Assembly: GCF_004360225.1 (NCBI RefSeq)
Contig: NZ_SNUA01000005.1
Location: 1 to 64,000 of the forward strand
Direction of reading: 5' to 3'
DNA length: 64,000 nucleotides
Source: Alcanivorax sp. 24
GTDB taxonomy: Bacteria; Pseudomonadota; Gammaproteobacteria; Pseudomonadales; Alcanivoracaceae
Shown: piece by piece, positions 1 to 64,000 of the stretch
Numbering within the stretch: position 1 is the stretch's first letter
Layout: every line of letters starts with the position of its first letter
Program-made: the position numbers and the translations under genes
The notes under the pieces: model-generated
Databases searched by the model: none
What the model saw: only the letters and a program-made list of their open reading frames with translations
What the model was told of the DNA's origin: nothing

Positions 1-126
1 GGACGCCGGACGCCGGACGCCGGACGCCGGACGCCGGACGCCGGACGCCGGACGCCGGACGCCGGACGCCGGACGCCGGACGCCGGACGCCGGACGCCGG
101 ACGCCGGACGCCGGACGCCGGACGCC
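1..126. repeat. Tandem 7-bp array (GGACGCC), 18 copies
   Basis: Eighteen perfect head-to-tail copies of GGACGCC fill the window from its first base and probably continue to its left. There is no unique spacer between copies, so it is not a CRISPR array. The array faces an inverted array of related heptamers at 211-329, with an 84-bp spacer that contains a T7 run. The two arrays could pair as one very large hairpin in the leader of argD. Confidence 0.97.
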
Positions 127-210
127 GATAATGCGAAACCATACCCAACGCCCTGGCAAGCACTAAAACGCTTTTTTTCCGCAATGCCCGCAGCCCCGGG
201 TTTTGACTTT

Positions 211-329
211 AGCGTCTAGCGTCTAGCGTCTAGCGTCTAGCGTCTAGCGTCTAGCGTCTAGCGTCTGGCGTCTGGCGTCTGGCGTCTGGCGTCTGGCGTC
301 TGGCGTCTGGCGTCTGGCGTCTGGCGTCT
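211..329. repeat. Inverted 7-bp arrays (AGCGTCT x8, GGCGTCT x9)
   Basis: Eight perfect AGCGTCT heptamers (211-266) run directly into nine perfect GGCGTCT heptamers (267-329). Read on the other strand they are AGACGCT and AGACGCC, one or two bases from the GGACGCC array at 1-126, so the two blocks are inverted relative to each other. The abrupt change of variant at 266/267 shows that each variant spread by local slippage. The block ends 108 bp before the argD start. Confidence 0.97.
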
Positions 330-436
330 GGCGCAGTGTGCCCGCCCGCGCGTTGCGCCACCCTTCAAGCGTGAGTATTATCGTTGGTCCACTGGCAGCC
401 TCGGCTGCCGTTTTTATTTTCACGGACCCTAATATC

Positions 437-1618
437 ATGAGCGAGCAGTTCCTGATTCCCACCTACGCGCGGCAGCCCGTCGCTTTCGTCCGCGGCGAGG
501 GGGTATGGTTGTACGATGAGCAAGGCAAGGCATACCTGGACGCGGTGTCCGGTGTCGCCGTGTGTAATCTCGGTCACTGCCATCCGGCGGTGGTCCAGGC
601 GATTCGCGAGCAAAGCGAACGCCTGATGCACACCTCCAACCTGTATCGTATTCCCGTTCAGGAACGACTGGCCGAACGACTGTGCCAACTGGCCGGCATG
701 GACAAGGTGTTCTTCGGCAATTCCGGCGCCGAGGCCAACGAGGCGGCGATCAAGCTGGCACGGCTGCATGCCCGCCGCCGTGGTGTGGAAAAGCCGGTGG
801 TGCTGGTGATGGAAGGCAGCTTCCATGGCCGCACCATGGCGACCCTGTCCGCCACCGCCAACCAGAAAGTTCAGGAAGGTTTCGGACCATTGCTGGAAGG
901 CTTCCGCCGCCTGCCCTACGACGATCTTGACGCGGTCCGCGCGGCCGCCGATGACAATGTCGTGGCGGTGCTGGTGGAACCGGTTCAGGGCGAGGGTGGC
1001 GTCAACGCCGCCAGCCCCGGTTATCTGCAGGGGCTGCGCGAGCTTTGCGATCAACACGGCTGGCTGTTGATGCTGGACGAAATCCAGACCGGCAACGGCC
1101 GTACCGGCACCTATTTCGCCTGCCAGGCGGAGCGGATCCGTCCCGATGTTCTGACCACCGCCAAGGGTCTGGGTAACGGCTTCCCGATTGGCGCCTGTCT
1201 GGTCAGCGGCGCGGCCAGCGATCTGTTCGGCCCCGGCAATCACGGCAGCACCTTCGGCGGTAATCCGCTCGGCTGTGCGGTGGCACTGGCTGTCATCGAT
1301 ACGTTACAGAGCGGCGTGCTGGAGCAGGTCCGCGACAAGGGCGAGACACTGCGTGCCCGGCTGCGCGAGGCACTGTCCGGTCTGTCGCTGGTCCAGGAAG
1401 TCCGTGGCCAGGGGATGATGGTGGGGATTCAACTGGATCGTCCCTGCGGCGAGCTGGTGGACCGGGCCCGCGAAGCGGGACTGTTGATCAACGTCACCGC
1501 CGGTTCGGTGATCCGCCTGCTGCCGCCACTGATTATGAGCAACGCGGAGCGCGACCAACTGGTGGACACCCTGAGCACCGTGCTGCAACGCTACGCCAAT
1601 GAGCAGGAGGCCCCATGA
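437..1618 (+). CDS. argD: Acetylornithine aminotransferase
   Basis: PLP-dependent class III aminotransferase of 393 residues, catalysing transamination of N-acetylglutamate semialdehyde to N-acetylornithine in arginine synthesis (and often succinyl-DAP in lysine synthesis). Visible motifs are the phosphate-binding [11 protein letters not shown] near 94-104, the [14 protein letters not shown] aspartate near 214 and the PLP lysine K243 in [13 protein letters not shown]. An in-frame extension upstream to 338 reads into the heptamer repeats and is not family-like; the start at 437 gives the normal length, although no strong ribosome site precedes it. The stop overlaps the argF start by four bases, so the two are translationally coupled. 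Confidence 0.95.
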
Positions 1619-2523
1619 CCCGCCATTTCCTGACTTTGCTGGACCTGACCCCGGAAGAACTGGGCTACCTGATCCAACGGGCGGTGGAACTGAAAACCAT
1701 GCAGCGCACCGGCCAGTTTCATGAGCCGTTGCGCGGCAAGACCCTGGGCATGATCTTCGACAAGTCCTCCACCCGTACCCGGGTGTCCTTCGAAGTGGCC
1801 ATGACCCAGTTCGGCGGCGCCAGTATTTTCCTGTCCTCCCGCGACACCCAGTTGGGCCGCGGCGAGCCGGTGGAGGATTCCGCCCGGGTGCTGTCGCGCA
1901 TGGTCGACGCGGTGATGATCCGTACTTTTGATCACGGCACCGTGGAAACCTTCGCGCGGCATTCCCGGGTACCGGTGATCAACGCCCTCACCGATGATTT
2001 CCATCCCTGCCAGTTGCTCGCCGACATGCAGACCTACACCGAGCACCGTGGCGAAATCAAAGGCTGCAAGGTGGTCTGGGTCGGCGACGGCAACAACATG
2101 TGCAACAGCTACATCAACGCCGCCCGCCAGTTCGATTTCCAACTGGTGGTGGCCTGCCCGGAAGGCTTCGAGCCCGACGCCACCTTGATGGCGGACAACG
2201 CCGATCGGGTGTCGGTGGTGCGCGACCCCCGCCAAGCGGTGGCCGGCGCCCACCTGGTCACCACCGACGTCTGGGCCTCCATGGGCCAGGAGCAGGAACA
2301 ACAGGAACGGGCCCGGCATTTCGCCCCTTATCAGGTGAACCCGGCACTGATGGACCTGGCCGACGAGCGGGCGCTGTTCATGCACTGCCTGCCCGCCCAT
2401 CGCGGCGAGGAAGTCAGCCATGACATGCTCGACGACCCGCGCTCGGTGGTCTGGGACGAAGCGGAAAACCGTCTGCACGCGCAGAAGGCGCTGTTGGAGT
2501 TTCTGCTGCACGGCCAGCACTGA
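1615..2523 (+). CDS. argF: Ornithine carbamoyltransferase
   Basis: Cytosolic enzyme of 302 residues that joins ornithine and carbamoyl phosphate to give citrulline. The carbamoyl-phosphate motif [10 protein letters not shown] is at 51-60 and the ornithine-binding HCLPAH is near 257-262, with the SMG-type loop in [10 protein letters not shown]. The length is normal for anabolic OTCases. It overlaps argD by ATGA and forms an arginine-biosynthesis pair with it. No terminator is obvious before the ABC ATPase 143 bp downstream. Confidence 0.96.
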
Positions 2524-2666
2524 CGAATTGAGGCTGGAGAACCACCGGTGTCCCGTAATTCGCTGGCACGCTCATACGCAACACGCTTGCACGCCATGCC
2601 CAAAGCCTGACGCCAGCCTGGGAGACATGAATTCACGCTGTATGCGCTCGCGGCAATGGAGCCCCC

Positions 2667-3722
2667 ATGTCACAGCCCTTGCTGACCGTTACCGACCTGG
2701 CCTGCCAGTACGGTGAATACCGCGCCGTGAACGGCGTCAGTTTCACCCTGGAGGAAGGCCGGATCGCTTGTCTTCTGGGCCCCAGCGGCTGCGGCAAGAC
2801 CACCACCCTGAGAGCGGTGGCCGGGCTGGAACCGATCCAGGCCGGCCATATCCATATCGGCGGCGAGGAAGTGGCCCGCCCGGGCTACCAACTGGCCCCG
2901 GAACGCCGGCGGCTCGGCATGGTGTTCCAGGAACACGCCTTGTTCCCGCATCTGACGGTGGCCGAGAACGTGGCTTTCGCGCTGCGTCGGGAGTCCCCCG
3001 CGCAGCGCCACGAGCGGGTCACCCAGTGTCTGCGCCGGGTGCGCCTGGAAGGGCTGGATCAACGCTACCCCCACGAGCTCTCCGGCGGCCAGCAACAACG
3101 CGTGGCGCTGGCACGCTCACTGGCTCCGCGCCCGCGCCTGTTATTGCTGGACGAACCTTTCGCCAGTCTCGATCTGGATCTGCGCCGGGCGCTGGCCGAG
3201 GAACTGGGCGATATCCTGCGCCAGGAGCAGGTGGCGGCACTGATGGTCACCCACGATCAGGAAGAGGCTTTTCTGCTGGCCGACCAGGTCGGCGTCATGC
3301 GCGCCGGCACCCTGGCCCAGTGGGACAGCCCACACCGCATCTATCACGCTCCGAGCAGTCGTTTCGTGGCGGAATTCGCCGGCTACGGTACTTTCCTGCG
3401 CGGCACCGTCACCGCCACGAGCGCGGTCAACACGGTACTGGGGGAACTGCGCGGCGGCCCCCTCCCCTGGCCCGCGGGCACCGAGGTGGACGTGCTGCTG
3501 CGGCCGGACGATCTGTTGCCGGATCCTCAGGGTACGCCTCTGATCGTGGAGAAGAGCCTGTTTACCGGCCCCACGATATTGCACCGGTTACGGCTGCCGG
3601 ATGGCGGCACCTTGTTGTGCCAGACCAGCGGCCGCCGCCCACCGGCCCGGCCCGGCGAAACCCTGTCGGTGACCATGGCGCCGGAACAACTGGTGACGTT
3701 TCCTTTGCGGGAAGACGGCTAG
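2667..3722 (+). CDS. ABC transporter ATP-binding protein (FbpC/PotA-like), no permease nearby
   Basis: Cytoplasmic ATPase of 351 residues for an importer of the iron(III)/polyamine/sulfate type. Walker A GPSGCGKTT is at 38-46, the signature LSGGQQQR near 137-144, Walker B LLLLDEPFASLD near 157-168 and the switch histidine in MVTHDQEEA. The last 110 residues look like a TOBE-type regulatory domain. GGAG lies six bases before the ATG. No permease or binding-protein gene lies beside it, so the cargo cannot be told from this window. An ABC ATPase next to argF is, from memory, also found in Pseudomonas, so the position may be old rather than accidental. Confidence 0.85.
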   Translation: MSQPLLTVTDLACQYGEYRAVNGVSFTLEEGRIACLLGPSGCGKTTTLRAVAGLEPIQAGHIHIGGEEVARPGYQLAPERRRLGMVFQEHALFPHLTVAENVAFALRRESPAQRHERVTQCLRRVRLEGLDQRYPHELSGGQQQRVALARSLAPRPRLLLLDEPFASLDLDLRRALAEELGDILRQEQVAALMVTHDQEEAFLLADQVGVMRAGTLAQWDSPHRIYHAPSSRFVAEFAGYGTFLRGTVTATSAVNTVLGELRGGPLPWPAGTEVDVLLRPDDLLPDPQGTPLIVEKSLFTGPTILHRLRLPDGGTLLCQTSGRRPPARPGETLSVTMAPEQLVTFPLREDG

Positions 3723-3772
3723 GGCTTGGCGGTGCCGGACCGGCAGTCCCTGGCGACATGAATGTGCGTTTT

Positions 3773-3849
3773 ATTCGCGGCCAAGGCCGCTTCCCACAGC
3801 TTACACGGGGGCTACCACGTCGCTGTGGGAAGCGAGCCTGCTCGCGAAT
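3773..3849. repeat. REP-type inverted repeat
   Basis: Two 28-nt arms, 3773-3800 and 3822-3849, are imperfect reverse complements built on ATTCGCGGCC...TTCCCACAGC and GCTGTGGGAAGCG...CGCGAAT. This is the Pseudomonas-type REP sequence. It lies between convergent genes (the ABC ATPase and a diguanylate cyclase), the usual place for such elements. Confidence 0.85.
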
Positions 3850-3893
3850 AGCGTGTCAGCGAGCCGGTACGAGGCAGGCCTGACGCTCCGCTC

Positions 3894-4997
3894 TCATCCG
3901 GTACGCACCTGATTACGGCCATGGCTCTTGGCCAGATAGAGGCCGTGATCGGCGCGGGCCAGCAAGGCCTCCACGGTTTCCCCCGGCTGATAACCGGCGA
4001 CTCCGGCGGACAACGTCACCGTGGCCGGCCCGCCCATATGGTCGAAACCGGCGTTGGCCCACTGCTGGCGCAGGCGTTCCACCACGCGCAAGGCACCGGC
4101 CTCGTTACTTTGCGGCAGCACCATCAGGAACTCCTCGCCGCCGAGCCGAGCCAGGTAATCCCCTTCGCGTAACAAAGCGGCGGCGTGGTCGGCAAAGGCG
4201 CGCAGTACCTGGTCGCCCCACTGATGGCCGTAGCGGTCGTTGATCGCCTTGAAGTGATCCATGTCCAGATAGCAGACCGCGAACGGGTAATGATGCCGGT
4301 CCGCCAGGCTCTTCTGATAATTCAGCACCTCGACGATGTGACGGCGGTTGAACAGCCCGGTCAGATCGTCGCGGATCGCCAGTTCCCGGCTTTGCCGTAC
4401 CATTCGCGCCAGTTCCCGGTTATGCCGGCCGAGGGTCCGGCGCAGCGCGTTGACGCCGCCTCCGGTGATGGTGAAGCAACCGCTCACCGCCACGAAAGCC
4501 AGCCACTGCAGCAGCGCCGACCCCAGCTCCAGTTGCTCATCCCGGTGCTGATACAGACCCAGCAGCGCCAACCCGTAAGCGGCGCAGACCACCGCGGAGA
4601 GCAATCCCAGCGACCTTGGTTCCAACCGGAACGACAACAGCAACAGCAGCGGAAAGTACAGCAACATCACGGCGAGGCGCCCGTCCGCGGTATGGACCGC
4701 TGTCAGTAACAGCATGGCGGCCAGGGTGATGCCGGACGGAAACGACAGCGTCGGCTCCCGCCAGGCCCGGGTCAGACCGCGCTCGATCATCGCCAGGTAC
4801 GGCAGCATCAGGCTCCACAGCAACACCAACGTCCACGCCAGCACCTCCCCGTCAACACGGTTATGCCCCAGCTTCCACAGCACCAACGCCACCGCGGAGT
4901 AGAACAACGCCACCGCCACCACCGAGCGGCCGTGCACCCGAAGCAAGCGGCGCTCGTTCACGGTCAGACGCCCCAACGGCTGCCAGTCCGGCTTCAT
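3894..4997 (-). CDS. Membrane diguanylate cyclase (GGDEF) with intact I-site
   Basis: Protein of 367 residues with about six hydrophobic segments in the first 185 residues, then a GGDEF domain that makes cyclic di-GMP from two GTP. The active loop reads GGEEF (LGGEEFLMVLP), an active variant. Five residues before it lies REGD, the RxxD product-inhibition site, so feedback control should work. The N-terminal membrane part does not match a sensor I can name. Its ATG overlaps the stop of the upstream paralogue by one base (TGATG), so the two are one operon. Confidence 0.9.
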   Translation of the reverse strand: MKPDWQPLGRLTVNERRLLRVHGRSVVAVALFYSAVALVLWKLGHNRVDGEVLAWTLVLLWSLMLPYLAMIERGLTRAWREPTLSFPSGITLAAMLLLTAVHTADGRLAVMLLYFPLLLLLSFRLEPRSLGLLSAVVCAAYGLALLGLYQHRDEQLELGSALLQWLAFVAVSGCFTITGGGVNALRRTLGRHNRELARMVRQSRELAIRDDLTGLFNRRHIVEVLNYQKSLADRHHYPFAVCYLDMDHFKAINDRYGHQWGDQVLRAFADHAAALLREGDYLARLGGEEFLMVLPQSNEAGALRVVERLRQQWANAGFDHMGGPATVTLSAGVAGYQPGETVEALLARADHGLYLAKSHGRNQVRTG

Positions 4998-6085
4998 CAG
5001 GCTTCCTCCAGCAACCGGTCGCGGCCAGCCTGCTTGGCCTGGTACAGCAGCCGGTCGGCGCGGGCCAGCACCTGCTCCGCCTCTTCCCCGGCACTGGCCA
5101 GGACGAGGCCGGCGGAAGCGGTGACACTCAACCCCGGCTGGTCTTCGAAGCCTTCCTTGCGCAGTGCCACCAGAATCCGTTCCACCAGTTCCCGGGCCTG
5201 CTCCCGGTGATCAACCGGCAACATCAGCAGAAACTCCTCTCCCCCCATCCGCGCCGCCAGTGCTGGCGGTTGCAGGTGGCGACGCAGTAAATCGGCGAAG
5301 CGGATCAGGACACGGTCGCCGATCAGATGACCGTATTGGTCGTTAATGGTCTTGAAGTGATCCAGGTCGACAAACACCACCGCCAGCAAATAGGCGCCAC
5401 GGCGGGCCTGGCCGCAGGCCTTGGTCAACAACTCCATGGCGTGGCGACGGCCGTACAGGCCGGTCAGTTCATCGCGGATCGCCAGATCGCGGATCTGCCG
5501 TGCCATTTGCTGCAAGGCCTCATTGCGGCCGTCGATACGACGGCGGATGCCGACGATCTCCAATGCCAATACCATCATCAGCACCACCGCCAGGGTGAAC
5601 AGCAGCCAGTGCTGCCACTCCACCAGGGCGTTGAAGGCGCTCGGCTCGCGGCTTTGCAGCTCCAGCAGTACCAGGGCGTAACCACCCACGCCGAGCAACG
5701 CCAGACGCACCAGTTGCCAACGGCCGACACGGAATACTCCGATTTGCAGGACGGCGAGAAAGAACACCATGACCAGCAGGCGGTGGTCACTCAGAAACAG
5801 GGCGCTGATCAACAACGCCACCGTGCTCCATACCAACACCGGTTCGGTGAAACGGCGGGCGTCCCCGCCCTTTCTCAAGGTCAGGCAGGCCAGGCTCCAG
5901 ACCACCAAGTGGCCGAACCAGAGCGCCAGGAAGGTGAGGAAGAAAGCCTCCGGGGACAGCGCGAAAAAACCCCATTGCAACGCCAGCCAGCACACCAGAG
6001 TATGGGCGCCCGCGCCCAGCAGCGCCGCCAGGGACAACCGCTGGAATTCCTGTTTGTCATATCCCCGCGAAATTCTTTGAGGCAT
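4997..6085 (-). CDS. Membrane diguanylate cyclase (GGDEF) lacking the I-site
   Basis: Protein of 362 residues with the same plan as its downstream neighbour: about six membrane segments, then a GGDEF domain with the loop MGGEEFLLMLP and the upstream DDLTGLYGR-like motif (RDELTGLYGRRHAM). The residues where RxxD should lie read QPPA, so the inhibitory I-site appears lost. The two genes look like a tandem duplication that has diverged in the sensor part. It is the first gene of the pair; the 232 bp between it and glpK hold no gene that I can support. Confidence 0.9.
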   Translation of the reverse strand: MPQRISRGYDKQEFQRLSLAALLGAGAHTLVCWLALQWGFFALSPEAFFLTFLALWFGHLVVWSLACLTLRKGGDARRFTEPVLVWSTVALLISALFLSDHRLLVMVFFLAVLQIGVFRVGRWQLVRLALLGVGGYALVLLELQSREPSAFNALVEWQHWLLFTLAVVLMMVLALEIVGIRRRIDGRNEALQQMARQIRDLAIRDELTGLYGRRHAMELLTKACGQARRGAYLLAVVFVDLDHFKTINDQYGHLIGDRVLIRFADLLRRHLQPPALAARMGGEEFLLMLPVDHREQARELVERILVALRKEGFEDQPGLSVTASAGLVLASAGEEAEQVLARADRLLYQAKQAGRDRLLEEA

Positions 6086-6317
6086 GCGCCGGGTCCCCGA
6101 ATGATGGCAGGCGGGGGCCTATGCACCACACGCCGAACGCTGTTCCGGGGCCGGATCCGGGGTTGCCGGAGCCACTCAGGGCGGTATCGGCAGCAGGTAT
6201 CAGGCTATTTTCCTAGAACAGCCAGGAAATGATACTGAAAGCCGATGAGACGGCCCATGCCGCCTGTGTAAAAGAAAGTCACATCCCTGGGCAGTGCCGG
6301 ATCAGCCGCCCCCCCCC

Positions 6318-7787
<1,470 letters not shown>

Positions 7788-7802
7788 GAGAACCCCGGAA
7801 AT

Positions 7803-7978
7803 CAGTTGACAGTTGATAGCGGAAAAACAAAAGCAGGTGATCTTTAGCCGCTGTGTGAGCTTGCTTGCAAGCGAATGGGGTTCGCTCAAGCGTTTAGCGA
7901 TATTCGCTTGCAAGCAAGCTTCCCACAGCAGTTCAGTCCCTTGTTTTTGCTGTTAACTATTCACTATTCACTGTTAAT
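7803..7978. repeat. Nested element: heptamer inverted repeats around a REP hairpin
   Basis: The outer parts are 7-bp steps: CAGTTGA x2 then TAGCGGA (7803-7823) on the left, and AACTATT, CACTATT, CACTGTT (7955-7975) in inverted orientation on the right. Inside is a REP hairpin with arms 7850-7876 (GCTGTGTGAGC...GCGAAT) and 7902-7929 (ATTCGCTTGCAAGC...CCACAGC). It fills the gap between the sensor kinase gene and glpK. The 7-bp phase and inverted layout echo the arrays at 1-329 and 13951-14031, with a different base composition. Confidence 0.75.
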
Positions 7979-7983
7979 TGCCT

Positions 7984-9651
7984 TTATTGCCTTCCCAGCA
8001 CATGCTGGCGCTGCTGTTCGCGGGGCAGGATAACCCGGAAACGGGCGCCACCCCAGTCGCTTTCCAGCACCCTGATCTCGCCGCCGTGCCAGTCGACAAT
8101 GCGTTTGACGATGGATAGCCCCAGGCCGTAGCCGCCGCTGGCGCGGTGGCGGGACTGGTCCAGGCGGGCAAAGGGTTTGAACACCCGCTCGCGCTGATGC
8201 TCGGGGATCCCGGAACCGTCGTCGTCCACGTCCAGAACCACCCGTTCGGCCTCGTCTTCCAGGCGAATGGTCATGCGAACCCGCGCCTGCGCGTAGCGCA
8301 GCGCGTTGGTGACCAGATTCTGCAGGACACGATGCAAGTAGCGGGGGTCTCCGTCCACGGCCAGAACGCGGTCCCCCTCCACCTCGATCACGATGTCCCC
8401 ACGAATCGTGTCCAGTTCCCCTTTCAATTGCTCGCACACTTCCACCAGATACACCGGCTGGAAATCGATGGTCGGCGTGCCCTGTTCCAACCGCGCATAG
8501 GTGAGAATCTCGTCGATCAACTGATCCAACTGATCGATATCCCGGTCCAGAGCGTCCAGCCTTTCCCGGCGGGCCTCGGCGGATTCACTGTCGGCCAGCA
8601 TTTCCAACCCGAAACGCAGGCGCGCCACCGGAGTGCGCAGTTCGTGGGAGACCGCCCGGGTCATTTCCCGCTGGGCATGGATCAGACGGCGGATATGAGC
8701 GGTCATACCGTTGAAGGTAGCGGCCAGTTGGCCAATGGAATCGCCGCCACGAACATCGGCATGGGCGGTGAGATCACCGCCGCCGAGACGTTTCACCGCG
8801 CGCTCGAGATGGCGCAGGCGAGTCTGCAGCGGCCGGACCTGAAGATAGGTGGACAGTGCCACCAGGCACAGGGCCAACAGGCTGGCGACCACCAACAGTT
8901 CCCACGGAAAGGGGTCGAACAGGGTCATCGGCCCGAGCACCAACACCCGATGATCCCGGGGGATGGGCACGTACAGGTAGAGGGTGGCGTCCCGGCGGGT
9001 GCTGTCGGTGAGCAACAGCACCATCTCATTGCGATCAAGGCGCTGATACTGTTCCTCGTCCAGACCGACCTCACCCCACTCCGCCAGGGACAGCGGAAAC
9101 CCGAAGTACGGCACCAGCCGGGCCAGGGACTGGGCCCGCTGCTCCGGCGTCACCGCCTTGAGGCGGTCCAGGATCAGGCCGGCGGTGGCGCGCGCCTGCT
9201 GCTCTGAGAGGCGTTCGAGACTGGTCACCAGATAGTCGTCACCGCCGGGAACGTGATACAGGACGGTGATCCGCTCGGACTCCGGGTGTTCGCGGATCAC
9301 CACCCGGCCTTCGTCCAGATGCAGCCGCTCCCGATAGGTCAGACTGAGATCCGCTCCCGGGTGAATCCGCAGGGACGCGCCGAGCCGGCGGCTCATCTCC
9401 CGCAACCACTCGGCGCGGTCGGCCCCGGATTGCTCACGCAGCCCTTCCCCGAGCAGGAAGAAAGTCCCTTCCGCCATGCGCTCGCGATACTGGCCGGCAC
9501 GATACTGGTTGATCAGGTCAACGCCAACATAAGTGGCCACGCCGATGATCAGCAGAGCCACCAGGATACCGCCGTAGATGCGCACGAAAATGCTGTTCAA
9601 GAAGCCTCTCCGGTTTACCCGGGCAAATGGCGCCGACAACCGTGCCCGCAC
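7984..9651 (-). CDS. Sensor histidine kinase, RstB-like
   Basis: Inner-membrane kinase of 555 residues. A first membrane segment (about 20-45), a periplasmic sensor of about 200 residues, a second segment (251-271), HAMP linker, H-box AVSHELRTP with H336, N-box LQNLVTNALRYA and G-boxes DDDGSGIP and GYGLGLSIV follow in the normal order. The sensor part is acidic and leucine-rich with no domain I recognise. The response regulator gene lies 45 bp upstream and is the clear partner. E. coli RstB is the nearest relative I can recall by layout; the signal it senses here is unknown. Confidence 0.9.
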   Translation of the reverse strand: MRARLSAPFARVNRRGFLNSIFVRIYGGILVALLIIGVATYVGVDLINQYRAGQYRERMAEGTFFLLGEGLREQSGADRAEWLREMSRRLGASLRIHPGADLSLTYRERLHLDEGRVVIREHPESERITVLYHVPGGDDYLVTSLERLSEQQARATAGLILDRLKAVTPEQRAQSLARLVPYFGFPLSLAEWGEVGLDEEQYQRLDRNEMVLLLTDSTRRDATLYLYVPIPRDHRVLVLGPMTLFDPFPWELLVVASLLALCLVALSTYLQVRPLQTRLRHLERAVKRLGGGDLTAHADVRGGDSIGQLAATFNGMTAHIRRLIHAQREMTRAVSHELRTPVARLRFGLEMLADSESAEARRERLDALDRDIDQLDQLIDEILTYARLEQGTPTIDFQPVYLVEVCEQLKGELDTIRGDIVIEVEGDRVLAVDGDPRYLHRVLQNLVTNALRYAQARVRMTIRLEDEAERVVLDVDDDGSGIPEHQRERVFKPFARLDQSRHRASGGYGLGLSIVKRIVDWHGGEIRVLESDWGGARFRVILPREQQRQHVLGRQ

Positions 9652-9696
9652 CGCCGGCGCTGGTCATGGCGCGGCGGGAAAGCGGGCGCGGTGTCT

Positions 9697-10419
9697 TCAA
9701 CCGGCACTCATTTCCTTGACGAACAGGTACCCTTTGGAACGCACCGTCTTGATGCGTTTGGGGTTTTCCGGGTCGTCGCCGACTTTCGGGCGGATCCGGG
9801 AAATGCGCACGTCGATGGAACGGTCCTGGCCGTCGTACTGGATGCCGCGAAGCTTCTCGAAGATGGTCTCCCGGGACAGCACCGTGCCGGCGTTGGAGGC
9901 CAGCAGCCAGAGCAGATCGTATTCGGCGCTGGTGAGATCCACGGATTCACCGCGCAGCGTCACTTCGCGGGCGGCGTTGTCGATCACCAGAGCGCCGAAC
10001 TCAAGGCGGGCCGGCGAGTTGTCGCGCTCGTTGTCGGTTTCCACCCGCCGCAGCAGGGCGCGGATCCGCGCCAGCAATACCCGCGGTTTGACCGGTTTGG
10101 CGACGTAATCGTCGGCGCCCATCTCCAGCCCCAGCACCTGATCCATGTCGTCGGTGCGGGCGGTCAGCATCAGGATCGGCTTTTTGTACGTCCCCCTTAC
10201 TTCCCGGCACACCGTCAGCCCATCCGCCCCGGGCAGCATCAAATCCAGTACCACCAGATCCGGTTGCTCGGCGCGGATCCGGCGGATCGCGTCTTCCCCA
10301 TCGCGCACCACGGTAACGGCGAGGCCGTTGGATTCCAGGTATTCTCGGGTCAGGTCGGCGAGGCGGTCATCGTCCTCGACGATCATGATGGTCGGCGGGT
10401 TATCCTGCACGGTTGTCAT
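9697..10419 (-). CDS. OmpR-family response regulator, RstA-like
   Basis: DNA-binding regulator of 240 residues. The receiver domain has acidic D16-D18, phospho-acceptor D59 in VVLDLMLPG, and the conserved lysine in DDYVAKP. A winged-helix domain follows from about residue 135, ending RIKTVRSKGYLF. The sequence YDGQDRSIDVRISRIRPK is close to E. coli RstA. It is the first gene of the regulator-kinase operon and is transcribed away from nrdA, sharing a 650-bp intergenic region with it. Confidence 0.92.
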   Translation of the reverse strand: MTTVQDNPPTIMIVEDDDRLADLTREYLESNGLAVTVVRDGEDAIRRIRAEQPDLVVLDLMLPGADGLTVCREVRGTYKKPILMLTARTDDMDQVLGLEMGADDYVAKPVKPRVLLARIRALLRRVETDNERDNSPARLEFGALVIDNAAREVTLRGESVDLTSAEYDLLWLLASNAGTVLSRETIFEKLRGIQYDGQDRSIDVRISRIRPKVGDDPENPKRIKTVRSKGYLFVKEMSAG

Positions 10420-10562
10420 CCCGTCGTTGTCCTTATCCGTTTCTGTTCACAAGGGACCGGGTTACCCCGGTAGTAAGCTGCCCCACCCCCAATGGCGTGG
10501 CGATATTCTTCTTTTAGCGCATACACCCCGGCGGCGGCAACCACGGCGATGTCGGCAAGATG

Positions 10563-10578
10563 ACACAATATATGGGAT
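10563..10578. promoter_or_regulatory. NrdR-box-like site 1
   Basis: ACACAATATATGGGAT fits the NrdR box (ACACWATATATWGTGT-like) on its left half and centre and is degenerate on its right. It is the most distal of three such sites between the RstA-like gene and nrdA. The distance to site 2 (156 bp centre to centre) is longer than the usual three-turn spacing of NrdR box pairs, so a functional role is uncertain. Confidence 0.4.
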
Positions 10579-10639
10579 AGCGGCGCTTTACCGCCAGTGC
10601 CATTTCCGGCGCCGGAAAAGACTCACAGAAGTTCACACA

Positions 10640-10648
10640 TTATCCACA
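10640..10648 (+). promoter_or_regulatory. DnaA box upstream of nrdA
   Basis: TTATCCACA is a perfect consensus DnaA box. In E. coli, DnaA binds the nrdAB promoter and ties dNTP supply to replication initiation, so a box here, among NrdR-like sites upstream of nrdA, fits that logic. A single 9-mer can occur by chance. Confidence 0.5.
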
Positions 10649-10718
10649 GGATTTCCCCAGGCCGGCATCTTGCAAATCCGCTCGCTCGACTATAACTTGT
10701 ACCCAACAGGAAACACCA

Positions 10719-10734
10719 ACCCAATATATTGGGT
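10719..10734. promoter_or_regulatory. NrdR-box-like site 2
   Basis: ACCCAATATATTGGGT is a perfect 16-bp palindrome and matches the NrdR box core (CAATATATTG). It is the best of the three candidates and lies 340 bp before the nrdA start. Confidence 0.6.
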
Positions 10735-10854
10735 TTTGTAAAATGCCACGGCCTCTGTCATTTGGAGGTGGCTGAAGACAGCCGAAGCCCGTGGCGGGCC
10801 GGCGCCACGGGGCCGGCGGCACCTCCTCCCGCTGGGTACCCGCCCTTTTCGGGC

Positions 10855-10870
10855 ACACAAGATATAGTGG
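10855..10870. promoter_or_regulatory. NrdR-box-like site 3
   Basis: ACACAAGATATAGTGG matches the NrdR consensus at nearly every position. It contains TATAGT, which could be a -10 element, so NrdR bound here could block nrdA transcription directly. The rest of 10420-11073 shows only a small GCCCTTTTCGGGC hairpin at about 10842-10854 and no open frame worth calling. Confidence 0.55.
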
Positions 10871-11073
10871 TATCCAGGCACCATGGGCGCGGTCCGGATC
10901 CACCGGAACGTCCCGGGAAAGACGGTGAACGTGGCGCCAGGGCCGCGGCAAGCCCCGAGCAAGCAGACGGAACACGAATCAGGACACCCTGTCAGCGCCG
11001 TGACAGCGCCGCCCCGGCCAGCCGGGCCGGAACACCATACAGCATCGCACCACACTTTTACGGAGAGGGCATC

Positions 11074-13950
11074 ATGCAAACGGAGATGAATCGCGAATCG
11101 CAACCCGACGACCGCGATGCGATCGACATCGAGGACGCGGGCGTATCCACCACCGCCCCGGGCCAGCTGCGCGTGATCAAACGCAACGGCAAGGTGGTTT
11201 CCTACGATGACGACAAAATCACCGTCGCCATTACCAAGGCGTTCCTGGCCGTGGAGGGTGGCACCGCCGCGGCCTCCTCGCGCATCCATGACACCGTCGC
11301 CCGGCTCACCGAGCAGGTCAGCGCCACCTTCAAGCGCCGCATGCCCTCCGGAGGCACCATCCACATCGAGGAAATCCAGGATCAGGTGGAGCTGGCGCTG
11401 ATGCGCGGCGGCGAACACAAAGTGGCCCGGGATTACGTTCTCTACCGCGAGCAACAGGCCCGCAAACGCGCCGAGCGCGACAGCCAGTTCCCCGAGCCCA
11501 CCCACCAGGTGGATCTGGCCGTGACCATGGAAGACGGCAGCCGCGCGCCGCTGGACATGGGCCGCCTGGAGCACCTGATCCGCGAGGCCTGCCGCGGTCT
11601 GGATTACGTGGACGCCGACAAGATCATCGCCGAGACCGTCAAGAACCTGTACGACGGCGTCTCCATCAAGGACGTGAACACCTCCATGGTGATCACCGCC
11701 CGCACTCTGATCGAGGTGGAACCGAACTACTCCCTGGTCACCGCCCGCCTGCTGCTGGACAAGATCCGCGCCGAGGCACTGCAATACCTGGGCGTCGGCG
11801 AGCGCGCCAACCAGGAAGAGATGGAAGCGCTGTACGGCCGCACCTTCGCCACCTACGTGGAAAAGGGCATCCAGTTCGAGTTGCTGAACCCGGAACTGGC
11901 CGACTTCGATCTGGAAAAACTGGGCGCCGCACTCAAGGGCGAACGCGATCTGCAGTTCTCCTATCTGGGCCTGCAGACCCTGTACGACCGTTATTTCATC
12001 CATCATGACGACACCCGCATCGAGTTGCCGCAGTGCTTCTTCATGCGTGTCGCCATGGGCCTGGCACTGCGCGAGGACAACCGCGAAGAGCGCGCCATCG
12101 AGTTCTACAATCTGCTGTCCAGCTTCGATTACATGAGCTCCACGCCGACCCTGTTCAACGCCGGCACCCTGCGTCCACAGCTCTCCAGCTGCTACCTGAC
12201 CACGGTGCCCGATGATCTGTCCGGCATTTACAGCGCCATCCACGACAACGCCATGCTGAGCAAATTCGCCGGCGGCCTGGGTAACGACTGGACCCCGGTA
12301 CGGGCGCTGGGCTCCTACATCAAGGGCACCAACGGCAAATCCCAGGGCGTGGTGCCGTTCCTGAAAGTGGTCAACGACACCGCGGTGGCGGTGAACCAGG
12401 GCGGCAAGCGCAAGGGCGCGGTCTGCGCTTACCTGGAAACCTGGCACATGGACATCGAGGAATTCCTCGAGCTGCGCAAGAACACCGGTGACGACCGTCG
12501 CCGTACCCACGACATGAACTCCGCCAACTGGATTCCGGATCTGTTCATGAAGCGGGTGGTGAACGAACAGGAGTGGACCCTGTTCAGCCCCAACGACGCG
12601 CCGGATCTGCATGATCTCTACGGTGAAGCGTTCGAGCAACGCTACAACGAATACGAGGAAATGACCCGTGACGGCCGCATCAAACATTACAAGCGTCTGC
12701 CGGCCATCAACCTGTGGCGCAAGATGCTCTCCATGCTGTTCGAGACCGGCCACCCCTGGTTCACCTTCAAGGATCCGTGCAACCTGCGCAGTCCGCAGCA
12801 GCACGTGGGCGTGGTGCACTCCTCCAACCTGTGCACCGAGATCACCCTGAACACCAACCGCGAGGAAATCGCGGTGTGCAACCTGGGTTCCGTGAACCTG
12901 GCCCAGCACATTGTCGACGGCGCCCTGGATCGCGAGAAGCTGGAACGCACCGTCAACACCGCCGTGCGCATGCTCGATAACGTGATCGACATCAACTACT
13001 ACAGCGTGCCGCAGGCGGAGAACTCCAACCTGAAGCACCGTCCGGTGGGCCTGGGCATCATGGGCTTCCAGGACGCGCTGTATAAGCAAGGCATCAGCTA
13101 CGCTTCCGCCGACGCGGTGGCGTTCGCCGACCAGTCCATGGAAGCGGTCAGCTACTACGCGATCCAGGCTTCCGCCGATCTGGCCGAGGAACGCGGCGCC
13201 TACCAGACCTTTGACGGTTCCCTGTGGAGCCAGGGCGTGCTGCCGATCGACTCCATCGACATCCTGGTGAAACAGCGTGGCGAGGACTACTGCAAGGTGG
13301 ATCGCAGCCAGACCCTGGATTGGGACAGTGTGCGCGAAAGAGCGCGCAAGGGCATGCGTAACTCCAACGTGATGGCGATCGCGCCCACCGCCACCATCGC
13401 CAATATCACCGGCGTATCCCAGTCCATCGAGCCCACGTACCAGAACCTGTACGTGAAATCGAACCTGTCCGGCGAGTTCACCGTGGTCAACCCTTACCTG
13501 GTGAACGCGCTCAAGGAACGGGGTCTGTGGGACAACGTGATGGTCAACGACCTCAAGTACTACGACGGCTCCGTACAACCGATCGAACGGGTGCCGGCGG
13601 ATCTGAAGGAGCGCTTCCGCACCGCCTTCGAGGTGGAGCCGCGCTGGCTGGTGGAGTCCGCCAGCCGCCGCCAGAAGTGGATCGATCAGGCCCAGTCCCT
13701 GAACCTGTACATCGCCGAGGCCAACGGTAAGAAGTTGGATGTGACTTACAAAATGGCGTGGCTGCTGGGTCTGAAAACCACCTATTACCTGCGCGCCATC
13801 GGCGCCACCCAGACCGAGAAGTCCACGGTCAACGACAACAAGCTCAACCGGGTATCCGCCGTGGCGGAAGAGCCGGCCCAGTTCGACAAGGCGGCGGATG
13901 TGCCGCAGGCCTGCTCCATCGACGACCCGGACTGCGAGGCGTGCCAGTAA
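11074..13950 (+). CDS. nrdA: Ribonucleoside-diphosphate reductase class Ia, alpha subunit
   Basis: Catalytic subunit of 958 residues reducing NDPs to dNDPs. Two ATP-cone domains are visible: the first in LRVIKRNGKVVSYDDDKI (about 25-115), the second in the stretch from VDLAVTMEDG through LLLDKIRAEAL (about 145-235). That doubled cone accounts for the length beyond the E. coli enzyme. The catalytic barrel has SSCYLTTVPDDL, NLCTEITLN with its active cysteine, and the ANITGVSQSIEP region; the C-terminal redox cysteines are in DPDCEACQ. GGAGAGG lies six bases before the ATG at 11074; an in-frame reading back to 10729 crosses NrdR-like sites and is not coding. nrdB follows after a heptamer hairpin. 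Confidence 0.97.
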   Translation: MQTEMNRESQPDDRDAIDIEDAGVSTTAPGQLRVIKRNGKVVSYDDDKITVAITKAFLAVEGGTAAASSRIHDTVARLTEQVSATFKRRMPSGGTIHIEEIQDQVELALMRGGEHKVARDYVLYREQQARKRAERDSQFPEPTHQVDLAVTMEDGSRAPLDMGRLEHLIREACRGLDYVDADKIIAETVKNLYDGVSIKDVNTSMVITARTLIEVEPNYSLVTARLLLDKIRAEALQYLGVGERANQEEMEALYGRTFATYVEKGIQFELLNPELADFDLEKLGAALKGERDLQFSYLGLQTLYDRYFIHHDDTRIELPQCFFMRVAMGLALREDNREERAIEFYNLLSSFDYMSSTPTLFNAGTLRPQLSSCYLTTVPDDLSGIYSAIHDNAMLSKFAGGLGNDWTPVRALGSYIKGTNGKSQGVVPFLKVVNDTAVAVNQGGKRKGAVCAYLETWHMDIEEFLELRKNTGDDRRRTHDMNSANWIPDLFMKRVVNEQEWTLFSPNDAPDLHDLYGEAFEQRYNEYEEMTRDGRIKHYKRLPAINLWRKMLSMLFETGHPWFTFKDPCNLRSPQQHVGVVHSSNLCTEITLNTNREEIAVCNLGSVNLAQHIVDGALDREKLERTVNTAVRMLDNVIDINYYSVPQAENSNLKHRPVGLGIMGFQDALYKQGISYASADAVAFADQSMEAVSYYAIQASADLAEERGAYQTFDGSLWSQGVLPIDSIDILVKQRGEDYCKVDRSQTLDWDSVRERARKGMRNSNVMAIAPTATIANITGVSQSIEPTYQNLYVKSNLSGEFTVVNPYLVNALKERGLWDNVMVNDLKYYDGSVQPIERVPADLKERFRTAFEVEPRWLVESASRRQKWIDQAQSLNLYIAEANGKKLDVTYKMAWLLGLKTTYYLRAIGATQTEKSTVNDNKLNRVSAVAEEPAQFDKAADVPQACSIDDPDCEACQ

Positions 13951-14031
13951 AGACGCCGGACGCTTGACGCCCGACGCGAGACGCCAACCCCGCTTTTCTT
14001 AAGCGTCCGGCGTCAGGCGTCCAGCGTCAGG
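13951..14031. repeat. Heptamer inverted-repeat hairpin between nrdA and nrdB
   Basis: Starting on the base after the nrdA stop, five heptamers of the form NGACGCN (13951-13985: AGACGCC, GGACGCT, TGACGCC, CGACGCG, AGACGCC) face four inverted ones (14002-14029: AGCGTCC, GGCGTCA, GGCGTCC, AGCGTCA) across a 16-nt loop containing TTTTC. The GACGC cores repeat every seven bases, so the stem can slip register. This is a degenerate relative of the perfect arrays at 1-329. It could attenuate nrdB or stabilise the nrdA message. Confidence 0.85.
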
Positions 14032-14092
14032 CCATTTAAGAAATGCACCACCGGTGACGCCAGGACGTCACTCTGAAAGAATGGAGAGAATC

Positions 14093-15409
14093 ATGCTGAG
14101 CTGGGACGATTTTGATGCGCAAGAGACGCCCGCCAACAAGCAGCCCGGCGTCGCACAGCCGACGCCGCCGCAATCTGAGCCGGTACCTGAGAAAGCGGCA
14201 TCTGCACCTCAAGCACCGGCAACGGGAAGTGCAGCGGATGCTGAGCCTCAACAAGACCTGCCAGGAAACGCTGCTGGCGCCACCGACGGAAGCACCGGAG
14301 AACGCGCCCTGACCGACGCCGTGGCCCGCGCTCAACAGACCGTGGCGCAGATGGACGTGGCCGAGGGCGTGGCGGAACTGGAAGGCACCGCCGGCCGCGT
14401 GCAGGTGGACGACAAACGCATGATCAACTGTCGCGCCGACCTCAACCAACTGGTCCCCTTCAAGTACGACTGGGCCTGGCAAAAATACCTGGATGGCTGT
14501 GCCAACCACTGGATGCCCCAGGAAATCAACATGAACGCCGACCTGGCGCTGTGGAAGCGTGGCGACGGTCTGACCGAGGACGAGCGCCGCATCATCAAGC
14601 GCAATCTCGGCTTCTTCTCCACCGCCGATTCCCTGGTGGCGAACAATCTGGTACTGGCCATCTACCGGCTGATCACCAATCCAGAGTGCCGCCAGTACAT
14701 TCTGCGTCAGTCCTTCGAGGAAGCGATTCACACCCATGCCTACCAGTACTGCATCGAGTCCCTGGGCATGGATGAAGGCGAGATCTTCAACATGTACCGG
14801 GAAATCCCCTCCGTGGCCAAAAAGGCTCAATGGGGCATCCAGTACACCCGCGAGCTGTCCGACCCGGAATTCAAGACCGGCACGCCGGAAACCGACAAGG
14901 CGCTACTGCAGAACCTGATCGCGTTCTATTGCGTACTGGAAGGCATCTTCTTCTACTGCGGTTTCACCCAGATTCTGTCCATGGGTCGCCGCAACAAGAT
15001 GACCGGCGTGGCCGAACAGTTCCAATACATCCTGCGTGACGAGTCCATGCACGTGAACTTCGGCGTCGACGTGATCAACCAGATCAAGCTGGAAAACCCG
15101 CACCTGTGGGACCAGGCCATGCGTGACAAGGCCACCCAGATGATCCTGGAAGGCACCGAGCTGGAGATTCAATACGCCCGCGACACCATGCCCCGTGGCG
15201 TGCTGGGCATGAACGCCGCGATGATGGAAGAGTACCTGCAGTTCATCGCCAACCGCCGTCTCACCCAGTTGGGTCTCCCCGAGCAGTTCAAGGGCGTCAG
15301 CAACCCCTTCCCCTGGATGAGCGAGATCATGGATCTGCGGAAAGAGAAGAACTTCTTCGAAACCCGGGTCACCGAATATCAGGTCGGTGGAGCGCTGAGC
15401 TGGGATTGA
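14093..15409 (+). CDS. nrdB: Ribonucleoside-diphosphate reductase class Ia, beta subunit
   Basis: Diiron radical subunit of 438 residues. The first 100 residues are low in complexity (Pro, Ala, Gln, Thr) and look disordered; the conserved core begins at [18 protein letters not shown]. Metal-ligand motifs are visible in [14 protein letters not shown] and [18 protein letters not shown] precedes the ATG at 14093 by five bases; an earlier in-frame start at 14054 adds an unlikely 13 residues. The C-terminus [11 protein letters not shown] supplies the tail that docks on NrdA. It is in an operon with nrdA but separated from it by the heptamer hairpin. Confidence 0.96.
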
Positions 15410-15441
15410 GTCCGCTCCGGGCACTGTGCTGACATTTCGAA

Positions 15442-15470
15442 TCGACCGCGGCCCCCTGGGCCGCGGTCGA
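15442..15470 (+). terminator. Strong hairpin after nrdB
   Basis: TCGACCGCGGCCC and its exact complement form a 13-bp stem around a 3-nt loop 33 bp after the nrdB stop. No T tract follows, so it may act as a 3'-end stabiliser rather than an intrinsic terminator. Confidence 0.5.
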
Positions 15471-15546
15471 TGTCCGATAGCCGGCTTCGCATTGTTTCTC
15501 CGGCAATGCTTTGGCACCATAAGCACAACCCTTCCCGGAGGCGTGA

Positions 15547-15762
15547 ATGAGCGACCACGAAGATTACGACGGCCATGATAAACAGGAAGCCCGCGAATTG
15601 CTCGATACCATTGAGCAGGTGGAAGAAGCTCTGACGGTGATGAGCACCGTGGTGGCCCAACTCAAGGAACAGGTGGCTTCCCACCTGGAAGACGAAACCG
15701 AGGAACTGACCGCCGAGGAATTCCTCGAACGCTGCGAGAATCTGGGCGGCACCTGGCACTGA
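15547..15762 (+). CDS. Small acidic protein, function unknown
   Basis: Protein of 71 residues with a good ribosome site (GGAGG, seven bases before ATG). It is strongly acidic, helical and likely coiled coil through TIEQVEEALTVMSTVVAQLKEQ, with one cysteine near the end. No membrane segment, signal peptide or known domain is visible. It lies alone between the nrdB hairpin and a hairpin region at 15769. I do not recognise the family. Confidence 0.6.
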   Translation: MSDHEDYDGHDKQEARELLDTIEQVEEALTVMSTVVAQLKEQVASHLEDETEELTAEEFLERCENLGGTWH

Positions 15763-15768
15763 CTCCGT

Positions 15769-15848
15769 CAGGCCGTCCCAAGCGGCCTGTCCGGTTCCTT
15801 TCTCCGCGGGGTGCTTCCCGCCGTCCTGGCGCTGTCTGGCGGTTTTTT
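15769..15848 (+). terminator. Hairpin and T-tract region after the small acidic protein
   Basis: A 7-bp stem (CAGGCCG at 15769-15775 with CGGCCTG at 15783-15789) is followed by a weaker CCGCC/GGCGG stem (15818-15842) that runs into TTTTTT at 15843-15848. Together they should end transcription before the mdtJI leader. Confidence 0.5.
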
Positions 15849-15874
15849 ATTCCGCGACTTATAATCCCTTCACC

Positions 15875-15955
15875 ATGTCTCCCCTGTTTGCTTTGCGGCT
15901 TCCGCCGCTCAACCACGCCATCCACAGTGAGTTGTGCTGGCGCCACTATCTGTAG
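15875..15955 (+). CDS. Candidate leader peptide upstream of mdtJI (mdtU-like position)
   Basis: A 26-codon frame (begins MSPLFALRL, ends CWRHYL, TAG at 15953-15955) lies in the mdtJ leader. A perfect TATAAT at 15860-15865 would start transcription at about 15872, leaving almost no leader before its ATG, and no ribosome site is seen. Its stop codon overlaps GGTCTCC (15955-15961), which is exactly complementary to GGAGACC (16063-16069) at the mdtJ ribosome site. In E. coli an upstream reading frame (mdtU) is needed for spermidine-dependent mdtJI expression; this may be an equivalent. The -35 region is poor, and the call rests on position and base pairing only. Confidence 0.4.
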   Translation: MSPLFALRLPPLNHAIHSELCWRHYL

Positions 15956-16069
15956 GTCTCCTCACGACTGACGGCCGATCGCCCCTGCCCGGGCGGCTTT
16001 GACGGCCCTTCCCTGATACCTCTTTTCCAATTTCCCGGAACCGATCCGGGCTGTTCCATCATGGAGACC
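15955..16069 (+). promoter_or_regulatory. Possible anti-ribosome-site pairing in the mdtJI leader
   Basis: GGTCTCC at 15955-15961 can pair with GGAGACC at 16063-16069, which covers the Shine-Dalgarno of mdtJ (ATG at 16075). Between them sits a local hairpin CCCGGA-ACCGA-TCCGGG at about 16033-16050. A ribosome finishing the leader peptide at 15955 would cover the upstream strand and free the mdtJ start. No ACGR-looped twin hairpins of guanidine-II riboswitches are present. Confidence 0.4.
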
Positions 16070-16074
16070 CGACC

Positions 16075-16425
16075 ATGAATCCGTGGTTGTTCCTGCTGGC
16101 CGCCATCGTCACCGAGGTGATGGGGACCAGCGTAATGAAACTGGCCAGCGGCGAAGCGCCGATCACCGGTCACCTGGCCATGTATGTTCTGATCACCCTG
16201 TCCTACTACTGCCTGGCGCGGGCGGTGGAACATATTCCCCTGGGCGTGGCCTACGCCCTCTGGGAAGCCCTTGGGCTACTGCTGATCGCCCTGGTGGGGC
16301 TGACCCTGTTCGCCGAGTCCTTGTCCCTCTGGCAATGGCTCGGCATGCTGCTGTTGTTGAGCGGCATCGCCCTGCTCAAGGTTGGCGCCCGCGATTCGGC
16401 CGATGAGCAGGGGGAGGCATCATGA
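16075..16425 (+). CDS. mdtJ: SMR-family efflux subunit, MdtJ-like
   Basis: Four-helix inner-membrane protein of 116 residues. The conserved membrane glutamate is E14 in [16 protein letters not shown], and the helix-3 motif is [11 protein letters not shown]. By sequence it resembles E. coli MdtJ, one half of the heteromeric spermidine exporter MdtJI. It overlaps mdtI by four bases (ATGA). Other paired SMR systems remain possible, since substrate cannot be read from sequence. Confidence 0.82.
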
Positions 16426-16748
16426 GCCCGACTCTGATCGCGCTGTGCTGGTTGCTCCTGGCCGTGGTGCTGGATGTGGTCGCCAACGTCATGCTCAAGT
16501 ACTCGCGGGGTTTCCGCCGCCGCGTGCCGGCCTTGTTGTCCATTGTCTGTGTGCTGGCCGCCTTCACCGCCCTGGCGCAATCCGTGCGCCACCTGGATCT
16601 GGCGGTGGCCTATGCCCTGTGGGGCGGCTTCGGCATTCTCGCCACGGTCACCGCCGGCGCGGTGCTGTTCGGCCAGCGCCTCGGCGGCCTGGGCGTATTG
16701 GGGATCGTCGTATTGCTGACTGGTCTGGCATTGCTCAAATTTGGTTAA
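16422..16748 (+). CDS. mdtI: SMR-family efflux subunit, MdtI-like, with E-to-D change
   Basis: Four-helix membrane protein of 108 residues and the partner of the preceding gene. The motifs [15 protein letters not shown] and [11 protein letters not shown] match MdtI closely. The membrane-embedded acidic residue that SMR proteins need for substrate and proton exchange is aspartate here (D18 in [10 protein letters not shown]) instead of glutamate. MdtJ keeps its glutamate, so the heterodimer would have one E and one D. Confidence 0.82.
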
Positions 16749-16827
16749 ACCGGCGCTGATTGGATAATCCGATGACATCCATCAGCCAATCCACGCGCAA
16801 CCGCGCGCCCAAGGCGTTATAGTGAGT

Positions 16828-16861
16828 GACGGCGCTGACCGGAAGGTCGCGCCGTCTTTTT
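16828..16861 (+). terminator. Intrinsic terminator after mdtJI
   Basis: GACGGCGCTGACC pairs with GGTCGCGCCGTC around a GGAA loop and is followed by TTTTT at 16857-16861. Confidence 0.8.
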
Positions 16862-16866
16862 ACATA

Positions 16867-16929
16867 TTGCCGCACTGCTGTTCATGTAAGAGTTGCTGCA
16901 TATGTTGCCGCATATCGAGAGTTGCTGCG
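16867..16929 (+). promoter_or_regulatory. Four TTGCYGC repeats before the acetolactate-synthase-like gene
   Basis: TTGCCGCA (16867), TTGCTGCA (16893), TTGCCGCA (16905) and TTGCTGCG (16922) are all in the same orientation within 63 bp, ending 17 bp before the start codon at 16947. Such iterated motifs can be regulator sites; spacing (26, 12 and 17 bp) is not regular. Confidence 0.3.
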
Positions 16930-16946
16930 TTAGGGAGCCCCTGTTC

Positions 16947-18590
16947 ATGAAAGCGTCGGATCTCTTTGTCCGTGCCCTGGAAGCCGAAGGCGTCGAATAT
17001 CTGTTCGCCATCCCCGGGGAAGAGAATCTGGATTTGTTGGAGTCCCTGCGGGGGTCCAAGAAAATCAACCTGGTCATTACCCGTCACGAGCAAGCCGCCG
17101 GTTTCATGGCCGCCACCTACGGCCGCCTCACCGGTAAGGCCGGCGTCTGTCTGTCCACCCTGGGGCCCGGCGCCACCAACCTGGTTACCGCCGCCGCCTA
17201 CGCCCAGCTCGGCGCCATGCCGATGGTGATGATCACCGGCCAGAAGCCGATCAAGTCCAGCAAACAAGGTCAGTTCCAGATCATCGACGTGGTCGACATG
17301 ATGCGTCCGCTGACCAAGTTCACCAAGCAGGTGGTCAGCGGCGATACCATTCCCGCCCGCATCCGTGAGGCGTTCCGTCTATCCCAGGAGGAACGTCCCG
17401 GCGCCACCCACCTGGAATTACCGGAAGACATCGCCCGCGAACATTCCACCATGCCGGTATTGGAGCCGAGTCTGACGCGCCGGCCCATCGCCGAGGACAA
17501 GGCCATCTGCCGCGCCGTGGAAGCGATCCAGAACGCGCGCAAACCGCTGATCCTGGTGGGTGCCGGCGGCAACCGCAAACTGACCAGCAAGATGCTGCGG
17601 CAGTTCATCGACAAGTTGGGCATTCCCGTGGTCACCACGCAGATGGGCAAAGGCGTGGTGGACGAAACCGGCCCGCACTTCCTCGGCAATACCGCGCTGT
17701 CCGATGGCGATTTCGTGCACCGCGCCATCAGCGCCGCCGACCTGATCATCAACATCGGCCATGACGTGGTGGAAAAGCCGCCGTTCTTCATGCGTCCCGG
17801 CGGACCGGAAGTGGTGCACATCAACTTCAACTCCGCCCAGGTGGATCCGGTCTACTTCCCTCAGATCGAAGTGGTCGGCGACATCGCCAACAGCCTGTGG
17901 CAGCTCAAGGAGCGTCTCGACCCGCAGGAGCACTGGAGCTTCGCCGATTTTCACCGGGTGCGCGATGCGCTGCAGAAGCACATCAACGAAGGAGCCCGCG
18001 ACGATCGTTTCCCGATGTTGCCCCAGCGGCTGGTGCACGAGGTGCGCAAGGTGATGCCCGACGACGGTGTCATCGCCCTGGACAACGGCATGTACAAAAT
18101 CTGGTTCGCCCGCAACTACCCGGCAACCCATCCCAACACGGTCCTGCTGGACAACGCCCTGGCCAGCATGGGCGCCGGCCTGCCCTCGGCGATGGCGGCC
18201 AAGATGGTTCATCCCAACCGGCGGGTCCTGTCGGTCTGCGGTGACGGCGGCTTCATGATGAACTCCCAGGAGTTGGAAACCGCGGTGCGCATGGGGCTGG
18301 ATCTGGTGGTACTGATTCTGCGCGACGACGGCTACGGCATGATCAAGTGGAAACAGAGCCAGATGGACTTCCACGACTTCGGTCTGGATTTCCGCAATCC
18401 GGATTTCGTCGCCTACGCCAAGGCCTATGGCGCCGAAGGGCACCGGGTGGAAAGCAGCGATCAACTGGTTCCCCTGGTGGAGAGCTGCTTCGAGGCCGGC
18501 GGTGTTCACGTCATCGACCTGCCGGTGGATTACTCCATGAACGACCGCATTCTCAATCAGGAAATCCGTGAGCTGAGCAGCAAGGTCTGA
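16947..18590 (+). CDS. ThDP-dependent acetolactate synthase large-subunit-like enzyme
   Basis: Protein of 547 residues with the three-domain ThDP fold: the N-terminal pyrimidine domain with the catalytic glutamate in TRHEQAAGFMAATYGR, a central domain, and a C-terminal pyrophosphate domain with GDGGFMMNSQELETAV. The usual reaction joins two pyruvates to acetolactate. No small subunit (ilvH/ilvN) or alsD lies beside it, so it is more like the catabolic or stand-alone group (AlsS-type) than the anabolic IlvB, and the true substrate is open. The start at 16947 has AGGGA upstream; an in-frame reading to 16893 would run through the repeats. Confidence 0.82.
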   Translation: MKASDLFVRALEAEGVEYLFAIPGEENLDLLESLRGSKKINLVITRHEQAAGFMAATYGRLTGKAGVCLSTLGPGATNLVTAAAYAQLGAMPMVMITGQKPIKSSKQGQFQIIDVVDMMRPLTKFTKQVVSGDTIPARIREAFRLSQEERPGATHLELPEDIAREHSTMPVLEPSLTRRPIAEDKAICRAVEAIQNARKPLILVGAGGNRKLTSKMLRQFIDKLGIPVVTTQMGKGVVDETGPHFLGNTALSDGDFVHRAISAADLIINIGHDVVEKPPFFMRPGGPEVVHINFNSAQVDPVYFPQIEVVGDIANSLWQLKERLDPQEHWSFADFHRVRDALQKHINEGARDDRFPMLPQRLVHEVRKVMPDDGVIALDNGMYKIWFARNYPATHPNTVLLDNALASMGAGLPSAMAAKMVHPNRRVLSVCGDGGFMMNSQELETAVRMGLDLVVLILRDDGYGMIKWKQSQMDFHDFGLDFRNPDFVAYAKAYGAEGHRVESSDQLVPLVESCFEAGGVHVIDLPVDYSMNDRILNQEIRELSSKV

Positions 18591-18597
18591 GCCGCTG

Positions 18598-18626
18598 ACA
18601 CCGTTCCCGCCTGACGGGAACGGTGT
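18598..18626. terminator. Hairpin between convergent genes
   Basis: ACACCGTTCCCG and its perfect complement form a 12-bp stem with a 5-nt loop, eight bases after the preceding stop. It lies between two converging genes and may serve both; no long T tract follows on either strand. Confidence 0.55.
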
Positions 18627-18632
18627 ACTCCC

Positions 18633-19577
18633 CTACCGCAAGTATTGCAGCCGCACCCAGTCGGCTCCGGGACGCGGGACCCGGAATGATTCCACCAGTC
18701 CCCTCTTATCCACGGTCACGAACATCCTCCGCCCGTCCTCGCCGCCGAAGGTCAGGTTAGTCGGGTACGCTCCTTTGAGCCTTACTGTCCGCCGCACCTC
18801 TCCAGACGGCGCCACCACCGCGATCTCGCCTGCGCCATACCGCGCCACATACAGATTGCCATCCACATCCGCGCGCAGCCCATCGAGCTTGTGCCGTGGA
18901 AATTCCACCAGCACGCGACCACCATCCAGCGCGCCACCGTCCCCAACCTCGAAGACACGGATACGACGCTGCACCGTCTCGGCCACATAGAGCCACCGGC
19001 CGTCCGGGCTCAACGTCAGGCCATTGGTGGTGCCCAGATGATCGGCGGCGACACGCGCCTGACCGGCGGGGCTCACATACCAAACCCGGCCCGTGCCATT
19101 GTTCCAGTCCGGATCGCTGGCGTAGATGCCCCCATCGGCGGCGATGGTCAGATCATTGGGTTGATGCATGCGTGGCTCGTGAACCCAGACGCTGACGCTG
19201 CCGTCATCCAGGTCGATGCGCAACAGATTGTGGCCGCGATGATCGGCGGCATAAAGGAAACCATCGGGGCCAAACCGCAAACCACTGGCCACGCTGCCCC
19301 TCGGCAACACCAGCAACAGGCCGGCCTGGAACTGTCCGCTTATCACCCCCAGGGTCCCCGGCCGCTGGTAGTTGACCACCAGCAAACGGCCGTCCGGCGC
19401 CACCGCCGGCCCTTCAATACCGCGCGGGAAAGTGCCCTCCGCCACCCAGTCCCTCGACGCCGGCTCCATCGCTCCGACAGGCGCGCACAGCCACAGCAGC
19501 GCGACGGCAACACCTGGCCAGAGACACCCTGTGTCCCGGTGGCCACGCCCCTTTATCCCGGTCGCATGATCGCTCAT
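18633..19577 (-). CDS. Secreted SMP-30/gluconolactonase-like beta-propeller protein
   Basis: Protein of 314 residues with a positively charged start and a hydrophobic stretch (GVAVALLWLCAPVGA, about 24-38) like a signal peptide. The body carries repeated propeller blades (FGPDGFLYAADHRG, IAADGGIYASDPDW, LSPDGRWLYVAET), including the NGLTLSPDG motif of the SMP-30/strictosidine synthase-like family. These enzymes hydrolyse lactones or related esters with a bound metal; the substrate here is unknown. It is divergent from the GH114 gene, 57 bp apart, and converges on the ThDP enzyme. Confidence 0.75.
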   Translation of the reverse strand: MSDHATGIKGRGHRDTGCLWPGVAVALLWLCAPVGAMEPASRDWVAEGTFPRGIEGPAVAPDGRLLVVNYQRPGTLGVISGQFQAGLLLVLPRGSVASGLRFGPDGFLYAADHRGHNLLRIDLDDGSVSVWVHEPRMHQPNDLTIAADGGIYASDPDWNNGTGRVWYVSPAGQARVAADHLGTTNGLTLSPDGRWLYVAETVQRRIRVFEVGDGGALDGGRVLVEFPRHKLDGLRADVDGNLYVARYGAGEIAVVAPSGEVRRTVRLKGAYPTNLTFGGEDGRRMFVTVDKRGLVESFRVPRPGADWVRLQYLR

Positions 19578-19634
19578 CGAAAACCTCTAACGATTGATTC
19601 GATCCGCATTGTATGCTTGTTTAAATCCCGGCAC

Positions 19635-20453
19635 ATGGACACCATCATGTCTACTTTCCTGTCTCTTCCCGAGCTTCTGTCGACATTGCTGGGCACCGCC
19701 GCGCTCGTCCAGCCGGCTCTTGCCAACGGCGGCTGGTACCAGCCCGCCATGGACGTAAACTGGCAGGTACAGCTCCAGGGCACACCGGACACCCACTACG
19801 ACATGGAGCTCTACGTGCTCGACCTGTTTGACACCGAACAAAGCGTGATTGGCGGCCTGCATGCCCAGGGCGCTAAAATGATCTGCTACTTTTCCGCCGG
19901 CACTTTCGAAAACTGGCGGGACGACGCCGGGCGTTTCCTGCCCGGTGACAAAGGCCGACGGCTGGGCAACTGGCCCGGCGAACGCTGGCTCGATATCCGC
20001 TCACAGAATGTCCGTGAGATCATGGCCGACCGACTCGATCTGGCGGTGGAAAAAGGCTGCGACGGTGTCGACCCGGATAACGTGGACGGCTATTCCAACC
20101 ACACTGGCCTGCCGCTGACCTACCAGAATCAGCTTGACTACAATATCTGGCTTGCCGGTGAAGCCCACCAACGGGGATTGGCGGTCTCACTAAAGAATGA
20201 CCTGGGCCAGATCCAGGATCTGGTGGCGCATTTCGATTTCGCCATCAACGAATCCTGTCATGAATGGGACGAATGCGAGTTACTGACACCATTCACTCAG
20301 GCCGGTAAACCCGTACTGCACATCGACTATTTGTACGCCAACGATCCGGTCGGTCGCGACCAACTGTGCCTGTACACTCAGGGGCTCGGATTCCGCACAC
20401 TTACACTGCCGGAACTACTGGATGGCAGCTTCCGATTAAGTTGTAATCCGTGA
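19635..20453 (+). CDS. Secreted GH114-type glycoside hydrolase (endo-alpha-1,4-polygalactosaminidase-like)
   Basis: Protein of 272 residues with an N-terminal hydrophobic segment ending LVQPALANGG, a plausible signal peptide. The mature part starts with the family-typical W(Y)QP...NWQVQLQGTPDT and contains ICYFSAGTFENWRDD, GNWPGERWLDIR and the VDPDNVDGYSNHTG motif, matching the TM1410/GH114 family that cleaves galactosamine-rich polysaccharide. An alternative start at 19647 shortens it by four residues. An exopolysaccharide or biofilm role is an inference from the family; no polysaccharide genes lie in this window. Confidence 0.82.
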   Translation: MDTIMSTFLSLPELLSTLLGTAALVQPALANGGWYQPAMDVNWQVQLQGTPDTHYDMELYVLDLFDTEQSVIGGLHAQGAKMICYFSAGTFENWRDDAGRFLPGDKGRRLGNWPGERWLDIRSQNVREIMADRLDLAVEKGCDGVDPDNVDGYSNHTGLPLTYQNQLDYNIWLAGEAHQRGLAVSLKNDLGQIQDLVAHFDFAINESCHEWDECELLTPFTQAGKPVLHIDYLYANDPVGRDQLCLYTQGLGFRTLTLPELLDGSFRLSCNP

Positions 20454-20480
20454 CCTCATGAGCCCTCACGTAGACTTTGA

Positions 20481-20506
20481 AGACACCCCCCGGGGTGTCT
20501 CTTTTC
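20481..20506 (+). terminator. Intrinsic terminator after the GH114 gene
   Basis: AGACACCCC and GGGGTGTCT are adjacent complements (20481-20500) followed by CTTTTCT, 27 bp after the stop codon. Confidence 0.7.
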
Positions 20507-20606
20507 TGATCGCCGTGCCACGCCAGTTCACAGCCCACGAAATTTGGCAAGCCCCGGATTACCTGCCAACATGCCAGCCTGAACGGCCCAAACCCGGGAG
20601 GTTGTG

Positions 20607-21101
20607 ATGTGGTTATCGCACTACTCGACACTGGCACTCTATAACCGGTGGCAGAATCGGCAACACTACCAACTTTGCGCCGAACTGGACGACACTCAAC
20701 GCAAAGCGGACCGGGGCCTGTTCTTTCACTCCATCCACGGCACGCTCAACCATCTTCTGCTCGCCGACCGGCTGTGGCTGGGTCGGTTCCTGGACCGCCC
20801 CTTCCCTATCCTGGGGCTGGACCAGGAGCTGTATGAGGATTTTGATCAATTACGACGGGAACGGGAAAGCACCGATCAGATCATCCTCGACTATATCGCC
20901 GAGCTTAAGAGAACCCGTCTGGACGATGACCTAAGCTATGTCTCGGCTTCCACCGGCCAATTACGCAGCTACCCTTTGCGGCTGTGTCTGACGCATTTTT
21001 TCAATCACCAGACCCACCATCGCGGCCAGCTCACCACCGCCTATAGCCAACTGGGCCATGACGTCGGTGTCACGGATTTGATCTTCATGCCCTCTCCATG
21101 A
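20607..21101 (+). CDS. DinB-like four-helix metalloprotein
   Basis: Protein of 164 residues. The motif HGTLNHLLLADRLWLGRF near 45-62 and the FNHQTHHRGQ motif near 133-142 supply the three histidines of the DinB/YfiT-type metal site. Members include thiol-dependent transferases and many proteins of unknown role; nothing here selects one. GGGAGG at 20596-20601 is correctly spaced for the ATG at 20607, whereas the GTG three bases earlier is too close. It may share a transcript with the antiporter 51 bp downstream. Confidence 0.8.
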   Translation: MWLSHYSTLALYNRWQNRQHYQLCAELDDTQRKADRGLFFHSIHGTLNHLLLADRLWLGRFLDRPFPILGLDQELYEDFDQLRRERESTDQIILDYIAELKRTRLDDDLSYVSASTGQLRSYPLRLCLTHFFNHQTHHRGQLTTAYSQLGHDVGVTDLIFMPSP

Positions 21102-21152
21102 CACCAACCGCGCTACTCTGATCCTCAAGCGGTGGTACCCATAGGACCTGCC

Positions 21153-23111
21153 ATGCCCGATGCCCTGACTCTTGTCGTAATTCTACTCGCTACCGCGGTG
21201 TTCGCGGTGGTACTGTTCCGGCGGCTGCATCTGCCCCCGATCCTGGCCTACCTGGGCGCCGGTGTCCTAGCGGGTCCGGGGGGCCTCGGCTGGGTCGACG
21301 ACACCTCCGGCATGCAGCATCTGGCCGAGTTCGGCATTGTCTTTCTGTTATTTTCCCTGGGACTGGAATTCTCCATCCCCCGTCTGCTCGCTCTGCGTCG
21401 CGTGGTGTTCGGCGCCGGGCCGCTGCAAGTGCTGCTGACCGGCCTGCCGGTATCGTTGATCATGTGGTTGCTGGATTTTCCGCTGGCCATCGCTCTGATC
21501 GCGGGCGGCGCCTTCGCACTGTCCTCCACCGCCATCGTGATCCGCGATCTGATCGCCCGGGGCGCGGTCAACACCGGCTATGGCCGTGCCAGCACCGGCA
21601 TTCTGCTGTTCCAGGATCTGGCGGCGGTGATCATGCTGGTGCTGTTGCCGGTACTGGCGCATCCGGAAATCGGTGACCCGCTCATTACCGCCGGGACCAC
21701 ACTGGGCAAGGCCCTGCTACTGTTCTTCGGCATCTATGTGATCGGCAAGTGGGTAATGCCCCGCGCCCTGGAAGAAACCGGCCGCGCCCGCTCCGATGAG
21801 GTGTTCGTGATGACGGCCCTGCTGCTGGCGCTGCTGGCCGCCTGGGTCACGCACGCCCTTGGCCTGTCCATGGCGCTGGGTGCTTTTCTCGCCGGCATGA
21901 TGCTTGGCGAAAGCCATTTCCGACATCAGATCGAAGCCGACATCCGTCCGTTCCGGGATTTGCTGCTCGGCCTGTTTTTCATGGGCGTGGGCATGCTGGT
22001 ATCGCCCCAGTTGTTCGCCAAACACTGGCACTGGATCCTGCTCGGCGCCGTCGCGCTGATGGTATTCAAGTCAGCGCTGGTGTCGGCACTGTTGAAGGTA
22101 CTCGGAGAACGCAAGGAAACCGCCCTGCGCGGCGGCATCATGCTGGCCCAGGGGGGAGAGTTCGGTTTCGTGCTGGTAACCCTGGCGGTCTCGCACGGCT
22201 TAATGAACAGTGAACAGGCCGGCGTGCTGGTTTCCATTACCGTGCTGACCATGGCCGCCACCCCGGCACTGTTGGAACACAGCCACTCCCTCACCCGCCT
22301 GCTGCTTCGCCGCTGGGAACAGGAACCGGATACGCCGGCGGTGGACGAGCACACCAGCGGGCATGTATTGCTGTGCGGTTATGGCCGCGTCGGTCAGAAC
22401 CTGATGCGTTATCTGAACCGGTTCCATCATCAGGCGGTGGCCATCGACACCGACCTGGTACGAATTCAGGAAGCCAGCCAGGCCGGTGAGCGCATCATTT
22501 TTGGCGACGCCACCCGCAAGGAGATCCTGGAACGAGCCGGTATTCACCGCGCCAGCCTGTTGGTGGTGACCTTCGACGATGCCCGCCAGGCGGAACGTAT
22601 TCTGCACACCGCCCAGCAATTATGTCCGGACTTGCGCGTTCTGGTACGCACCCGTGACGACACCCATCTGGACGAGTTACTCCAGGCCGGCGCCGCCGAA
22701 GTGGTGCCGGAAGTGCTGGAAGCGTCACTGATGCTGGTGGCCCATGCCCTGATGATGCTGGATACGCCGTTCGGCAAAGTGCTGGCCATGCTGCGTCAGA
22801 GTCGCCGCGAACGCTACAAGCTGCTGCGCGGTTACTATCATGGCGAGTCGCTGCCCACCAGTGACAGCGCCGGCAATCCCTATCGGCTTCTGCACGCGGT
22901 CACCCTCGACGGGCAGGCGGCCTGTATCGGCAAGGCCCTGGGCGATCTGGATCTGCCCGCCCGCAAGGTGGAAGTGCAGGCCCTGCGCCGACAAGAGCAG
23001 ACCATCCATCATCCGGACGCGGATCAGACGCTGATGGCCGGTGACATTCTTATCCTTTATGGCCCCCTGGAAGCGGTGGAAGCCACCGAGGAGAGACTGT
23101 TGGGCGGCTGA
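21153..23111 (+). CDS. CPA2 monovalent cation:proton antiporter, KefB/KefC-like, with RCK domains
   Basis: Inner-membrane protein of 652 residues. About 12 membrane segments (residues 1-380) include FLLFSLGLEFS and LGAFLAGMMLGESHF. A cytosolic RCK/TrkA-N domain follows with the Rossmann motif LLCGYGRVGQNL and the ribose-binding acidic end VAIDTD; a TrkA-C domain closes the protein. This is the layout of ligand-gated K+ efflux systems that acidify the cytoplasm. No KefF/KefG ancillary gene is nearby, so glutathione gating is not supported. The ATG at 21153 has AGGA upstream; a GTG seven codons earlier is less likely. Confidence 0.9.
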   Translation: MPDALTLVVILLATAVFAVVLFRRLHLPPILAYLGAGVLAGPGGLGWVDDTSGMQHLAEFGIVFLLFSLGLEFSIPRLLALRRVVFGAGPLQVLLTGLPVSLIMWLLDFPLAIALIAGGAFALSSTAIVIRDLIARGAVNTGYGRASTGILLFQDLAAVIMLVLLPVLAHPEIGDPLITAGTTLGKALLLFFGIYVIGKWVMPRALEETGRARSDEVFVMTALLLALLAAWVTHALGLSMALGAFLAGMMLGESHFRHQIEADIRPFRDLLLGLFFMGVGMLVSPQLFAKHWHWILLGAVALMVFKSALVSALLKVLGERKETALRGGIMLAQGGEFGFVLVTLAVSHGLMNSEQAGVLVSITVLTMAATPALLEHSHSLTRLLLRRWEQEPDTPAVDEHTSGHVLLCGYGRVGQNLMRYLNRFHHQAVAIDTDLVRIQEASQAGERIIFGDATRKEILERAGIHRASLLVVTFDDARQAERILHTAQQLCPDLRVLVRTRDDTHLDELLQAGAAEVVPEVLEASLMLVAHALMMLDTPFGKVLAMLRQSRRERYKLLRGYYHGESLPTSDSAGNPYRLLHAVTLDGQAACIGKALGDLDLPARKVEVQALRRQEQTIHHPDADQTLMAGDILILYGPLEAVEATEERLLGG

Positions 23112-23141
23112 GGGCAAACGAGCCAGTGGGGAGTATCCAGG

Positions 23142-24149
23142 CTAGTGCTCACGGCGCCAGCGCTTGGGGCCGACACCGCTCCATTGACGAAAGGCCCGGG
23201 TAAAGGCGCTGTGTTCAGAGTAGCCGAGCAGCGCCGCCACTTCCGTCAGTTCCAGACGACCGTCCGCCAGGTACTCCCGGGCCATCTGATAACGCACTCG
23301 TTGCAACAAGGGCTGGAACGCCTCGCCTTGTTCCGCCAAACGGCGCTGCATGGTACGCGCGCTGACATGATGGTGTTCCGCCAGGGCGTCCAGTGTCGGC
23401 CGCCCTTCGCGCATCAAACGCACCAGGTCCGCGTCGTAGAGCGACCCGGCGCGCGGCTGACGGTCCAGCAACGACTGCGCCTGCCGATCCAGGATATCCA
23501 CCAGACCCGGGTCCGGGGCCCCCAGGGGCAGCGCCAGATAACTCAGCGGTATCCGCAACACCGTCCGCGCGCAATCGAAACGTACCTCGGCGCCGAAAAA
23601 CGCCTGATAGGGCGCCAGGTCCGCCGGCGGGGGATTGACGAAATGCACCGCCTCCACCGGCAGTTCCCGACCCGACAAATTGCGAATGAACTGCACCACC
23701 GCCGCCACGCCGGTTTCATCCACCAGCGCGCCAGGGCGGCCACGCTCCACTCCCCAGCGCACTTCCAGACTATCGCCCAGGATGGCCACGCGGGCCGGAT
23801 TCACGTCATACACCAAGCGGTGATAGCGCTCCAGCCGCGCCAGGGCTTCACCCAGGGTGCCGCAGTGGGACACCACATAGCCGAGTACGTCGAAATGCCG
23901 CGCGGTGATAGTGCGCGCCACCGCCAACCCCAGGGCCGGCTGGTTCAGGTGCTCGCTGGCAATCTCCAGGCAACGCCGCCAGAACGCCAACGGTACTTTC
24001 TCCAGACCATCCTCGGCCAGCACCGTCGGTGCCCCCAGAAGAGCTTCAGCCTCTACCCCCTGGCTTTCCAGATAATCGTACAGCAACCGCGCGTAGGCGG
24101 CGGCCACGTAATTGTCAGTGGAGGCCATCACGGTTGTTTCATCGCTCAT
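23142..24149 (-). CDS. AraC-family transcriptional regulator
   Basis: Regulator of 335 residues with an N-terminal AraC_binding_2-like ligand domain (ARHFDVLGYVVSHCGTLGEAL is typical of the OruR/ArgR-like group with arabinose-binding fold) and a C-terminal double helix-turn-helix (ALAEHHHVSARTMQRRLAEQG and LTEVAALLGYSEHSAFTRAFRQWSG). It converges on the antiporter gene. A possible short gene upstream overlaps its start by ATGA. The target may be the divergent membrane hydroxylase gene at 24612, but no site is clear. Confidence 0.88.
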   Translation of the reverse strand: MSDETTVMASTDNYVAAAYARLLYDYLESQGVEAEALLGAPTVLAEDGLEKVPLAFWRRCLEIASEHLNQPALGLAVARTITARHFDVLGYVVSHCGTLGEALARLERYHRLVYDVNPARVAILGDSLEVRWGVERGRPGALVDETGVAAVVQFIRNLSGRELPVEAVHFVNPPPADLAPYQAFFGAEVRFDCARTVLRIPLSYLALPLGAPDPGLVDILDRQAQSLLDRQPRAGSLYDADLVRLMREGRPTLDALAEHHHVSARTMQRRLAEQGEAFQPLLQRVRYQMAREYLADGRLELTEVAALLGYSEHSAFTRAFRQWSGVGPKRWRREH

Positions 24150-24382
24150 GCTGTCGGTGCCTGTGCTTCGAGATCATTACCCAGGACACGCCAATGTACC
24201 GTGGCCCACCACCATTGCTCCAGAAAGCAGCGCGAAAGACTCAGGTCCTGCATCGCCAGATCCACCGTGAGCCCCGTCACGGCACCGCCCACCACGCGTC
24301 GCCTCAAGGCGTCCTGGACCTGTTCGCAGGCGAACCGCGACGGCCCCGCCGAATCACCGCCGCGCGGCAGTTGCTGGCGCAT
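24146..24382 (-). CDS. Possible small protein coupled to the AraC regulator
   Basis: A 78-codon frame that overlaps the AraC start by four bases (ATGA). Its composition is rather protein-like near the end (SRCFLEQWWWATVHWRVLGND), but there is no strong ribosome site, domain or signal peptide, and long chance frames are common in such GC-rich DNA. I list it only because the AraC gene itself has a poor ribosome site, which translational coupling would explain. Confidence 0.25.
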   Translation of the reverse strand: MRQQLPRGGDSAGPSRFACEQVQDALRRRVVGGAVTGLTVDLAMQDLSLSRCFLEQWWWATVHWRVLGNDLEAQAPTA

Positions 24383-24611
24383 TTGCTCGAACCAGGTCGC
24401 CGGTACAGCCAGCAGCTGGCGCTCATATACCCCATGCCCCTTCTCTCACCGGCGGCGTTTTCTCCCTCTGTCGTCATTTGTCAAAAAAGAGTCCGGTGGC
24501 GTCAAGCGCTTTTTGCGCCGCCAGGGAACAATGTCGAGGTCCGTCCATCTTTCCGGATCGTTCCGCCGGCGACCCTGGCCGTGGAAGCGACCGGATTTTC
24601 ACGAGGTCCTC

Positions 24612-25505
24612 ATGTTCGAGACACTACAACAACTGGACTGGCGCACCCTGGTATTACCGGCCATGGTGCCGGTATTCATCGCGGTGCTCCTGGCGGAGTG
24701 GATCCGTTTTCGTGGTCGCGGCCGCTTCCTGCTGCGCGACACTGTCGCCAGCATGGGCCTGGGGGCGCTGTACATGGTGTTCGATACGCTGGTCACCGTG
24801 ACCCTGGTGGCGCTACTGTTCAACTGGGCCTACCAGCACCGGCTGTTCACCGTCACCATGACCCCGCTCACCGGAGCGCTGCTGTTCGTGCTTCTGGAGT
24901 TCTTTTATTACTGGTTTCACCGTGCCAGCCATCGCATCCGCTGGTTCTGGTCGGCTCATGTGGCGCACCATTCCAGCCGCTACATGAACTTCTCCACCGC
25001 CATGCGGCAAAGCGCCCTGTACAGTCTGGCCGGCAACTGGATTTTTTACATTCCGCTGGCGTTTCTCGGCTTCGAGCCGGTGTGGGTATTCTTCATGCTC
25101 ACCGTGAATCTGGCCTATCAGTATTTCATTCATACCCAATGGGTTGGCAAACTGCCGCGCCCGGTCGAGTTCGTGTTCAACACGCCCAGCCACCACCGCG
25201 CCCACCATGGCCGCAATCCCGAATACATCGACCGCAACTACGGCGGCATCCTGATCCTTTATGACCGGCTGTTCGGTACTTTCGTGGAAGAGCGGGAAGC
25301 GGTGCCGGTGGAGTACGGCATTACCCGTCCGGTGGACAGTTTCAATCCGGTCACGTTGACGGTGCACGAGGCCCGCGACATGTTTCGCGATGCGCTGCGG
25401 CCCGGGCCATTAGGACAGCGTCTGAAGCATTTCTGGGCGCCACCGGAATGGCAGCGCCCGGAGCAGGAAGCGCGGGGCGGATTCAGCCGCTCCCCGGCAG
25501 ATTGA
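24612..25505 (+). CDS. Membrane fatty acid hydroxylase/sterol desaturase family protein
   Basis: Integral membrane protein of 297 residues with four or more hydrophobic segments and the diiron histidine cluster of the family: HRASH (about 104-108), HVAHHSSR (about 116-123) and NTPSHHRAHHGRN (about 196-208). Members hydroxylate or desaturate lipids, sterols or carotenoids; the substrate cannot be told. The ATG at 24612 follows ACGAGG. Its last 23 bases overlap the convergent dctM gene. Confidence 0.87.
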   Translation: MFETLQQLDWRTLVLPAMVPVFIAVLLAEWIRFRGRGRFLLRDTVASMGLGALYMVFDTLVTVTLVALLFNWAYQHRLFTVTMTPLTGALLFVLLEFFYYWFHRASHRIRWFWSAHVAHHSSRYMNFSTAMRQSALYSLAGNWIFYIPLAFLGFEPVWVFFMLTVNLAYQYFIHTQWVGKLPRPVEFVFNTPSHHRAHHGRNPEYIDRNYGGILILYDRLFGTFVEEREAVPVEYGITRPVDSFNPVTLTVHEARDMFRDALRPGPLGQRLKHFWAPPEWQRPEQEARGGFSRSPAD

Positions 25506-26817
25506 GCAACAGCAGCGACAGGGCCGGAAACACTACCAGGATGGCGATGCGTATGACGTCCGCGCACAGGAACGGCACGATACCGCGACTCACCGTTCCC
25601 AAAGAGGTTTTGACGCTGTACTTCTGCACGATGAACAGGTTCATCCCCATGGGCGGCGTGATCAGACCGATCTCCACCACCATCAGGGCCAGGATGCCGA
25701 ACCAGATCGATTTCTCGGTATAGGTCAGATCAAAGAATTCCAGGTTGACCACGATCGGGTAAAAGATCGGCACGGTGAGCAGGATCATGGACAGGGAGTC
25801 CATCACGCAGCCCAGCAGCAGGTAGAGGGCCAGGATCGAACACAGCACCACGAACGGCGCCAATCCACTGTCGGCGACCCAGGCCGCCAGTTCCGCCGGC
25901 ATCTGGCTGAGCGCCAGGCCACTGTTAAGCAGGTCGGCGCCGACCACCACCAGGTAGATCATGGCGGTAGCCTCGGCGGTGCCGATCAGACTTTGATACA
26001 GCCCGTTCCAGCGCAAGCCCCCGCGCACCACCGCGAACAGGCCGCAGGCGGCGGCGCCGATGGACGCCGCCTCGGTGAGATTGGCCCATCCACCGTAGAT
26101 GCCGAAGATCACCACGACGAAAATCAACAGCACCGGAGAGACCTCCAGCAACGCCCGCCACCGCTGCGTCCAGCCGGCCTTGTCCACCCGCGGCACCGAC
26201 GCCATGGTCCGTACCGCCACCAGGCGGATCACCACCAGGTAACCGAACATCGCCACCAGACCAGGAATCACCGCCGCCATGAACAGCTTGGCGATGGACT
26301 CCTCGGTGAGCACGGCATAGATGATCAACGGCACCGACGGCGGGATCAGAATCCCCAGGGTGCCCGCCGCCGCCACCGTGCCGGCGGCCAGTTTCGACGG
26401 ATAGTTGTGCTTCTCCAACTCTGGCAATGCCACCTGACTCATGGTGGCGGCGGTGGCCAGGGACGAACCGCAAATAGCACCGAAACCGGCGCAGGCACCG
26501 GCGGAGGACATCGCCAGACCACCGCGCCAATGACCGATAAAGGCCGCCGCCGCTTTGAACAGCGCGCGCGACAGACCACCGTGAATGGCGAATTGCCCCA
26601 TCAACACAAATAACGGGATCACCGCCAGGTCGTAATTGGAAAAGCGGGCGTAAACCAGATTGTTGATGGTGAACAGCAGCGCCGTGGTGTCACCATGATT
26701 GACGATCAGATAGCAGGCCACGCCGCCCAGCAGCATGCCGACGCCCACGTGCACACGCAGCGCCAGAATCAGCAATACGCCGCCGAGCACCCACAGGCCG
26801 ATTTCCATACCGCTCAT
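25483..26817 (-). CDS. dctM: TRAP transporter large permease subunit
   Basis: Inner-membrane protein of 444 residues with about 12 to 14 hydrophobic segments; PLFVLMGQFAIHGGLSRALF, GFGAICGSSLATAATM and GTLGILIPPSVPLIIYAVLTEESIA are hallmarks of DctM/SiaM. It couples Na+ or H+ flow to uptake of an organic acid delivered by DctP. It overlaps dctQ by four bases. The position next to the aryl-acetate genes and the shared operator before dctP suggest an aromatic acid as cargo (inference). Confidence 0.92.
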   Translation of the reverse strand: MSGMEIGLWVLGGVLLILALRVHVGVGMLLGGVACYLIVNHGDTTALLFTINNLVYARFSNYDLAVIPLFVLMGQFAIHGGLSRALFKAAAAFIGHWRGGLAMSSAGACAGFGAICGSSLATAATMSQVALPELEKHNYPSKLAAGTVAAAGTLGILIPPSVPLIIYAVLTEESIAKLFMAAVIPGLVAMFGYLVVIRLVAVRTMASVPRVDKAGWTQRWRALLEVSPVLLIFVVVIFGIYGGWANLTEAASIGAAACGLFAVVRGGLRWNGLYQSLIGTAEATAMIYLVVVGADLLNSGLALSQMPAELAAWVADSGLAPFVVLCSILALYLLLGCVMDSLSMILLTVPIFYPIVVNLEFFDLTYTEKSIWFGILALMVVEIGLITPPMGMNLFIVQKYSVKTSLGTVSRGIVPFLCADVIRIAILVVFPALSLLLLNLPGSG

Positions 26818-27305
26818 GACGGCACCTGCAGCGATTTACCGGTCAGCGACCGCGCCGCCTGATACAGGGCGCAGGCGCACAACAGCGCCAGCCCAGGCAA
26901 CATCAACATTTGCGGAATCCACAACGGCACCGCCAGCATGGTGGAGGTGGAGCCATACTTATGACTGTCCAGTGTCAGCAGCCCGGTGCGCCAGATCAGC
27001 AACGCCGCCACCAGCGCCAGCAACAGATGACTGCTCAACAACAACACGCGGTTCACCCACGCCGGCAACAGCCCGCCGATCAGATCCACACGAATGTGGT
27101 TATCGCGCAGCTCGCACAGCGGCATGAACGAGGCCACCGCCACGGCAATGGCCATTTCCAGAATTTCGATGTCACCGGGAATTGGCGCGGACCACAACTT
27201 GCGCCCCAGCAAGGAGACCAGCGACATGGCAATCACCGCCAGCACCACGGCACCGCCAAGCACGGCGACGGCAGTGCTGAGACGGCGCAATACCGTTTCA
27301 ACCAT
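26814..27305 (-). CDS. dctQ: TRAP transporter small permease subunit
   Basis: Four-helix membrane protein of 163 residues. The segment FMPLCELRDNHIRVDLIGGLLP is the DctQ family signature. GAGG lies six bases before the start. It lies between dctP (63 bp upstream) and dctM (overlapping), giving the usual P-Q-M order. Confidence 0.9.
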   Translation of the reverse strand: MVETVLRRLSTAVAVLGGAVVLAVIAMSLVSLLGRKLWSAPIPGDIEILEMAIAVAVASFMPLCELRDNHIRVDLIGGLLPAWVNRVLLLSSHLLLALVAALLIWRTGLLTLDSHKYGSTSTMLAVPLWIPQMLMLPGLALLCACALYQAARSLTGKSLQVPS

Positions 27306-27368
27306 GGGAAACCTCGGTCTTTATCAGAGTTGAAGGGCGGAACTGACAGGCGGCATTAATCGGCGGCG

Positions 27369-28418
27369 TTAGCGGGCGGCGTGCTCACGCACGATGTCCT
27401 GCAACCCCTGATACAGCGCCTGGCGGTCGATGCCGCCCTTGTCGGAGGCCACCCACTCATCGGTGACCCTCCGCGAGGCCTCACGCATGGACTGATAGGT
27501 GGCGTCATCCAGCGTCACGATCTCGTGGTCCGGATCGGCGGACAACTGCTCCACCACCTGATCGATGGTGACATCCCAGGCTTCCCCGAAACGGCGGGAC
27601 AGCGCCTCTCCGCTAAGCCGGTCGACGATCGCGCGCAGATCGTCGGGCAGATTCTGATAGCGCTTTTTATTCATCAGCACCGCCAGCGTGGTCACCGTGG
27701 GCGTGGCCTGATCCGGCGCGGTCCGCATGTGGTAATGCGTGGTCTCATCCAGCTTGGTGGGCGGCACCACTTCCCACACCGCCAGGGCCCCGTCGATAAC
27801 GCCCTTGGCCAGGGTGTCGGCGATCTGCGCCGGCGGCATACTCACCGGGGTGGCGCCCAGGGAAGTCAGCATCTCGGAAGCCAGCCGGGTGGATGCCCGC
27901 ACCCGCAGTCCTTTCATGTCGGCCAGGGAAGCCACTTTACGGCGCGCGGTGTGCAAAGTACCACCGCCGTCGCTCTGAATCGCCAATACGTGGTAATCAC
28001 GGAAATCATCCTTGGCGTAGCGCTGGTAGAACTCCCAGGCCACTTCACTGCCGTCAACACCGCCGGGAGGCATGACGAACGGCAGCTCCAGCGCCTCGCT
28101 GCGCGGGAAACGGCCGGCGGCATAACCAAGACCGGTCCAGACAATATCCACCACGCCGTTGCGCGCCATGTCGGCCAGTTGCGCCGGGGTGCCCCCCAAT
28201 TGCATGGACGGATAAATCTGACATTCGATTCGGTTGCCGGACTGCTCAGCCAGATCCGCGCACCAGGGTTCCAATACGTTTTTCTGGGCGTTCGCCACCG
28301 CGGGAAGAAAATGCATGATACGTAAAGTGACTTTTTCTTTTTGTTCCGCCGCCTGGGTCTGGGCACTCACGGACAGCCATACGATCGCCAGCAGGGCCAT
28401 GATTGTTTTGGAATTCAT
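27369..28418 (-). CDS. dctP: TRAP transporter periplasmic substrate-binding protein
   Basis: Binding protein of 349 residues with a signal peptide (MNSKTIMALLAIVWLSVSAQTQA). The mature body has the DctP-type start TLRIMHFLPA and the helix with MKGLRVRASTRLASEMLTSLGATPVSMPPAQI, whose arginine is the one that grips a carboxylate in this family. The ATG at 28418 has GAGAGG upstream; a GTG two codons earlier lies in that site. Upstream (28504-28519) is a palindrome nearly identical to the one at the hpaG1 promoter. Its ligand is likely a hydroxyphenylacetate or similar acid (inference). Confidence 0.9.
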   Translation of the reverse strand: MNSKTIMALLAIVWLSVSAQTQAAEQKEKVTLRIMHFLPAVANAQKNVLEPWCADLAEQSGNRIECQIYPSMQLGGTPAQLADMARNGVVDIVWTGLGYAAGRFPRSEALELPFVMPPGGVDGSEVAWEFYQRYAKDDFRDYHVLAIQSDGGGTLHTARRKVASLADMKGLRVRASTRLASEMLTSLGATPVSMPPAQIADTLAKGVIDGALAVWEVVPPTKLDETTHYHMRTAPDQATPTVTTLAVLMNKKRYQNLPDDLRAIVDRLSGEALSRRFGEAWDVTIDQVVEQLSADPDHEIVTLDDATYQSMREASRRVTDEWVASDKGGIDRQALYQGLQDIVREHAAR

Positions 28419-28503
28419 ACACACCTCTCGGGTTGATACCCTGATTGTTATTCATCGAAATCCGTCCTTGCCATCGATTCCTTTCACTGGCCCGCTCGGA
28501 TTC

Positions 28504-28519
28504 CATTAATGTATTAATG
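28504..28519. promoter_or_regulatory. Candidate HpaR operator upstream of dctP
   Basis: CATTAATGTATTAATG has perfect 7-bp arms around GT and differs from the site at 31909-31924 at only one central base. It lies about 86 bp upstream of dctP in a locally AT-rich stretch. MarR-family HpaR proteins bind such palindromes; the hpaR gene is at 40424. Confidence 0.6.
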
Positions 28520-28590
28520 AATTTCTAACACCTCGTCCTGATCAGGTCAATGAAGGATTGGGAAAAACCGTCCATGCCTTTCTTTTGGCT

Positions 28591-28638
28591 CATTACGGTT
28601 TAGAGGGAAACGCGGTTGCCCTCCATCAAGGACTGCGG
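28591..28638 (+). repeat. Dispersed repeat copy A (CGGTTTAGAGGG type)
   Basis: CATTACGGTTTAGAGGGAAAC recurs nearly unchanged at 40901 and, with changes, at 60446. The second half (GTTGCCCTCNATCANGGAC) recurs at 55514. It directly precedes the 26-bp inverted repeat and probably forms one composite element with it. Confidence 0.7.
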
Positions 28639-28680
28639 TCGACGTTGTCGGAACCCGGAACGCGGCGGTTCATTTCGAAG

Positions 28681-28786
28681 CGGGTCTGCACGGAGGCCTT
28701 CCGGGACCCTGTTTGACAGGGACGTCAAACCGGAAGTCTACAGGGATGTATTCACGGCGATCCCGGAAGGCCTCCGTGCAGACCCG
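28681..28786. repeat. 26-bp perfect inverted repeat with nested hairpin
   Basis: The arms at 28681-28706 and 28761-28786 are exact reverse complements (start CGGGTCTGCACGGAGG). The 54-bp loop holds its own hairpin GTTTGAC/GTCAAAC. It lies between divergent dctP and the monooxygenase gene in a 609-bp stretch without a gene, and looks like a small non-coding mobile or REP-type element. Part of its arm (GCGGGTCTGCRCGGAGG) recurs at 55534-55550. Confidence 0.9.
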
Positions 28787-28969
28787 CGCCCCGATGGAGA
28801 GACTCATTCCCGTTATTCCACGATAACCCTTTCTTCTGGTCACTCTCCGTCCCACACCCCATGAAAAGTGCAATTTTTTCTGCGGAAATCACCTGGGCTC
28901 ACTTTTCCGGCTCGGCCAAGATGCGGAACGTCATACGCCGATAACAACAATCGCGGCGGGCCGGTTCAG

Positions 28970-28997
28970 TGTTCACGCACCTCTGTTCACGCACCTC
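28970..28997 (+). repeat. Tandem 14-bp repeat before the monooxygenase
   Basis: TGTTCACGCACCTC occurs twice head to tail and is enclosed by the arms GGGCCGG (28958-28964) and CCGGCCC (29001-29007). It ends 30 bp before the GTG start. It could be an activator site (AraC-type regulators such as HpaA use direct repeats) or a leader hairpin. Confidence 0.6.
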
Positions 28998-29027
28998 TGG
29001 CCGGCCCGGAAAACAGGAGAAGTAACA

Positions 29028-30929
29028 GTGCAGTTCCACCATCACGGCTATGTATCCGATGACCCGAGAATCGAGGACGCGACCGGCACCGGGATCGATC
29101 GCCCCGACACCTTGCCGGACCAGGTCGACGTGCTGATTGTCGGCAGCGGACCGGCGGGCATGATCGCCGCCGCCCAGTTGGCGAAGTTTCCGAATATCAC
29201 CACCCGTATCGTCGAACGCCGCCCCGGGCGCCTGCGGCTGGGCCAGGCCGACGGCATCCAGGCGCGCAGTGTGGAAACCTTCCAGGCGTTCGGCTTCGCC
29301 GAACGGATCACCGCCGAGGCCTACCGGATCACCGAGATGGCGTTCTGGACACCGGACCCGGACAACCCTTCCCACATTGTGCGCGCCTCGGTGGCTGCCG
29401 ATGACGCCAGCGGCGAAATCAGCGAGTTTCCCCATCTCATCGTCAACCAGGCACGGGTACTCGACTATTTCGCCGAGTTCGCCCGCAACGCCCCCGCCCG
29501 CCTGACACCGGACTATGGACTGGAATTCCAGGATTTACGGATCGATCATGGCGAGGACTACCCGGTGACGGTGACGCTACGTCATGTTTGCGGCGATCAG
29601 GAAGGTCTGGAACGCACCGTGAAAGCCAGGTACGTGATCGGTTGCGATGGCGCCCACAGCCGCGTGCGCGAAGCCATCGGCCGCAAGCACATCGGCAAGG
29701 TCGCCAATCACGCCTGGGGCGTCATGGATGTTCTCGCCACCACCGATTTCCCGGATATCCGCACCAAGTGCGCGATCCAGTCCGCCTCCGGTGGCAGCAT
29801 TCTGCACATTCCCCGCGAGGGCGGTCACCTGTTCCGCATGTACGTCGATCTCGGCGAAGTGGCCGGAGACGACAACCGCCGGGTACGCCAAACCACGCTG
29901 GACACCACCGTCGCCAAGGCCAACCGGATCCTCCATCCCTACACCCTGGAAGTGAAGGACTGCGCCTGGTACACCGTCTACGAAGTGGGCCACCGGGTAA
30001 CCGACAAGTTCGATGACGTGCCCCCCGAGGCTACCGGCACCCGCGCGCCCCGCGTTTTCATCACTGGCGATGCCTGCCATACCCACAGCGCCAAGGCCGG
30101 CCAGGGCATGAATGTGTCCATGCAGGATGGTTGGAACATCGCCTGGAAACTGGGCCACGTGCTCTCCGGCATCGCCCCGGAATCGCTGCTGGAAACCTAT
30201 TCCAGTGAGCGTCAGGTGGTGGCCCAGAACCTGATTGATTTCGATCGCGAATGGTCAAGCCTGATGGCCAAACCGGCCGAGCAATTCAGCGACCCACAGG
30301 AGCTGAAGGAGTTCTACGTCAAGACCGCCGAATTCCCGGCGGGCTTCATGACCGAATATCAACCCTCGATGATCACCGGCGGCAGGGCACACCAGCATCT
30401 GGCCACCGGCTTCCCGGTCGGCAAGCGATTCAAATCCGCCTCTGTCATACGGGTGTGTGATGGCAATGACGTTCACCTGGGGCATCACGCCACTGCCGAC
30501 GGCCGCTGGCGGATCTATGTTTTCGCCGACCGGGCCGCTCCCGCCGAGCACTCCCCGTTGACCACCTTCGCCGACTGGATGCTGAACAGCGCCCGTTCCC
30601 CGGTGGTGAAATACACTCCGGCAGGAACCGATCTCGACAGTCTCTTCGATATCAAGGTGGTCTATCGGCGGCCCCATGGCGAAGTGGAGTTCGGCCCGAT
30701 GATTCCGGCGTTGTTCACGCCAAAGGTCGGCCCGTTCCAATTGACGGACTACGAAAAGGTTTACGCCGTCGACCCGGAGCACGACATCTTCGAAGCCCGG
30801 GGTATTGCCCCGAAAGGCGCGGTGGTGGTGGTGCGGCCGGATCAGTACGTTTCCCTGGTGACCGCTCTGGACGCCACCGATGAACTGACCGCCTTCTTCG
30901 ATGGGGCCATGTTGCGGCACGGCGGATGA
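29028..30929 (+). CDS. Single-component FAD aromatic hydroxylase, MobA/phenol 2-monooxygenase family
   Basis: NAD(P)H-dependent flavoprotein of 633 residues. The FAD dinucleotide motif VLIVGSGPAGMIAAAQLA is at 35-52, the family DG motif YVIGCDGAHSRVR near 203-215, and the second FAD motif VFITGDACHTHSAKAGQGMN near 344-363; a thioredoxin-like C-terminal domain of about 170 residues follows, as in phenol hydroxylase. Overall it resembles 3-hydroxybenzoate 4-monooxygenase (MobA), including the MQFHxxG start. It uses GTG, preceded by AGGAGA. In this locus it sits where HpaBC would be, so I infer that it makes homoprotocatechuate from a hydroxyphenylacetate, most simply the 3-hydroxy isomer. Activity on hydroxybenzoate cannot be excluded. 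Confidence 0.87.
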   Translation: MQFHHHGYVSDDPRIEDATGTGIDRPDTLPDQVDVLIVGSGPAGMIAAAQLAKFPNITTRIVERRPGRLRLGQADGIQARSVETFQAFGFAERITAEAYRITEMAFWTPDPDNPSHIVRASVAADDASGEISEFPHLIVNQARVLDYFAEFARNAPARLTPDYGLEFQDLRIDHGEDYPVTVTLRHVCGDQEGLERTVKARYVIGCDGAHSRVREAIGRKHIGKVANHAWGVMDVLATTDFPDIRTKCAIQSASGGSILHIPREGGHLFRMYVDLGEVAGDDNRRVRQTTLDTTVAKANRILHPYTLEVKDCAWYTVYEVGHRVTDKFDDVPPEATGTRAPRVFITGDACHTHSAKAGQGMNVSMQDGWNIAWKLGHVLSGIAPESLLETYSSERQVVAQNLIDFDREWSSLMAKPAEQFSDPQELKEFYVKTAEFPAGFMTEYQPSMITGGRAHQHLATGFPVGKRFKSASVIRVCDGNDVHLGHHATADGRWRIYVFADRAAPAEHSPLTTFADWMLNSARSPVVKYTPAGTDLDSLFDIKVVYRRPHGEVEFGPMIPALFTPKVGPFQLTDYEKVYAVDPEHDIFEARGIAPKGAVVVVRPDQYVSLVTALDATDELTAFFDGAMLRHGG

Positions 30930-30939
30930 CAACCCGGAC

Positions 30940-31839
30940 TCAGGGCGCCCGCTTGTCGGCCCGGTAGCGCCCCGGAGTCATGCCCGCTTCGCGGGTGAAA
31001 AAACGTGAGAAATAGGCGGGATCATTGAAGCCCAGCTGGTAGCCGATCTCGTTGATCGACGCGGTGGTGAAAATCAGCAACCGACGCGCCTCCTGTATCA
31101 GCCGGTCGAACACCAAGCGCTTGCTGGATTTGCCGGCGATACGCCGGCAAATCTGGTTGAGCCGATTCTCGGTGACGCCCAGTTCGTCGGCGTAACGGGT
31201 CAGAGTCCAGTGATGCGGGTAATGATCCTCGATCAGCATCTGGAAATGCTGAAACAGGGAGAGATCCTCATGACGTACCGGCTGTGGTGTCACGCGGTTA
31301 CGCGCCAACCGAAACAGCTGAATGAAGATCAATTGCGCCAGGGCCCGCACCGCCTGGGGCTGTCCCGGCCGCGGCCGGTGGATTTCACCACGCAGCTCAT
31401 CCAGCAGACGGTCGAGTCCCGCCATCGCCGGTTCCTGCGATGCCGGCAGTTGGGAGGCCGCCACGCACAGCGGCGCGATGTTACTGAAGTCGCCCAAATC
31501 ACCGCTCTCTTCCAGCAGCGACCATACCAACTGTTGCTGCACGGTGAGCACATGGCCGTCGGCGCCCGTTTCGGTGACGAAGGCGTGGGTCACCGTGGGT
31601 GGCGTGAGGAAGAACATGGGCGCCGGCTGATGGTACTGATGCTCATCCAGGTACACCCGTACCACGCCGGACTTGACGTAATGCAGTTGGAAGAAACGGA
31701 CATGGCGGTGCGCCGGCATGTTGCGTCCGAAAAAGTCCGCCATGGGGCCGAGCGCGTCGTAGTGAACCTCGGCATCGGCGTAACGTTTGTCGTACACCTG
31801 ACCGATGTTGATGTTGGGTATGGGATCGGTTGTTGTCAT
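30940..31839 (-). CDS. hpaA: AraC-family activator of hydroxyphenylacetate catabolism
   Basis: Regulator of 299 residues. The cupin-like N-terminal half (MPAHRHVRFFQLHYVKSG, YLDEHQYHQPAPMFFLTPPTVTHAFVTE) closely follows E. coli HpaA, which responds to hydroxyphenylacetates and activates hpaBC; the C-terminal double helix-turn-helix ends with YQLGFNDPAYFSRFFTREAGMTPGRYR. A GTG four codons upstream (31851) is an alternative start. It converges on the FAD hydroxylase (11 bp) and diverges from hpaG1, so it could control both. Confidence 0.88.
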   Translation of the reverse strand: MTTTDPIPNINIGQVYDKRYADAEVHYDALGPMADFFGRNMPAHRHVRFFQLHYVKSGVVRVYLDEHQYHQPAPMFFLTPPTVTHAFVTETGADGHVLTVQQQLVWSLLEESGDLGDFSNIAPLCVAASQLPASQEPAMAGLDRLLDELRGEIHRPRPGQPQAVRALAQLIFIQLFRLARNRVTPQPVRHEDLSLFQHFQMLIEDHYPHHWTLTRYADELGVTENRLNQICRRIAGKSSKRLVFDRLIQEARRLLIFTTASINEIGYQLGFNDPAYFSRFFTREAGMTPGRYRADKRAP

Positions 31840-31901
31840 CGTCCTGCCCACTGCCTGATACCGGCATCATTCACCGCTTTGACGGGTTCGGCAACGTCTT
31901 C

Positions 31902-31943
31902 TTGATTTCATTAATATATTAATGTAAACATTAACCTATTAAC
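31902..31943 (+). promoter_or_regulatory. hpaG1 promoter with candidate HpaR operator
   Basis: TTGATT (31902-31907), a 17-bp spacer and TAAACA (31925-31930) make a plausible sigma-70 promoter. The palindrome CATTAATATATTAATG (31909-31924) fills the spacer exactly, and a degenerate second copy, CATTAACCTATTAAC, lies at 31929-31943, 20 bp (two turns) centre to centre. A repressor bound here would block RNA polymerase. Confidence 0.62.
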
Positions 31944-31959
31944 AAAACAAGGAGCCTTC

Positions 31960-32733
31960 ATGCGGCACGCTAACGTGGAATATCAAGGGCTCGTCCGGAC
32001 GGCCACCGCCGATCCGGACGGCCGCCTCATCGGCGACGACGGCGCGACGCTGGACGCCGCCGCGGTGCGCTGGCTGCCGGTCAGCGACGGCGCCCTGTTC
32101 GGTGTGGCGTTGAACTATCGGGGTTTGCTGGAAGCCCGACTGCCGGAGTTTCAGGCGTCGCCCTATGAGAAGCCGCCGGAGAACCCCGTGTTGTTCATCA
32201 AGACCCCGAATACGCGCAACGCTCACCAGGGCGCCGTGGTACTACCCCGGGGCGAGCGACTGCAGCCAGGCCCTGCCCTGGGCGTGGTGATTGGCCACCG
32301 CGCCAGTCGCGTCAGCGAGCAGGACGCCCTCGACCATGTCCGCGGCTTCACCGTGGTCAACGAGTTCAGCCTGCCGGAAGACAGCTATTACCGGCCGGCG
32401 ATCAAAGCAAAATGCCGGGACGGTTTCTGCGCATTAGGCCCCTGGTGGGTAGACCGCGACGATATCGCCAACCCCCATGACCTGGCGCTGATCCTGACGG
32501 TTAACGGGGTCGAAAAGCAGCGCGGCAGTACCGCCGATCTGATTCGGCCCATTCCCCACCTGATCGCCGAGTTGAGCGAATTCATGACCTTGAACGAAGG
32601 CGACGTGCTGATCACCGGAACGCCGCCGGGCCGGGTGGATGTCCGCGAAGGGGATCAGGTGGACATCACCATCGAGGGCATCGGTACGCTCAGCAATACT
32701 ATCGTCACCGACCATGGCGGAGAGGCAAAATAA
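31960..32733 (+). CDS. hpaG1: HpaG N-terminal-type subunit (isomerase/decarboxylase)
   Basis: FAH-superfamily protein of 257 residues corresponding to the N-terminal half of the fused E. coli HpaG (shared LPE(D/E)SYYRPAIKAKCRDGFC). HpaG decarboxylates 5-oxopent-3-ene-1,2,5-tricarboxylate and isomerises the product. The position that carries the metal-binding ExE in active FAH domains reads PGPALGVVIG, so this half has no such ligands, as in E. coli. AAGGAG lies six bases before the ATG. It is the first gene of the hpa operon and overlaps hpaG2 by one base. Confidence 0.88.
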   Translation: MRHANVEYQGLVRTATADPDGRLIGDDGATLDAAAVRWLPVSDGALFGVALNYRGLLEARLPEFQASPYEKPPENPVLFIKTPNTRNAHQGAVVLPRGERLQPGPALGVVIGHRASRVSEQDALDHVRGFTVVNEFSLPEDSYYRPAIKAKCRDGFCALGPWWVDRDDIANPHDLALILTVNGVEKQRGSTADLIRPIPHLIAELSEFMTLNEGDVLITGTPPGRVDVREGDQVDITIEGIGTLSNTIVTDHGGEAK

Positions 32734-33503
32734 TGAGAAAAGCACGTATTCAGTACCAGGGCGACACGCTGACGGTCGCCGTGAATGACGACGGTTACCC
32801 ACTGTTGGCGGACGGCACCGCACTGGATCCGGACCAGGTCATCTGGCTGCCTCCCGCCACCGGCACCATGTTCGCCCTCGGGCTGAACTACGCCGACCAC
32901 GCCACTGAACTGTCCTTCGCGGCGGCGCCCAAAGAACCGCTGGTGTTCGTCAAGGCGCCCAATGCCTACACCGGCCATAACGGCCGCAGCTGGCGCCCGA
33001 ACAATGTCGAGTACATGCATTACGAATGCGAGCTGGTGGCGGTAATCGGCAAGACCGCCCACAACGTGGCGCGCGCCGACGCCCTCGACCACGTGGCCGG
33101 TTACACCCTGTGCAACGACTACGCCATTCGCGATTACCTGGAAAACTACTACCGCCCCAATTTGCGGGTGAAAAATCGCGACGGCACCACCCCGGTGGGC
33201 CCGTGGATCGTCGACCGTGACGATGTGCCCGACCCCAATGACCTGCGCCTGCGCACCTACATCAACGGCGAGCTGCGCCAGGAAGGTACCACCGCCGACA
33301 TGATTTTCGATGTCGCTTTCCTGATCGAGTATCTGTCCGGCTTCATGACCCTGTCTCCCGGCGACATGATCGCCACCGGCACCCCCAAGGGCATGGCCGA
33401 CGTCCAGCCCGGTGATGTGGTGGACGTGGAGATAGAAGGGATCGGCAGGCTGCGCAACCACATGGTCAGCGAGAGCGACTTTTTCAGGAATACCGAGGAG
33501 TAA
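32733..33503 (+). CDS. hpaG2: HpaG C-terminal-type subunit (isomerase/decarboxylase)
   Basis: FAH-superfamily protein of 256 residues corresponding to the C-terminal, metal-binding half of HpaG. YMHYECELVAVIGK supplies the ExE ligands, and NDYAIRDYLENYYRPNLRVK and TPMG-like SPGDMIATGTPKG are conserved. It probably pairs with the preceding protein to rebuild the two-domain enzyme. The TAATG junction shows tight coupling. Confidence 0.9.
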   Translation: MRKARIQYQGDTLTVAVNDDGYPLLADGTALDPDQVIWLPPATGTMFALGLNYADHATELSFAAAPKEPLVFVKAPNAYTGHNGRSWRPNNVEYMHYECELVAVIGKTAHNVARADALDHVAGYTLCNDYAIRDYLENYYRPNLRVKNRDGTTPVGPWIVDRDDVPDPNDLRLRTYINGELRQEGTTADMIFDVAFLIEYLSGFMTLSPGDMIATGTPKGMADVQPGDVVDVEIEGIGRLRNHMVSESDFFRNTEE

Positions 33504-33506
33504 CCC

Positions 33507-34967
33507 GTGATCAAGCATTGGATTAATGGCCAGCAGGTGGCCAGCGACGAGACCTTCGACAACATCAACCCCGCCACCGGCGAAGTGATCGGCCAGGTGG
33601 CCAGCGGTACCGAAAAGGAAGTCCATCAGGCGGTGGCCGCCGCCAAGGCCGCTTTTCCGGGCTGGGCCGCCACACCCGCGAAGGAACGGGCACGGTTGAT
33701 GCGCCGGCTCGGGGAGTTGATCGATGAGAACGTACCGAAACTGGCGGAATTGGAGACTCTGGATACCGGCCTGCCGATTCACCAGACCAAAAACGTGCTG
33801 ATTCCACGCGCGTCGCATAACTTCAACTTTTTCGCCGAGGTGTGCACCCGCATGAACGGGCACAGTTATCCGGTGGACGACCAGATGCTCAATTACACCC
33901 TGTACCAGCCGGTCGGGGTCTGCGCACTGGTATCGCCCTGGAATGTGCCGTTCATGACCGCCACCTGGAAGACCGCTCCCTGCCTGGCACTGGGCAACAC
34001 CGCCGTGCTCAAGATGTCGGAACTCTCGCCGCTCACCGCCAACGAACTGGGCCGGCTGGCCAAGGAAGCCGGCCTGCCCGACGGCGTGTTCAACGTGATC
34101 CAGGGTTACGGTGCCAGCGCCGGCGATGCCCTGGTACGCCACCCGGACGTGCGCGCGGTGTCGTTCACCGGCGGCACCACCACCGGCCGCAAGATCATGC
34201 GCAACGGCGGCATGAAGAAATACTCCATGGAGCTGGGCGGCAAGTCACCGGTACTGGTATTCGAGGACGCGGATCTGGATCGGGCCCTGGACGCGGCGTT
34301 GTTCACCATTTTTTCTCTGAACGGCGAACGCTGCACCGCCGGCAGCCGTATTTTCATTCAGGAAAGTGTTTACGACCAGTTCGTGGAGACCTTTGCCGAG
34401 CGCGCCAAACGCCTGAAAGTGGGCGACCCCGCCGATCCGGAAACCCAGATAGGCTCGATGATCACCCGTCAGCATTACGAGAAGGTCACCGGCTATATTC
34501 GTCTGGGTATCGAGGAAGGCGCCAAATTAGTGGCCGGCGGCCTGGAGCGCCCGGCCGGGCTGCCGGAGCGGGTGGCCAACGGACAGTTCATTCAGCCCAC
34601 GGTCTTCGCCGACGTGGATAATCGCATGCGCATCTGCCAGGAAGAAATCTTTGGCCCGGTGGTGTGTCTGGGTAAATTCAAGGACGAACGCGAAGCGCTG
34701 CGACTGGCCAACGACGTGGAGTACGGCCTGGCCTCCTATGTCTGGACCCGGGACGTCGGCAAGGCTCACCGGGTGGCCCGCGGCATCGAGGCCGGCATGG
34801 TGTTCATCAACAGCCAGAACGTGCGCGATCTGCGTCAACCGTTCGGCGGCATCAAACAATCCGGTACCGGCCGTGAAGGCGGTGAATACAGCTTCGAGGC
34901 CTTCACCGAAGTCAAGAACGTCTGCCTTTCCATGGGCAGTCACCACATTCCCCGCTGGGGCGTGTGA
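33507..34967 (+). CDS. hpaE: 5-carboxymethyl-2-hydroxymuconate semialdehyde dehydrogenase
   Basis: NAD-dependent aldehyde dehydrogenase of 486 residues that oxidises the ring-cleavage product. The catalytic glutamate is in MELGGKSPVLVFED and the cysteine in LNGERCTAGSR; the N-terminal KHWINGQQV and WNVPFMTATWK (substrate/NAD pocket) fit HpaE. The start is GTG with GAGGAG upstream. The gene lies three bases after hpaG2 and 54 bp before hpaD. Confidence 0.93.
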   Translation: MIKHWINGQQVASDETFDNINPATGEVIGQVASGTEKEVHQAVAAAKAAFPGWAATPAKERARLMRRLGELIDENVPKLAELETLDTGLPIHQTKNVLIPRASHNFNFFAEVCTRMNGHSYPVDDQMLNYTLYQPVGVCALVSPWNVPFMTATWKTAPCLALGNTAVLKMSELSPLTANELGRLAKEAGLPDGVFNVIQGYGASAGDALVRHPDVRAVSFTGGTTTGRKIMRNGGMKKYSMELGGKSPVLVFEDADLDRALDAALFTIFSLNGERCTAGSRIFIQESVYDQFVETFAERAKRLKVGDPADPETQIGSMITRQHYEKVTGYIRLGIEEGAKLVAGGLERPAGLPERVANGQFIQPTVFADVDNRMRICQEEIFGPVVCLGKFKDEREALRLANDVEYGLASYVWTRDVGKAHRVARGIEAGMVFINSQNVRDLRQPFGGIKQSGTGREGGEYSFEAFTEVKNVCLSMGSHHIPRWGV

Positions 34968-35021
34968 ACGCCAGCTTAAGATTCAAGGGCGGAGCGCCAA
35001 TCTCGGATAAGGAGAAAAATC

Positions 35022-35885
35022 ATGGGCGAAGTCGTTCTCGCCGCTAAAATCACCCACGTGCCCTCCATGTACCTGTCGGAGTTGCCGGGCAAACATCAGG
35101 GCTGCCGGCAGCCGGCCATCGACGGCCACAAGGAAATCGGCCGCCGTGCCCGTGAGCTCGGCGCCGATACCGCCGTGGTGTTCGACGTGCACTGGCTGGT
35201 CAACAGCGGCTTTCACATCAACTGCGGTGAACGGTTTGAAGGCATCTACACCAGCAACGAGCTGCCGCACTTCATCAAGGACATGCGCTACCGTTATCGC
35301 GGTAACCCCGCGCTGGGAGAAAACATAGCCGCCGAGGCCAACGCCGCCGGCGTGCGTACCCTGGCTCACAACATCCCCAGTCTGGAACTGGAGTACGGCA
35401 CCCTGGTGCCCATGCGCTACATGCACATGGACGTACCCGGGGAGCAGCATCTCAGTGTCATTTCCATCGCCGCCTGGAACGCCTGGCACCGGCTGGAGGA
35501 CAGTTTCACCTTCGGCGCCGCCGTACGCCGCGCCATCGAGGCCAGCGATCACAAAGTTCTGGTACTGGCTTCGGGATCGCTTTCCCACCGTTTTTCCGAC
35601 GATCGTGAAGCGGAGAACAACCTGCACAAATGGACCCGCGAGTTCGATCGCCAGGTGGACATGAGGGTGGTGGACCTGTGGCGCCAGGGCCGCTTCAGGG
35701 AGTTCTGCGCCATGCTGCCGGACTATGCCGAGCACTGCTATGGCGAAGGCGGCATGCATGACACCGCCATGTTGCTGGGCCTGCTGGGCGGCGCCGAATA
35801 CGACAAGCCGGTGGAGATTCTTACCGAACCGTTCGGCAGTTCCGGCACCGGCCAGATCAATGCGGTGTTCCCACTGCCCTGGTAA
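35022..35885 (+). CDS. hpaD: 3,4-dihydroxyphenylacetate 2,3-dioxygenase (type III extradiol)
   Basis: LigB-type Fe(II) dioxygenase of 287 residues that opens homoprotocatechuate by meta cleavage. It matches E. coli HpaD almost throughout: KITHVPSMYLSELPGK with the ligand H12, DTHWL-equivalent VVFDVHWLVNSGFHI, LEYGTLVPMRYM and LASGSLSHRF. This identity is the strongest sign that homoprotocatechuate is the pathway ring substrate. GGAG precedes the ATG. Confidence 0.95.
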   Translation: MGEVVLAAKITHVPSMYLSELPGKHQGCRQPAIDGHKEIGRRARELGADTAVVFDVHWLVNSGFHINCGERFEGIYTSNELPHFIKDMRYRYRGNPALGENIAAEANAAGVRTLAHNIPSLELEYGTLVPMRYMHMDVPGEQHLSVISIAAWNAWHRLEDSFTFGAAVRRAIEASDHKVLVLASGSLSHRFSDDREAENNLHKWTREFDRQVDMRVVDLWRQGRFREFCAMLPDYAEHCYGEGGMHDTAMLLGLLGGAEYDKPVEILTEPFGSSGTGQINAVFPLPW

Positions 35886-35916
35886 CCGCGCGACGTACTC
35901 AAACGGAGTATGGCTC

Positions 35917-36306
35917 ATGCCTCATTTCATTGCTGAATACAGCGGCAATCTCGAATCCGAAGCGGATTTCGACGGTCTGTTCGCGAACATCCACGAGGTT
36001 CTCGGTAACAGTGGTGTGTTTCCACTGGGTGGCATTCGCAGCCGCGCCATCCGTCATGACACCTGGCGCATCGCCGACGGCCAGCACGACTACGCGTTCG
36101 TGCACATGACCCTCAAGGTCGGCAGCGGCCGCGACCTGGCGACACGCCGGCGGGTGGCGGAAGCGCTGTTCGAAGTCATCAAGGCCCACTTCACGCCGTT
36201 GCAGGAAAAGCGATTACTGGCGGTGTCCTTCGAGATGACCGAGTTGAACCCGGATCTGAATTTCAAACACAACAACATCCACGCCTTTCTCAAAGGGGAG
36301 AGCTGA
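35917..36306 (+). CDS. hpaF: 5-carboxymethyl-2-hydroxymuconate delta-isomerase
   Basis: Small isomerase of 129 residues in the 4-oxalocrotonate tautomerase superfamily, with proline directly after the initiator methionine (MPHFIAEYS), the catalytic base of the family, and the FELTELNP-like [18 protein letters not shown] end. In-frame codons upstream of 35917 overlap hpaD and would bury the proline, so they are rejected. The stop overlaps the hpaH start (TGATG). Confidence 0.93.
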
Positions 36307-37109
36307 TGCTCGACAAGGCTTTGATTCGCCAGGCCGCCCTGCGGCTCGACGACGCCGAACAACGGCGCACCCAGATCCGGCAGCTGTCACTGGAACAACC
36401 GGACATCACCATCGAAGACGCTTATGCCATTCAACGGGCCTGGGTGGATAAAAAAATCGCCGACGGCCGTAAGCTGATCGGCCACAAGATCGGCCTGACT
36501 TCCCGTGCCATGCAGGTATCCTCCAACATCAACGAACCGGACTACGGTGCCCTTCTGGATGACATGCTGTTTGACGAGGGAACCGATATTCCCTGCAACC
36601 GTTTCATCGTACCGCGCCTGGAAGTGGAGCTGGCCTTCATGCTTGGCAAACCGCTGTCAGGCCCGGACTGCACCCTGTTCGATGTCTACGATGCCACCGA
36701 ATATGTGATTCCGGCACTGGAAATCATCGACGCCCGTATCCAGCAAGTGGACGCGCAAAGCGGCGCCACCCGCAAGGTCTTCGACACCATATCCGACAAC
36801 GCCGCCAACGCCGGCGTGGTCATGGGTGGCCGTGCCATTCGGCCCATGGACGTGGATCTGAGACGGGTGTCGGCGGTGCTGTATCGCAATGGCGTGATCG
36901 AGGAATCCGGTGTCGCCGCCGCCGTACTCAACCACCCGGCCAAGGGCGTGGCCTGGCTCGCCAACAAGCTGGCACCCTACGGTGTCGGCCTGGAGCCCGG
37001 CCAATTGATTCTCGGCGGCTCCTTCACCCGACCGGTGGCGGTGCGCCCCGGCGACACCTTTCATGTGGACTACGGTGATCTCGGCGCCATCGCCTGCCGT
37101 TTTGTTTAA
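36306..37109 (+). CDS. hpaH: 2-oxo-hept-4-ene-1,7-dioate hydratase
   Basis: Hydratase of 267 residues in the MhpD/HpaH family, adding water to the decarboxylated intermediate. Typical motifs are [31 protein letters not shown] and the metal-site [11 protein letters not shown], with ALEIIDARI. It is coupled to hpaF and lies 12 bp before hpaI. Confidence 0.94.
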
Positions 37110-37121
37110 CGGAGAAATCTC

Positions 37122-37922
37122 ATGGACATGCCGGTGAACACATTCAAACGGGCCCTGCTGCAAGGCGTACCGCAAATCGGGCTGTGGTTGGGGTTGGCCC
37201 ATCCCTACAGCGCCGAGCTGGCGGCCAACGCCGGTTTTGACTGGCTGTTACTTGACGGTGAGCACGCGCCCAATGATCTGCGCAGCCTGCTGTCCCAATT
37301 GCAGGCCATTGCTCCGTACCGCTCGCAACCGGTGGTGCGCCCCCCCGTGGGCGACACCGCTCTGATCAAGCAGTACCTGGACCTGGGAGCACAGACACTG
37401 CTGGTGCCAATGGTGGAGACAGCGGATCAGGCGCGCCAGTTGGTCCGGGACATGCGCTACCCACCAGAGGGCGTGCGCGGGGTCGGCAGCGCTTTGGCGC
37501 GGGCATCGCGCTGGAACAGCGTGCCCGGTTACCTGGACAAGGCCAACGACGAAATGTGTTTACTGGTGCAGATAGAGTCAAAAGCCGGCCTGGACAATCT
37601 GGACGCCATCGCCGCGGTGGAGGGTGTCGACGGCGTCTTCATCGGCCCCGCGGACCTCAGCGCCGCTCTGGGCCATCGCGGCAACCCCGCTCACCCGCAA
37701 GTGCAAGAGACCATTAAGAATGCCATTGGCCGCATTCTGGCCGCCGGCAAGGCTCCCGGTATTCTCTATGCCGATCCCGGAAAGGCGCGCCATTTTCTCG
37801 ATCTCGGTTGTTTGTTCGTGGCGGTGGGCGTGGACACCAGCCTGCTGATGGGCGCTCTGAAAAACCTGGCCGGGCGATTCATGGCCAGTGACCACAACCC
37901 GGCTCCGCCTGCCGTGTACTGA
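37122..37922 (+). CDS. hpaI: 4-hydroxy-2-oxoheptanedioate aldolase
   Basis: Class II pyruvate aldolase of 266 residues that splits 4-hydroxy-2-oxoheptanedioate to pyruvate and succinic semialdehyde. [28 protein letters not shown] (metal ligand E) and [14 protein letters not shown] are the HpcH/HpaI signatures. Its aldehyde product explains the succinate-semialdehyde dehydrogenase two genes downstream. Confidence 0.95.
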
Positions 37923-37971
37923 CCGATGTATTGACGCTCCCGCGCTCATCATTACAACAAGAGGAAAAATC

Positions 37972-38925
37972 ATGCTTCGCTTACGCTCGCCACTGGCCGC
38001 GACGCTGCTTTTCATAGCCACTCTGATCCCTTTCGGCGTCGCCGCCGCACCGGCGGATCAGGCGCCGGTTCGTCTGATCCTGCTTGGCACCAAGGGCGGC
38101 CCTTCCATACTCTCCGATCAGCGCTTGCCCCAATCCACCGCGCTCATGATCGGCGATGATCTTTACCTGCTCGACGCCGGCTACGGCGCCAGCCTGCGTC
38201 TGGTTCAGGCCGGTATTCCGCTGGCCCGCCTCAAAGGCGTGTTCATCACCCATCTGCACAGCGATCACGTACTGGATTATCCGTCGGTGCTGATGAATGG
38301 CTGGGCCAGCGGGCTGAAGCATTCGGTGCGGGTGTTCGGCCCGCCCGGTACTCAGGCGATGACCGACAACACCTGGAAGACGTTCCAGGTGGACATCGGT
38401 CTGCGTATCGACGATGAAGGCAAACCCGATCCGCGCCAGCTGATCACCGTAAAGGAAATCGGAGAAGGCGTGGTGTATCGGGATAAGCAACTCACCGTCT
38501 CCGCCCTGCGCGTGCCGCACCCGCCGTTCAAGGACGGCCAGGCCTTCGCTTACAAGTTCGAGACCGGCGGCAAGACCATCGTTCTTTCCGGCGACCTGAA
38601 TTACTTTCCGCCGCTGGCGGAGTTCGCCAAGGGCGCCGATGTCCTGATCAACGAAGTGGTCCACGTGGAAGCTGTCGAACGCCTGGCCAAACGTATCGGT
38701 AACGGCTCCACTCTGGCCAAGGCCATCATCTCTCACCACGTCACCGCCGGGAACGTGGGCCGTATCGCCAGGGACGCCGGCGTGAAGAAGCTGGTGCTGA
38801 GCCATTTCGTTCCCGCCGACGATCCTTTGGTCACCGATGACGTCTGGCGCCAGGCGGTGGGCGATCAGTATCAAGGGCCCATCGTGGTGGGCCGCGACGG
38901 CATGGAAATCAAACTCGATGACTGA
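37972..38925 (+). CDS. Secreted metallo-beta-lactamase-fold hydrolase in the hpa operon
   Basis: Protein of 317 residues with a clear Sec signal peptide (LRSPLAATLLFIATLIPFGVAAAPA). The metal motif is ITHLHSDHVLDYP, followed by LSGDLNYFPP and a distal ISHH and LSHF, a pattern of the RNase Z/arylsulfatase-like MBL branch. GAGGAAA precedes the ATG. Its end overlaps the next gene by eight bases, so it is a true operon member, though no such gene is part of the E. coli hpa set. It may release the aromatic acid from an ester, lactone or sulfate in the periplasm (inference). Confidence 0.82.
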   Translation: MLRLRSPLAATLLFIATLIPFGVAAAPADQAPVRLILLGTKGGPSILSDQRLPQSTALMIGDDLYLLDAGYGASLRLVQAGIPLARLKGVFITHLHSDHVLDYPSVLMNGWASGLKHSVRVFGPPGTQAMTDNTWKTFQVDIGLRIDDEGKPDPRQLITVKEIGEGVVYRDKQLTVSALRVPHPPFKDGQAFAYKFETGGKTIVLSGDLNYFPPLAEFAKGADVLINEVVHVEAVERLAKRIGNGSTLAKAIISHHVTAGNVGRIARDAGVKKLVLSHFVPADDPLVTDDVWRQAVGDQYQGPIVVGRDGMEIKLDD

Positions 38926-40390
38926 CACCACCGCTTTTTCAAGCGCTCTTCAACAGAACGGGCTCTTTCGGCAAGACGCTTATATTGACGGCAACTGGGT
39001 AAACACCGCGCAGCGGTTCGCGGTCACCGATCCCGCCACGGGCAACATCGTGGCGACCGTGGCGGATTGCGGCGCCGACGCCACCCGCGCGGCGGTGGAC
39101 GCCGCCCACCGGGCGCTGCCGGCCTGGCGCGACCGGACCAGCGGCGAGCGCGCCGCGCTGCTGAAGGAATGGTTTCGTCTGGTGATGGAAAATCGCCAGG
39201 ATCTGGCTCACTTGCTGAGCCTGGAACAAGGCAAGCCACTGGCGGAAAGTCTCGGCGAAATCGACCACGGCGCCCGCTTCCTGGAGTGGTTCGCCGAGGA
39301 AGCCAAGCGGGTGTACGGCGATATCATTCCCCATGATCGCGCCGGCCGGCGTCTGGTGGTGCTGAAACAACCCGTGGGGGTGACGGCGGCGATCACCCCT
39401 TGGAACTTTCCCCATGCCATGGTCACCCGCAAGGCGGCACCGGCGCTTGCCGCCGGTTGCACCCTGGTGCTCAAACCGGATCCGCAAACACCGCTGTCGG
39501 CACTGGCACTGGCGGCACTGGCGGAACAGGCAGGCCTGCCCGCCGGCGTCCTGAACGTGGTCACCGGACTCGACGCCGCCACCATCGGCGCGGCACTGAC
39601 CGGCGACGAGCGGGTCCGCAAATTATCATTCACGGGTTCCACCGCCGTGGGTAAGTTACTGATGGCCCAATGCGCGGAACAAATGAAAAAGGTCAGCCTG
39701 GAATTGGGCGGTAACGCCCCCTTCATCGTTTTCGACGACGCCGATTTGGACGCCGCCGTGCAAGGCGCACTGACATCCAAGTTTCGCAACAGTGGCCAGA
39801 CTTGCGTCTGTACCAACCGCTTCTTGATCCACGACCGCATTTACGATGCGTTCTGCCAGCGCTTCAGCACGGCGGTGGCGGCGCTGCGGGTCGGGCCGGC
39901 TTTCGAGGAAGGTGTGCAGCAAGGGCCGCTCATCAACGAGCAGGCCCTGCGGAAGGTGGAGATTCACCTGGCCGATGCCGCCAGCAAAGGTGCCCGCATT
40001 CTCATCGGCGGGCAGCGCCATGCGCTCGGCGGCGCTTTCTTTCAGCCCACGGTGCTGGCCAACGCCACACCGGATATGTTGCTGTTTCAGCAAGAAACTT
40101 TCGGACCTCTGGCACCAGTGTTCCGGTTTCATGACGAAGAGGAAGCACTGGCCCTGGCCAACGACACGCCGTTTGGACTGGCCGCTTACCTCTATACACG
40201 TGATCTGGGGCGCGCCTGGCGCGTCAGCGAGGCGCTGGAATATGGCATGGTCGGCGTTAATGAAGGTATTATTTCCAACGAGCGGGCACCCTTTGGCGGC
40301 ATCAAGGAATCAGGTCAGGGCCGCGAAGGCTCCCGTTACGGAATTGAGGACTATCTGGAAGTAAAATACATGTGTCTGGGCATCGGTTGA
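38918..40390 (+). CDS. gabD: Succinate-semialdehyde dehydrogenase
   Basis: NAD(P)-dependent aldehyde dehydrogenase of 490 residues. The motifs ITPWNFPHAM, KPDPQTPLSALAL, LELGGNAPFIVFDDADLD (catalytic E) and FRNSGQTCVCTNRF (catalytic C followed by C two residues on) match GabD. It would oxidise succinic semialdehyde from HpaI to succinate for the TCA cycle. I chose the ATG at 38918 inside the end of the MBL gene; a longer in-frame reading is only shadow. Confidence 0.9.
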   Translation: MTDTTAFSSALQQNGLFRQDAYIDGNWVNTAQRFAVTDPATGNIVATVADCGADATRAAVDAAHRALPAWRDRTSGERAALLKEWFRLVMENRQDLAHLLSLEQGKPLAESLGEIDHGARFLEWFAEEAKRVYGDIIPHDRAGRRLVVLKQPVGVTAAITPWNFPHAMVTRKAAPALAAGCTLVLKPDPQTPLSALALAALAEQAGLPAGVLNVVTGLDAATIGAALTGDERVRKLSFTGSTAVGKLLMAQCAEQMKKVSLELGGNAPFIVFDDADLDAAVQGALTSKFRNSGQTCVCTNRFLIHDRIYDAFCQRFSTAVAALRVGPAFEEGVQQGPLINEQALRKVEIHLADAASKGARILIGGQRHALGGAFFQPTVLANATPDMLLFQQETFGPLAPVFRFHDEEEALALANDTPFGLAAYLYTRDLGRAWRVSEALEYGMVGVNEGIISNERAPFGGIKESGQGREGSRYGIEDYLEVKYMCLGIG

Positions 40391-40423
40391 TGCCCATTCC
40401 AACTGTAAGGACGCCGATCCCGC

Positions 40424-40852
40424 ATGCCCAAAGCCGCACCCTCCCTCACCCTGGCCCTGTTGCAGGGTCGCGAAGCCGTGATGGCGTACTTCCGCCCTTT
40501 GCTCAACAAACACAACTTGACCGAGCAGCAATGGCGAGTCATTCGTATTCTTAAACAAGCTCCTGACTTTACCCTGGAAAGTCGTGATCTGGCCGCCCTG
40601 GCCTGTATTCTCCGGCCCAGCCTTACCGGCGTGCTGGTGCGCCTGGAAAAGGCCGGCCACGTACACCGCTGGAAACCGGAAACCGATCAACGGCGCCTGT
40701 GCGTCACCCTCACCGATCAGGGACATGAGGTATTCGCGCAAATGAGCAAAGGCATGAACCGGCAATATCAGAAGATCCAGCAGCGACTCGGCGAGGACGA
40801 CTACCAGACCTTGATGAACCTGTTGAGCCGGCTGCGGGATCTACAGCCCTGA
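40424..40852 (+). CDS. hpaR: MarR-family repressor of homoprotocatechuate genes
   Basis: Winged-helix regulator of 142 residues very close to E. coli HpaR: LALLQGREAVMAYFRPLLNKHNLTEQQWRVIRIL and CILRPSLTGVLVRLEKAGHV with KPETDQRRL. HpaR represses the meta-cleavage operon and is released by pathway aromatics. It lies 33 bp after gabD and is the last gene before a terminator. The likely operators are at 31909 and 28504. Confidence 0.93.
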   Translation: MPKAAPSLTLALLQGREAVMAYFRPLLNKHNLTEQQWRVIRILKQAPDFTLESRDLAALACILRPSLTGVLVRLEKAGHVHRWKPETDQRRLCVTLTDQGHEVFAQMSKGMNRQYQKIQQRLGEDDYQTLMNLLSRLRDLQP

Positions 40853-40870
40853 ATAGGTAAACCAGCCGAC

Positions 40871-40894
40871 GGCGACCCAGGTCGCCGCTTTTTT
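40871..40894 (+). terminator. Intrinsic terminator after hpaR
   Basis: GGCGACC and GGTCGCC form a compact stem followed after two bases by TTTTTT, 18 bp past the hpaR stop. Confidence 0.8.
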
Positions 40895-40900
40895 GGGACT

Positions 40901-40962
40901 CATAGCGGTTTAGAGGGAAACGGCGCTTCGATCATGAGCACGGGTCTGTAACGGAAGGGGCT
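40901..40962 (+). repeat. Dispersed repeat copy B (CGGTTTAGAGGG type)
   Basis: About 60 bp starting CATAGCGGTTTAGAGGGAAACGG and running through CGGGTCTGTAACGGAAGGGGCT. It is close to copy C at 60446 over the whole length and to copy A at 28591 over the first 21 bases. Like copy C, it starts within seven bases of a terminator T tract and leads straight into a REP hairpin. Confidence 0.75.
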
Positions 40963-40970
40963 ACGAAGCC

Positions 40971-41042
40971 GCTGTGGGAGCTTGCTTGCAAGCGAATAAG
41001 CTTCCGGGTCCCAAGATTTGCCTGCAAGCAAGCTCCCACAGC
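40971..41042. repeat. REP-type inverted repeat
   Basis: Arms 40971-40997 (GCTGTGGGAGCTTGCTTGC...GCGAAT) and 41016-41042 are near-perfect reverse complements. It is the same family as at 3773, 7850 and 60524, and fills the gap between convergent hpaR and the binding-protein gene. Confidence 0.88.
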
Positions 41043-41116
41043 GGTGCTGTAGCAACCTCCAGGTTGATATCTTCGGGGTAACCGGGGAATACGGGTATCC
41101 TTTATCCTCTCCAGGA

Positions 41117-41147
41117 AAGGTTCGTCGTTGAAAGCGCGACGAACCTT
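41117..41147. terminator. Bidirectional-type hairpin between convergent genes
   Basis: AAGGTTCGTCG and CGACGAACCTT form an 11-bp stem with a 9-nt loop just past the end of the minus-strand binding-protein gene. Short T-rich runs lie on both sides. Confidence 0.65.
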
Positions 41148-41160
41148 CTTTCCGCTTCCG

Positions 41161-42387
41161 TTATTGTGGCCGACGCATGCGGCACCCGGTCGCCGGCATG
41201 GTGACCACCTCGGGTTCAATACGATCCAGTTTGGCGAAATTGAAGCCCGTGCCTTCGGCGCCATAGGGCATGTCGTCCTTCAGCACAGAAACGAACAACG
41301 GCGTTTGCAGCTGATGGTCCTCGCCACGCATGGTGACGGTGCCGTAGGACGTCTCCAGTGACAGTCCTTCCAGCGCCCGGGCCACGTCCACCGGATCATT
41401 GCTGCCCGCCTTGTTCGCCGCTTTTTGCAGCATTTCCAACATTACCGTGATACGCGGATAAAACAGGAAGTAATCCCATTTCTTGTCTTTATACATCTGC
41501 TTCTGACGCTCGCCAATAGCATCGTCATCGGTATCACCGTAATAGCCATAGATCTCATAAATACGGTCCACGCCCTGCTCGCCCAACTGGCTGACTACCC
41601 CCGGGCTACCGCCGTAATAAGTCAGGAACGGTACATTCAGACCAAACTCCGCCGCTGCTTTGACCAGCAAGGTGATATCCTGCCCCCAGTTACCGGTGAT
41701 GATGGCGTCCGCCCCGGATGCCTTGATTTTGGAAACATAGGGGGTGAAATCCTTGACCTTGCTCAGCGGATGAAAATCAGTGCCGACAATTTCGATGTCC
41801 GGACGTTTCTCCTTGAGCATGGTACGCGCGGCCTCCGCCAACGCGTGGCCAAAGCTGTAGTCCTGATTGATCAAGTAGATCTTCTTGATGTCATCCCGAC
41901 TGGCGATCCAGTCGGTGAGCGCTTTCATCTTCATGTCGGAATGCGCTTCGAAACGAAAGTGCCAGAATGAACAGCGATCATTGGTGAAACTTGGCTCCAC
42001 CGCGCCATGATTCAGATAAAGCACTTCCTTTCCGGGGTTACGCCTGTTGTATTTATCCACCGCCGCGATCAGAGCCGACCCCACCGCTGAGCCGTTACCC
42101 TGAACAATGTATCGGGCTCCCTCATCGATGGCCTTCTGTAACTGAACCAGGCTTTCCTGGGGATTGATCTTGTTATCCAGACCGATGATTTCAATGGGAT
42201 CTCCATTGAGTCCGCCATCGGCGTTAAGCCGTCGCGCGTCGAAGCGCAGATGCTCCAATACCGGCAGGCCGGTGCTGGCCATGGGGCCGGTCAGCGGATC
42301 AATCAGCGCGATTTTCACCGGCGCCGCCAGCAACGGCCCCGCCATCATCATCAATGCAGCGAATAGAATAGAAATAGCACTCCGCAT
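41161..42387 (-). CDS. Orphan LivJ/LivK-type ABC substrate-binding protein
   Basis: Periplasmic binding protein of 408 residues with signal peptide MRSAISILFAALMMMAGPLLAA. The mature start VKIALIDPLTGPMASTG and FDARRLNADGGLNGDPIEIIGLDNK are typical of the branched-chain amino acid/aromatic acid group (Peripla_BP_6). GGAGG is six bases before the chosen ATG; a start 12 codons earlier is less likely. No permease or ATPase gene is nearby. Relatives near aromatic catabolism can bind aryl acids, but a link to the hpa genes is only positional. Upstream lies an AT-rich stretch with arms ACTCT/AGAGT (42453-42475). Confidence 0.82.
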   Translation of the reverse strand: MRSAISILFAALMMMAGPLLAAPVKIALIDPLTGPMASTGLPVLEHLRFDARRLNADGGLNGDPIEIIGLDNKINPQESLVQLQKAIDEGARYIVQGNGSAVGSALIAAVDKYNRRNPGKEVLYLNHGAVEPSFTNDRCSFWHFRFEAHSDMKMKALTDWIASRDDIKKIYLINQDYSFGHALAEAARTMLKEKRPDIEIVGTDFHPLSKVKDFTPYVSKIKASGADAIITGNWGQDITLLVKAAAEFGLNVPFLTYYGGSPGVVSQLGEQGVDRIYEIYGYYGDTDDDAIGERQKQMYKDKKWDYFLFYPRITVMLEMLQKAANKAGSNDPVDVARALEGLSLETSYGTVTMRGEDHQLQTPLFVSVLKDDMPYGAEGTGFNFAKLDRIEPEVVTMPATGCRMRRPQ

Positions 42388-42518
42388 AAAGCCTCCGTTG
42401 TTATTGTGATAAGCGTTATTCATGCCTCCCGAAGCAAGGCTTTTAAATATTTACTCTGTATATATACCAAAGAGTATGTGCACAACAACGAGGCCTTGTC
42501 TATTGTGCCTTGTGGCCC

Positions 42519-43256
42519 CTAGTCTCCACTGCTCGCCCTGCGACGGCGGGCGCTCATGCGCAGGTTGAGCATTTCCACACCAAAGCTGAACGCCATGGCG
42601 AAATAGATGTAGCCCTTGGGTATATGGAAATCGAGACCGTCCGCAACCAACGCCGTCCCCACCAGCACCAGAAACGACAGCGCCAGCATCTTCAGGGTTG
42701 GATGTTCGGTAACGAAATTACCGATGGCATTGGCGAAGACCATCATGAAGCCCACCGCGATGACCACCGCGATCACCATCACCTCCAGATGATTGGCCAT
42801 GCCGACGGCGGTAATAACGGAGTCCAGCGAAAACACCACATCCAGCAACGCGATCTGCACCAGAATACTGAAGAAGGAAGCTCTGCCCCTGGACTTGGTA
42901 AACTGATGTTGTTCGCCGGCGTCATCAATGGAGTGATGGATTTCCATCACCGATTTTGCCAGCAGAAATAAACCGCCGAGAATCAGCACCAGATCGCGGC
43001 CGGAAATGCCCTGCCCCAGCACCGTGAACCAATCCGCGGTGAGCCTGGTCAGCCAGGCCAGTGACGCCAGTAGCAGCAGCCGCATGATCATGGCCAGGGA
43101 CAAGCCAATCAAACGCGCCTTGGGACGCTGCCGCTCCGGTAGTCGGTCAACCAGAATGGAAAGAAAAATGATATTGTCGATACCCAGCACGATTTCCAGG
43201 GCGGTCAGGGTGGCAAGGGCCACCCACGCCTCTGGAGCAGCTATCCACTCCAGCAT
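42519..43256 (-). CDS. TerC-family membrane protein, YgdQ-like
   Basis: Integral membrane protein of 245 residues with about seven hydrophobic segments. LEIVLGIDNIIFLSILVDRLP and LLDVVFSLDSVITAVGM are the two conserved acidic membrane motifs of the TerC superfamily, and the KGYIYFAMAFSFGVEMLNL end matches YgdQ. Family members are linked to metal (Mn) export, and the name should not be read as proof of tellurite resistance. GAAGGA lies seven bases before the ATG at 43256; it diverges from acnA. Confidence 0.85.
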   Translation of the reverse strand: MLEWIAAPEAWVALATLTALEIVLGIDNIIFLSILVDRLPERQRPKARLIGLSLAMIMRLLLLASLAWLTRLTADWFTVLGQGISGRDLVLILGGLFLLAKSVMEIHHSIDDAGEQHQFTKSRGRASFFSILVQIALLDVVFSLDSVITAVGMANHLEVMVIAVVIAVGFMMVFANAIGNFVTEHPTLKMLALSFLVLVGTALVADGLDFHIPKGYIYFAMAFSFGVEMLNLRMSARRRRASSGD

Positions 43257-43476
43257 GTATCGTCCTTCGTCCAGCACCAACGTTACGTCCGGGCGTGGGG
43301 GCCGAACCACGCGCCTCACCCGCTCCCCGGGGATCCATTTTCGGCCAATGAAGCGCCATTGCCGTCCCCCATCCTACCGATAGTCGCCCCCTGTCGCCCA
43401 CTGGTTCATGTACCGGCCATATGGGCGTAGTATCAAAGGACCCCAACCCCACAACTTGCATGAAAGGAGGTGCGCA

Positions 43477-46221
43477 GTGACGAGGATTGGCCAGGACACC
43501 CTGAACAGCGCCAAGCCGCTGAACGTCGGCGATCGGACCTATCATTACTTCGATCTCAATACCGTCGCCGACAAAGGATGGGGTGACCTCAGCAAACTGC
43601 CCTTTTCCCTGAAAGTTCTATTGGAAAACCTGCTGCGCCATGAAGATGGCGACACCGTCACCGTGGACGATATCGAAGCTCTGGTGCGGTGGCCGGAGAA
43701 ACGCACTTCCGATCGCGAAATCAACTACCGCCCCGCCCGGGTACTGATGCAGGACTTCACCGGTGTGCCCGGAGTGGTGGATCTGGCCGCCATGCGCGAC
43801 GCTATCAGCAAGGCTGGCGGCGATCCGAATCGCATCAACCCGCTGGCGCCGGTGGATCTGGTCATCGACCACTCGGTAATGGTGGACAAGTTCGGCAATC
43901 CCCAGGCGTTCTCGGAAAACGTGGAGATCGAGTACGAACGCAACCGCGAGCGGTATCAGTTCCTTCGTTGGGGCCAGAAGGCCTTCGACAATTTCCGCGT
44001 GGTGCCGCCGGGCACCGGGATCTGTCACCAGGTCAACCTGGAGTATCTGGCCCGCGGCGTCTGGTCCGGCGACAGCGACGACGGCAAAACCTATGCCTAC
44101 CCGGACACGTTGGTGGGCACTGACTCTCACACCACCATGATCAACGGCCTGGGGGTACTGGGCTGGGGCGTCGGTGGCATCGAAGCGGAAGCGGCCATGC
44201 TCGGCCAGCCGGTGGCGATGCTGATCCCGGAGGTAATCGGTTTCAAAATCACCGGCAAGCTGCGTGAGGGCGTCACCGCCACCGACCTGGTGCTGACCGT
44301 CACCGAAATGCTCCGCCGGCGCGGCGTGGTGGGCAAGTTCGTCGAGTTCTTCGGCGATGGCCTGGCCGACCTGAGCCTGGCGGACCGCGCCACCATCGGC
44401 AACATGGCACCGGAATACGGCGCCACCTGCGGCTTCTTCCCCATCGACGAACGGACCACCGAATATCTACGGCTCACCGGCCGTCCCCAAGAGGTGGTGG
44501 ATCTGGTGGAAGCCTACTGCAAGGCTCAGGGCCTGTGGCGCTCCAGCGCCGATCCCGATCCGGTCTTCACCGACACCCTGGAACTGGACCTGGACGATGT
44601 GGTCCCCAGCCTGGCCGGCCCGAAGCGGCCCCAGGACCGGGTGCCGATGACCGCCGTGAAACGCACCTTTGTTGATCTGCTCACCAAGGAACTGAAGCTC
44701 GACGACACCGAAATCAGCAAATTGGAGGGCGAAGGCGGACAAACCGCGGTGGGCAACCACGAGCCCTGCAGCGGCGTGGAAGTGGAGCTCAACGGCGAGC
44801 GTTTTCACCTGGACCACGGCGCCGTGGTGATCGCCGCGATCACCTCGTGCACCAATACCTCCAACCCCAGCGTCATGCTCGCCGCCGGCCTGGTGGCGAA
44901 GAAGGCGGTGGAAAGGGGCCTGATGCGCAAGCCCTGGGTAAAAACCTCGCTGGCGCCGGGCTCCAAGGTGGTCACCGATTATCTGAGCAAAACCGGCCTG
45001 CAAGACCCGTTGAACGAGCTGGGCTTCGATCTGGTGGGCTACGGCTGTACCACCTGCATCGGTAACTCCGGCCCGTTGCCGGAAGAGATCGACCACGGCA
45101 TTGCCGAAGGTGACCTGGTGGTGGCGTCCGTGCTTTCCGGCAACCGCAACTTCGAAGGCCGGGTCCACCAAAGCGTACGCACCAACTGGCTGGCATCGCC
45201 GCCGCTAGTGGTGGCCTATGCCCTGGCCGGCACCGTGCGGATCGATCTGGACAAGGATCCACTGGGCCGCGACAACGACGGCAAGCCGGTCTATCTGAAG
45301 GATATCTGGCCCAGCAGCAAGGAAATTCAGGACGCCATGGTGATGGTCAACAACGACATGTTCACCCGTGAATACGCCAGCGTGTTCGATGGCGACGAGA
45401 CCTGGAAAAGCCTGCCGATACCGGATTCCAAAACCTATGAGTGGAACAGCAAATCCACGTACATCCAGAATCCGCCTTTCTTCGAGGGTCTCACCCCCGA
45501 GGTGGAAGACGTGCAGCCGGTCAAGAACGCCCGCGTCCTGGCCTTGCTTGGCGATTCCATCACCACCGACCACATCTCCCCGGCCGGGGCGATCAAGGCG
45601 GACAGCCCGGCGGGGCACTACCTGCAGGGCCACGGCGTGGAACCAATCAATTTCAACTCCTATGGCTCCCGGCGCGGCAACCATGAAGTAATGATGCGCG
45701 GCACGTTCGCCAACATCCGTATTCGTAACGAGATGACCCCGGACATCGAGGGCGGCTACACCAGGCACATGCCCGGTGGCGAGGAAATGCCGATTTACGG
45801 CGCCGCCATGCGCTACCGCAAGGAAGGCGTCCCCAGCGTGGTGGTGGCTGGCAAGGAGTACGGCACCGGCTCCAGCCGCGACTGGGCGGCGAAAGGCACC
45901 CGTCTTCTCGGAGTCCGGGCGGTGATCGCCGAAAGCTTCGAGCGCATCCACCGATCAAACCTGATCGGCATGGGCGTGTTGCCGCTGCAATTCCCGGAGG
46001 GTGTGGACCGCAAGACACTCAACCTGGATGGCAGCGAGGAAGTGGATATTCCCGGCCTGAGCAACGATCTTAAACCAGGGCAGGAAATCGAGGTGATCTT
46101 CCGCAAAGGCGACGGAAAGGAGCAAAGCGTCAAGGCAATCAGCCGTCTGGATACCGGCGCCGAGGTGAACTACTACAAGAACGGTGGCATTCTCCACTAT
46201 GTGCTGCGGCAAATGATGTAA
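43477..46221 (+). CDS. acnA: Aconitate hydratase A
   Basis: [4Fe-4S] enzyme of 914 residues, converting citrate to isocitrate in the TCA and glyoxylate cycles. The cluster cysteines are in [13 protein letters not shown] and [14 protein letters not shown]; the swivel domain has [17 protein letters not shown]. The length is that of the AcnA/IRP1 type. The start is GTG with an ideal AAGGAGG site; an in-frame ATG at 43408 would add 23 residues without a ribosome site. It is monocistronic, closed by a strong terminator. Confidence 0.97.
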
Positions 46222-46227
46222 CCCCCC

Positions 46228-46275
46228 GCGCCGACCCTGCATAAACAGGGTCGGCGCTCTTCTTTCTTTTTTGTT
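46228..46275 (+). terminator. Intrinsic terminator after acnA
   Basis: GCGCCGACCCTG and CAGGGTCGGCGC form a perfect 12-bp stem with a 6-nt loop, followed by a pyrimidine-only stretch with T6. Confidence 0.93.
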
Positions 46276-46617
46276 TTTCTTACTTTTCTTATACACGGGT
46301 TTTTCGTTCCCTTTTTTTCCAACATCGGCGAACGCCGATAACCGCTACTTTTTCCGTCTTTTCCGCCCACTGTGAGTGCGCGAGAAAGAGCCCGCCGACG
46401 CCCGTTTTTTCCACTCAAAAAACACTTACCTGTCCCCTTTTTTATTCATTGCGCATTTTTTTAAAAAACAGGTTTGCGTTTAACGCACATCAGAGCAAAG
46501 ATAGATTCGTCGGCAGCATTTGGGGCAAGCCGACAAGGCGTCGCACCTGCCCCGGCGACGCCGCCAACGTCCATTATCACGGATCCAAAAAGCACACATG
46601 GAAGACGGAGGCGGGGA
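46276..46617. other. AT-rich, pyrimidine-biased gap with no gene
   Basis: The plus strand from 46258 to 46320 is almost entirely C and T. After it come a short palindrome ATCGGCGAACGCCGAT (46324-46339) and further T and A runs up to about 46470. No frame has a ribosome site or protein-like composition. The low GC differs sharply from the surrounding genes and, with the similar stretch after 47216, flanks the AP2-like gene. Confidence 0.6.
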
Positions 46618-47178
46618 ATGAATATTTCCACGGTAACCAACCCAAAAATCCACCCTTTTCTATACGTCTATCGCAGCCGAGAAGATGATTTCTGGTGGTG
46701 TGCGATCCCTTACGTTGACAAGCGGGCAAGGCGCCGCCAGAAACGCTGTACCTTCCGCGACAGCAAGTTTGGCAGCACCGAGGCGGCGCTCTACCAGGCC
46801 AGGCTCTGGCGCGACCGGCAAATCCAGCGGCCGGAGGTCCGCGCCGCCATGGGCAAGCACCGTCCGCTGATCCTGTGCAGTACCGACGAATTGGATCGTA
46901 TGTCCGAAACCCGTAATCCTTTCGGCTTGGTGGGCATCACCGCCACCTTTCGCGACAAACCCCTGGGAGGCAACTTTTCGGTCACCGCCAACCGGGGGCG
47001 CAAGAAGTGGTTTTCCATGCGCCGTTATGGCGGCTACGGTGCCTTCCGCCGAGCGGTGGAACAGCGCTGCCGCTGGGTCGGCGAACCGATGCCTGACGAA
47101 GAGGATCTCAAACGTCGTTACCAACACTGGGCTCGCCGCAACCGCGATACCCTGATCAGCCACCGGGTGGAAACCTGA
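46618..47178 (+). CDS. Small basic protein with two AP2-like repeats
   Basis: Protein of 186 residues, strongly basic and rich in Arg and Trp. Two parts look like AP2/integrase-DNA-binding three-strand sheets followed by a helix: HPFLYVYRSREDDFWWCAIPY through SKFGSTEAALYQARLWRDRQ, and FGLVGITATFRDKPLGGNFSV through RRYGGYGAFRRAVEQRCRWVG. That suggests sequence-specific DNA binding. No nuclease or recombinase domain is attached, and no mobile-element gene is near. The ATG at 46618 follows GGAGGCGGGG; earlier in-frame codons look like shadow. I do not know a characterised relative. Confidence 0.65.
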   Translation: MNISTVTNPKIHPFLYVYRSREDDFWWCAIPYVDKRARRRQKRCTFRDSKFGSTEAALYQARLWRDRQIQRPEVRAAMGKHRPLILCSTDELDRMSETRNPFGLVGITATFRDKPLGGNFSVTANRGRKKWFSMRRYGGYGAFRRAVEQRCRWVGEPMPDEEDLKRRYQHWARRNRDTLISHRVET

Positions 47179-47188
47179 TACAGGCAGC

Positions 47189-47226
47189 ACAGGGCCGCCA
47201 GTCCGGCGGCCCTGTTACTCTTTTTC
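47189..47226 (+). terminator. Intrinsic terminator after the AP2-like gene
   Basis: ACAGGGCCGCC and GGCGGCCCTGT form an 11-bp stem with a 5-nt loop, followed by TACTCTTTTT. Confidence 0.85.
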
Positions 47227-47493
47227 CCTACCGTTTGATCCTTTTGGTAACGGACCAAAGAAAATAATGCCCTCTTATTAACTTCTTTGTCGTGAGCACT
47301 CAGTTTTAACTTAACCATAACCTCGGACAATCAAGCATCTGGACCACCAGTCGTTCATTTTTTTACACTGTCCTTTCGTCCACTGCCTCCGAAAAATAAG
47401 CGGAATACCTTTCTATAACAGCAAGTTACCACATACCACAAGGCCCCAAACCCGATTAACGCCTTCGCCCCTCATCCCCAGTCATAGCGCGCC
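47227..47493. other. AT-rich gap before the peptide transporter
   Basis: About 270 bp of lower GC sequence with scattered T and A runs. No frame is supported by a ribosome site, and no repeat or strong hairpin is seen until the promoter at 47494. Confidence 0.5.
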
Positions 47494-47523
47494 TTGACAC
47501 CCGAAAAAGACGCGGGATAAAGT
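47494..47523 (+). promoter_or_regulatory. Sigma-70-type promoter for the peptide ABC operon
   Basis: A perfect TTGACA (47494-47499), an 18-bp spacer and TAAAGT (47518-47523). Transcription would begin near 47530, leaving a leader of almost 200 nt before the first gene at 47727, long enough for post-transcriptional control. Confidence 0.55.
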
Positions 47524-47726
47524 GAAATTGAAGTTCATTATTCGATAGATCAGGCATCATTTTAATGTCCTGACGTTTATTTTTGCCTGGCCGTCGGGCT
47601 GTCCCCAGCCGGGATAGAGCGATAACAGCGCTCCAAAACAGTTTTTCACAACAACTATCGACAACAACAGGGCCCCTACAAGAGCGGAGCATCGCCGGGG
47701 TCAGGCTCGGGAAACAGGTAGTCAAC

Positions 47727-48686
47727 ATGGGTTTTTATGTATTACGGCGCCTGCTGGCGCTGATTCCCACCCTGTTCATCGCCAGTGTCATTGCGTTCAC
47801 CGTGGTCCGCCTTGTTCCCGGTGATGTTCTCGACCTGATGCTCAGTGAGAACGTGTACTCTTCCGGCGCCCCCGAAGACCGGGCCCAGTTGGAGCAGGCT
47901 CTGGGCCTGGACAAACCGCTCTACCAGCAATATTTGCATTGGGCCGGCAACGCCCTGCGGGGTGATCTGGGCGAATCGTTATGGCGCAACACCCCGGTTA
48001 CCGGGGAAATCGCCGCGCGCCTGGACGTCACCCTGGAACTGGGCATCCTGGCTCTGCTGATCGCATTGCTGATCGGGCTGCCCATCGGCATCTTCGCCGC
48101 GGTCCGGCAGGAGACCCTGGGCGATCATATCGGCCGCACCTTTTCGATCCTGGCCCTGGCCATGCCGAACTTCTGGCTCGGTACTCTGGTGGTGATTCTT
48201 CCCGCTTTGTGGTGGGGCTGGTCCCCTCCCAACGAACTGGTGCCGTTTTTTGAAAATCCCGTGGAAAACCTCAAGACTTTTCTGTTGCCGTCCCTGATTC
48301 TGGGCACCTCGCTATCAGCGGTGATCATGCGCATGACCCGTACCATGATGCTGGAAGTGCTGCGTCAGGATTACATCCGCACCGCCTGGGCCAAGGGGCT
48401 GCGCGAGCGCCGGGTGGTACTGATGCACGCGGTCAAGAACGCGATGATTCCGGTGATCACCCTGGTCGGCATCCTGGTGCCAATCCTGTTCGGCGGCACC
48501 GTCATCATCGAACAGATATTCCGCCTGCCGGGGCTCGGGCAACTGTTGCTGGAAGCGGTCAGCACCCGCGATTACCCGATCATCACCGGCGTCTTTCTGG
48601 TCACCGGCGTGGTGGTAATGCTGGTCAATCTGCTGGTTGATCTGTGTTACGGCTACCTTGATCCCAAAGTTCGTTACGACCGCTGA
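47727..48686 (+). CDS. Peptide-type ABC transporter permease, DppB-like
   Basis: Inner-membrane permease of 319 residues with about six hydrophobic segments. It starts MGFYVLRRLLALIPTLF, as DppB/OppB proteins do, and has the EAA loop (YIRTAWAKGLRERRVVLMHAVKNAMIP) that docks on the ATPases. In-frame codons upstream to 47583 lie in the leader. It heads a five-gene operon whose binding protein comes last. Cargo (peptides, nickel, opines or other) is not fixed by the sequence. Confidence 0.9.
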   Translation: MGFYVLRRLLALIPTLFIASVIAFTVVRLVPGDVLDLMLSENVYSSGAPEDRAQLEQALGLDKPLYQQYLHWAGNALRGDLGESLWRNTPVTGEIAARLDVTLELGILALLIALLIGLPIGIFAAVRQETLGDHIGRTFSILALAMPNFWLGTLVVILPALWWGWSPPNELVPFFENPVENLKTFLLPSLILGTSLSAVIMRMTRTMMLEVLRQDYIRTAWAKGLRERRVVLMHAVKNAMIPVITLVGILVPILFGGTVIIEQIFRLPGLGQLLLEAVSTRDYPIITGVFLVTGVVVMLVNLLVDLCYGYLDPKVRYDR

Positions 48687-48697
48687 CGGAGACCGCC

Positions 48698-49651
48698 ATG
48701 AGCCTGTCCATACAGCCCCCCGCGGCCGCCACCCCGGCCACGCCGCCACGCCGCCGTAACCGCCCCAAAGCACTGCATTTCCCTCGGCGCCTGTGCAAGG
48801 AACGCCCGCTTGGCGCGCTCGGCGCGATGATTTGCCTGGTGCTGTTGCTGACCGGCCTGTTCGCCGACGTCATCGCCCCCGAAGGGTTCAACGCCATCAA
48901 CCCGATCGAACGGTTGAAGGCCCCTTCGGCGGAACACTGGCTGGGTACCGACCAGTTGGGCCGCGACGTCTTCGCGCGCATCGTGCACGGCGCCCAGTTG
49001 TCGGTGATCGTGGCCTTCGCCGCCACTACCCTGTCGATTGTCATCTCCGCGCTGCTGGGAATTCTCAGCGGCTATTTCGGCGGCCGTCTGGACATGATCA
49101 TCCAGCGCCTGGTGGACGGCTGGATGTGCTTTCCCGATTTGATTCTGCTGATCGTGGCGGTGGCCGTTCTGGGCCCGGGCACCTGGCAGGTGATTCTTAT
49201 TCTGGGTTTGCTGTTCGGCATCTCCGGCTCGCGCATCGTTCGCGGCGCGGTCCTCAGTGCCAAACAGAACGTCTATGTTCACGCCGCGCAATCCATGGGC
49301 GCTTCCAGTACCCGTATTCTGCTCAAGCATATTCTGCCCAACGTCATGGCGCCGCTTATCGTGCTTTACACCACGCGTCTGGCGGCGGTGATTCTGGCCG
49401 AATCCGGACTCAGTTTTCTCGGTCTCGGCATTCCGCCACCGGAGCCCAGTTGGGGCGGCATGCTCAGCCTGGACGGGCGCAGCTATATGTTCCAGGCACC
49501 GTGGCTGGCGATCGCGCCCGGTATCGCGCTGACCGTGGCGGTGTTCGGCATCAACATGTTCGGCGACGCCCTGCGTGACCTGCTCGACCCGAGAATGCGC
49601 GGCGGCGGTGGTCGCTACCTGGCTCGCGTCAAACGCACCATCGGCAGTTGA
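48698..49651 (+). CDS. Peptide-type ABC transporter permease, DppC-like
   Basis: Permease of 317 residues. After a Pro/Arg-rich cytosolic tail of about 35 residues come the first membrane segment, the DppC-type HWLGTDQLGRDVFARIVHGAQLS motif and the EAA loop AAQSMGASSTRILLKHILPN. It lies 11 bp after the DppB-like gene and completes the heterodimeric channel. Confidence 0.9.
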   Translation: MSLSIQPPAAATPATPPRRRNRPKALHFPRRLCKERPLGALGAMICLVLLLTGLFADVIAPEGFNAINPIERLKAPSAEHWLGTDQLGRDVFARIVHGAQLSVIVAFAATTLSIVISALLGILSGYFGGRLDMIIQRLVDGWMCFPDLILLIVAVAVLGPGTWQVILILGLLFGISGSRIVRGAVLSAKQNVYVHAAQSMGASSTRILLKHILPNVMAPLIVLYTTRLAAVILAESGLSFLGLGIPPPEPSWGGMLSLDGRSYMFQAPWLAIAPGIALTVAVFGINMFGDALRDLLDPRMRGGGGRYLARVKRTIGS

Positions 49652-49672
49652 CCGAAGAGAAGGGAGAGGACC

Positions 49673-50707
49673 ATGTTCACAGAGACTTCGATGGCAACGG
49701 CCGAAGCCGCGCCGCGCAACGAGCCCGCCCCCACGCTGCTGCGGGTGGAGAATCTGCGCACTGTGTTCGAGAAGGACGACGGTCTGGTTCACGCGGTCAA
49801 CGATGTCAGCTTCGATGTGCGCCGCGGCGAAGTGCTGGCCATTGTTGGCGAAAGCGGCTCCGGCAAAAGCATCACCGCCATGTCGCTGCTGCGTTTGATC
49901 CCCAGCCCGCCCGGGCAGATCATCGGCGGCCAGGTGCTGTTTGACGGTCAGGATCTGTTGGATCTGTCCGACGACGCCATCCGCCAAATCCGGGGCCGCG
50001 ACATCTCGATGATTTTCCAGGAGCCGATGACCTCGCTGAATCCCAGTTTGCGCATCGGCCGACAGTTGGCGGAACCGCTGCGTGTTCACGGCAGCGTACC
50101 CAAGGGAAAAGTGCGTGAACGGTGCCTTGAGCTGCTGCGCCAGGTACGTATCGGCGACCCGGAGAAGCGCCTGGACGCCTACCCCCATGAATTGTCCGGC
50201 GGTATGCGGCAAAGGGTCATGATCGCCATGGGGCTGGCCTGCCTGCCCCGGCTGATCATCGCCGACGAGCCCACCACGGCCCTGGATGTCACGGTGCAGG
50301 CGCAGATTCTGGAGCTGCTGCGCGATATCACCCGCGCCAATCAGTCGTCGATGATGCTGATTACCCACGACCTGGGCGTGGTGGCCCGCTACGCCGATCG
50401 CATCAACGTCATGTACGCCGGCCGGATTGTCGAACGCGGCACCGCCCACGATATTTTTCACCGGCCACGACACCCTTACACCGTGGGCCTGATGGCATCC
50501 ATGCCGCGACTCGACGACGCCATTGGCAATCGCCTGACCCCCATTCCCGGCTCGCCGCCGGATCTGTCCGATCCGCCGTCCGGGTGCCCGTTCCATCCCC
50601 GTTGTCGCTTCGCCCAGCCCCGTTGCAAGCAGGAACGTCCCCCGCTGGAGCGGCTCGATGAAGAACATTGGAAAGCCTGCTGGGTGAATCTCGATGACAC
50701 ACACTGA
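49673..50707 (+). CDS. Peptide-type ABC transporter ATPase, DppD-like
   Basis: ATPase of 344 residues. Walker A GESGSGKS, signature [15 protein letters not shown], Walker [13 protein letters not shown], and the C-terminal oligopeptide/dipeptide extension with [16 protein letters not shown], whose cysteines bind an iron-sulfur cluster in some members. The first 20 residues may be an over-long start; ATG at 49691 is an alternative. The gene overlaps the next by 14 bases. Confidence 0.9.
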
Positions 50708-51767
50708 TTCTCATACCGACGTCACCGCCCCCTTGCTCCAGGTCAGCGGCCTGAAAGTACACTTTCCATTGCGCCCGGGTCTGTTCGGCAAACCCGCCGC
50801 CATGGTCAAGGCGGTGGACGGTGTCGATTTCACCGTGCATCACGGCGAAACCCTGGGCCTGGTGGGCGAGTCCGGTTGCGGTAAATCCACCACCGGTCTG
50901 GCGGTACTGCGCATGACCCCGCTCACGGAAGGACGCATTGTCTTTGACGGCGAGGACATCAGCCACCCGGACGCGGCCACCACGAAGCGGCTGCGGCGCA
51001 AGATGCAGATGGTGTATCAGGACCCGTTCGGGGCGCTCAACCCTCGCATGCGGGTACTGGATATCATCGGCGAACCGCTTCGCGTACACCGGCTGACCCG
51101 CACCCGGACGGAATACCGGGCACGGGTCATGGATCTGCTCGACCGGGTCGGCCTCAAGGCGGAGATGGCCGACCGCTATCCCCACGAATTTTCCGGCGGC
51201 CAGCGGCAGCGCATCGGCATCGCCCGGGCACTGGCGGCGGAGCCGTCACTGATCATCTGTGACGAGCCGGTGTCCGCGCTGGACGTGTCGATCCAGGCCC
51301 AGGTCATCAATCTGCTGGAAGACCTGCAACGGGATCTCGGCCTGACCTACTTGTTCGTCGCTCATGATTTGGCGGTGGTGCGCCATCTGTGCCACCGCAT
51401 CGTGGTGATGTATCTGGGCCGGGTGGTGGAAGTGGCGGACCGGGAGCGGCTGTATCAGGCACCACGCCATCCTTATACCCGGGCGCTGCTGGGCGCCATT
51501 CCCATCGCCGATCCGGATCCGGAGATCCAGGCCCGTTTCAATCCTTCGGTCGACGGCGAGGTCCCCAGCCCCATCGACCCGCCTCCGGGCTGCCCGTTTC
51601 ACCCGCGCTGCCCCCATGCCACCGAGCTGTGCCGTCGTGAAGCGCCAAGGCCCATCGATGTGGAAGACGGCCACAGCGTCGCCTGCCACCTGCACGACCC
51701 GTCCCGGGCCACGGAAATGACTCACCCCGAACCTTCATACCAAGAACAAGCGAGGAACATCGCATGA
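50694..51767 (+). CDS. Peptide-type ABC transporter ATPase, DppF-like
   Basis: Second ATPase, 357 residues. Walker A GESGCGKST, QMVYQDPFGALNPRM (Q-loop), signature FSGGQRQRIGIARAL, Walker B LIICDEPVSALD, and the [16 protein letters not shown]-terminal motif. LRPGLFGKP near the N-terminus is a typical DppF/OppF insertion. It overlaps the binding-protein gene by four bases. Confidence 0.9.
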   Translation: MTHTDSHTDVTAPLLQVSGLKVHFPLRPGLFGKPAAMVKAVDGVDFTVHHGETLGLVGESGCGKSTTGLAVLRMTPLTEGRIVFDGEDISHPDAATTKRLRRKMQMVYQDPFGALNPRMRVLDIIGEPLRVHRLTRTRTEYRARVMDLLDRVGLKAEMADRYPHEFSGGQRQRIGIARALAAEPSLIICDEPVSALDVSIQAQVINLLEDLQRDLGLTYLFVAHDLAVVRHLCHRIVVMYLGRVVEVADRERLYQAPRHPYTRALLGAIPIADPDPEIQARFNPSVDGEVPSPIDPPPGCPFHPRCPHATELCRREAPRPIDVEDGHSVACHLHDPSRATEMTHPEPSYQEQARNIA

Positions 51768-53473
51768 CTCTGCGCACTCTTCGAACCACTCTGGTTCTGG
51801 CCACGCTCGGCGCCGCCGGTGCTCTCCAGGCCGCCGAGGAAGCCACACCCCAGCTCGGCGGTACCGTGAATATCTCCACCATGTATCGTACCCTGGACGC
51901 CACTACCTGGGATTTGCAGAACTGGACCTGGAAAGGCAACCACGACAACCTGCAGCTGGAATCCCTGTTGCGTGGTGATCTGCAATACGGTCCGCGTGGC
52001 AAAAATGAAAACACCTTTATCGAACAGGCCTATATTCCCTACAGCCAGCTGGAAGGCAGCCTGGCGGAAAGCTGGGAGGTGAAGGAAGATCCCATGCGGG
52101 TGATCTTCCACCTGCGCAAGGGCGTCCAGTGGCAAGAAGTACCCGGCGTGATGAAAAAGCGGGAACTGGTGGCCAACGACGTCATCACCTCGTTCCAGAG
52201 CCGCGGTAACAGCCCGCGCGCCATCCCCACTTTCTGGGACTTCATCGAGCGCTGGGAAGCACCGGACGACCACACCGTGGTGGCCTATTTCAACCAGTTC
52301 CACGGCAACTGGCCGTACCGGATAGCCTGGGGATACTACGACGGCATCTCACCACCGGAATGGCAGAACCTCAGCGAAGAGAAACGCGCGGACTGGCGCA
52401 ACGCCGCCGGCACCGGCCCCTACCGCATCGAAAAAATCGAGACCGGACGCCAGCAGGTGTACGCGAAGAACGGCGATTACTGGGATTCGGTGACTCTCAA
52501 CGGCAAGGAATATCAACTGCCGCTGAACGACAAAGTGGTTTACCACATCATCAAGGACGAGGCGAGCGCGGTGGCGGCGCTCAGTTCCGGGCGCATCGAT
52601 ATCATGGAGGCGATCCGCTGGCAGTTGGTGGATCAGTTGAAGAAAACCGCGCCGGATCTTCAATTCCGCAAGAACCTGTCCACCAACGGTACCTATATCG
52701 CTCTGCGCACCGATCAGAAGCCTTTCAACGATGTGCGCGTGCGCCGCGCCATGAATATCGCGGTGGATCAGAAAGCCATTCTGGCTTCCCTGCTCAACGG
52801 TGAGGGGGAGTTGCTCAACTACCCGTTCGCACAGCGCTGGACCGAGTTCTACACCCCGCTGGACCAACTCTCCGACGACGCCAAGGCGTTGTTCGAATAC
52901 GATCCGGAAAAAGCGAAAAAACTGCTGGCCGAAGCCGGCTATCCGAAGGGCTTCAGCTTCGATCTGCAGGTTTGCTCCTGCAGCCCCTACCACATGGATG
53001 TGGCCCCCATGCTGCAGGCCTACTATCAGCAGGTCGGCGTGAAGATGAACATCAAGACCATGGAATACGGCGCCTTCCGCTCCAACATGCGTGGCAAAAC
53101 CCAGGCTGGGGGTTATCTGATGAACAACGGCTCGGGCAACCCGATCCAGGTCCTGCGCAAGAGCTTCCGCACCGACCAGACCTGGAACGCCTCCTGGTAC
53201 AGCAATGAGGAATTCGATCAGAAGATCGACGCCGCCATCCAGGAACCAGACGCCGGCAAACGCAACGTGATGCTGAAGGAACTGAATGATTTCATCATCG
53301 AGGAGGCGGTGCCGCACGTCTGGTTGCCGACCGAAATGGGCTACTCCGCCTGGTGGCCGTGGGTGAAGAACTACTACGGCGAGCAACGTATCGGAGCGGT
53401 CAAACCCAACGCCATCTATTCACGCATCTGGATCGATCAGGAAATGAAGGAAAGCATGGGCAAAGCGCGCTGA
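51764..53473 (+). CDS. Peptide-type ABC transporter solute-binding protein (SBP family 5)
   Basis: Periplasmic binding protein of 569 residues with a signal peptide (TLRTTLVLATLGAAGALQAA). The body shows the family 5 motifs LAESWEVKEDPMRVIFHLRKGVQW and KPFNDVRVRRAMNIAVDQKAI. It is the last gene of the operon, whereas dpp and opp operons usually begin with it. Its end abuts the convergent LysR gene with no gap, so no separate terminator is present. Confidence 0.9.
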   Translation: MTLRTLRTTLVLATLGAAGALQAAEEATPQLGGTVNISTMYRTLDATTWDLQNWTWKGNHDNLQLESLLRGDLQYGPRGKNENTFIEQAYIPYSQLEGSLAESWEVKEDPMRVIFHLRKGVQWQEVPGVMKKRELVANDVITSFQSRGNSPRAIPTFWDFIERWEAPDDHTVVAYFNQFHGNWPYRIAWGYYDGISPPEWQNLSEEKRADWRNAAGTGPYRIEKIETGRQQVYAKNGDYWDSVTLNGKEYQLPLNDKVVYHIIKDEASAVAALSSGRIDIMEAIRWQLVDQLKKTAPDLQFRKNLSTNGTYIALRTDQKPFNDVRVRRAMNIAVDQKAILASLLNGEGELLNYPFAQRWTEFYTPLDQLSDDAKALFEYDPEKAKKLLAEAGYPKGFSFDLQVCSCSPYHMDVAPMLQAYYQQVGVKMNIKTMEYGAFRSNMRGKTQAGGYLMNNGSGNPIQVLRKSFRTDQTWNASWYSNEEFDQKIDAAIQEPDAGKRNVMLKELNDFIIEEAVPHVWLPTEMGYSAWWPWVKNYYGEQRIGAVKPNAIYSRIWIDQEMKESMGKAR

Positions 53474-54340
53474 TCACGGCACCGCTTCCCGTAGCACGGC
53501 CCCCAGGGCCGTTTCCCCCGCGCCCGGCTCATGCCGGGCGTGTCGCACCCAGTACAGCGGGCGCACCAAACGCTGACGCGGCCCGGTCACCGCGCACAGC
53601 CGGCCGTCGGCCAGCGCCGCGCTGACACTGGCCTCGCTGACATACCCGACACCGGCCCCCGCCATCAACGCCTGGCGCACCGCCTCACCGGCCCCCAGTT
53701 CCAATATCCGCTCCCGCCGTGGAAACGCCGCCCCCAGGTTGCTCTCAATCACCGCCCGGGTGCCCGATCCCGGTTCGCGCATCACCCAGGGCCAACGCGA
53801 GGCGTCCGCATGCAGCGCCGCCGCCACCGGCGGCGCCGCCACCCGCAGCAGCACGTCGTCGCGCCAGGGCCGCACTCGCAGCAAAGGGTGGGACACCGGC
53901 CCCTCCACCAGTGCCAGATCCACTTTCAATTCCAGCAGCAACGCCACCGCCTGACGCGTATTGACCACATCCATACCCACCCTCGCCCGGGGGTGACGTT
54001 GCCGGAATGTCGACAGCAGCGACGGCAGATAGTAGTTACCCAGAGTGTGGGTGGCCGCCAGCGTCACCTCCAGCGGTGGCGACTGGAACAACCTCTCGCA
54101 ACGGGACAGCTGGGCCAGCAGGGCGCGCGCTTCCGGAATCAACGCCCTCCCCCGGTCGTTGAGAACCAGCCCACGGCCAACACGGTCGAACAGCCGCGCT
54201 TCCAGCCGCCGCTCCAACTGCGCCAGGCCCTGACTCACCGCCGGCTGGGTCAGCGCGACCCGCTCCGCCGCCGCCGCCACCGATCCGGTTTCCGCCACCG
54301 CCAGGAACAGCCGCCATTGTTTTAGGGTCGTCTCATTCAT
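53474..54340 (-). CDS. LysR-family regulator, YeiE-like position
   Basis: Regulator of 288 residues with the N-terminal helix-turn-helix (FLAVAETGSVAAAAERVALTQPAVSQGLAQLERRL) and a periplasmic-binding-like effector domain. It is divergent from a YeiH-family gene, 99 bp apart, which is the arrangement of yeiE-yeiH in enteric bacteria. The shared region (54341-54400) is very AT-rich with overlapping T-N11-A type sites around TTATAAGTTTATAA. Confidence 0.88.
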   Translation of the reverse strand: MNETTLKQWRLFLAVAETGSVAAAAERVALTQPAVSQGLAQLERRLEARLFDRVGRGLVLNDRGRALIPEARALLAQLSRCERLFQSPPLEVTLAATHTLGNYYLPSLLSTFRQRHPRARVGMDVVNTRQAVALLLELKVDLALVEGPVSHPLLRVRPWRDDVLLRVAAPPVAAALHADASRWPWVMREPGSGTRAVIESNLGAAFPRRERILELGAGEAVRQALMAGAGVGYVSEASVSAALADGRLCAVTGPRQRLVRPLYWVRHARHEPGAGETALGAVLREAVP

Positions 54341-54439
54341 AAATTTATTTTAGTTATAAGTTTATAATTATCAAATATTATTATTTAAAGCGCTTCGGCA
54401 TAGTGGCTTGACCTTTCCAAAGGATCAAAGGAACCACCA

Positions 54440-55492
54440 ATGCGCACGCTCTCTCTTTCCCTGCCCCGGCCGCACGGGCCCATGACGCTGCTGGTCCTGG
54501 CCTGCGCCCTGGCTGGAATCGGCCTCGCCCGCAGCCCGCTGGCTCAACACTGGGGACTGGGCGCGCTGGCCCTGGCCATGCTGCTCGGCCTGGTGGTGGC
54601 GCAACCGCTGCCGGCACCGCTGCGCGAGGCGGGCGGATCCGCACTGGCACTGTTCAAGGGCCCCATTCTGAAAATCGCCATCGTCGTCTACGGACTGCGC
54701 ATCCCCCTGGACGCCGTGAGCGAGCTGGGCCTGGGCGTGATTGCCCTGAACGCCGGACAGATCGCCGTGAGCCTGATACTCGGCGGCTGGCTGGGGCAGC
54801 GCTGGCTGGGCATGAGCCGGGCCGCCGCGCTTTCCATCGGTGCCGGTAACGGTATCTGCGGCGCCGCCGCGGTACTCGCCGCCGAGCCGGTGCTGGGAAC
54901 CCGGGACCGGGATACCGCCATGGCGGTGGCGGCGGTGGTGGTGTTCGGCACGCTGAACATGTTGCTGCTACCGCTGCTGTACCACCACCTGCCGGCATTG
55001 TTTCCCGATCAGAACCACTTCGCCGTGCTGGTGGGCGCCAGCGTCCAGGAAGTGGCCCAGGTGATCGTCGCCGCTCAGGCCATGTCGCCGGCGCTGGTGG
55101 ACAGCGCCCTGCTGGTCAAAATGGTGCGGGTGATGATGCTGGCGCCGGTGCTGGTGATACTGGGCATGAGTGCGCGCCGCGCCGCCGGCGCGGGCACCGG
55201 TACCCGCATCGCACACAGTGACATCAAGGCGCGGCCGGCGCTGCCCGCTTTCGCGTTCTGGTTCGTCGGTGCCCTGGTGGTCAACGGCCTGGGCTGGGTG
55301 CCCGATTCCCTGGCCCCCACGCTGGCCGGGCTGGACGACATTTTGCTGGCGCTGGCGATGGCGGCACTGGGCTTGAGCACCCACTTCGATTTACTGCGCC
55401 GGGCCGGATGGCGGCCGCTGGCCCTGGGCGCGATTCTCTGGCTCGTCACCCTGGCGGTGGTCTTCGCCGCCTTGCTGAGCGGGGCTCTTTGA
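54440..55492 (+). CDS. YeiH-family putative sulfate/anion exporter
   Basis: Membrane protein of 350 residues with about ten hydrophobic segments. The family motif AALSIGAGNGICGAAAVLAAEPVLGT and the later VGASVQEVAQVIVAAQAMS identify the YeiH (PSE/UPF0324) group. The physiological substrate is not firmly known; sulfur anions are proposed. Regulation by the divergent LysR gene is likely from context. AAAGGA precedes the ATG. Confidence 0.87.
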   Translation: MRTLSLSLPRPHGPMTLLVLACALAGIGLARSPLAQHWGLGALALAMLLGLVVAQPLPAPLREAGGSALALFKGPILKIAIVVYGLRIPLDAVSELGLGVIALNAGQIAVSLILGGWLGQRWLGMSRAAALSIGAGNGICGAAAVLAAEPVLGTRDRDTAMAVAAVVVFGTLNMLLLPLLYHHLPALFPDQNHFAVLVGASVQEVAQVIVAAQAMSPALVDSALLVKMVRVMMLAPVLVILGMSARRAAGAGTGTRIAHSDIKARPALPAFAFWFVGALVVNGLGWVPDSLAPTLAGLDDILLALAMAALGLSTHFDLLRRAGWRPLALGAILWLVTLAVVFAALLSGAL

Positions 55493-55513
55493 CGGTCTTT
55501 TCAAGGAAACCTT

Positions 55514-55550
55514 GTTGCCCTCAATCAGGGACAGCGGGTCTGCGCGGAGG
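55514..55550 (+). repeat. Dispersed repeat copy D (GTTGCCCTCNATCA type)
   Basis: GTTGCCCTCAATCAGGGACAGCGGGTCTGCGCGGAGG shares its first part with 28615-28638 and its last part with the arm of the 26-bp inverted repeat at 28680-28696, so it is a shortened relative of that composite element. Confidence 0.6.
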
Positions 55551-55643
55551 CCGCCCGCCAACGCCTGCCGATTCCGGCCGGGCTGGCTTATACTCCGGGC
55601 AAAATAACAAAGCCAGGCACCCGCCCCGGCTCAGGAGAGCAGC

Positions 55644-56414
55644 ATGGTTTCAGCCCCGACGTCCACACCCTCGGCACAACCGGATTTCGAAAGCCTGGTG
55701 CAAGCGGCCGGTGACATCATCTATACCCTGGATCGGGATGGCCGCTTCACGTTCTGCAATCGCGCCATGGAAGAAGTCCTCGGTTACCACCGGGACGAGT
55801 TGCTGGGCCAACACTTCGGCGTCCTGCTCACTCCGGCCACCGCGCCGGTGGCCAGCCAGCATTTCCTCAACGGCGTGGCGGGCCGCCGTATCGCGCCGTT
55901 TTTCGAGGTGGAAGCGCTCCACCGTGACGGCGGCAAGGTGCATTTGGAAGTGCGCGCCGCCAGTCTGATACGGGACGGTCAGGTGGTTGGCCGTCAGGGT
56001 ATCGCCAGAGACATCAGCGAGTTGAAGGCGTTACAGGCGCAGGTACAGGAAAAATCCCGCCGCATGGCGTTATTGGACGAACGCACCCGCATCGCCGCCG
56101 CACTGTATTCCCGGCTCACGGAATTACTGTACGGGGACGAGGATCAGGGCGAGCCGTCCGGTACCGTGTTCGGCGAGGTGGAAGACACCCTCAGCCGGCT
56201 CAGCGCCGCCCGCCACGGGCTTGGTGAACAGGATCTGAAGATCCTCAATCTCCTGGCCGCCGGCCACTCCAATGGCGAAATCGCCGAATATATCTGCCGT
56301 AGCCCCCACACGGTGAAGGATCACGTGCGCCGTATCATGCAGCGTCTTGGCGCCAAGCGCCGCACCGACGCGGTGGCCCGGGCCTTGAAACTGGGTCTGA
56401 TCACCCGCGCCTGA
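55644..56414 (+). CDS. PAS-LuxR transcriptional regulator
   Basis: Regulator of 256 residues. An N-terminal PAS domain (about 12-128: AAGDIIYTLDRDGRFTFCNRAMEEVLGY through GQGIARDIS-like end) is followed by a coiled linker and a NarL/LuxR helix-turn-helix (about 185-250: LKILNLLAAGHSNGEIAEYICRSPHTVKDHVRRIMQRLGA). There is no kinase or receiver domain, so it probably senses a small ligand or redox state directly. It lies directly before two lipoprotein genes that share a palindrome, and is their best candidate activator. AGGAGAG precedes the ATG. Confidence 0.87.
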   Translation: MVSAPTSTPSAQPDFESLVQAAGDIIYTLDRDGRFTFCNRAMEEVLGYHRDELLGQHFGVLLTPATAPVASQHFLNGVAGRRIAPFFEVEALHRDGGKVHLEVRAASLIRDGQVVGRQGIARDISELKALQAQVQEKSRRMALLDERTRIAAALYSRLTELLYGDEDQGEPSGTVFGEVEDTLSRLSAARHGLGEQDLKILNLLAAGHSNGEIAEYICRSPHTVKDHVRRIMQRLGAKRRTDAVARALKLGLITRA

Positions 56415-56448
56415 CAGGCGCCGCCAATTCCCCCGTTTTGACGGGATT

Positions 56449-56494
56449 CCCCCCCTTTGGGGGGATATCGGGTCCCGCCAGTGCCATCGACAAT
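56449..56494 (+). promoter_or_regulatory. C/G palindrome plus -10 element, site 1
   Basis: CCCCCCCTTTGGGGGG (56449-56464) is followed by TATCGG, then a GCCATCGACAATAGC stretch with GACAAT at 56489-56494. Centre to -10 distance is 32.5 bp. The same arrangement recurs before the next gene at 58211-58261. It fits an activator palindrome placed at the -35 region; gene start is at 56584. Confidence 0.5.
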
Positions 56495-56583
56495 AGCACG
56501 GCTATTGAGCATCCCACTCCGATGCCCCCCCAATAAGCTATCCCGATAACAATGGCGGCGCACCGTCGTCGTGGAGAACAACA

Positions 56584-58200
56584 ATGACATTGCTTTTCCG
56601 TTGCTTCGGTAACACCCCTTTTATAAAAGCCGGTACCGGTATCGGCATGCTCGCCGGTCTCACCCTGATACTGGCCGCCTGTGGCGGCGGTTCTTCCCAT
56701 CACGGCAGCGAGTCCAGCTGCGCCGCCCGGCACGGCTGGCCCAGCGACCCGCTGGGCACGGACAGCACGCGGCACCTTGATGCCAGTCAGTTCATCTCCG
56801 TGAATCAACTCAAGCAGTGGCACCGTGAACTGGACGCCCTCGGCCTGCGCGACACTGGCGGGCCCGAGGAAGACGCCTATATCCGGACACTGGCCGGGCG
56901 TCTTGATTGCGCCGGTGTCCGCGACGTGACGCTGGAACCGGTGACCTTCCCGCGCTGGTCCACCGACGACTGGCGTCTGACACTGAACGGCGAGCCGCTG
57001 CCGGTTGCGTCCTATATACCTTATTCCGGCAGCACCCCGGAGCAGGGAGTGACCGCGCCCACCGTCTATGTGGATATTACCCAACCGGTGGACCCGTCCA
57101 CCGTGGCCGGCAGAATCGTGCTGTTCGACGTCCCCAACGTCACCGTGCCAACACAGTTCTTCCTCGACAATGCCATGCAGGTGTGGGACCCGCTGTCCTC
57201 GTTTTCTCCCGACGAACTTTACTCTCGCCCGTACCTGGCCATCGATGCGGTGACCCGGACCCTGGACGCGCTCGGCAACACCGAAGCGGTGGGCGCCATC
57301 GGTATCCTGCAAATGCCGTATGAAACCGCCCATGGTTCCTACTTCCCTTACGACGGTATTATCCGCCAGGTACCGGCGCTCTATGTGGACCGGGATCTGG
57401 GTGCGCAATTGAAGGGGCTCTCCAACGGCACCGAGCTGACACTTCGATTGCCGGCCAAAGTGGCCGACACCACCACTCACAATGTGGTGGCCATGATTCC
57501 CGGCGCCAGCGATGAGATCACCGTGATTCACAGCCACACCGACGGTACCAACGGCCTGGAGGATAACGGACCGGACGCCATCATCGGCATCGCTCAGTAT
57601 TTGGCGCGCCTGCCACAATCCGCCTTGCCAAGAACCGTGATGGTGATGTTCTCCAGCGGCCATTTCGCCGGCGGCGTCGGCATTAAAGGTTTTCTCCAGC
57701 AGCATGCCGACGATGACCTGCTGGACCGCATCAAATCCATCATCACCGTCGAACACCTGGGTGCTCAGCGCTGGGAGCCCGACAGCAACGGCATTCTGCA
57801 GCCCACCGGTCTGGATGAACTTGCCTGCTTTTTCGCCCCGCGAATCCCGAGCCTGGCGGACGCCGCCTACCGGGCCTCCGAAGCCGCCGACGCCGGCCCG
57901 GTGATTATCTCCGCCCCACTCAACCCGGATGCCGACGCCGGCAAGCATGAAGCGGTCTGGCCCGGCGAGGGACAATACTTCTATAGCCACAACAAAATGT
58001 CGGACGCCAACTACATCACCGGCCCCAACTACCTGCTCAACTGGGGAGTGGACACCGTTGAAAAAACCGATTTCCAGCGCGTGCACGCACTGATGATGGC
58101 GTTTACCCGCATGGTACTCGACTTGAGCGAGGTTCCCGGCGAGGATCTCAGCGCCCCCAGCGCGACCAACGGCGAAACCATCGCCCCACCGGAACATTGA
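56584..58200 (+). CDS. Lipoprotein with M28-like peptidase fold
   Basis: Protein of 538 residues with a lipobox LAAC (C33) after a hydrophobic segment, so it is membrane-anchored outside the cytoplasm. A PA-like domain (TVYVDITQPVDPSTVAGRIVLFD) precedes an M28-like catalytic region with VIHSHTDGTNGLEDNGPDAIIG (metal H and D), VMVMFSSGHFAGGVG and IITVEHLGAQ. Some M28 metal residues are not in their standard context, so the activity (peptidase or other amidohydrolase) is uncertain. It is preceded by the shared C/G palindrome. Confidence 0.72.
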   Translation: MTLLFRCFGNTPFIKAGTGIGMLAGLTLILAACGGGSSHHGSESSCAARHGWPSDPLGTDSTRHLDASQFISVNQLKQWHRELDALGLRDTGGPEEDAYIRTLAGRLDCAGVRDVTLEPVTFPRWSTDDWRLTLNGEPLPVASYIPYSGSTPEQGVTAPTVYVDITQPVDPSTVAGRIVLFDVPNVTVPTQFFLDNAMQVWDPLSSFSPDELYSRPYLAIDAVTRTLDALGNTEAVGAIGILQMPYETAHGSYFPYDGIIRQVPALYVDRDLGAQLKGLSNGTELTLRLPAKVADTTTHNVVAMIPGASDEITVIHSHTDGTNGLEDNGPDAIIGIAQYLARLPQSALPRTVMVMFSSGHFAGGVGIKGFLQQHADDDLLDRIKSIITVEHLGAQRWEPDSNGILQPTGLDELACFFAPRIPSLADAAYRASEAADAGPVIISAPLNPDADAGKHEAVWPGEGQYFYSHNKMSDANYITGPNYLLNWGVDTVEKTDFQRVHALMMAFTRMVLDLSEVPGEDLSAPSATNGETIAPPEH

Positions 58201-58210
58201 CTCGCCCTAC

Positions 58211-58261
58211 CCGATACCCCCCCTTTGGGGGGTATCGGCCCCCTCCTGGGCCATTGATAAT
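58211..58261 (+). promoter_or_regulatory. C/G palindrome plus -10 element, site 2
   Basis: CCGATACCCCCC and GGGGGGTATCGG form a perfect 12-bp inverted repeat (58211-58238), followed by GCCATTGATAATGCC with GATAAT at 58256-58261. Centre to -10 is 31.5 bp. Alignment with site 1 holds through about 40 bases beyond the palindrome. It could also act as a terminator hairpin for the upstream gene, but no T tract follows. Confidence 0.55.
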
Positions 58262-58307
58262 GCCCCTGTTCGTGAGCGCCCATCCTCAACTTAAAAGAAT
58301 CAGGGAT

Positions 58308-58925
58308 ATGAACAGGTACAAGGACCGGCTTTTCCACTCCACTTTCCTTTTCTTATTTGCCGCGTTTGTTTTGACTGGGTGTGGCGATGACGAATCCAGC
58401 GGCGATGCCGGTGCTGCCACGGCGACGCTCCCCTCCTATGGGCGCATCCCTGATTGCGGCGACATGGCCACCACCCTTGGAGATCTGGTCAGCGGTCTGA
58501 CGCCCGCCGACGATGACGATGAACTTGGCCGCTATCAACATGACGACCGCTACGGCGTCAACTGCACCTGGCTGACACCCCGGACGCAGAGCGATAACGC
58601 TTTCGAAATGGTCAAGGGCGGCAGTCTGGCGGTGAGCATCACGGTGGATCCTCAGGGCAGTTCCGACGAGAAAACCCTGCGTGACCTCGGCATGGTGTAT
58701 GACGATCCCCGTGTCGAAGAGCTTGGTGGTTATGTCGTCGACATGGGCGGCAAACTTGATCCCGGCGCCCAATTGGGCATGATCGGACCCCAAGTTGTGG
58801 TTGGCCGTGTCAACGTTTCCTTCGCCGCCGGTGGTCTGTATTTGCAAAAGGTGGAAGAGTTGAAGGTCATCACCAACGATCGCGTCATCGAGGCCGCTGT
58901 CGCCCTGCATCGTTCACTACGATAA
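58308..58925 (+). CDS. Lipoprotein of unknown function
   Basis: Protein of 205 residues with a signal sequence and lipobox LTGC (C25). The mature part is acidic with a repeated Asp/Glu run after residue 65 (PADDDDELG) and two more cysteines (in PDCGDM and VNCTWL) that may form a disulfide. No known domain is visible. It has its own copy of the C/G palindrome promoter. GGGAT precedes the ATG. Confidence 0.7.
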   Translation: MNRYKDRLFHSTFLFLFAAFVLTGCGDDESSGDAGAATATLPSYGRIPDCGDMATTLGDLVSGLTPADDDDELGRYQHDDRYGVNCTWLTPRTQSDNAFEMVKGGSLAVSITVDPQGSSDEKTLRDLGMVYDDPRVEELGGYVVDMGGKLDPGAQLGMIGPQVVVGRVNVSFAAGGLYLQKVEELKVITNDRVIEAAVALHRSLR

Positions 58926-58972
58926 GTCTGACCGGGAATCATCGACCCATTTCATTTCAAGGAGAGAAAACC

Positions 58973-59353
58973 ATGCCGAAATTCATTCTTACCCGCCTGT
59001 TGGCGGCGTCCATCACCATTGCCGCTTTCAGCCCGCTGCACGCGCAGACTTCCGGGGGGGCTCCCAACATGGCCCAGATGGGTAATCAGGTGGCCAGCTT
59101 CAGCGGCAGCATGCACGCCGCCGCCGAGGTGTGCGGTGGTTACACCAAGGATCAACTGGCGGAGATGAAGGCCAAACAGAAACAACAGATGACCCAAATG
59201 GGCCTCACCGCCGAGGAATTCGACACCGCCTTTAACGCCGGCAAGAAGAAAACCGATGAGCGCTGGGACGCCATGTCCAAGACCGAGCAAAAATCCGCCT
59301 GCGAGGAACTGCGGCAACAGATGAGCCAGGCTTTCAACGGCCTGATCAAGTAA
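58973..59353 (+). CDS. Small secreted helical protein
   Basis: Protein of 126 residues with a Sec signal peptide (LTRLLAASITIAAFSPLHAQ). The mature part is helical, rich in Met, Gln and Lys (MAQMGNQVASFSGSMHAAAEV, AEMKAKQKQQMTQMG), with two cysteines (VCGGY and SACEEL). AAGGAGAG precedes the ATG. It may share a transcript with the upstream lipoprotein (47-bp gap). I do not recognise the family. Confidence 0.7.
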   Translation: MPKFILTRLLAASITIAAFSPLHAQTSGGAPNMAQMGNQVASFSGSMHAAAEVCGGYTKDQLAEMKAKQKQQMTQMGLTAEEFDTAFNAGKKKTDERWDAMSKTEQKSACEELRQQMSQAFNGLIK

Positions 59354-59419
59354 GGCCTGCTCGCTGGATCGGAGGGATCTGCTACACTGCCCGCACCACA
59401 AGTCACCGCCGTTCCCGTC

Positions 59420-59674
59420 ATGCGTTTTGCCGTTCTTTTCTCGCTCACCCTGCCGCTGTGGACGCCACTGACCACGGCGGCGGACACGGCCCGGGACGAA
59501 ACCCGCGATGCTCTGTTGCGCGAGCAACAGGAGTTGAATGAGCGGGCGGAAGCCCTGGCCGACCAGCAGGCGACCACACAACGACTGCTGGAGCAGCAGC
59601 AAACTTATCTGGAAGCCTTGGAACACGAAATTCAGGCGTTAAGGCCGCCCCCGCGGTCAGATCAGAAAAACTGA
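59420..59674 (+). CDS. Small secreted coiled-coil protein
   Basis: Protein of 84 residues: a hydrophobic start (MRFAVLFSLTLPLWTPLTTAA) like a signal peptide, then an uninterrupted Gln/Glu/Leu helix with heptad pattern (LREQQELNERAEALADQQ, LLEQQQTYLEALEHEIQAL). No ribosome site is obvious. Function unknown. Confidence 0.55.
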   Translation: MRFAVLFSLTLPLWTPLTTAADTARDETRDALLREQQELNERAEALADQQATTQRLLEQQQTYLEALEHEIQALRPPPRSDQKN

Positions 59675-59756
59675 TCAATCCGTTCCAGCCAGTCCGCTCC
59701 CTATCCCCATCAGGTGACGCTATCTTGGTTTCTCCCATCTTCAACAGGAGAGTCCG

Positions 59757-60356
59757 ATGAAGCGCGTTCTGGTTCTTTACTACTCCATGTACGGTCATAT
59801 CGAAAGTCTGGCCCGGGCCGTGGCCGAAGGCGCCGCCAAAGTCGACGGCGTGGAAGTGGAGATCAAGCGAGTGGCCGAGACCATGGATCCGGAGGCGTTC
59901 AGGAACGCCGGTGGCAAAACCGACCAGACCGCCCCCGTGGCCAGCCCGGCGGAACTCAAGGACTACGACGCCATCATCATCGGCACGCCCACCCGTTTCG
60001 GCAACATGAGCGGTCAGATGCGCACCTTCTGGGACCAGACCGGCGGCCTCTGGGCTCAGGGTGCCCTGGCCGGCAAAGTCGCCAGCGTGTTCACCTCCAC
60101 CGGCACCGCCGGCGGCAAGGAGACCACCATCGTCAGCACTTGGCTGACCCTGGCTCACCATGGCTTCATCATCGTACCGCTGGGCTACGCCGATCCTGGC
60201 CAGGAGCAGATGGACATCAGCCAAGTGCATGGCGCGTCGCCCTATGGCGCGGGCACCATCGCTGGTCCCGACGGCAGCCGCCAGCCCAGCGCCAAGGAAC
60301 TCAATCTGGCCCGCTACCAGGGTGAAAAGGTCGCCCGCCTGACCGCCAAGCTGTGA
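59757..60356 (+). CDS. wrbA: NAD(P)H:quinone oxidoreductase, WrbA family
   Basis: Flavodoxin-like FMN enzyme of 199 residues that reduces quinones by two electrons. It begins [19 protein letters not shown] (phosphate loop) and has [24 protein letters not shown] and [11 protein letters not shown], all WrbA signatures. ACAGGAGAG precedes the ATG. It is closed by a terminator at 60405. Confidence 0.95.
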
Positions 60357-60404
60357 CATCCGATTCAGCCTGACACTTCTCTCGTCTCACTCTGATCCCC
60401 CTTT

Positions 60405-60441
60405 GGCCGCCCTCCCCCTTCTCAATTGGCGGCCTTTTTTT
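60405..60441 (+). terminator. Intrinsic terminator after wrbA
   Basis: GGCCGCC and GGCGGCC form a 7-bp stem with a 16-nt loop, followed by T7. Confidence 0.75.
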
Positions 60442-60445
60442 GGTT

Positions 60446-60510
60446 CATCGCGGTTCAGAGGGCCACGGCGCTTCAATCATGGGCACGGGTCTGTAACGAC
60501 GGAAGGGGCT
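60446..60510 (+). repeat. Dispersed repeat copy C (CGGTTCAGAGGG type)
   Basis: About 65 bp nearly matching copy B at 40901-40962, including CACGGGTCTGTAACG. It begins five bases after the T tract of the wrbA terminator and leads into the REP cluster, exactly as copy B does after hpaR. Confidence 0.75.
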
Positions 60511-60523
60511 TCCAAGCCGGTAT

Positions 60524-60940
60524 ATTCGCCAGCAAGCAGGTCTCCCACGGATCCGCCACGAAGCCGCTGCGGGAAGCTTGCTGGCAAGCGAATATACCAA
60601 CACCGGAGGGCCGGAATTCGCCAGCAAGCGGGTCTCCCACGGATCCGCCACGAAGCCGCTGTGGGAAGCTTGCTGGCAAGCGAATATCCCAACACTAGAG
60701 GGCCGGAATTCGCCAGCAAGCGGGTCTCCCACGGATCATGCCACGAAGCCGCTGTGGGAAGCTTGCTGGCAAGCGAATATACCAACACCGGAGGGCCGGA
60801 ATTCGCCAGCAAGCGGGTCTCCCACGGATCATGCCACGAAGCCGCTGTGGGAAGCTTGCTGGCAAGCGAATCGCCAACGGCCCAGGGCATTCGCGGCCAA
60901 GCGGAGCGCCGCCCGGGCCTCTTCCCACAGCGGCTTCGTA
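60524..60940. repeat. Tandem REP cluster, four units of 92-93 bp plus a partial
   Basis: Units begin with ATTCGCCAGCAAGC at 60524, 60616, 60708 and 60801, giving periods of 92, 92 and 93 bp. Each unit carries inverted arms (ATTCGCCAGCAAGC...CCCACGG with CCGCTGTGGGAAGCTTGCTGGCAAGCGAAT), so each can fold. A further diverged arm pair member lies at about 60889-60940. Units differ by a few bases only (for example ATCCG or ATCATG), which points to recent expansion. There are no unique spacers, so it is not CRISPR. Confidence 0.92.
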
Positions 60941-61014
60941 GCCACCTCCGAATTTATGCCTTCAACGCCACAAGAACACGTTATGGTAGAGACTCTACTG
61001 AGCAAGGAATCACC

Positions 61015-61764
61015 ATGGCCGACAGTACCCCCCTCTCCGAATCCAACCGGCAACCCACACTGGCCGTTCTGATCGACGCGGACAATACGCCGCCCGCCAT
61101 CGTTGAAGGCCTGTTCGAGGAGATCGCCAAGTACGGCACCGCCACCATCAAGCGCATTTATGGCGATTGGACCCAGCCCAACCTGGGCGGCTGGAAGAAA
61201 GTCCTGCTGGACCATTCGATTCAGCCGGTGCAGCAGTTCGCCTACACCACCGGCAAGAACGCCACCGACAGTTCACTGATCATCGATGCCATGGATCTGC
61301 TCTACACCCGGGAACTGGATGGGTTCTGTCTGGTTTCCAGCGATAGCGACTTCACCCGGTTGGCGGCCCGGTTGCGGGAAGCCGGCCTCACCGTCTATGG
61401 CTTCGGCGAACAGAAAACACCGAAACCGCTGGTGGCGGCCTGCGATAAATTCATCTACACGGAAATTCTGCGCGCCGGCGACGAGGGCATCGCCAGCAAG
61501 AGCGGCAAAGCCGGCAAGGACAAGACCAGCGGCAACACGCCGCCACTGAAGTTCATTGCCCGGGTCATCGACGACGTCTCCGGAGAAGACGACTGGGCCC
61601 ACCTGGGCGTGCTCGGACAGAACCTGAGCCAGCGCCGCCCGGAGTTCGACACCCGGCTCTACGGCTTCCGCAAACTGAGTGAACTGCTGAACGCCCAGAC
61701 CGGCCACTTCGAACTGAAAAAAGGGGAAAACGGCGGACTATGGGTGAAGAACAAGAACGGATGA
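61015..61764 (+). CDS. NYN-domain ribonuclease-like protein with LOTUS/OST-HTH domain
   Basis: Protein of 249 residues. The NYN (PIN-like) domain has its acidic residues in AVLIDADNTPP (D21, D23), SLIIDAMDLLY and LVSSDSDFTRLA. After a Lys/Ser linker, the C-terminal 75 residues (FIARVIDDVSGEDDWAHLGVLGQNLSQ through FRKLSELLNAQTGHFELKK) match the OST-HTH/LOTUS RNA-binding domain. The pairing suggests an RNA-directed nuclease, target unknown. AAGGAA precedes the ATG at 61015; an in-frame reading upstream passes through the REP cluster and is rejected. Confidence 0.88.
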   Translation: MADSTPLSESNRQPTLAVLIDADNTPPAIVEGLFEEIAKYGTATIKRIYGDWTQPNLGGWKKVLLDHSIQPVQQFAYTTGKNATDSSLIIDAMDLLYTRELDGFCLVSSDSDFTRLAARLREAGLTVYGFGEQKTPKPLVAACDKFIYTEILRAGDEGIASKSGKAGKDKTSGNTPPLKFIARVIDDVSGEDDWAHLGVLGQNLSQRRPEFDTRLYGFRKLSELLNAQTGHFELKKGENGGLWVKNKNG

Positions 61765-61800
61765 TCACGGTGCGTGCCCACGGTCGAGGGGCAGCCCCGC

Positions 61801-61940
61801 TGGCACGCCAACACGCAACATGCCGGCGCGCTAAAGCCCCTCGCGTGTAAACACGCTTCCCACAAGAGGCCACAGGGTCGCTGTGGGAGCGGCCCTGGCC
61901 GCGAATGGAGCGTGTGAACGTGTTGCATGTTGGCGTGTCA
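61801..61940. repeat. 140-bp element with 22-bp terminal inverted repeats around a REP
   Basis: The ends TGGCACGCCAACACGCAACATG (61801) and CGTGTTGCATGTTGGCGTGTCA (61919) are reverse complements with three mismatches. Inside lies a REP arm GCTGTGGGAGCGGCCCTGGCCGCGAAT (61880-61906) and a partner near 61853. It looks like a MITE-type non-coding unit between the convergent NYN and dctM genes. Confidence 0.72.
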
Positions 61941-61998
61941 GCAATTTGCCCGACGACAGTGCCCTGGCCCTCTCCACACCAGAGGGCGGCACTTCGCC

Positions 61999-63288
61999 CT
62001 ATCGAACCAGCCAGAGACTCAATTCCGGCACATAGGTAATCAGCAGCAGCGCGATCACCAGCACCAGCATGAACGGCAACGTGGCCCGGAACAGCTCGGT
62101 GATCGATTTGCGGAACCGGTAGCTGGCGATGAACAGATTCATCCCCACCGGCGGCGTGATGTAGCCGATCTGCATGTTGGCGACAAAGATAATCCCCAGA
62201 TGTACCGGGTCGATGCCATAGCGCAGCGCCACCGGCAGAATCAACGGCACCATGATCACCAGGGCGGCAAAAATATCCAGCAAGGCACCGAGCAGCAGCA
62301 ACAGGATGTTGAGCAGAATCAGAAACGCCAGTTTGCTCTGCACATGGGTCTGGATAAATTCGAACAGCCGCTCCGGCACGCCGGCGTACACCAGATAATC
62401 GGCGAATGCCTGAGCCACCGCCAGGATCAGCAGAATCCCCCCCACCATGACCATGGCTTCACGGGTCAGCCCCGGCAATCGGCGCAGGGGGATCTCCCGG
62501 TACAACACCACCTCCGCCAGCAACACATACAGCACGGTGACCGCCGCCGCCTCACTGACCACCAGGAAGCCAGAGAAGATACCACCGAGCACCACCAGCG
62601 GCAGCGGCAATTCCCAACGCGCATCCCACAACGCCTGGCCCAGCTCCCGCCCGTTGAAGGCCTGCCGTGGCAGGGGATCGGCGCGGTTGACCCACACACA
62701 ATAGCCGTACAGCAGCACCACCATCAGCAGGGCCGGCCCGACGCCGGCCAGATACAAATCGACGATTTCCACCGGTGGCATGGTCAGTTGTTGCGACAAT
62801 TGCTGAGCAATGATGCCGTAGATCAGCAGCGGAACCGATGGCACCAGCAGCAACCCCAGACTACCGGACGAGGTCACCAGTCCGAGGCTGAAGCGTTGCG
62901 GGTAACCGGCCTTGACCAGCGCCGGCAGCAACAGCGCGCCCAGCGCCACGATGGTGACGCCGGAGCCACCGGTAAGCGCGGTGAAGAAGGCACAGGCCAC
63001 CAGGGCCACGAAGGCCATGCCGCCGGGCATCCAGCCGAACGCCGCCTGGCTGAGGCGAACCAGACGATCGGCGGTGCGCGACTCACTGAGCAGGAAGCCA
63101 GCGAAGGTGAACAACGGCAGCGCCATCAGCACCACCGAGTCGGACAGCTGGTAAATGTCGATGTGGAGCACCGACAGCGGTGTCTCCTGAGTGAAAAAGC
63201 CGATGGCGGCCGCGGCCAGCAGGATGGCGAACAGTGGCGCGCCCATCAACGCCAACACGATCAATAGAACAATGGCGGCGATGATCAT
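61999..63288 (-). CDS. dctM: TRAP transporter large permease subunit (second system)
   Basis: Inner-membrane protein of 429 residues with 12 or more hydrophobic segments. ALPLFTFAGFLLSES, TGGSGVTIVALGALLLPAL and SGSLGLLLVPSVPLLIYGIIAQQ are the DctM motifs; the end has VGMNLFIASYRF. It overlaps its dctQ by four bases. It is a distinct paralogue of the protein at 25483-26817, with no nearby catabolic genes in the window to suggest its cargo. Confidence 0.92.
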   Translation of the reverse strand: MIIAAIVLLIVLALMGAPLFAILLAAAAIGFFTQETPLSVLHIDIYQLSDSVVLMALPLFTFAGFLLSESRTADRLVRLSQAAFGWMPGGMAFVALVACAFFTALTGGSGVTIVALGALLLPALVKAGYPQRFSLGLVTSSGSLGLLLVPSVPLLIYGIIAQQLSQQLTMPPVEIVDLYLAGVGPALLMVVLLYGYCVWVNRADPLPRQAFNGRELGQALWDARWELPLPLVVLGGIFSGFLVVSEAAAVTVLYVLLAEVVLYREIPLRRLPGLTREAMVMVGGILLILAVAQAFADYLVYAGVPERLFEFIQTHVQSKLAFLILLNILLLLLGALLDIFAALVIMVPLILPVALRYGIDPVHLGIIFVANMQIGYITPPVGMNLFIASYRFRKSITELFRATLPFMLVLVIALLLITYVPELSLWLVR

Positions 63289-63779
63289 CCCAGCGGCTCC
63301 CGCATGCAGGGCCGGCGACCGCCCAGGCCGAGCACGAACAGCACCACGTAGCGCAGCGCCATGACGCTGAAGCCGAATGGAATGATCACCTGCGGCACCC
63401 AGCTAGGAAGGCCGGCGAAGGCGGTATCGCCAAACTGATATTCCTCGATCACGAAACCGATGCTGTACCAGGCCACCAGGGTACAGATGGCGGCGGTGAA
63501 CAGGTCCACCGTGCCGGTGATCCAGGGTTGAAAGGATTTCGGCAGCCACTGCCCCAGCAGATCGATGCGGATATGCTCGTCACGGCGAGAGGCGATCATG
63601 GCGCCGAGCAGACCGATCCACAACACCGCGTTACGCAGCAGCGGTTCCACCCAGATCAGACTGACGCCAGCCATGTTTCGCAGCCCGATTTGCATCACCG
63701 CCAGTGCCACCATGCCCAGCAGGATGGCCACGATCAGACCATCCTCCAGGCGATGCAGCCAGGACAGCAGGCGCCGCAT
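63285..63779 (-). CDS. dctQ: TRAP transporter small permease subunit (second system)
   Basis: Four-helix membrane protein of 164 residues with the DctQ signature MIASRRDEHIRIDLLGQWLP. The ATG at 63779 overlaps the dctP stop by one base (TGATG); a TTG one codon earlier is also possible. It lies between dctP and dctM in the usual order. Confidence 0.9.
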   Translation of the reverse strand: MRRLLSWLHRLEDGLIVAILLGMVALAVMQIGLRNMAGVSLIWVEPLLRNAVLWIGLLGAMIASRRDEHIRIDLLGQWLPKSFQPWITGTVDLFTAAICTLVAWYSIGFVIEEYQFGDTAFAGLPSWVPQVIIPFGFSVMALRYVVLFVLGLGGRRPCMREPLG

Positions 63780-64000
63780 CAACGGCCCCGATAATCGTCG
63801 AGCAACCGATGCAGCCGGTCCAGTATGTCGGCGCTCAGCTCGCCATCCGAGACCAGCCCCTGGGTGGCTTTATCGGCGGCGGTTTTCCACTCGGCCCGTT
63901 GTTCGTCGCTGGGGGTGATGGTTTCCAGGCCTTGCTGCCGCACCGCCTTGAACGCCTCACGGTTCTGCTCGCGGCCTTCCTCGTCCAATTGCGTGAAAAC
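63779..64000 (-). CDS. dctP: TRAP transporter substrate-binding protein, C-terminal part (cut by window end)
   Basis: Only the last 73 residues are present; the frame is open to the window edge. The sequence (LDEEGREQNREAFKAVRQQGLETITPSDEQRAEW) is the C-terminal helical region common to DctP proteins, and the position before dctQ supports the call. Signal peptide and ligand-binding residues lie outside the window. Confidence 0.75.
   Translation of the reverse strand, partial: VFTQLDEEGREQNREAFKAVRQQGLETITPSDEQRAEWKTAADKATQGLVSDGELSADILDRLHRLLDDYRGR

Follow-up and report, generated by a model that had tools for sequence, protein, structure and literature searches.

A complete homoprotocatechuate (HPC) lower pathway, accompanied by hpaA and hpaR, occupies positions 25483-40852 of the window, a 64,000-nucleotide stretch of DNA from the marine bacterium Alcanivorax sp. 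24, and the flavoprotein gene at its entry very likely encodes a one-component hydroxyphenylacetate hydroxylase that contains FAD, uses NAD(P)H, and makes HPC, a function predicted from sequence comparison. That this enzyme would produce the substrate of HpaD is suggested by its membership of a separate clade, its conserved neighbourhood, a shared putative operator, retained carboxylate anchors, and a TRAP carrier of the aromatic-acid type. In the proposed route, the carrier would import an aromatic acid; the hydroxylase would add a hydroxyl group beside the phenolic OH of 3- and/or 4-hydroxyphenylacetate to give HPC; HpaD would open the ring; HpaE, F, G, H, and I, together with the semialdehyde dehydrogenase, would complete the breakdown; and HpaR, with HpaA, would govern the hpa operon as well as the genes for the carrier and the hydroxylase.

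Gene content and the search for known first enzymes

HpaD, E, F, G, H, and I are all present and adjacent, constituting an HPC meta-cleavage pathway (Table 1). The sequence-only reading of this DNA had listed all lower-pathway genes together with hpaA and hpaR, and the list is borne out by equivalog matches, with HpaF recognized through PF02962. It had also described a TRAP carrier, whose M, Q, and P components are confirmed by Pfam, and a missing HpaX, in agreement with the lack of any MFS gene within the cluster. An MBL-fold hydrolase gene, on which that reading was silent, sits inside the operon. An Rfam scan of 25000-41500 returned 0 matches, and a tRNA search found none.

Table 1. Features of the HPC cluster, with positions in the window; identities derive from NCBIfam equivalog models compared with their curated cut-offs, plus Pfam domains
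Feature	Position	Strand	Evidence
TRAP large permease (DctM)	25483..26817	-	PF06808 284.5 bits; TIGR00786 303.4
TRAP small permease (DctQ)	26814..27305	-	PF04290 76.2 bits
TRAP solute-binding protein (SBP), aromatic-acid (TarP-like) type	27369..28424	-	Pfam and structure-relative comparison
Palindrome CATTAATGTATTAATG, putative HpaR operator, TRAP/hydroxylase intergenic	28504..28519	.	one of 2 copies in window
MobA/phenol-hydroxylase-family FAD monooxygenase, proposed hydroxyphenylacetate hydroxylase	29028..30929	+	NF006144, PF01494, PF07976, 2DKH relative, tree, anchors
hpaA, AraC-type activator	30940..31851	-	TIGR02297 391 bits (cut-off 274.65)
Palindrome CATTAATATATTAATG, putative HpaR operator, hpaA/hpaG1 intergenic region	31909..31924	.	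second of 2 copies
hpaG1, N-terminal-type isomerase/decarboxylase subunit	31960..32733	+	TIGR02305 268.9 bits (cut-off 228.65)
hpaG2, C-terminal-type isomerase/decarboxylase subunit	32733..33503	+	TIGR02303 401 bits (cut-off 276.4)
hpaE, CHMS dehydrogenase	33507..34967	+	TIGR02299 742.7 bits (cut-off 638.35)
hpaD, homoprotocatechuate 2,3-dioxygenase (LigB type; HpaD_Fe)	35022..35885	+	TIGR02298 458.8 bits (cut-off 315.95)
hpaF, CHM isomerase	35914..36306	+	PF02962 (CHMI) 167.8 bits; NF011605 177.1, under cut-off 215
hpaH, OHED hydratase	36306..37109	+	TIGR02312 460.7 bits (cut-off 351.5)
hpaI, aldolase	37122..37922	+	TIGR02311 406.1 bits (cut-off 368.8)
MBL-fold hydrolase gene	37978..38925	+	PF12706 60.5 bits; RNase Z-type matches far below cut-offs
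Succinate-semialdehyde dehydrogenase	38903..40390	+	TIGR01780 699.1 bits (cut-off 646.35)
hpaR, MarR-type repressor	40424..40852	+	TIGR02337 162.2 bits (cut-off 121.2)

The check for hpaBC in the rest of the genome that the earlier reading called for rules out a hidden hpaB, as a profile search of the whole 4.76-Mb genome gave 0 matches to HpaB (PF03241). An Acinetobacter-type C2 hydroxylase concealed among acyl-CoA dehydrogenases is likewise ruled out at the genome's 36 PF08028 places, the best of which reaches 22% identity and 44 bits (on the PF08028 model, three C2 proteins used as positive controls reach 79-92 bits); by eye, the top eight look like ordinary acyl-CoA dehydrogenases. Apart from the cluster's hydroxylase, MobA-family sequence occurs in the genome only as fragments with 32-36% identity, all within a single frame (C5:77365-78378).

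Family, clade and substrate anchors of the hydroxylase

As the sequence-only reading proposed, the place of HpaBC is taken by a one-component FAD hydroxylase of the MobA/phenol hydroxylase type, composed of an FAD_binding_3 domain (215.8 bits) and a Phe_hydrox_dim domain (192.5 bits) and matching the NCBI model ‘phenol 2-monooxygenase’ (NF006144) with 1015.2 bits against a cut-off of 560. The solved protein nearest to it by sequence is the 3-hydroxybenzoate hydroxylase MobA of Comamonas testosteroni (PDB 2DKH, 2DKI), with which it shares fold family, domain build-up, and length; at 50.5% identity to 2DKH and in a separate clade, it is a member of the MobA family and not MobA itself. Phenol hydroxylase (PDB 1PN0, 1FOH, the Trichosporon enzyme) is more distant and differs in that its substrate has no carboxylate. 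It shares with the window enzyme the fold family, and ortho-hydroxylation is described for it (PMC3546652).

In MobA, Asp75 and Tyr271 hold the phenol OH of the substrate, and His135 and Lys247 hold its carboxylate (PMC3546652). All four anchors are conserved in the alignment in 36/36 rows of the window enzyme's clade, while nearby positions differ from MobA (V257I and F364V in 36/36 rows, S/T369G in 35/36). Because the anchors are also conserved in the true-MobA clade, they cannot separate 3-hydroxybenzoate from hydroxyphenylacetates. The clade itself (36 rows; branch length 0.65; SH-aLRT 100%) stands apart from 2DKH in a quick tree of 62 rows that took in the window protein, 2DKH, L127-L155, and 31 loci from the named set of 80, with the sister L132/L134 flagged for long-branch risk. 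There, 2DKH groups with L131, L136, and L149, and its closest row from the window's order is 69.6% identical to it.

Family membership, the anchors, and 50.5% identity would also suit an ordinary 3-hydroxybenzoate 4-hydroxylase lying beside the hpa genes by chance, but this is very improbable. The enzyme falls outside the 2DKH clade, and its pairing with HPC genes is conserved across two phyla, while a 47% homologue (L139) adjoins pobA. Moreover, the genome-wide examination of PF00775 and LigB proteins revealed no protocatechuate ring-cleavage enzyme: PF00775 intradiol dioxygenases are absent, which argues against a 3-hydroxybenzoate role, and the one further LigB protein looks like a 4,5-DOPA dioxygenase, with a score under that model's cut-off, so the feeding of a protocatechuate pathway was set aside. 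Additionally, Arthrobacter sp. Rue61a grows on protocatechuate but not on 3-hydroxybenzoate (PMC3534580), a point that counts only if Rue61a has the gene.

Neighbourhood, regulation and distribution

The earlier reading also regarded this arrangement as a distinct entry route. An HpaB-less genome with a one-component enzyme agrees with that view; the arrangement is not confined to Alcanivorax sp. 24, since the hydroxylase clade is present in Marinobacter, other gammaproteobacteria, and actinobacteria. Within the window's order, clade carriers account for 9/293 genomes. An HPC dioxygenase lies within the fetched 20 kb in all eight carriers besides the window, against 1/25 loci of homologues with 41-53% identity (Fisher p 6e-7, shared descent ignored); two of the eight (L124, L126) very likely represent the same genomes as L004 and L007, leaving roughly six that the named set did not already include, and the 25 loci were inspected one per genome among 26 genomes, excluding the G097 homologue and the second match in each of G288 and G328. 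In a Marinobacter locus (L006), hpaD is the adjoining gene upstream of the hydroxylase; in Marinobacter halodurans (L008), the hydroxylase gene is present with no hpa gene within 16.8 kb; and one genome of the window's own genus (G253) carries both the clade hydroxylase and HpaB. Genome-level co-occurrence within the order was rejected as proof and does not single out the clade, given that 10/26 genomes having only a distant (41-53%) homologue also carry HpaD_Fe above cut-off, seven of them in one eight-row distant sub-clade (L147, L148, L150-L155); the argument rests instead on adjacency.

An exact palindrome precedes both the hydroxylase/TRAP genes and the hpa operon. Its occurrence at both promoters and nowhere else in the window suggests that these genes form one HpaR regulon with the palindrome as putative operator, and it recurs exactly in L004, L005, L123, and L124.

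Beyond the gammaproteobacteria, a hydroxylase homologue occurs in 182/197 Micrococcaceae genomes, of which 174 also have HpaD and 8 do not, the remainder comprising 4 with HpaD only and 11 with neither (p 3e-10, shared descent ignored). The search for HpaB and HpaD took in 50 of the 80 named genomes, among them 43 non-gammaproteobacterial carriers: a VOC-type HpaD scores above cut-off in 41 of these and is split at contig ends in a 42nd, and HpaB is found in 16 and absent from 27. At the locus level, 31/73 actinobacterial stretches, some of them short, contain no HPC dioxygenase. A search for further conserved genes next to the actinobacterial copies gave many overlapping frames in GC-rich DNA.

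Candidate substrates and comparison with known systems

The sequence-only reading had named 3-hydroxyphenylacetate as the substrate. Clade, neighbourhood, palindrome, anchors, and TRAP carrier uphold its one-component flavin hydroxylase feeding HpaD; its choice of isomer fares less well, 4-hydroxyphenylacetate being at least as likely, as ortho hydroxylation of the latter yields the same product and 3-hydroxyphenylacetate is thus not singled out. As a refinement of the best explanation, the clade may be a one-component 4-hydroxyphenylacetate 3-hydroxylase acting on a product of tyrosine, a case that we regard as close to evenly balanced. The near-ubiquity of homologues in Micrococcaceae and the 27 HpaB-less carriers favour it, as does the physiology of Arthrobacter sp. 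Rue61a, which grows on tyrosine, 4-hydroxyphenylacetate, and HPC (PMC3534580). However, the argument presumes that A. arilaitensis Re117 and Rue61a possess the clade gene; Paenarthrobacter nitroguajacolicus (L043 = G039), to which Rue61a was formerly assigned, also has HpaB; the unchanged MobA carboxylate anchors fit the meta acid; and the C2-type search in actinobacteria covered locus stretches, not genomes.

A restriction to 3-hydroxyphenylacetate, in effect the MobA reaction applied to an acid one carbon longer, appears somewhat unlikely. The retention of all four anchors would direct hydroxylation to the position para to the side chain, the three nearby substitutions could create room, and genomes with both the clade enzyme and HpaB could split the two isomers between them; yet the literature surveyed, as far as its texts were accessible, yielded no carrier growing on 3-hydroxyphenylacetate, and the wide spread of the gene in a family with tyrosine users better matches the para isomer. 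Action on a different phenolic acid, one leading to HPC or a close analogue, in place of simple hydroxyphenylacetates is improbable. The SBP is closest to solved TarP-like aromatic-acid proteins, and the structures nearest to it have cinnamates as ligands (coumarate, ferulate, caffeate, cinnamate), with a 4-hydroxyphenylacetate complex ranking after them, a comparison that narrows the candidate ligand to aromatic acids and no further; additionally, a P450-reductase-flavodoxin fusion adjoins the hydroxylase in L128 and L129. Against this, the window hydroxylase lies next to the complete HPC set together with HpaA and HpaR, and the cluster holds no gene resembling a side-chain-shortening enzyme.

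The proposed reaction is also that of the C1-C2 p-hydroxyphenylacetate hydroxylase (PDB 2JBR, the Acinetobacter baumannii enzyme), whose C2 differs in belonging to the acyl-CoA dehydrogenase family and in requiring a separate reductase. HpaBC of E. coli and Klebsiella, the two-component 4-hydroxyphenylacetate 3-hydroxylase, matches the window enzyme in proposed reaction and pathway position but belongs to an unrelated protein family, and its HpaB is the component missing from this genome; the E. coli enzyme accepts both 3- and 4-hydroxyphenylacetate (PMC3053370). MhaAB of Pseudomonas putida U, a 3-hydroxyphenylacetate 6-hydroxylase, also employs a flavoprotein on a hydroxyphenylacetate (PMC3053370), but makes homogentisate instead of HPC and has a coupling protein. 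In their accessible portions, two reviews describe 4-hydroxyphenylacetate 3-hydroxylase as two-component (PMC10816480; PMC10537072), and the literature surveyed, most subscription journals lying outside its coverage, assigns no MobA-type enzyme to hydroxyphenylacetate.

A published Arthrobacter genome states that the first-step enzyme could not be located (PMC2991359), and the actinobacterial relatives may be that enzyme. More broadly, it is conceivable, if somewhat short of probable, that the clade represents a third, unrelated, one-component kind of hydroxyphenylacetate hydroxylase and the unlocated Gram-positive 4-hydroxyphenylacetate 3-monooxygenase of the tyrosine-to-homoprotocatechuate route, near-universal in Micrococcaceae and passed to marine gammaproteobacteria, where it came under HpaR control. 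If so, a widespread protein group matching the ‘phenol 2-monooxygenase’ model NF006144 would gain a physiological role, the Arthrobacter gap could be tested through one gene, and a single-protein route to 3,4-dihydroxyphenylacetate would become available.

Within the window's order, a C2-type hydroxylase is encoded in 7/14 fetched hpa loci lacking the clade (L157, L158, L159, L160, L162, L168, L169) and in none of the eight clade loci. Furthermore, two genomes of one genus present a natural swap: L157 has C2 and hpaA where L151, between the same flanking genes (83-92% and 85% identical), has a 42% MobA homologue, which indicates that a MobA-family protein can replace a known entry enzyme.

Cluster content and the known entry enzymes

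In the draft genome (4.76 Mb, 99 contigs), the lower-pathway genes, hpaA and hpaR reported by the sequence-only reading were all recovered at 25483-40852, and every Hpa protein except HpaF passed its NCBIfam cut-off. The hydroxylase has 95% identity to its counterparts in Alloalcanivorax xenomutans and A. balearicus, which makes Alloalcanivorax the very likely genus. The MBL-fold hydrolase gene within the hpa operon is present in comparison loci L004 and L005 and was not found in the Marinobacter stretches.

Coordinates of the homoprotocatechuate (HPC) cluster and of features in comparison loci
Feature	Locus	Position	Strand
TRAP M, Q, P	window	cluster start, 25483 onward	minus
MobA-family FAD monooxygenase (hydroxylase)	window	29028-30929, after TRAP genes	plus
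hpaA	window	after hydroxylase	minus
hpaG1, G2, E, D, F, H, I, MBL-fold hydrolase, succinate-semialdehyde dehydrogenase, hpaR	window	to 40852	plus
MBL-fold hydrolase	window	37978-38925	plus
Palindrome CATTAAT-NN-ATTAATG, copy 1	window	28504-28519	
Palindrome, copy 2	window	31909-31924	
Perfect 27-bp inverted repeat	window	28680-28787	
P450-reductase-flavodoxin frame	L128	11032-14175	
P450-reductase-flavodoxin frame	L129	11064-14132	
Hydroxylase homologue with pobA	L139	8928-12252	
Segment with MobA homologue	L151	8947-15258	
Segment with C2 oxygenase and hpaA	L157	3969-10421	

The proposal that a MobA-type enzyme stands in for HpaBC called for a search of the remaining genome, and it held up there: a profile search of all 4.76 Mb for HpaB (PF03241) gave 0 matches, the same profile matching in 4 of 14 control genomes. 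This agrees with a passage in a report on a marine consortium including Alloalcanivorax xenomutans, in which only the P. aeruginosa member is described as carrying hpaBC (PMC11309472). The C2 oxygenase of the other known two-component system belongs to PF08028, a family with 36 places in this genome; since three C2 probes reach 79, 88 and 92 bits with that profile and the genome's best places 87 and 83, a C2 gene would be expected among the first few. Four C2 proteins encoded in hpa loci of this order, including those of L158 (identified by PDB 2JBR, E 9.6e-172) and L169 (NF045920, p-hydroxyphenylacetate 3-hydroxylase oxygenase component, 662.5 bits against a cut-off of 650), served as probes against the DNA of all 36 places (8 loci and 28 stretches). 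No C2-like gene was found: the best match (22% identity, 44 bits) was to L090, whose sequence looks like that of an ordinary acyl-CoA dehydrogenase.

A hydroxylase clade linked to HPC dioxygenase genes

The hydroxylase shares 50.5% identity with Comamonas testosteroni MobA (2DKH). In a maximum-likelihood tree of 62 rows (quick search), it falls in a 36-row clade on a branch of length 0.65 (SH-aLRT 100%), and 2DKH groups with three gammaproteobacterial sequences 66-70% identical to it; the program's long-branch warning concerned the joining of the sister pair L132/L134 to the clade, on which no claim rests. The nesting of the gammaproteobacterial copies (supports 87-93, none starred) suggests an actinobacterial origin.

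Homologues at E 1e-150 or better occur in 35 of the 293 genomes of the order, with a bimodal identity distribution: 63-100% in 9 genomes (window included) and 41-53% in 26. An HPC dioxygenase gene lay in the fetched stretch of all 8 other genomes of the former group as against 1 of 25 from the latter, sampled at one locus per genome (Fisher p 6e-7). Gene order varies among clade loci: in Marinobacter, hpaD is immediately upstream of the hydroxylase, and in L128 and L129 the hydroxylase and hpaF are transcribed divergently, with an unrelated VOC-type dioxygenase present (TIGR02295, 424.5 bits in L128; 96% identical copy in L129). L128 carries LigB-type and VOC-type HPC dioxygenase genes together; only the VOC type was found in L129. 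In both loci, the hydroxylase is directly followed by a frame of 1022-1047 codons joining P450, pyridine-nucleotide reductase and flavodoxin, which may serve a ring or O-dealkylation step ahead of it.

Of the named loci, 6 of 7 gammaproteobacterial ones are linked to an HPC dioxygenase (the exception being L008), as are 42 of the 73 others (actinobacteria by title), 31 having none within the fetched stretch. At genome level, HpaD and HpaB were tested in 50 of the 80 fetched named carriers: among the 43 non-gammaproteobacterial ones, VOC HpaD exceeded its cut-off in 41 (G016 is split at contig ends; G048 lacks it), and HpaB was found in 16 of the 50, namely 0/7 gammaproteobacteria and 16/43 others. 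Furthermore, of 197 Micrococcaceae genomes, 174 have both a homologue (E 1e-150 or better; 182 genomes in all) and VOC HpaD above its cut-off (178 in all), 8 have just the homologue, 4 just HpaD and 11 neither (p 3e-10, in counts that ignore shared descent). Identity among the matches listed reaches down to 61%, and the weakest carriers, G380, G411 and G448 (E 1e-212 to 7e-181), may not belong to the clade.

Within the order, HpaD_Fe exceeds its cut-off in 23 of the 293 genomes and HpaB occurs in 27, with both in 3 (G253, G053, G330). G253 holds a clade member inside its cluster and HpaB elsewhere, which counts against strict replacement. A C2 gene is present in 7 of 14 hpa loci from genomes without the clade versus 0 of 8 clade loci; in the other 7 non-clade loci no entry enzyme was identified. 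Known enzymes of at least two kinds therefore fill the entry step in the order, and on this reading a third joins them.

Substrate and recruitment

In MobA, as described in the review PMC3546652, Asp75 and Tyr271 contact the phenol OH, His135 and Lys247 the carboxylate, and Leu258 and Ile260 provide stacking. All six are invariant across the 36 clade rows, so a carboxylate-bearing phenol would be the expected substrate; the anchors do not say which. Clade-specific residues near them are Ile for Val257 (36/36), Val for Phe364 (36/36) and Gly for Ser/Thr369 (35/36).

Hydroxylation of 3- or 4-hydroxyphenylacetate yields the same product, HPC. The unchanged MobA anchors favour the 3-isomer, the substrate originally proposed. 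For the 4-isomer speaks the physiology of two strains that may or may not carry the gene: passages on A. arilaitensis Re117 report tyrosine use and HPC genes, with no 4-hydroxyphenylacetate 3-monooxygenase gene located (PMC2991359), and those on Arthrobacter sp. Rue61a report growth on tyrosine, 4-hydroxyphenylacetate, HPC and protocatechuate, none on 3-hydroxybenzoate, and no hydroxylation of phenol to catechol (PMC3534580). A Rhodococcus ruber HPC cluster is annotated, in the relevant passage, with 4-hydroxyphenylacetate 3-monooxygenase and flavin reductase (PMC6498646), so the clade would not be needed by all actinobacteria. The best-supported reading, which we consider likely, is a single-component hydroxyphenylacetate hydroxylase feeding HpaD, with either isomer as substrate; the pathway is already known, and the entry enzyme would be a new variation on it.

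Among the 25 distant homologues, only that of L151 (genome G149; 42% identity) is HPC-linked, separated from hpaI by 1.5 kb containing an MFS gene. L157 (G177, same genus code) has the same cluster; identity is 89-95% for hpaI, H, F, D and E, 85% for the MFS gene and 83-92% for a luciferase-like gene that flanks the swapped segment at its far end. At this site, L157 carries a C2 oxygenase and hpaA in place of the MobA homologue of L151. No MobA homologue was found within 20 kb in L157, and no HpaB genome-wide in G149. This one pair suggests that MobA-family proteins have taken on the entry step more than once, perhaps independently. In the surrounding sub-clade (L147, L148, L150-L155; 41-45% identical), 7 of 8 genomes have HpaD_Fe above cut-off, only L151 is linked, and several genomes also have C2. 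Elsewhere, a 47% homologue in L139 adjoins pobA (TIGR02360) near AraC-type and TRAP genes, likely a true 3-hydroxybenzoate cluster, offering a contrast.

A shared palindrome

The 64-kb window holds exactly two copies of the palindrome, in two intergenic regions facing the TRAP/hydroxylase genes and hpaA/hpaG1; no further match was found in the window at up to two mismatches, nor in 135 kb from elsewhere in the genome at up to one. Allowing three mismatches, a related 15-base pattern gave 11 matches (both palindrome strands counted) versus a shuffle mean of 1.3. L004, L005, L123 and L124 have exact matches at both sites, and L127 has both with 1-2 mismatches. L128 and L129 have a two-mismatch copy between hpaF and the hydroxylase, L128 also an exact one before the TRAP genes, and Marinobacter L007, L009, L125 and L126 a two-mismatch copy before hpaR. 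Marinobacter L006 and L015, L130 and 12 of 14 non-clade hpa loci yielded no copy at up to two mismatches; the control set, 24 loci lacking HPC dioxygenase (453 kb in all), gave 2 matches, both at two mismatches. HpaR would be the natural candidate binder of this putative operator.

The inverted repeat between the TRAP and hydroxylase genes, predicted to fold as an RNA hairpin of -78.9 kcal/mol, lies in an insert of ~250 bp that L004, L005 and L123 lack; given a diverged copy in L091 of the same genome (92% over 27 bp), it resembles a dispersed, REPIN-like element.
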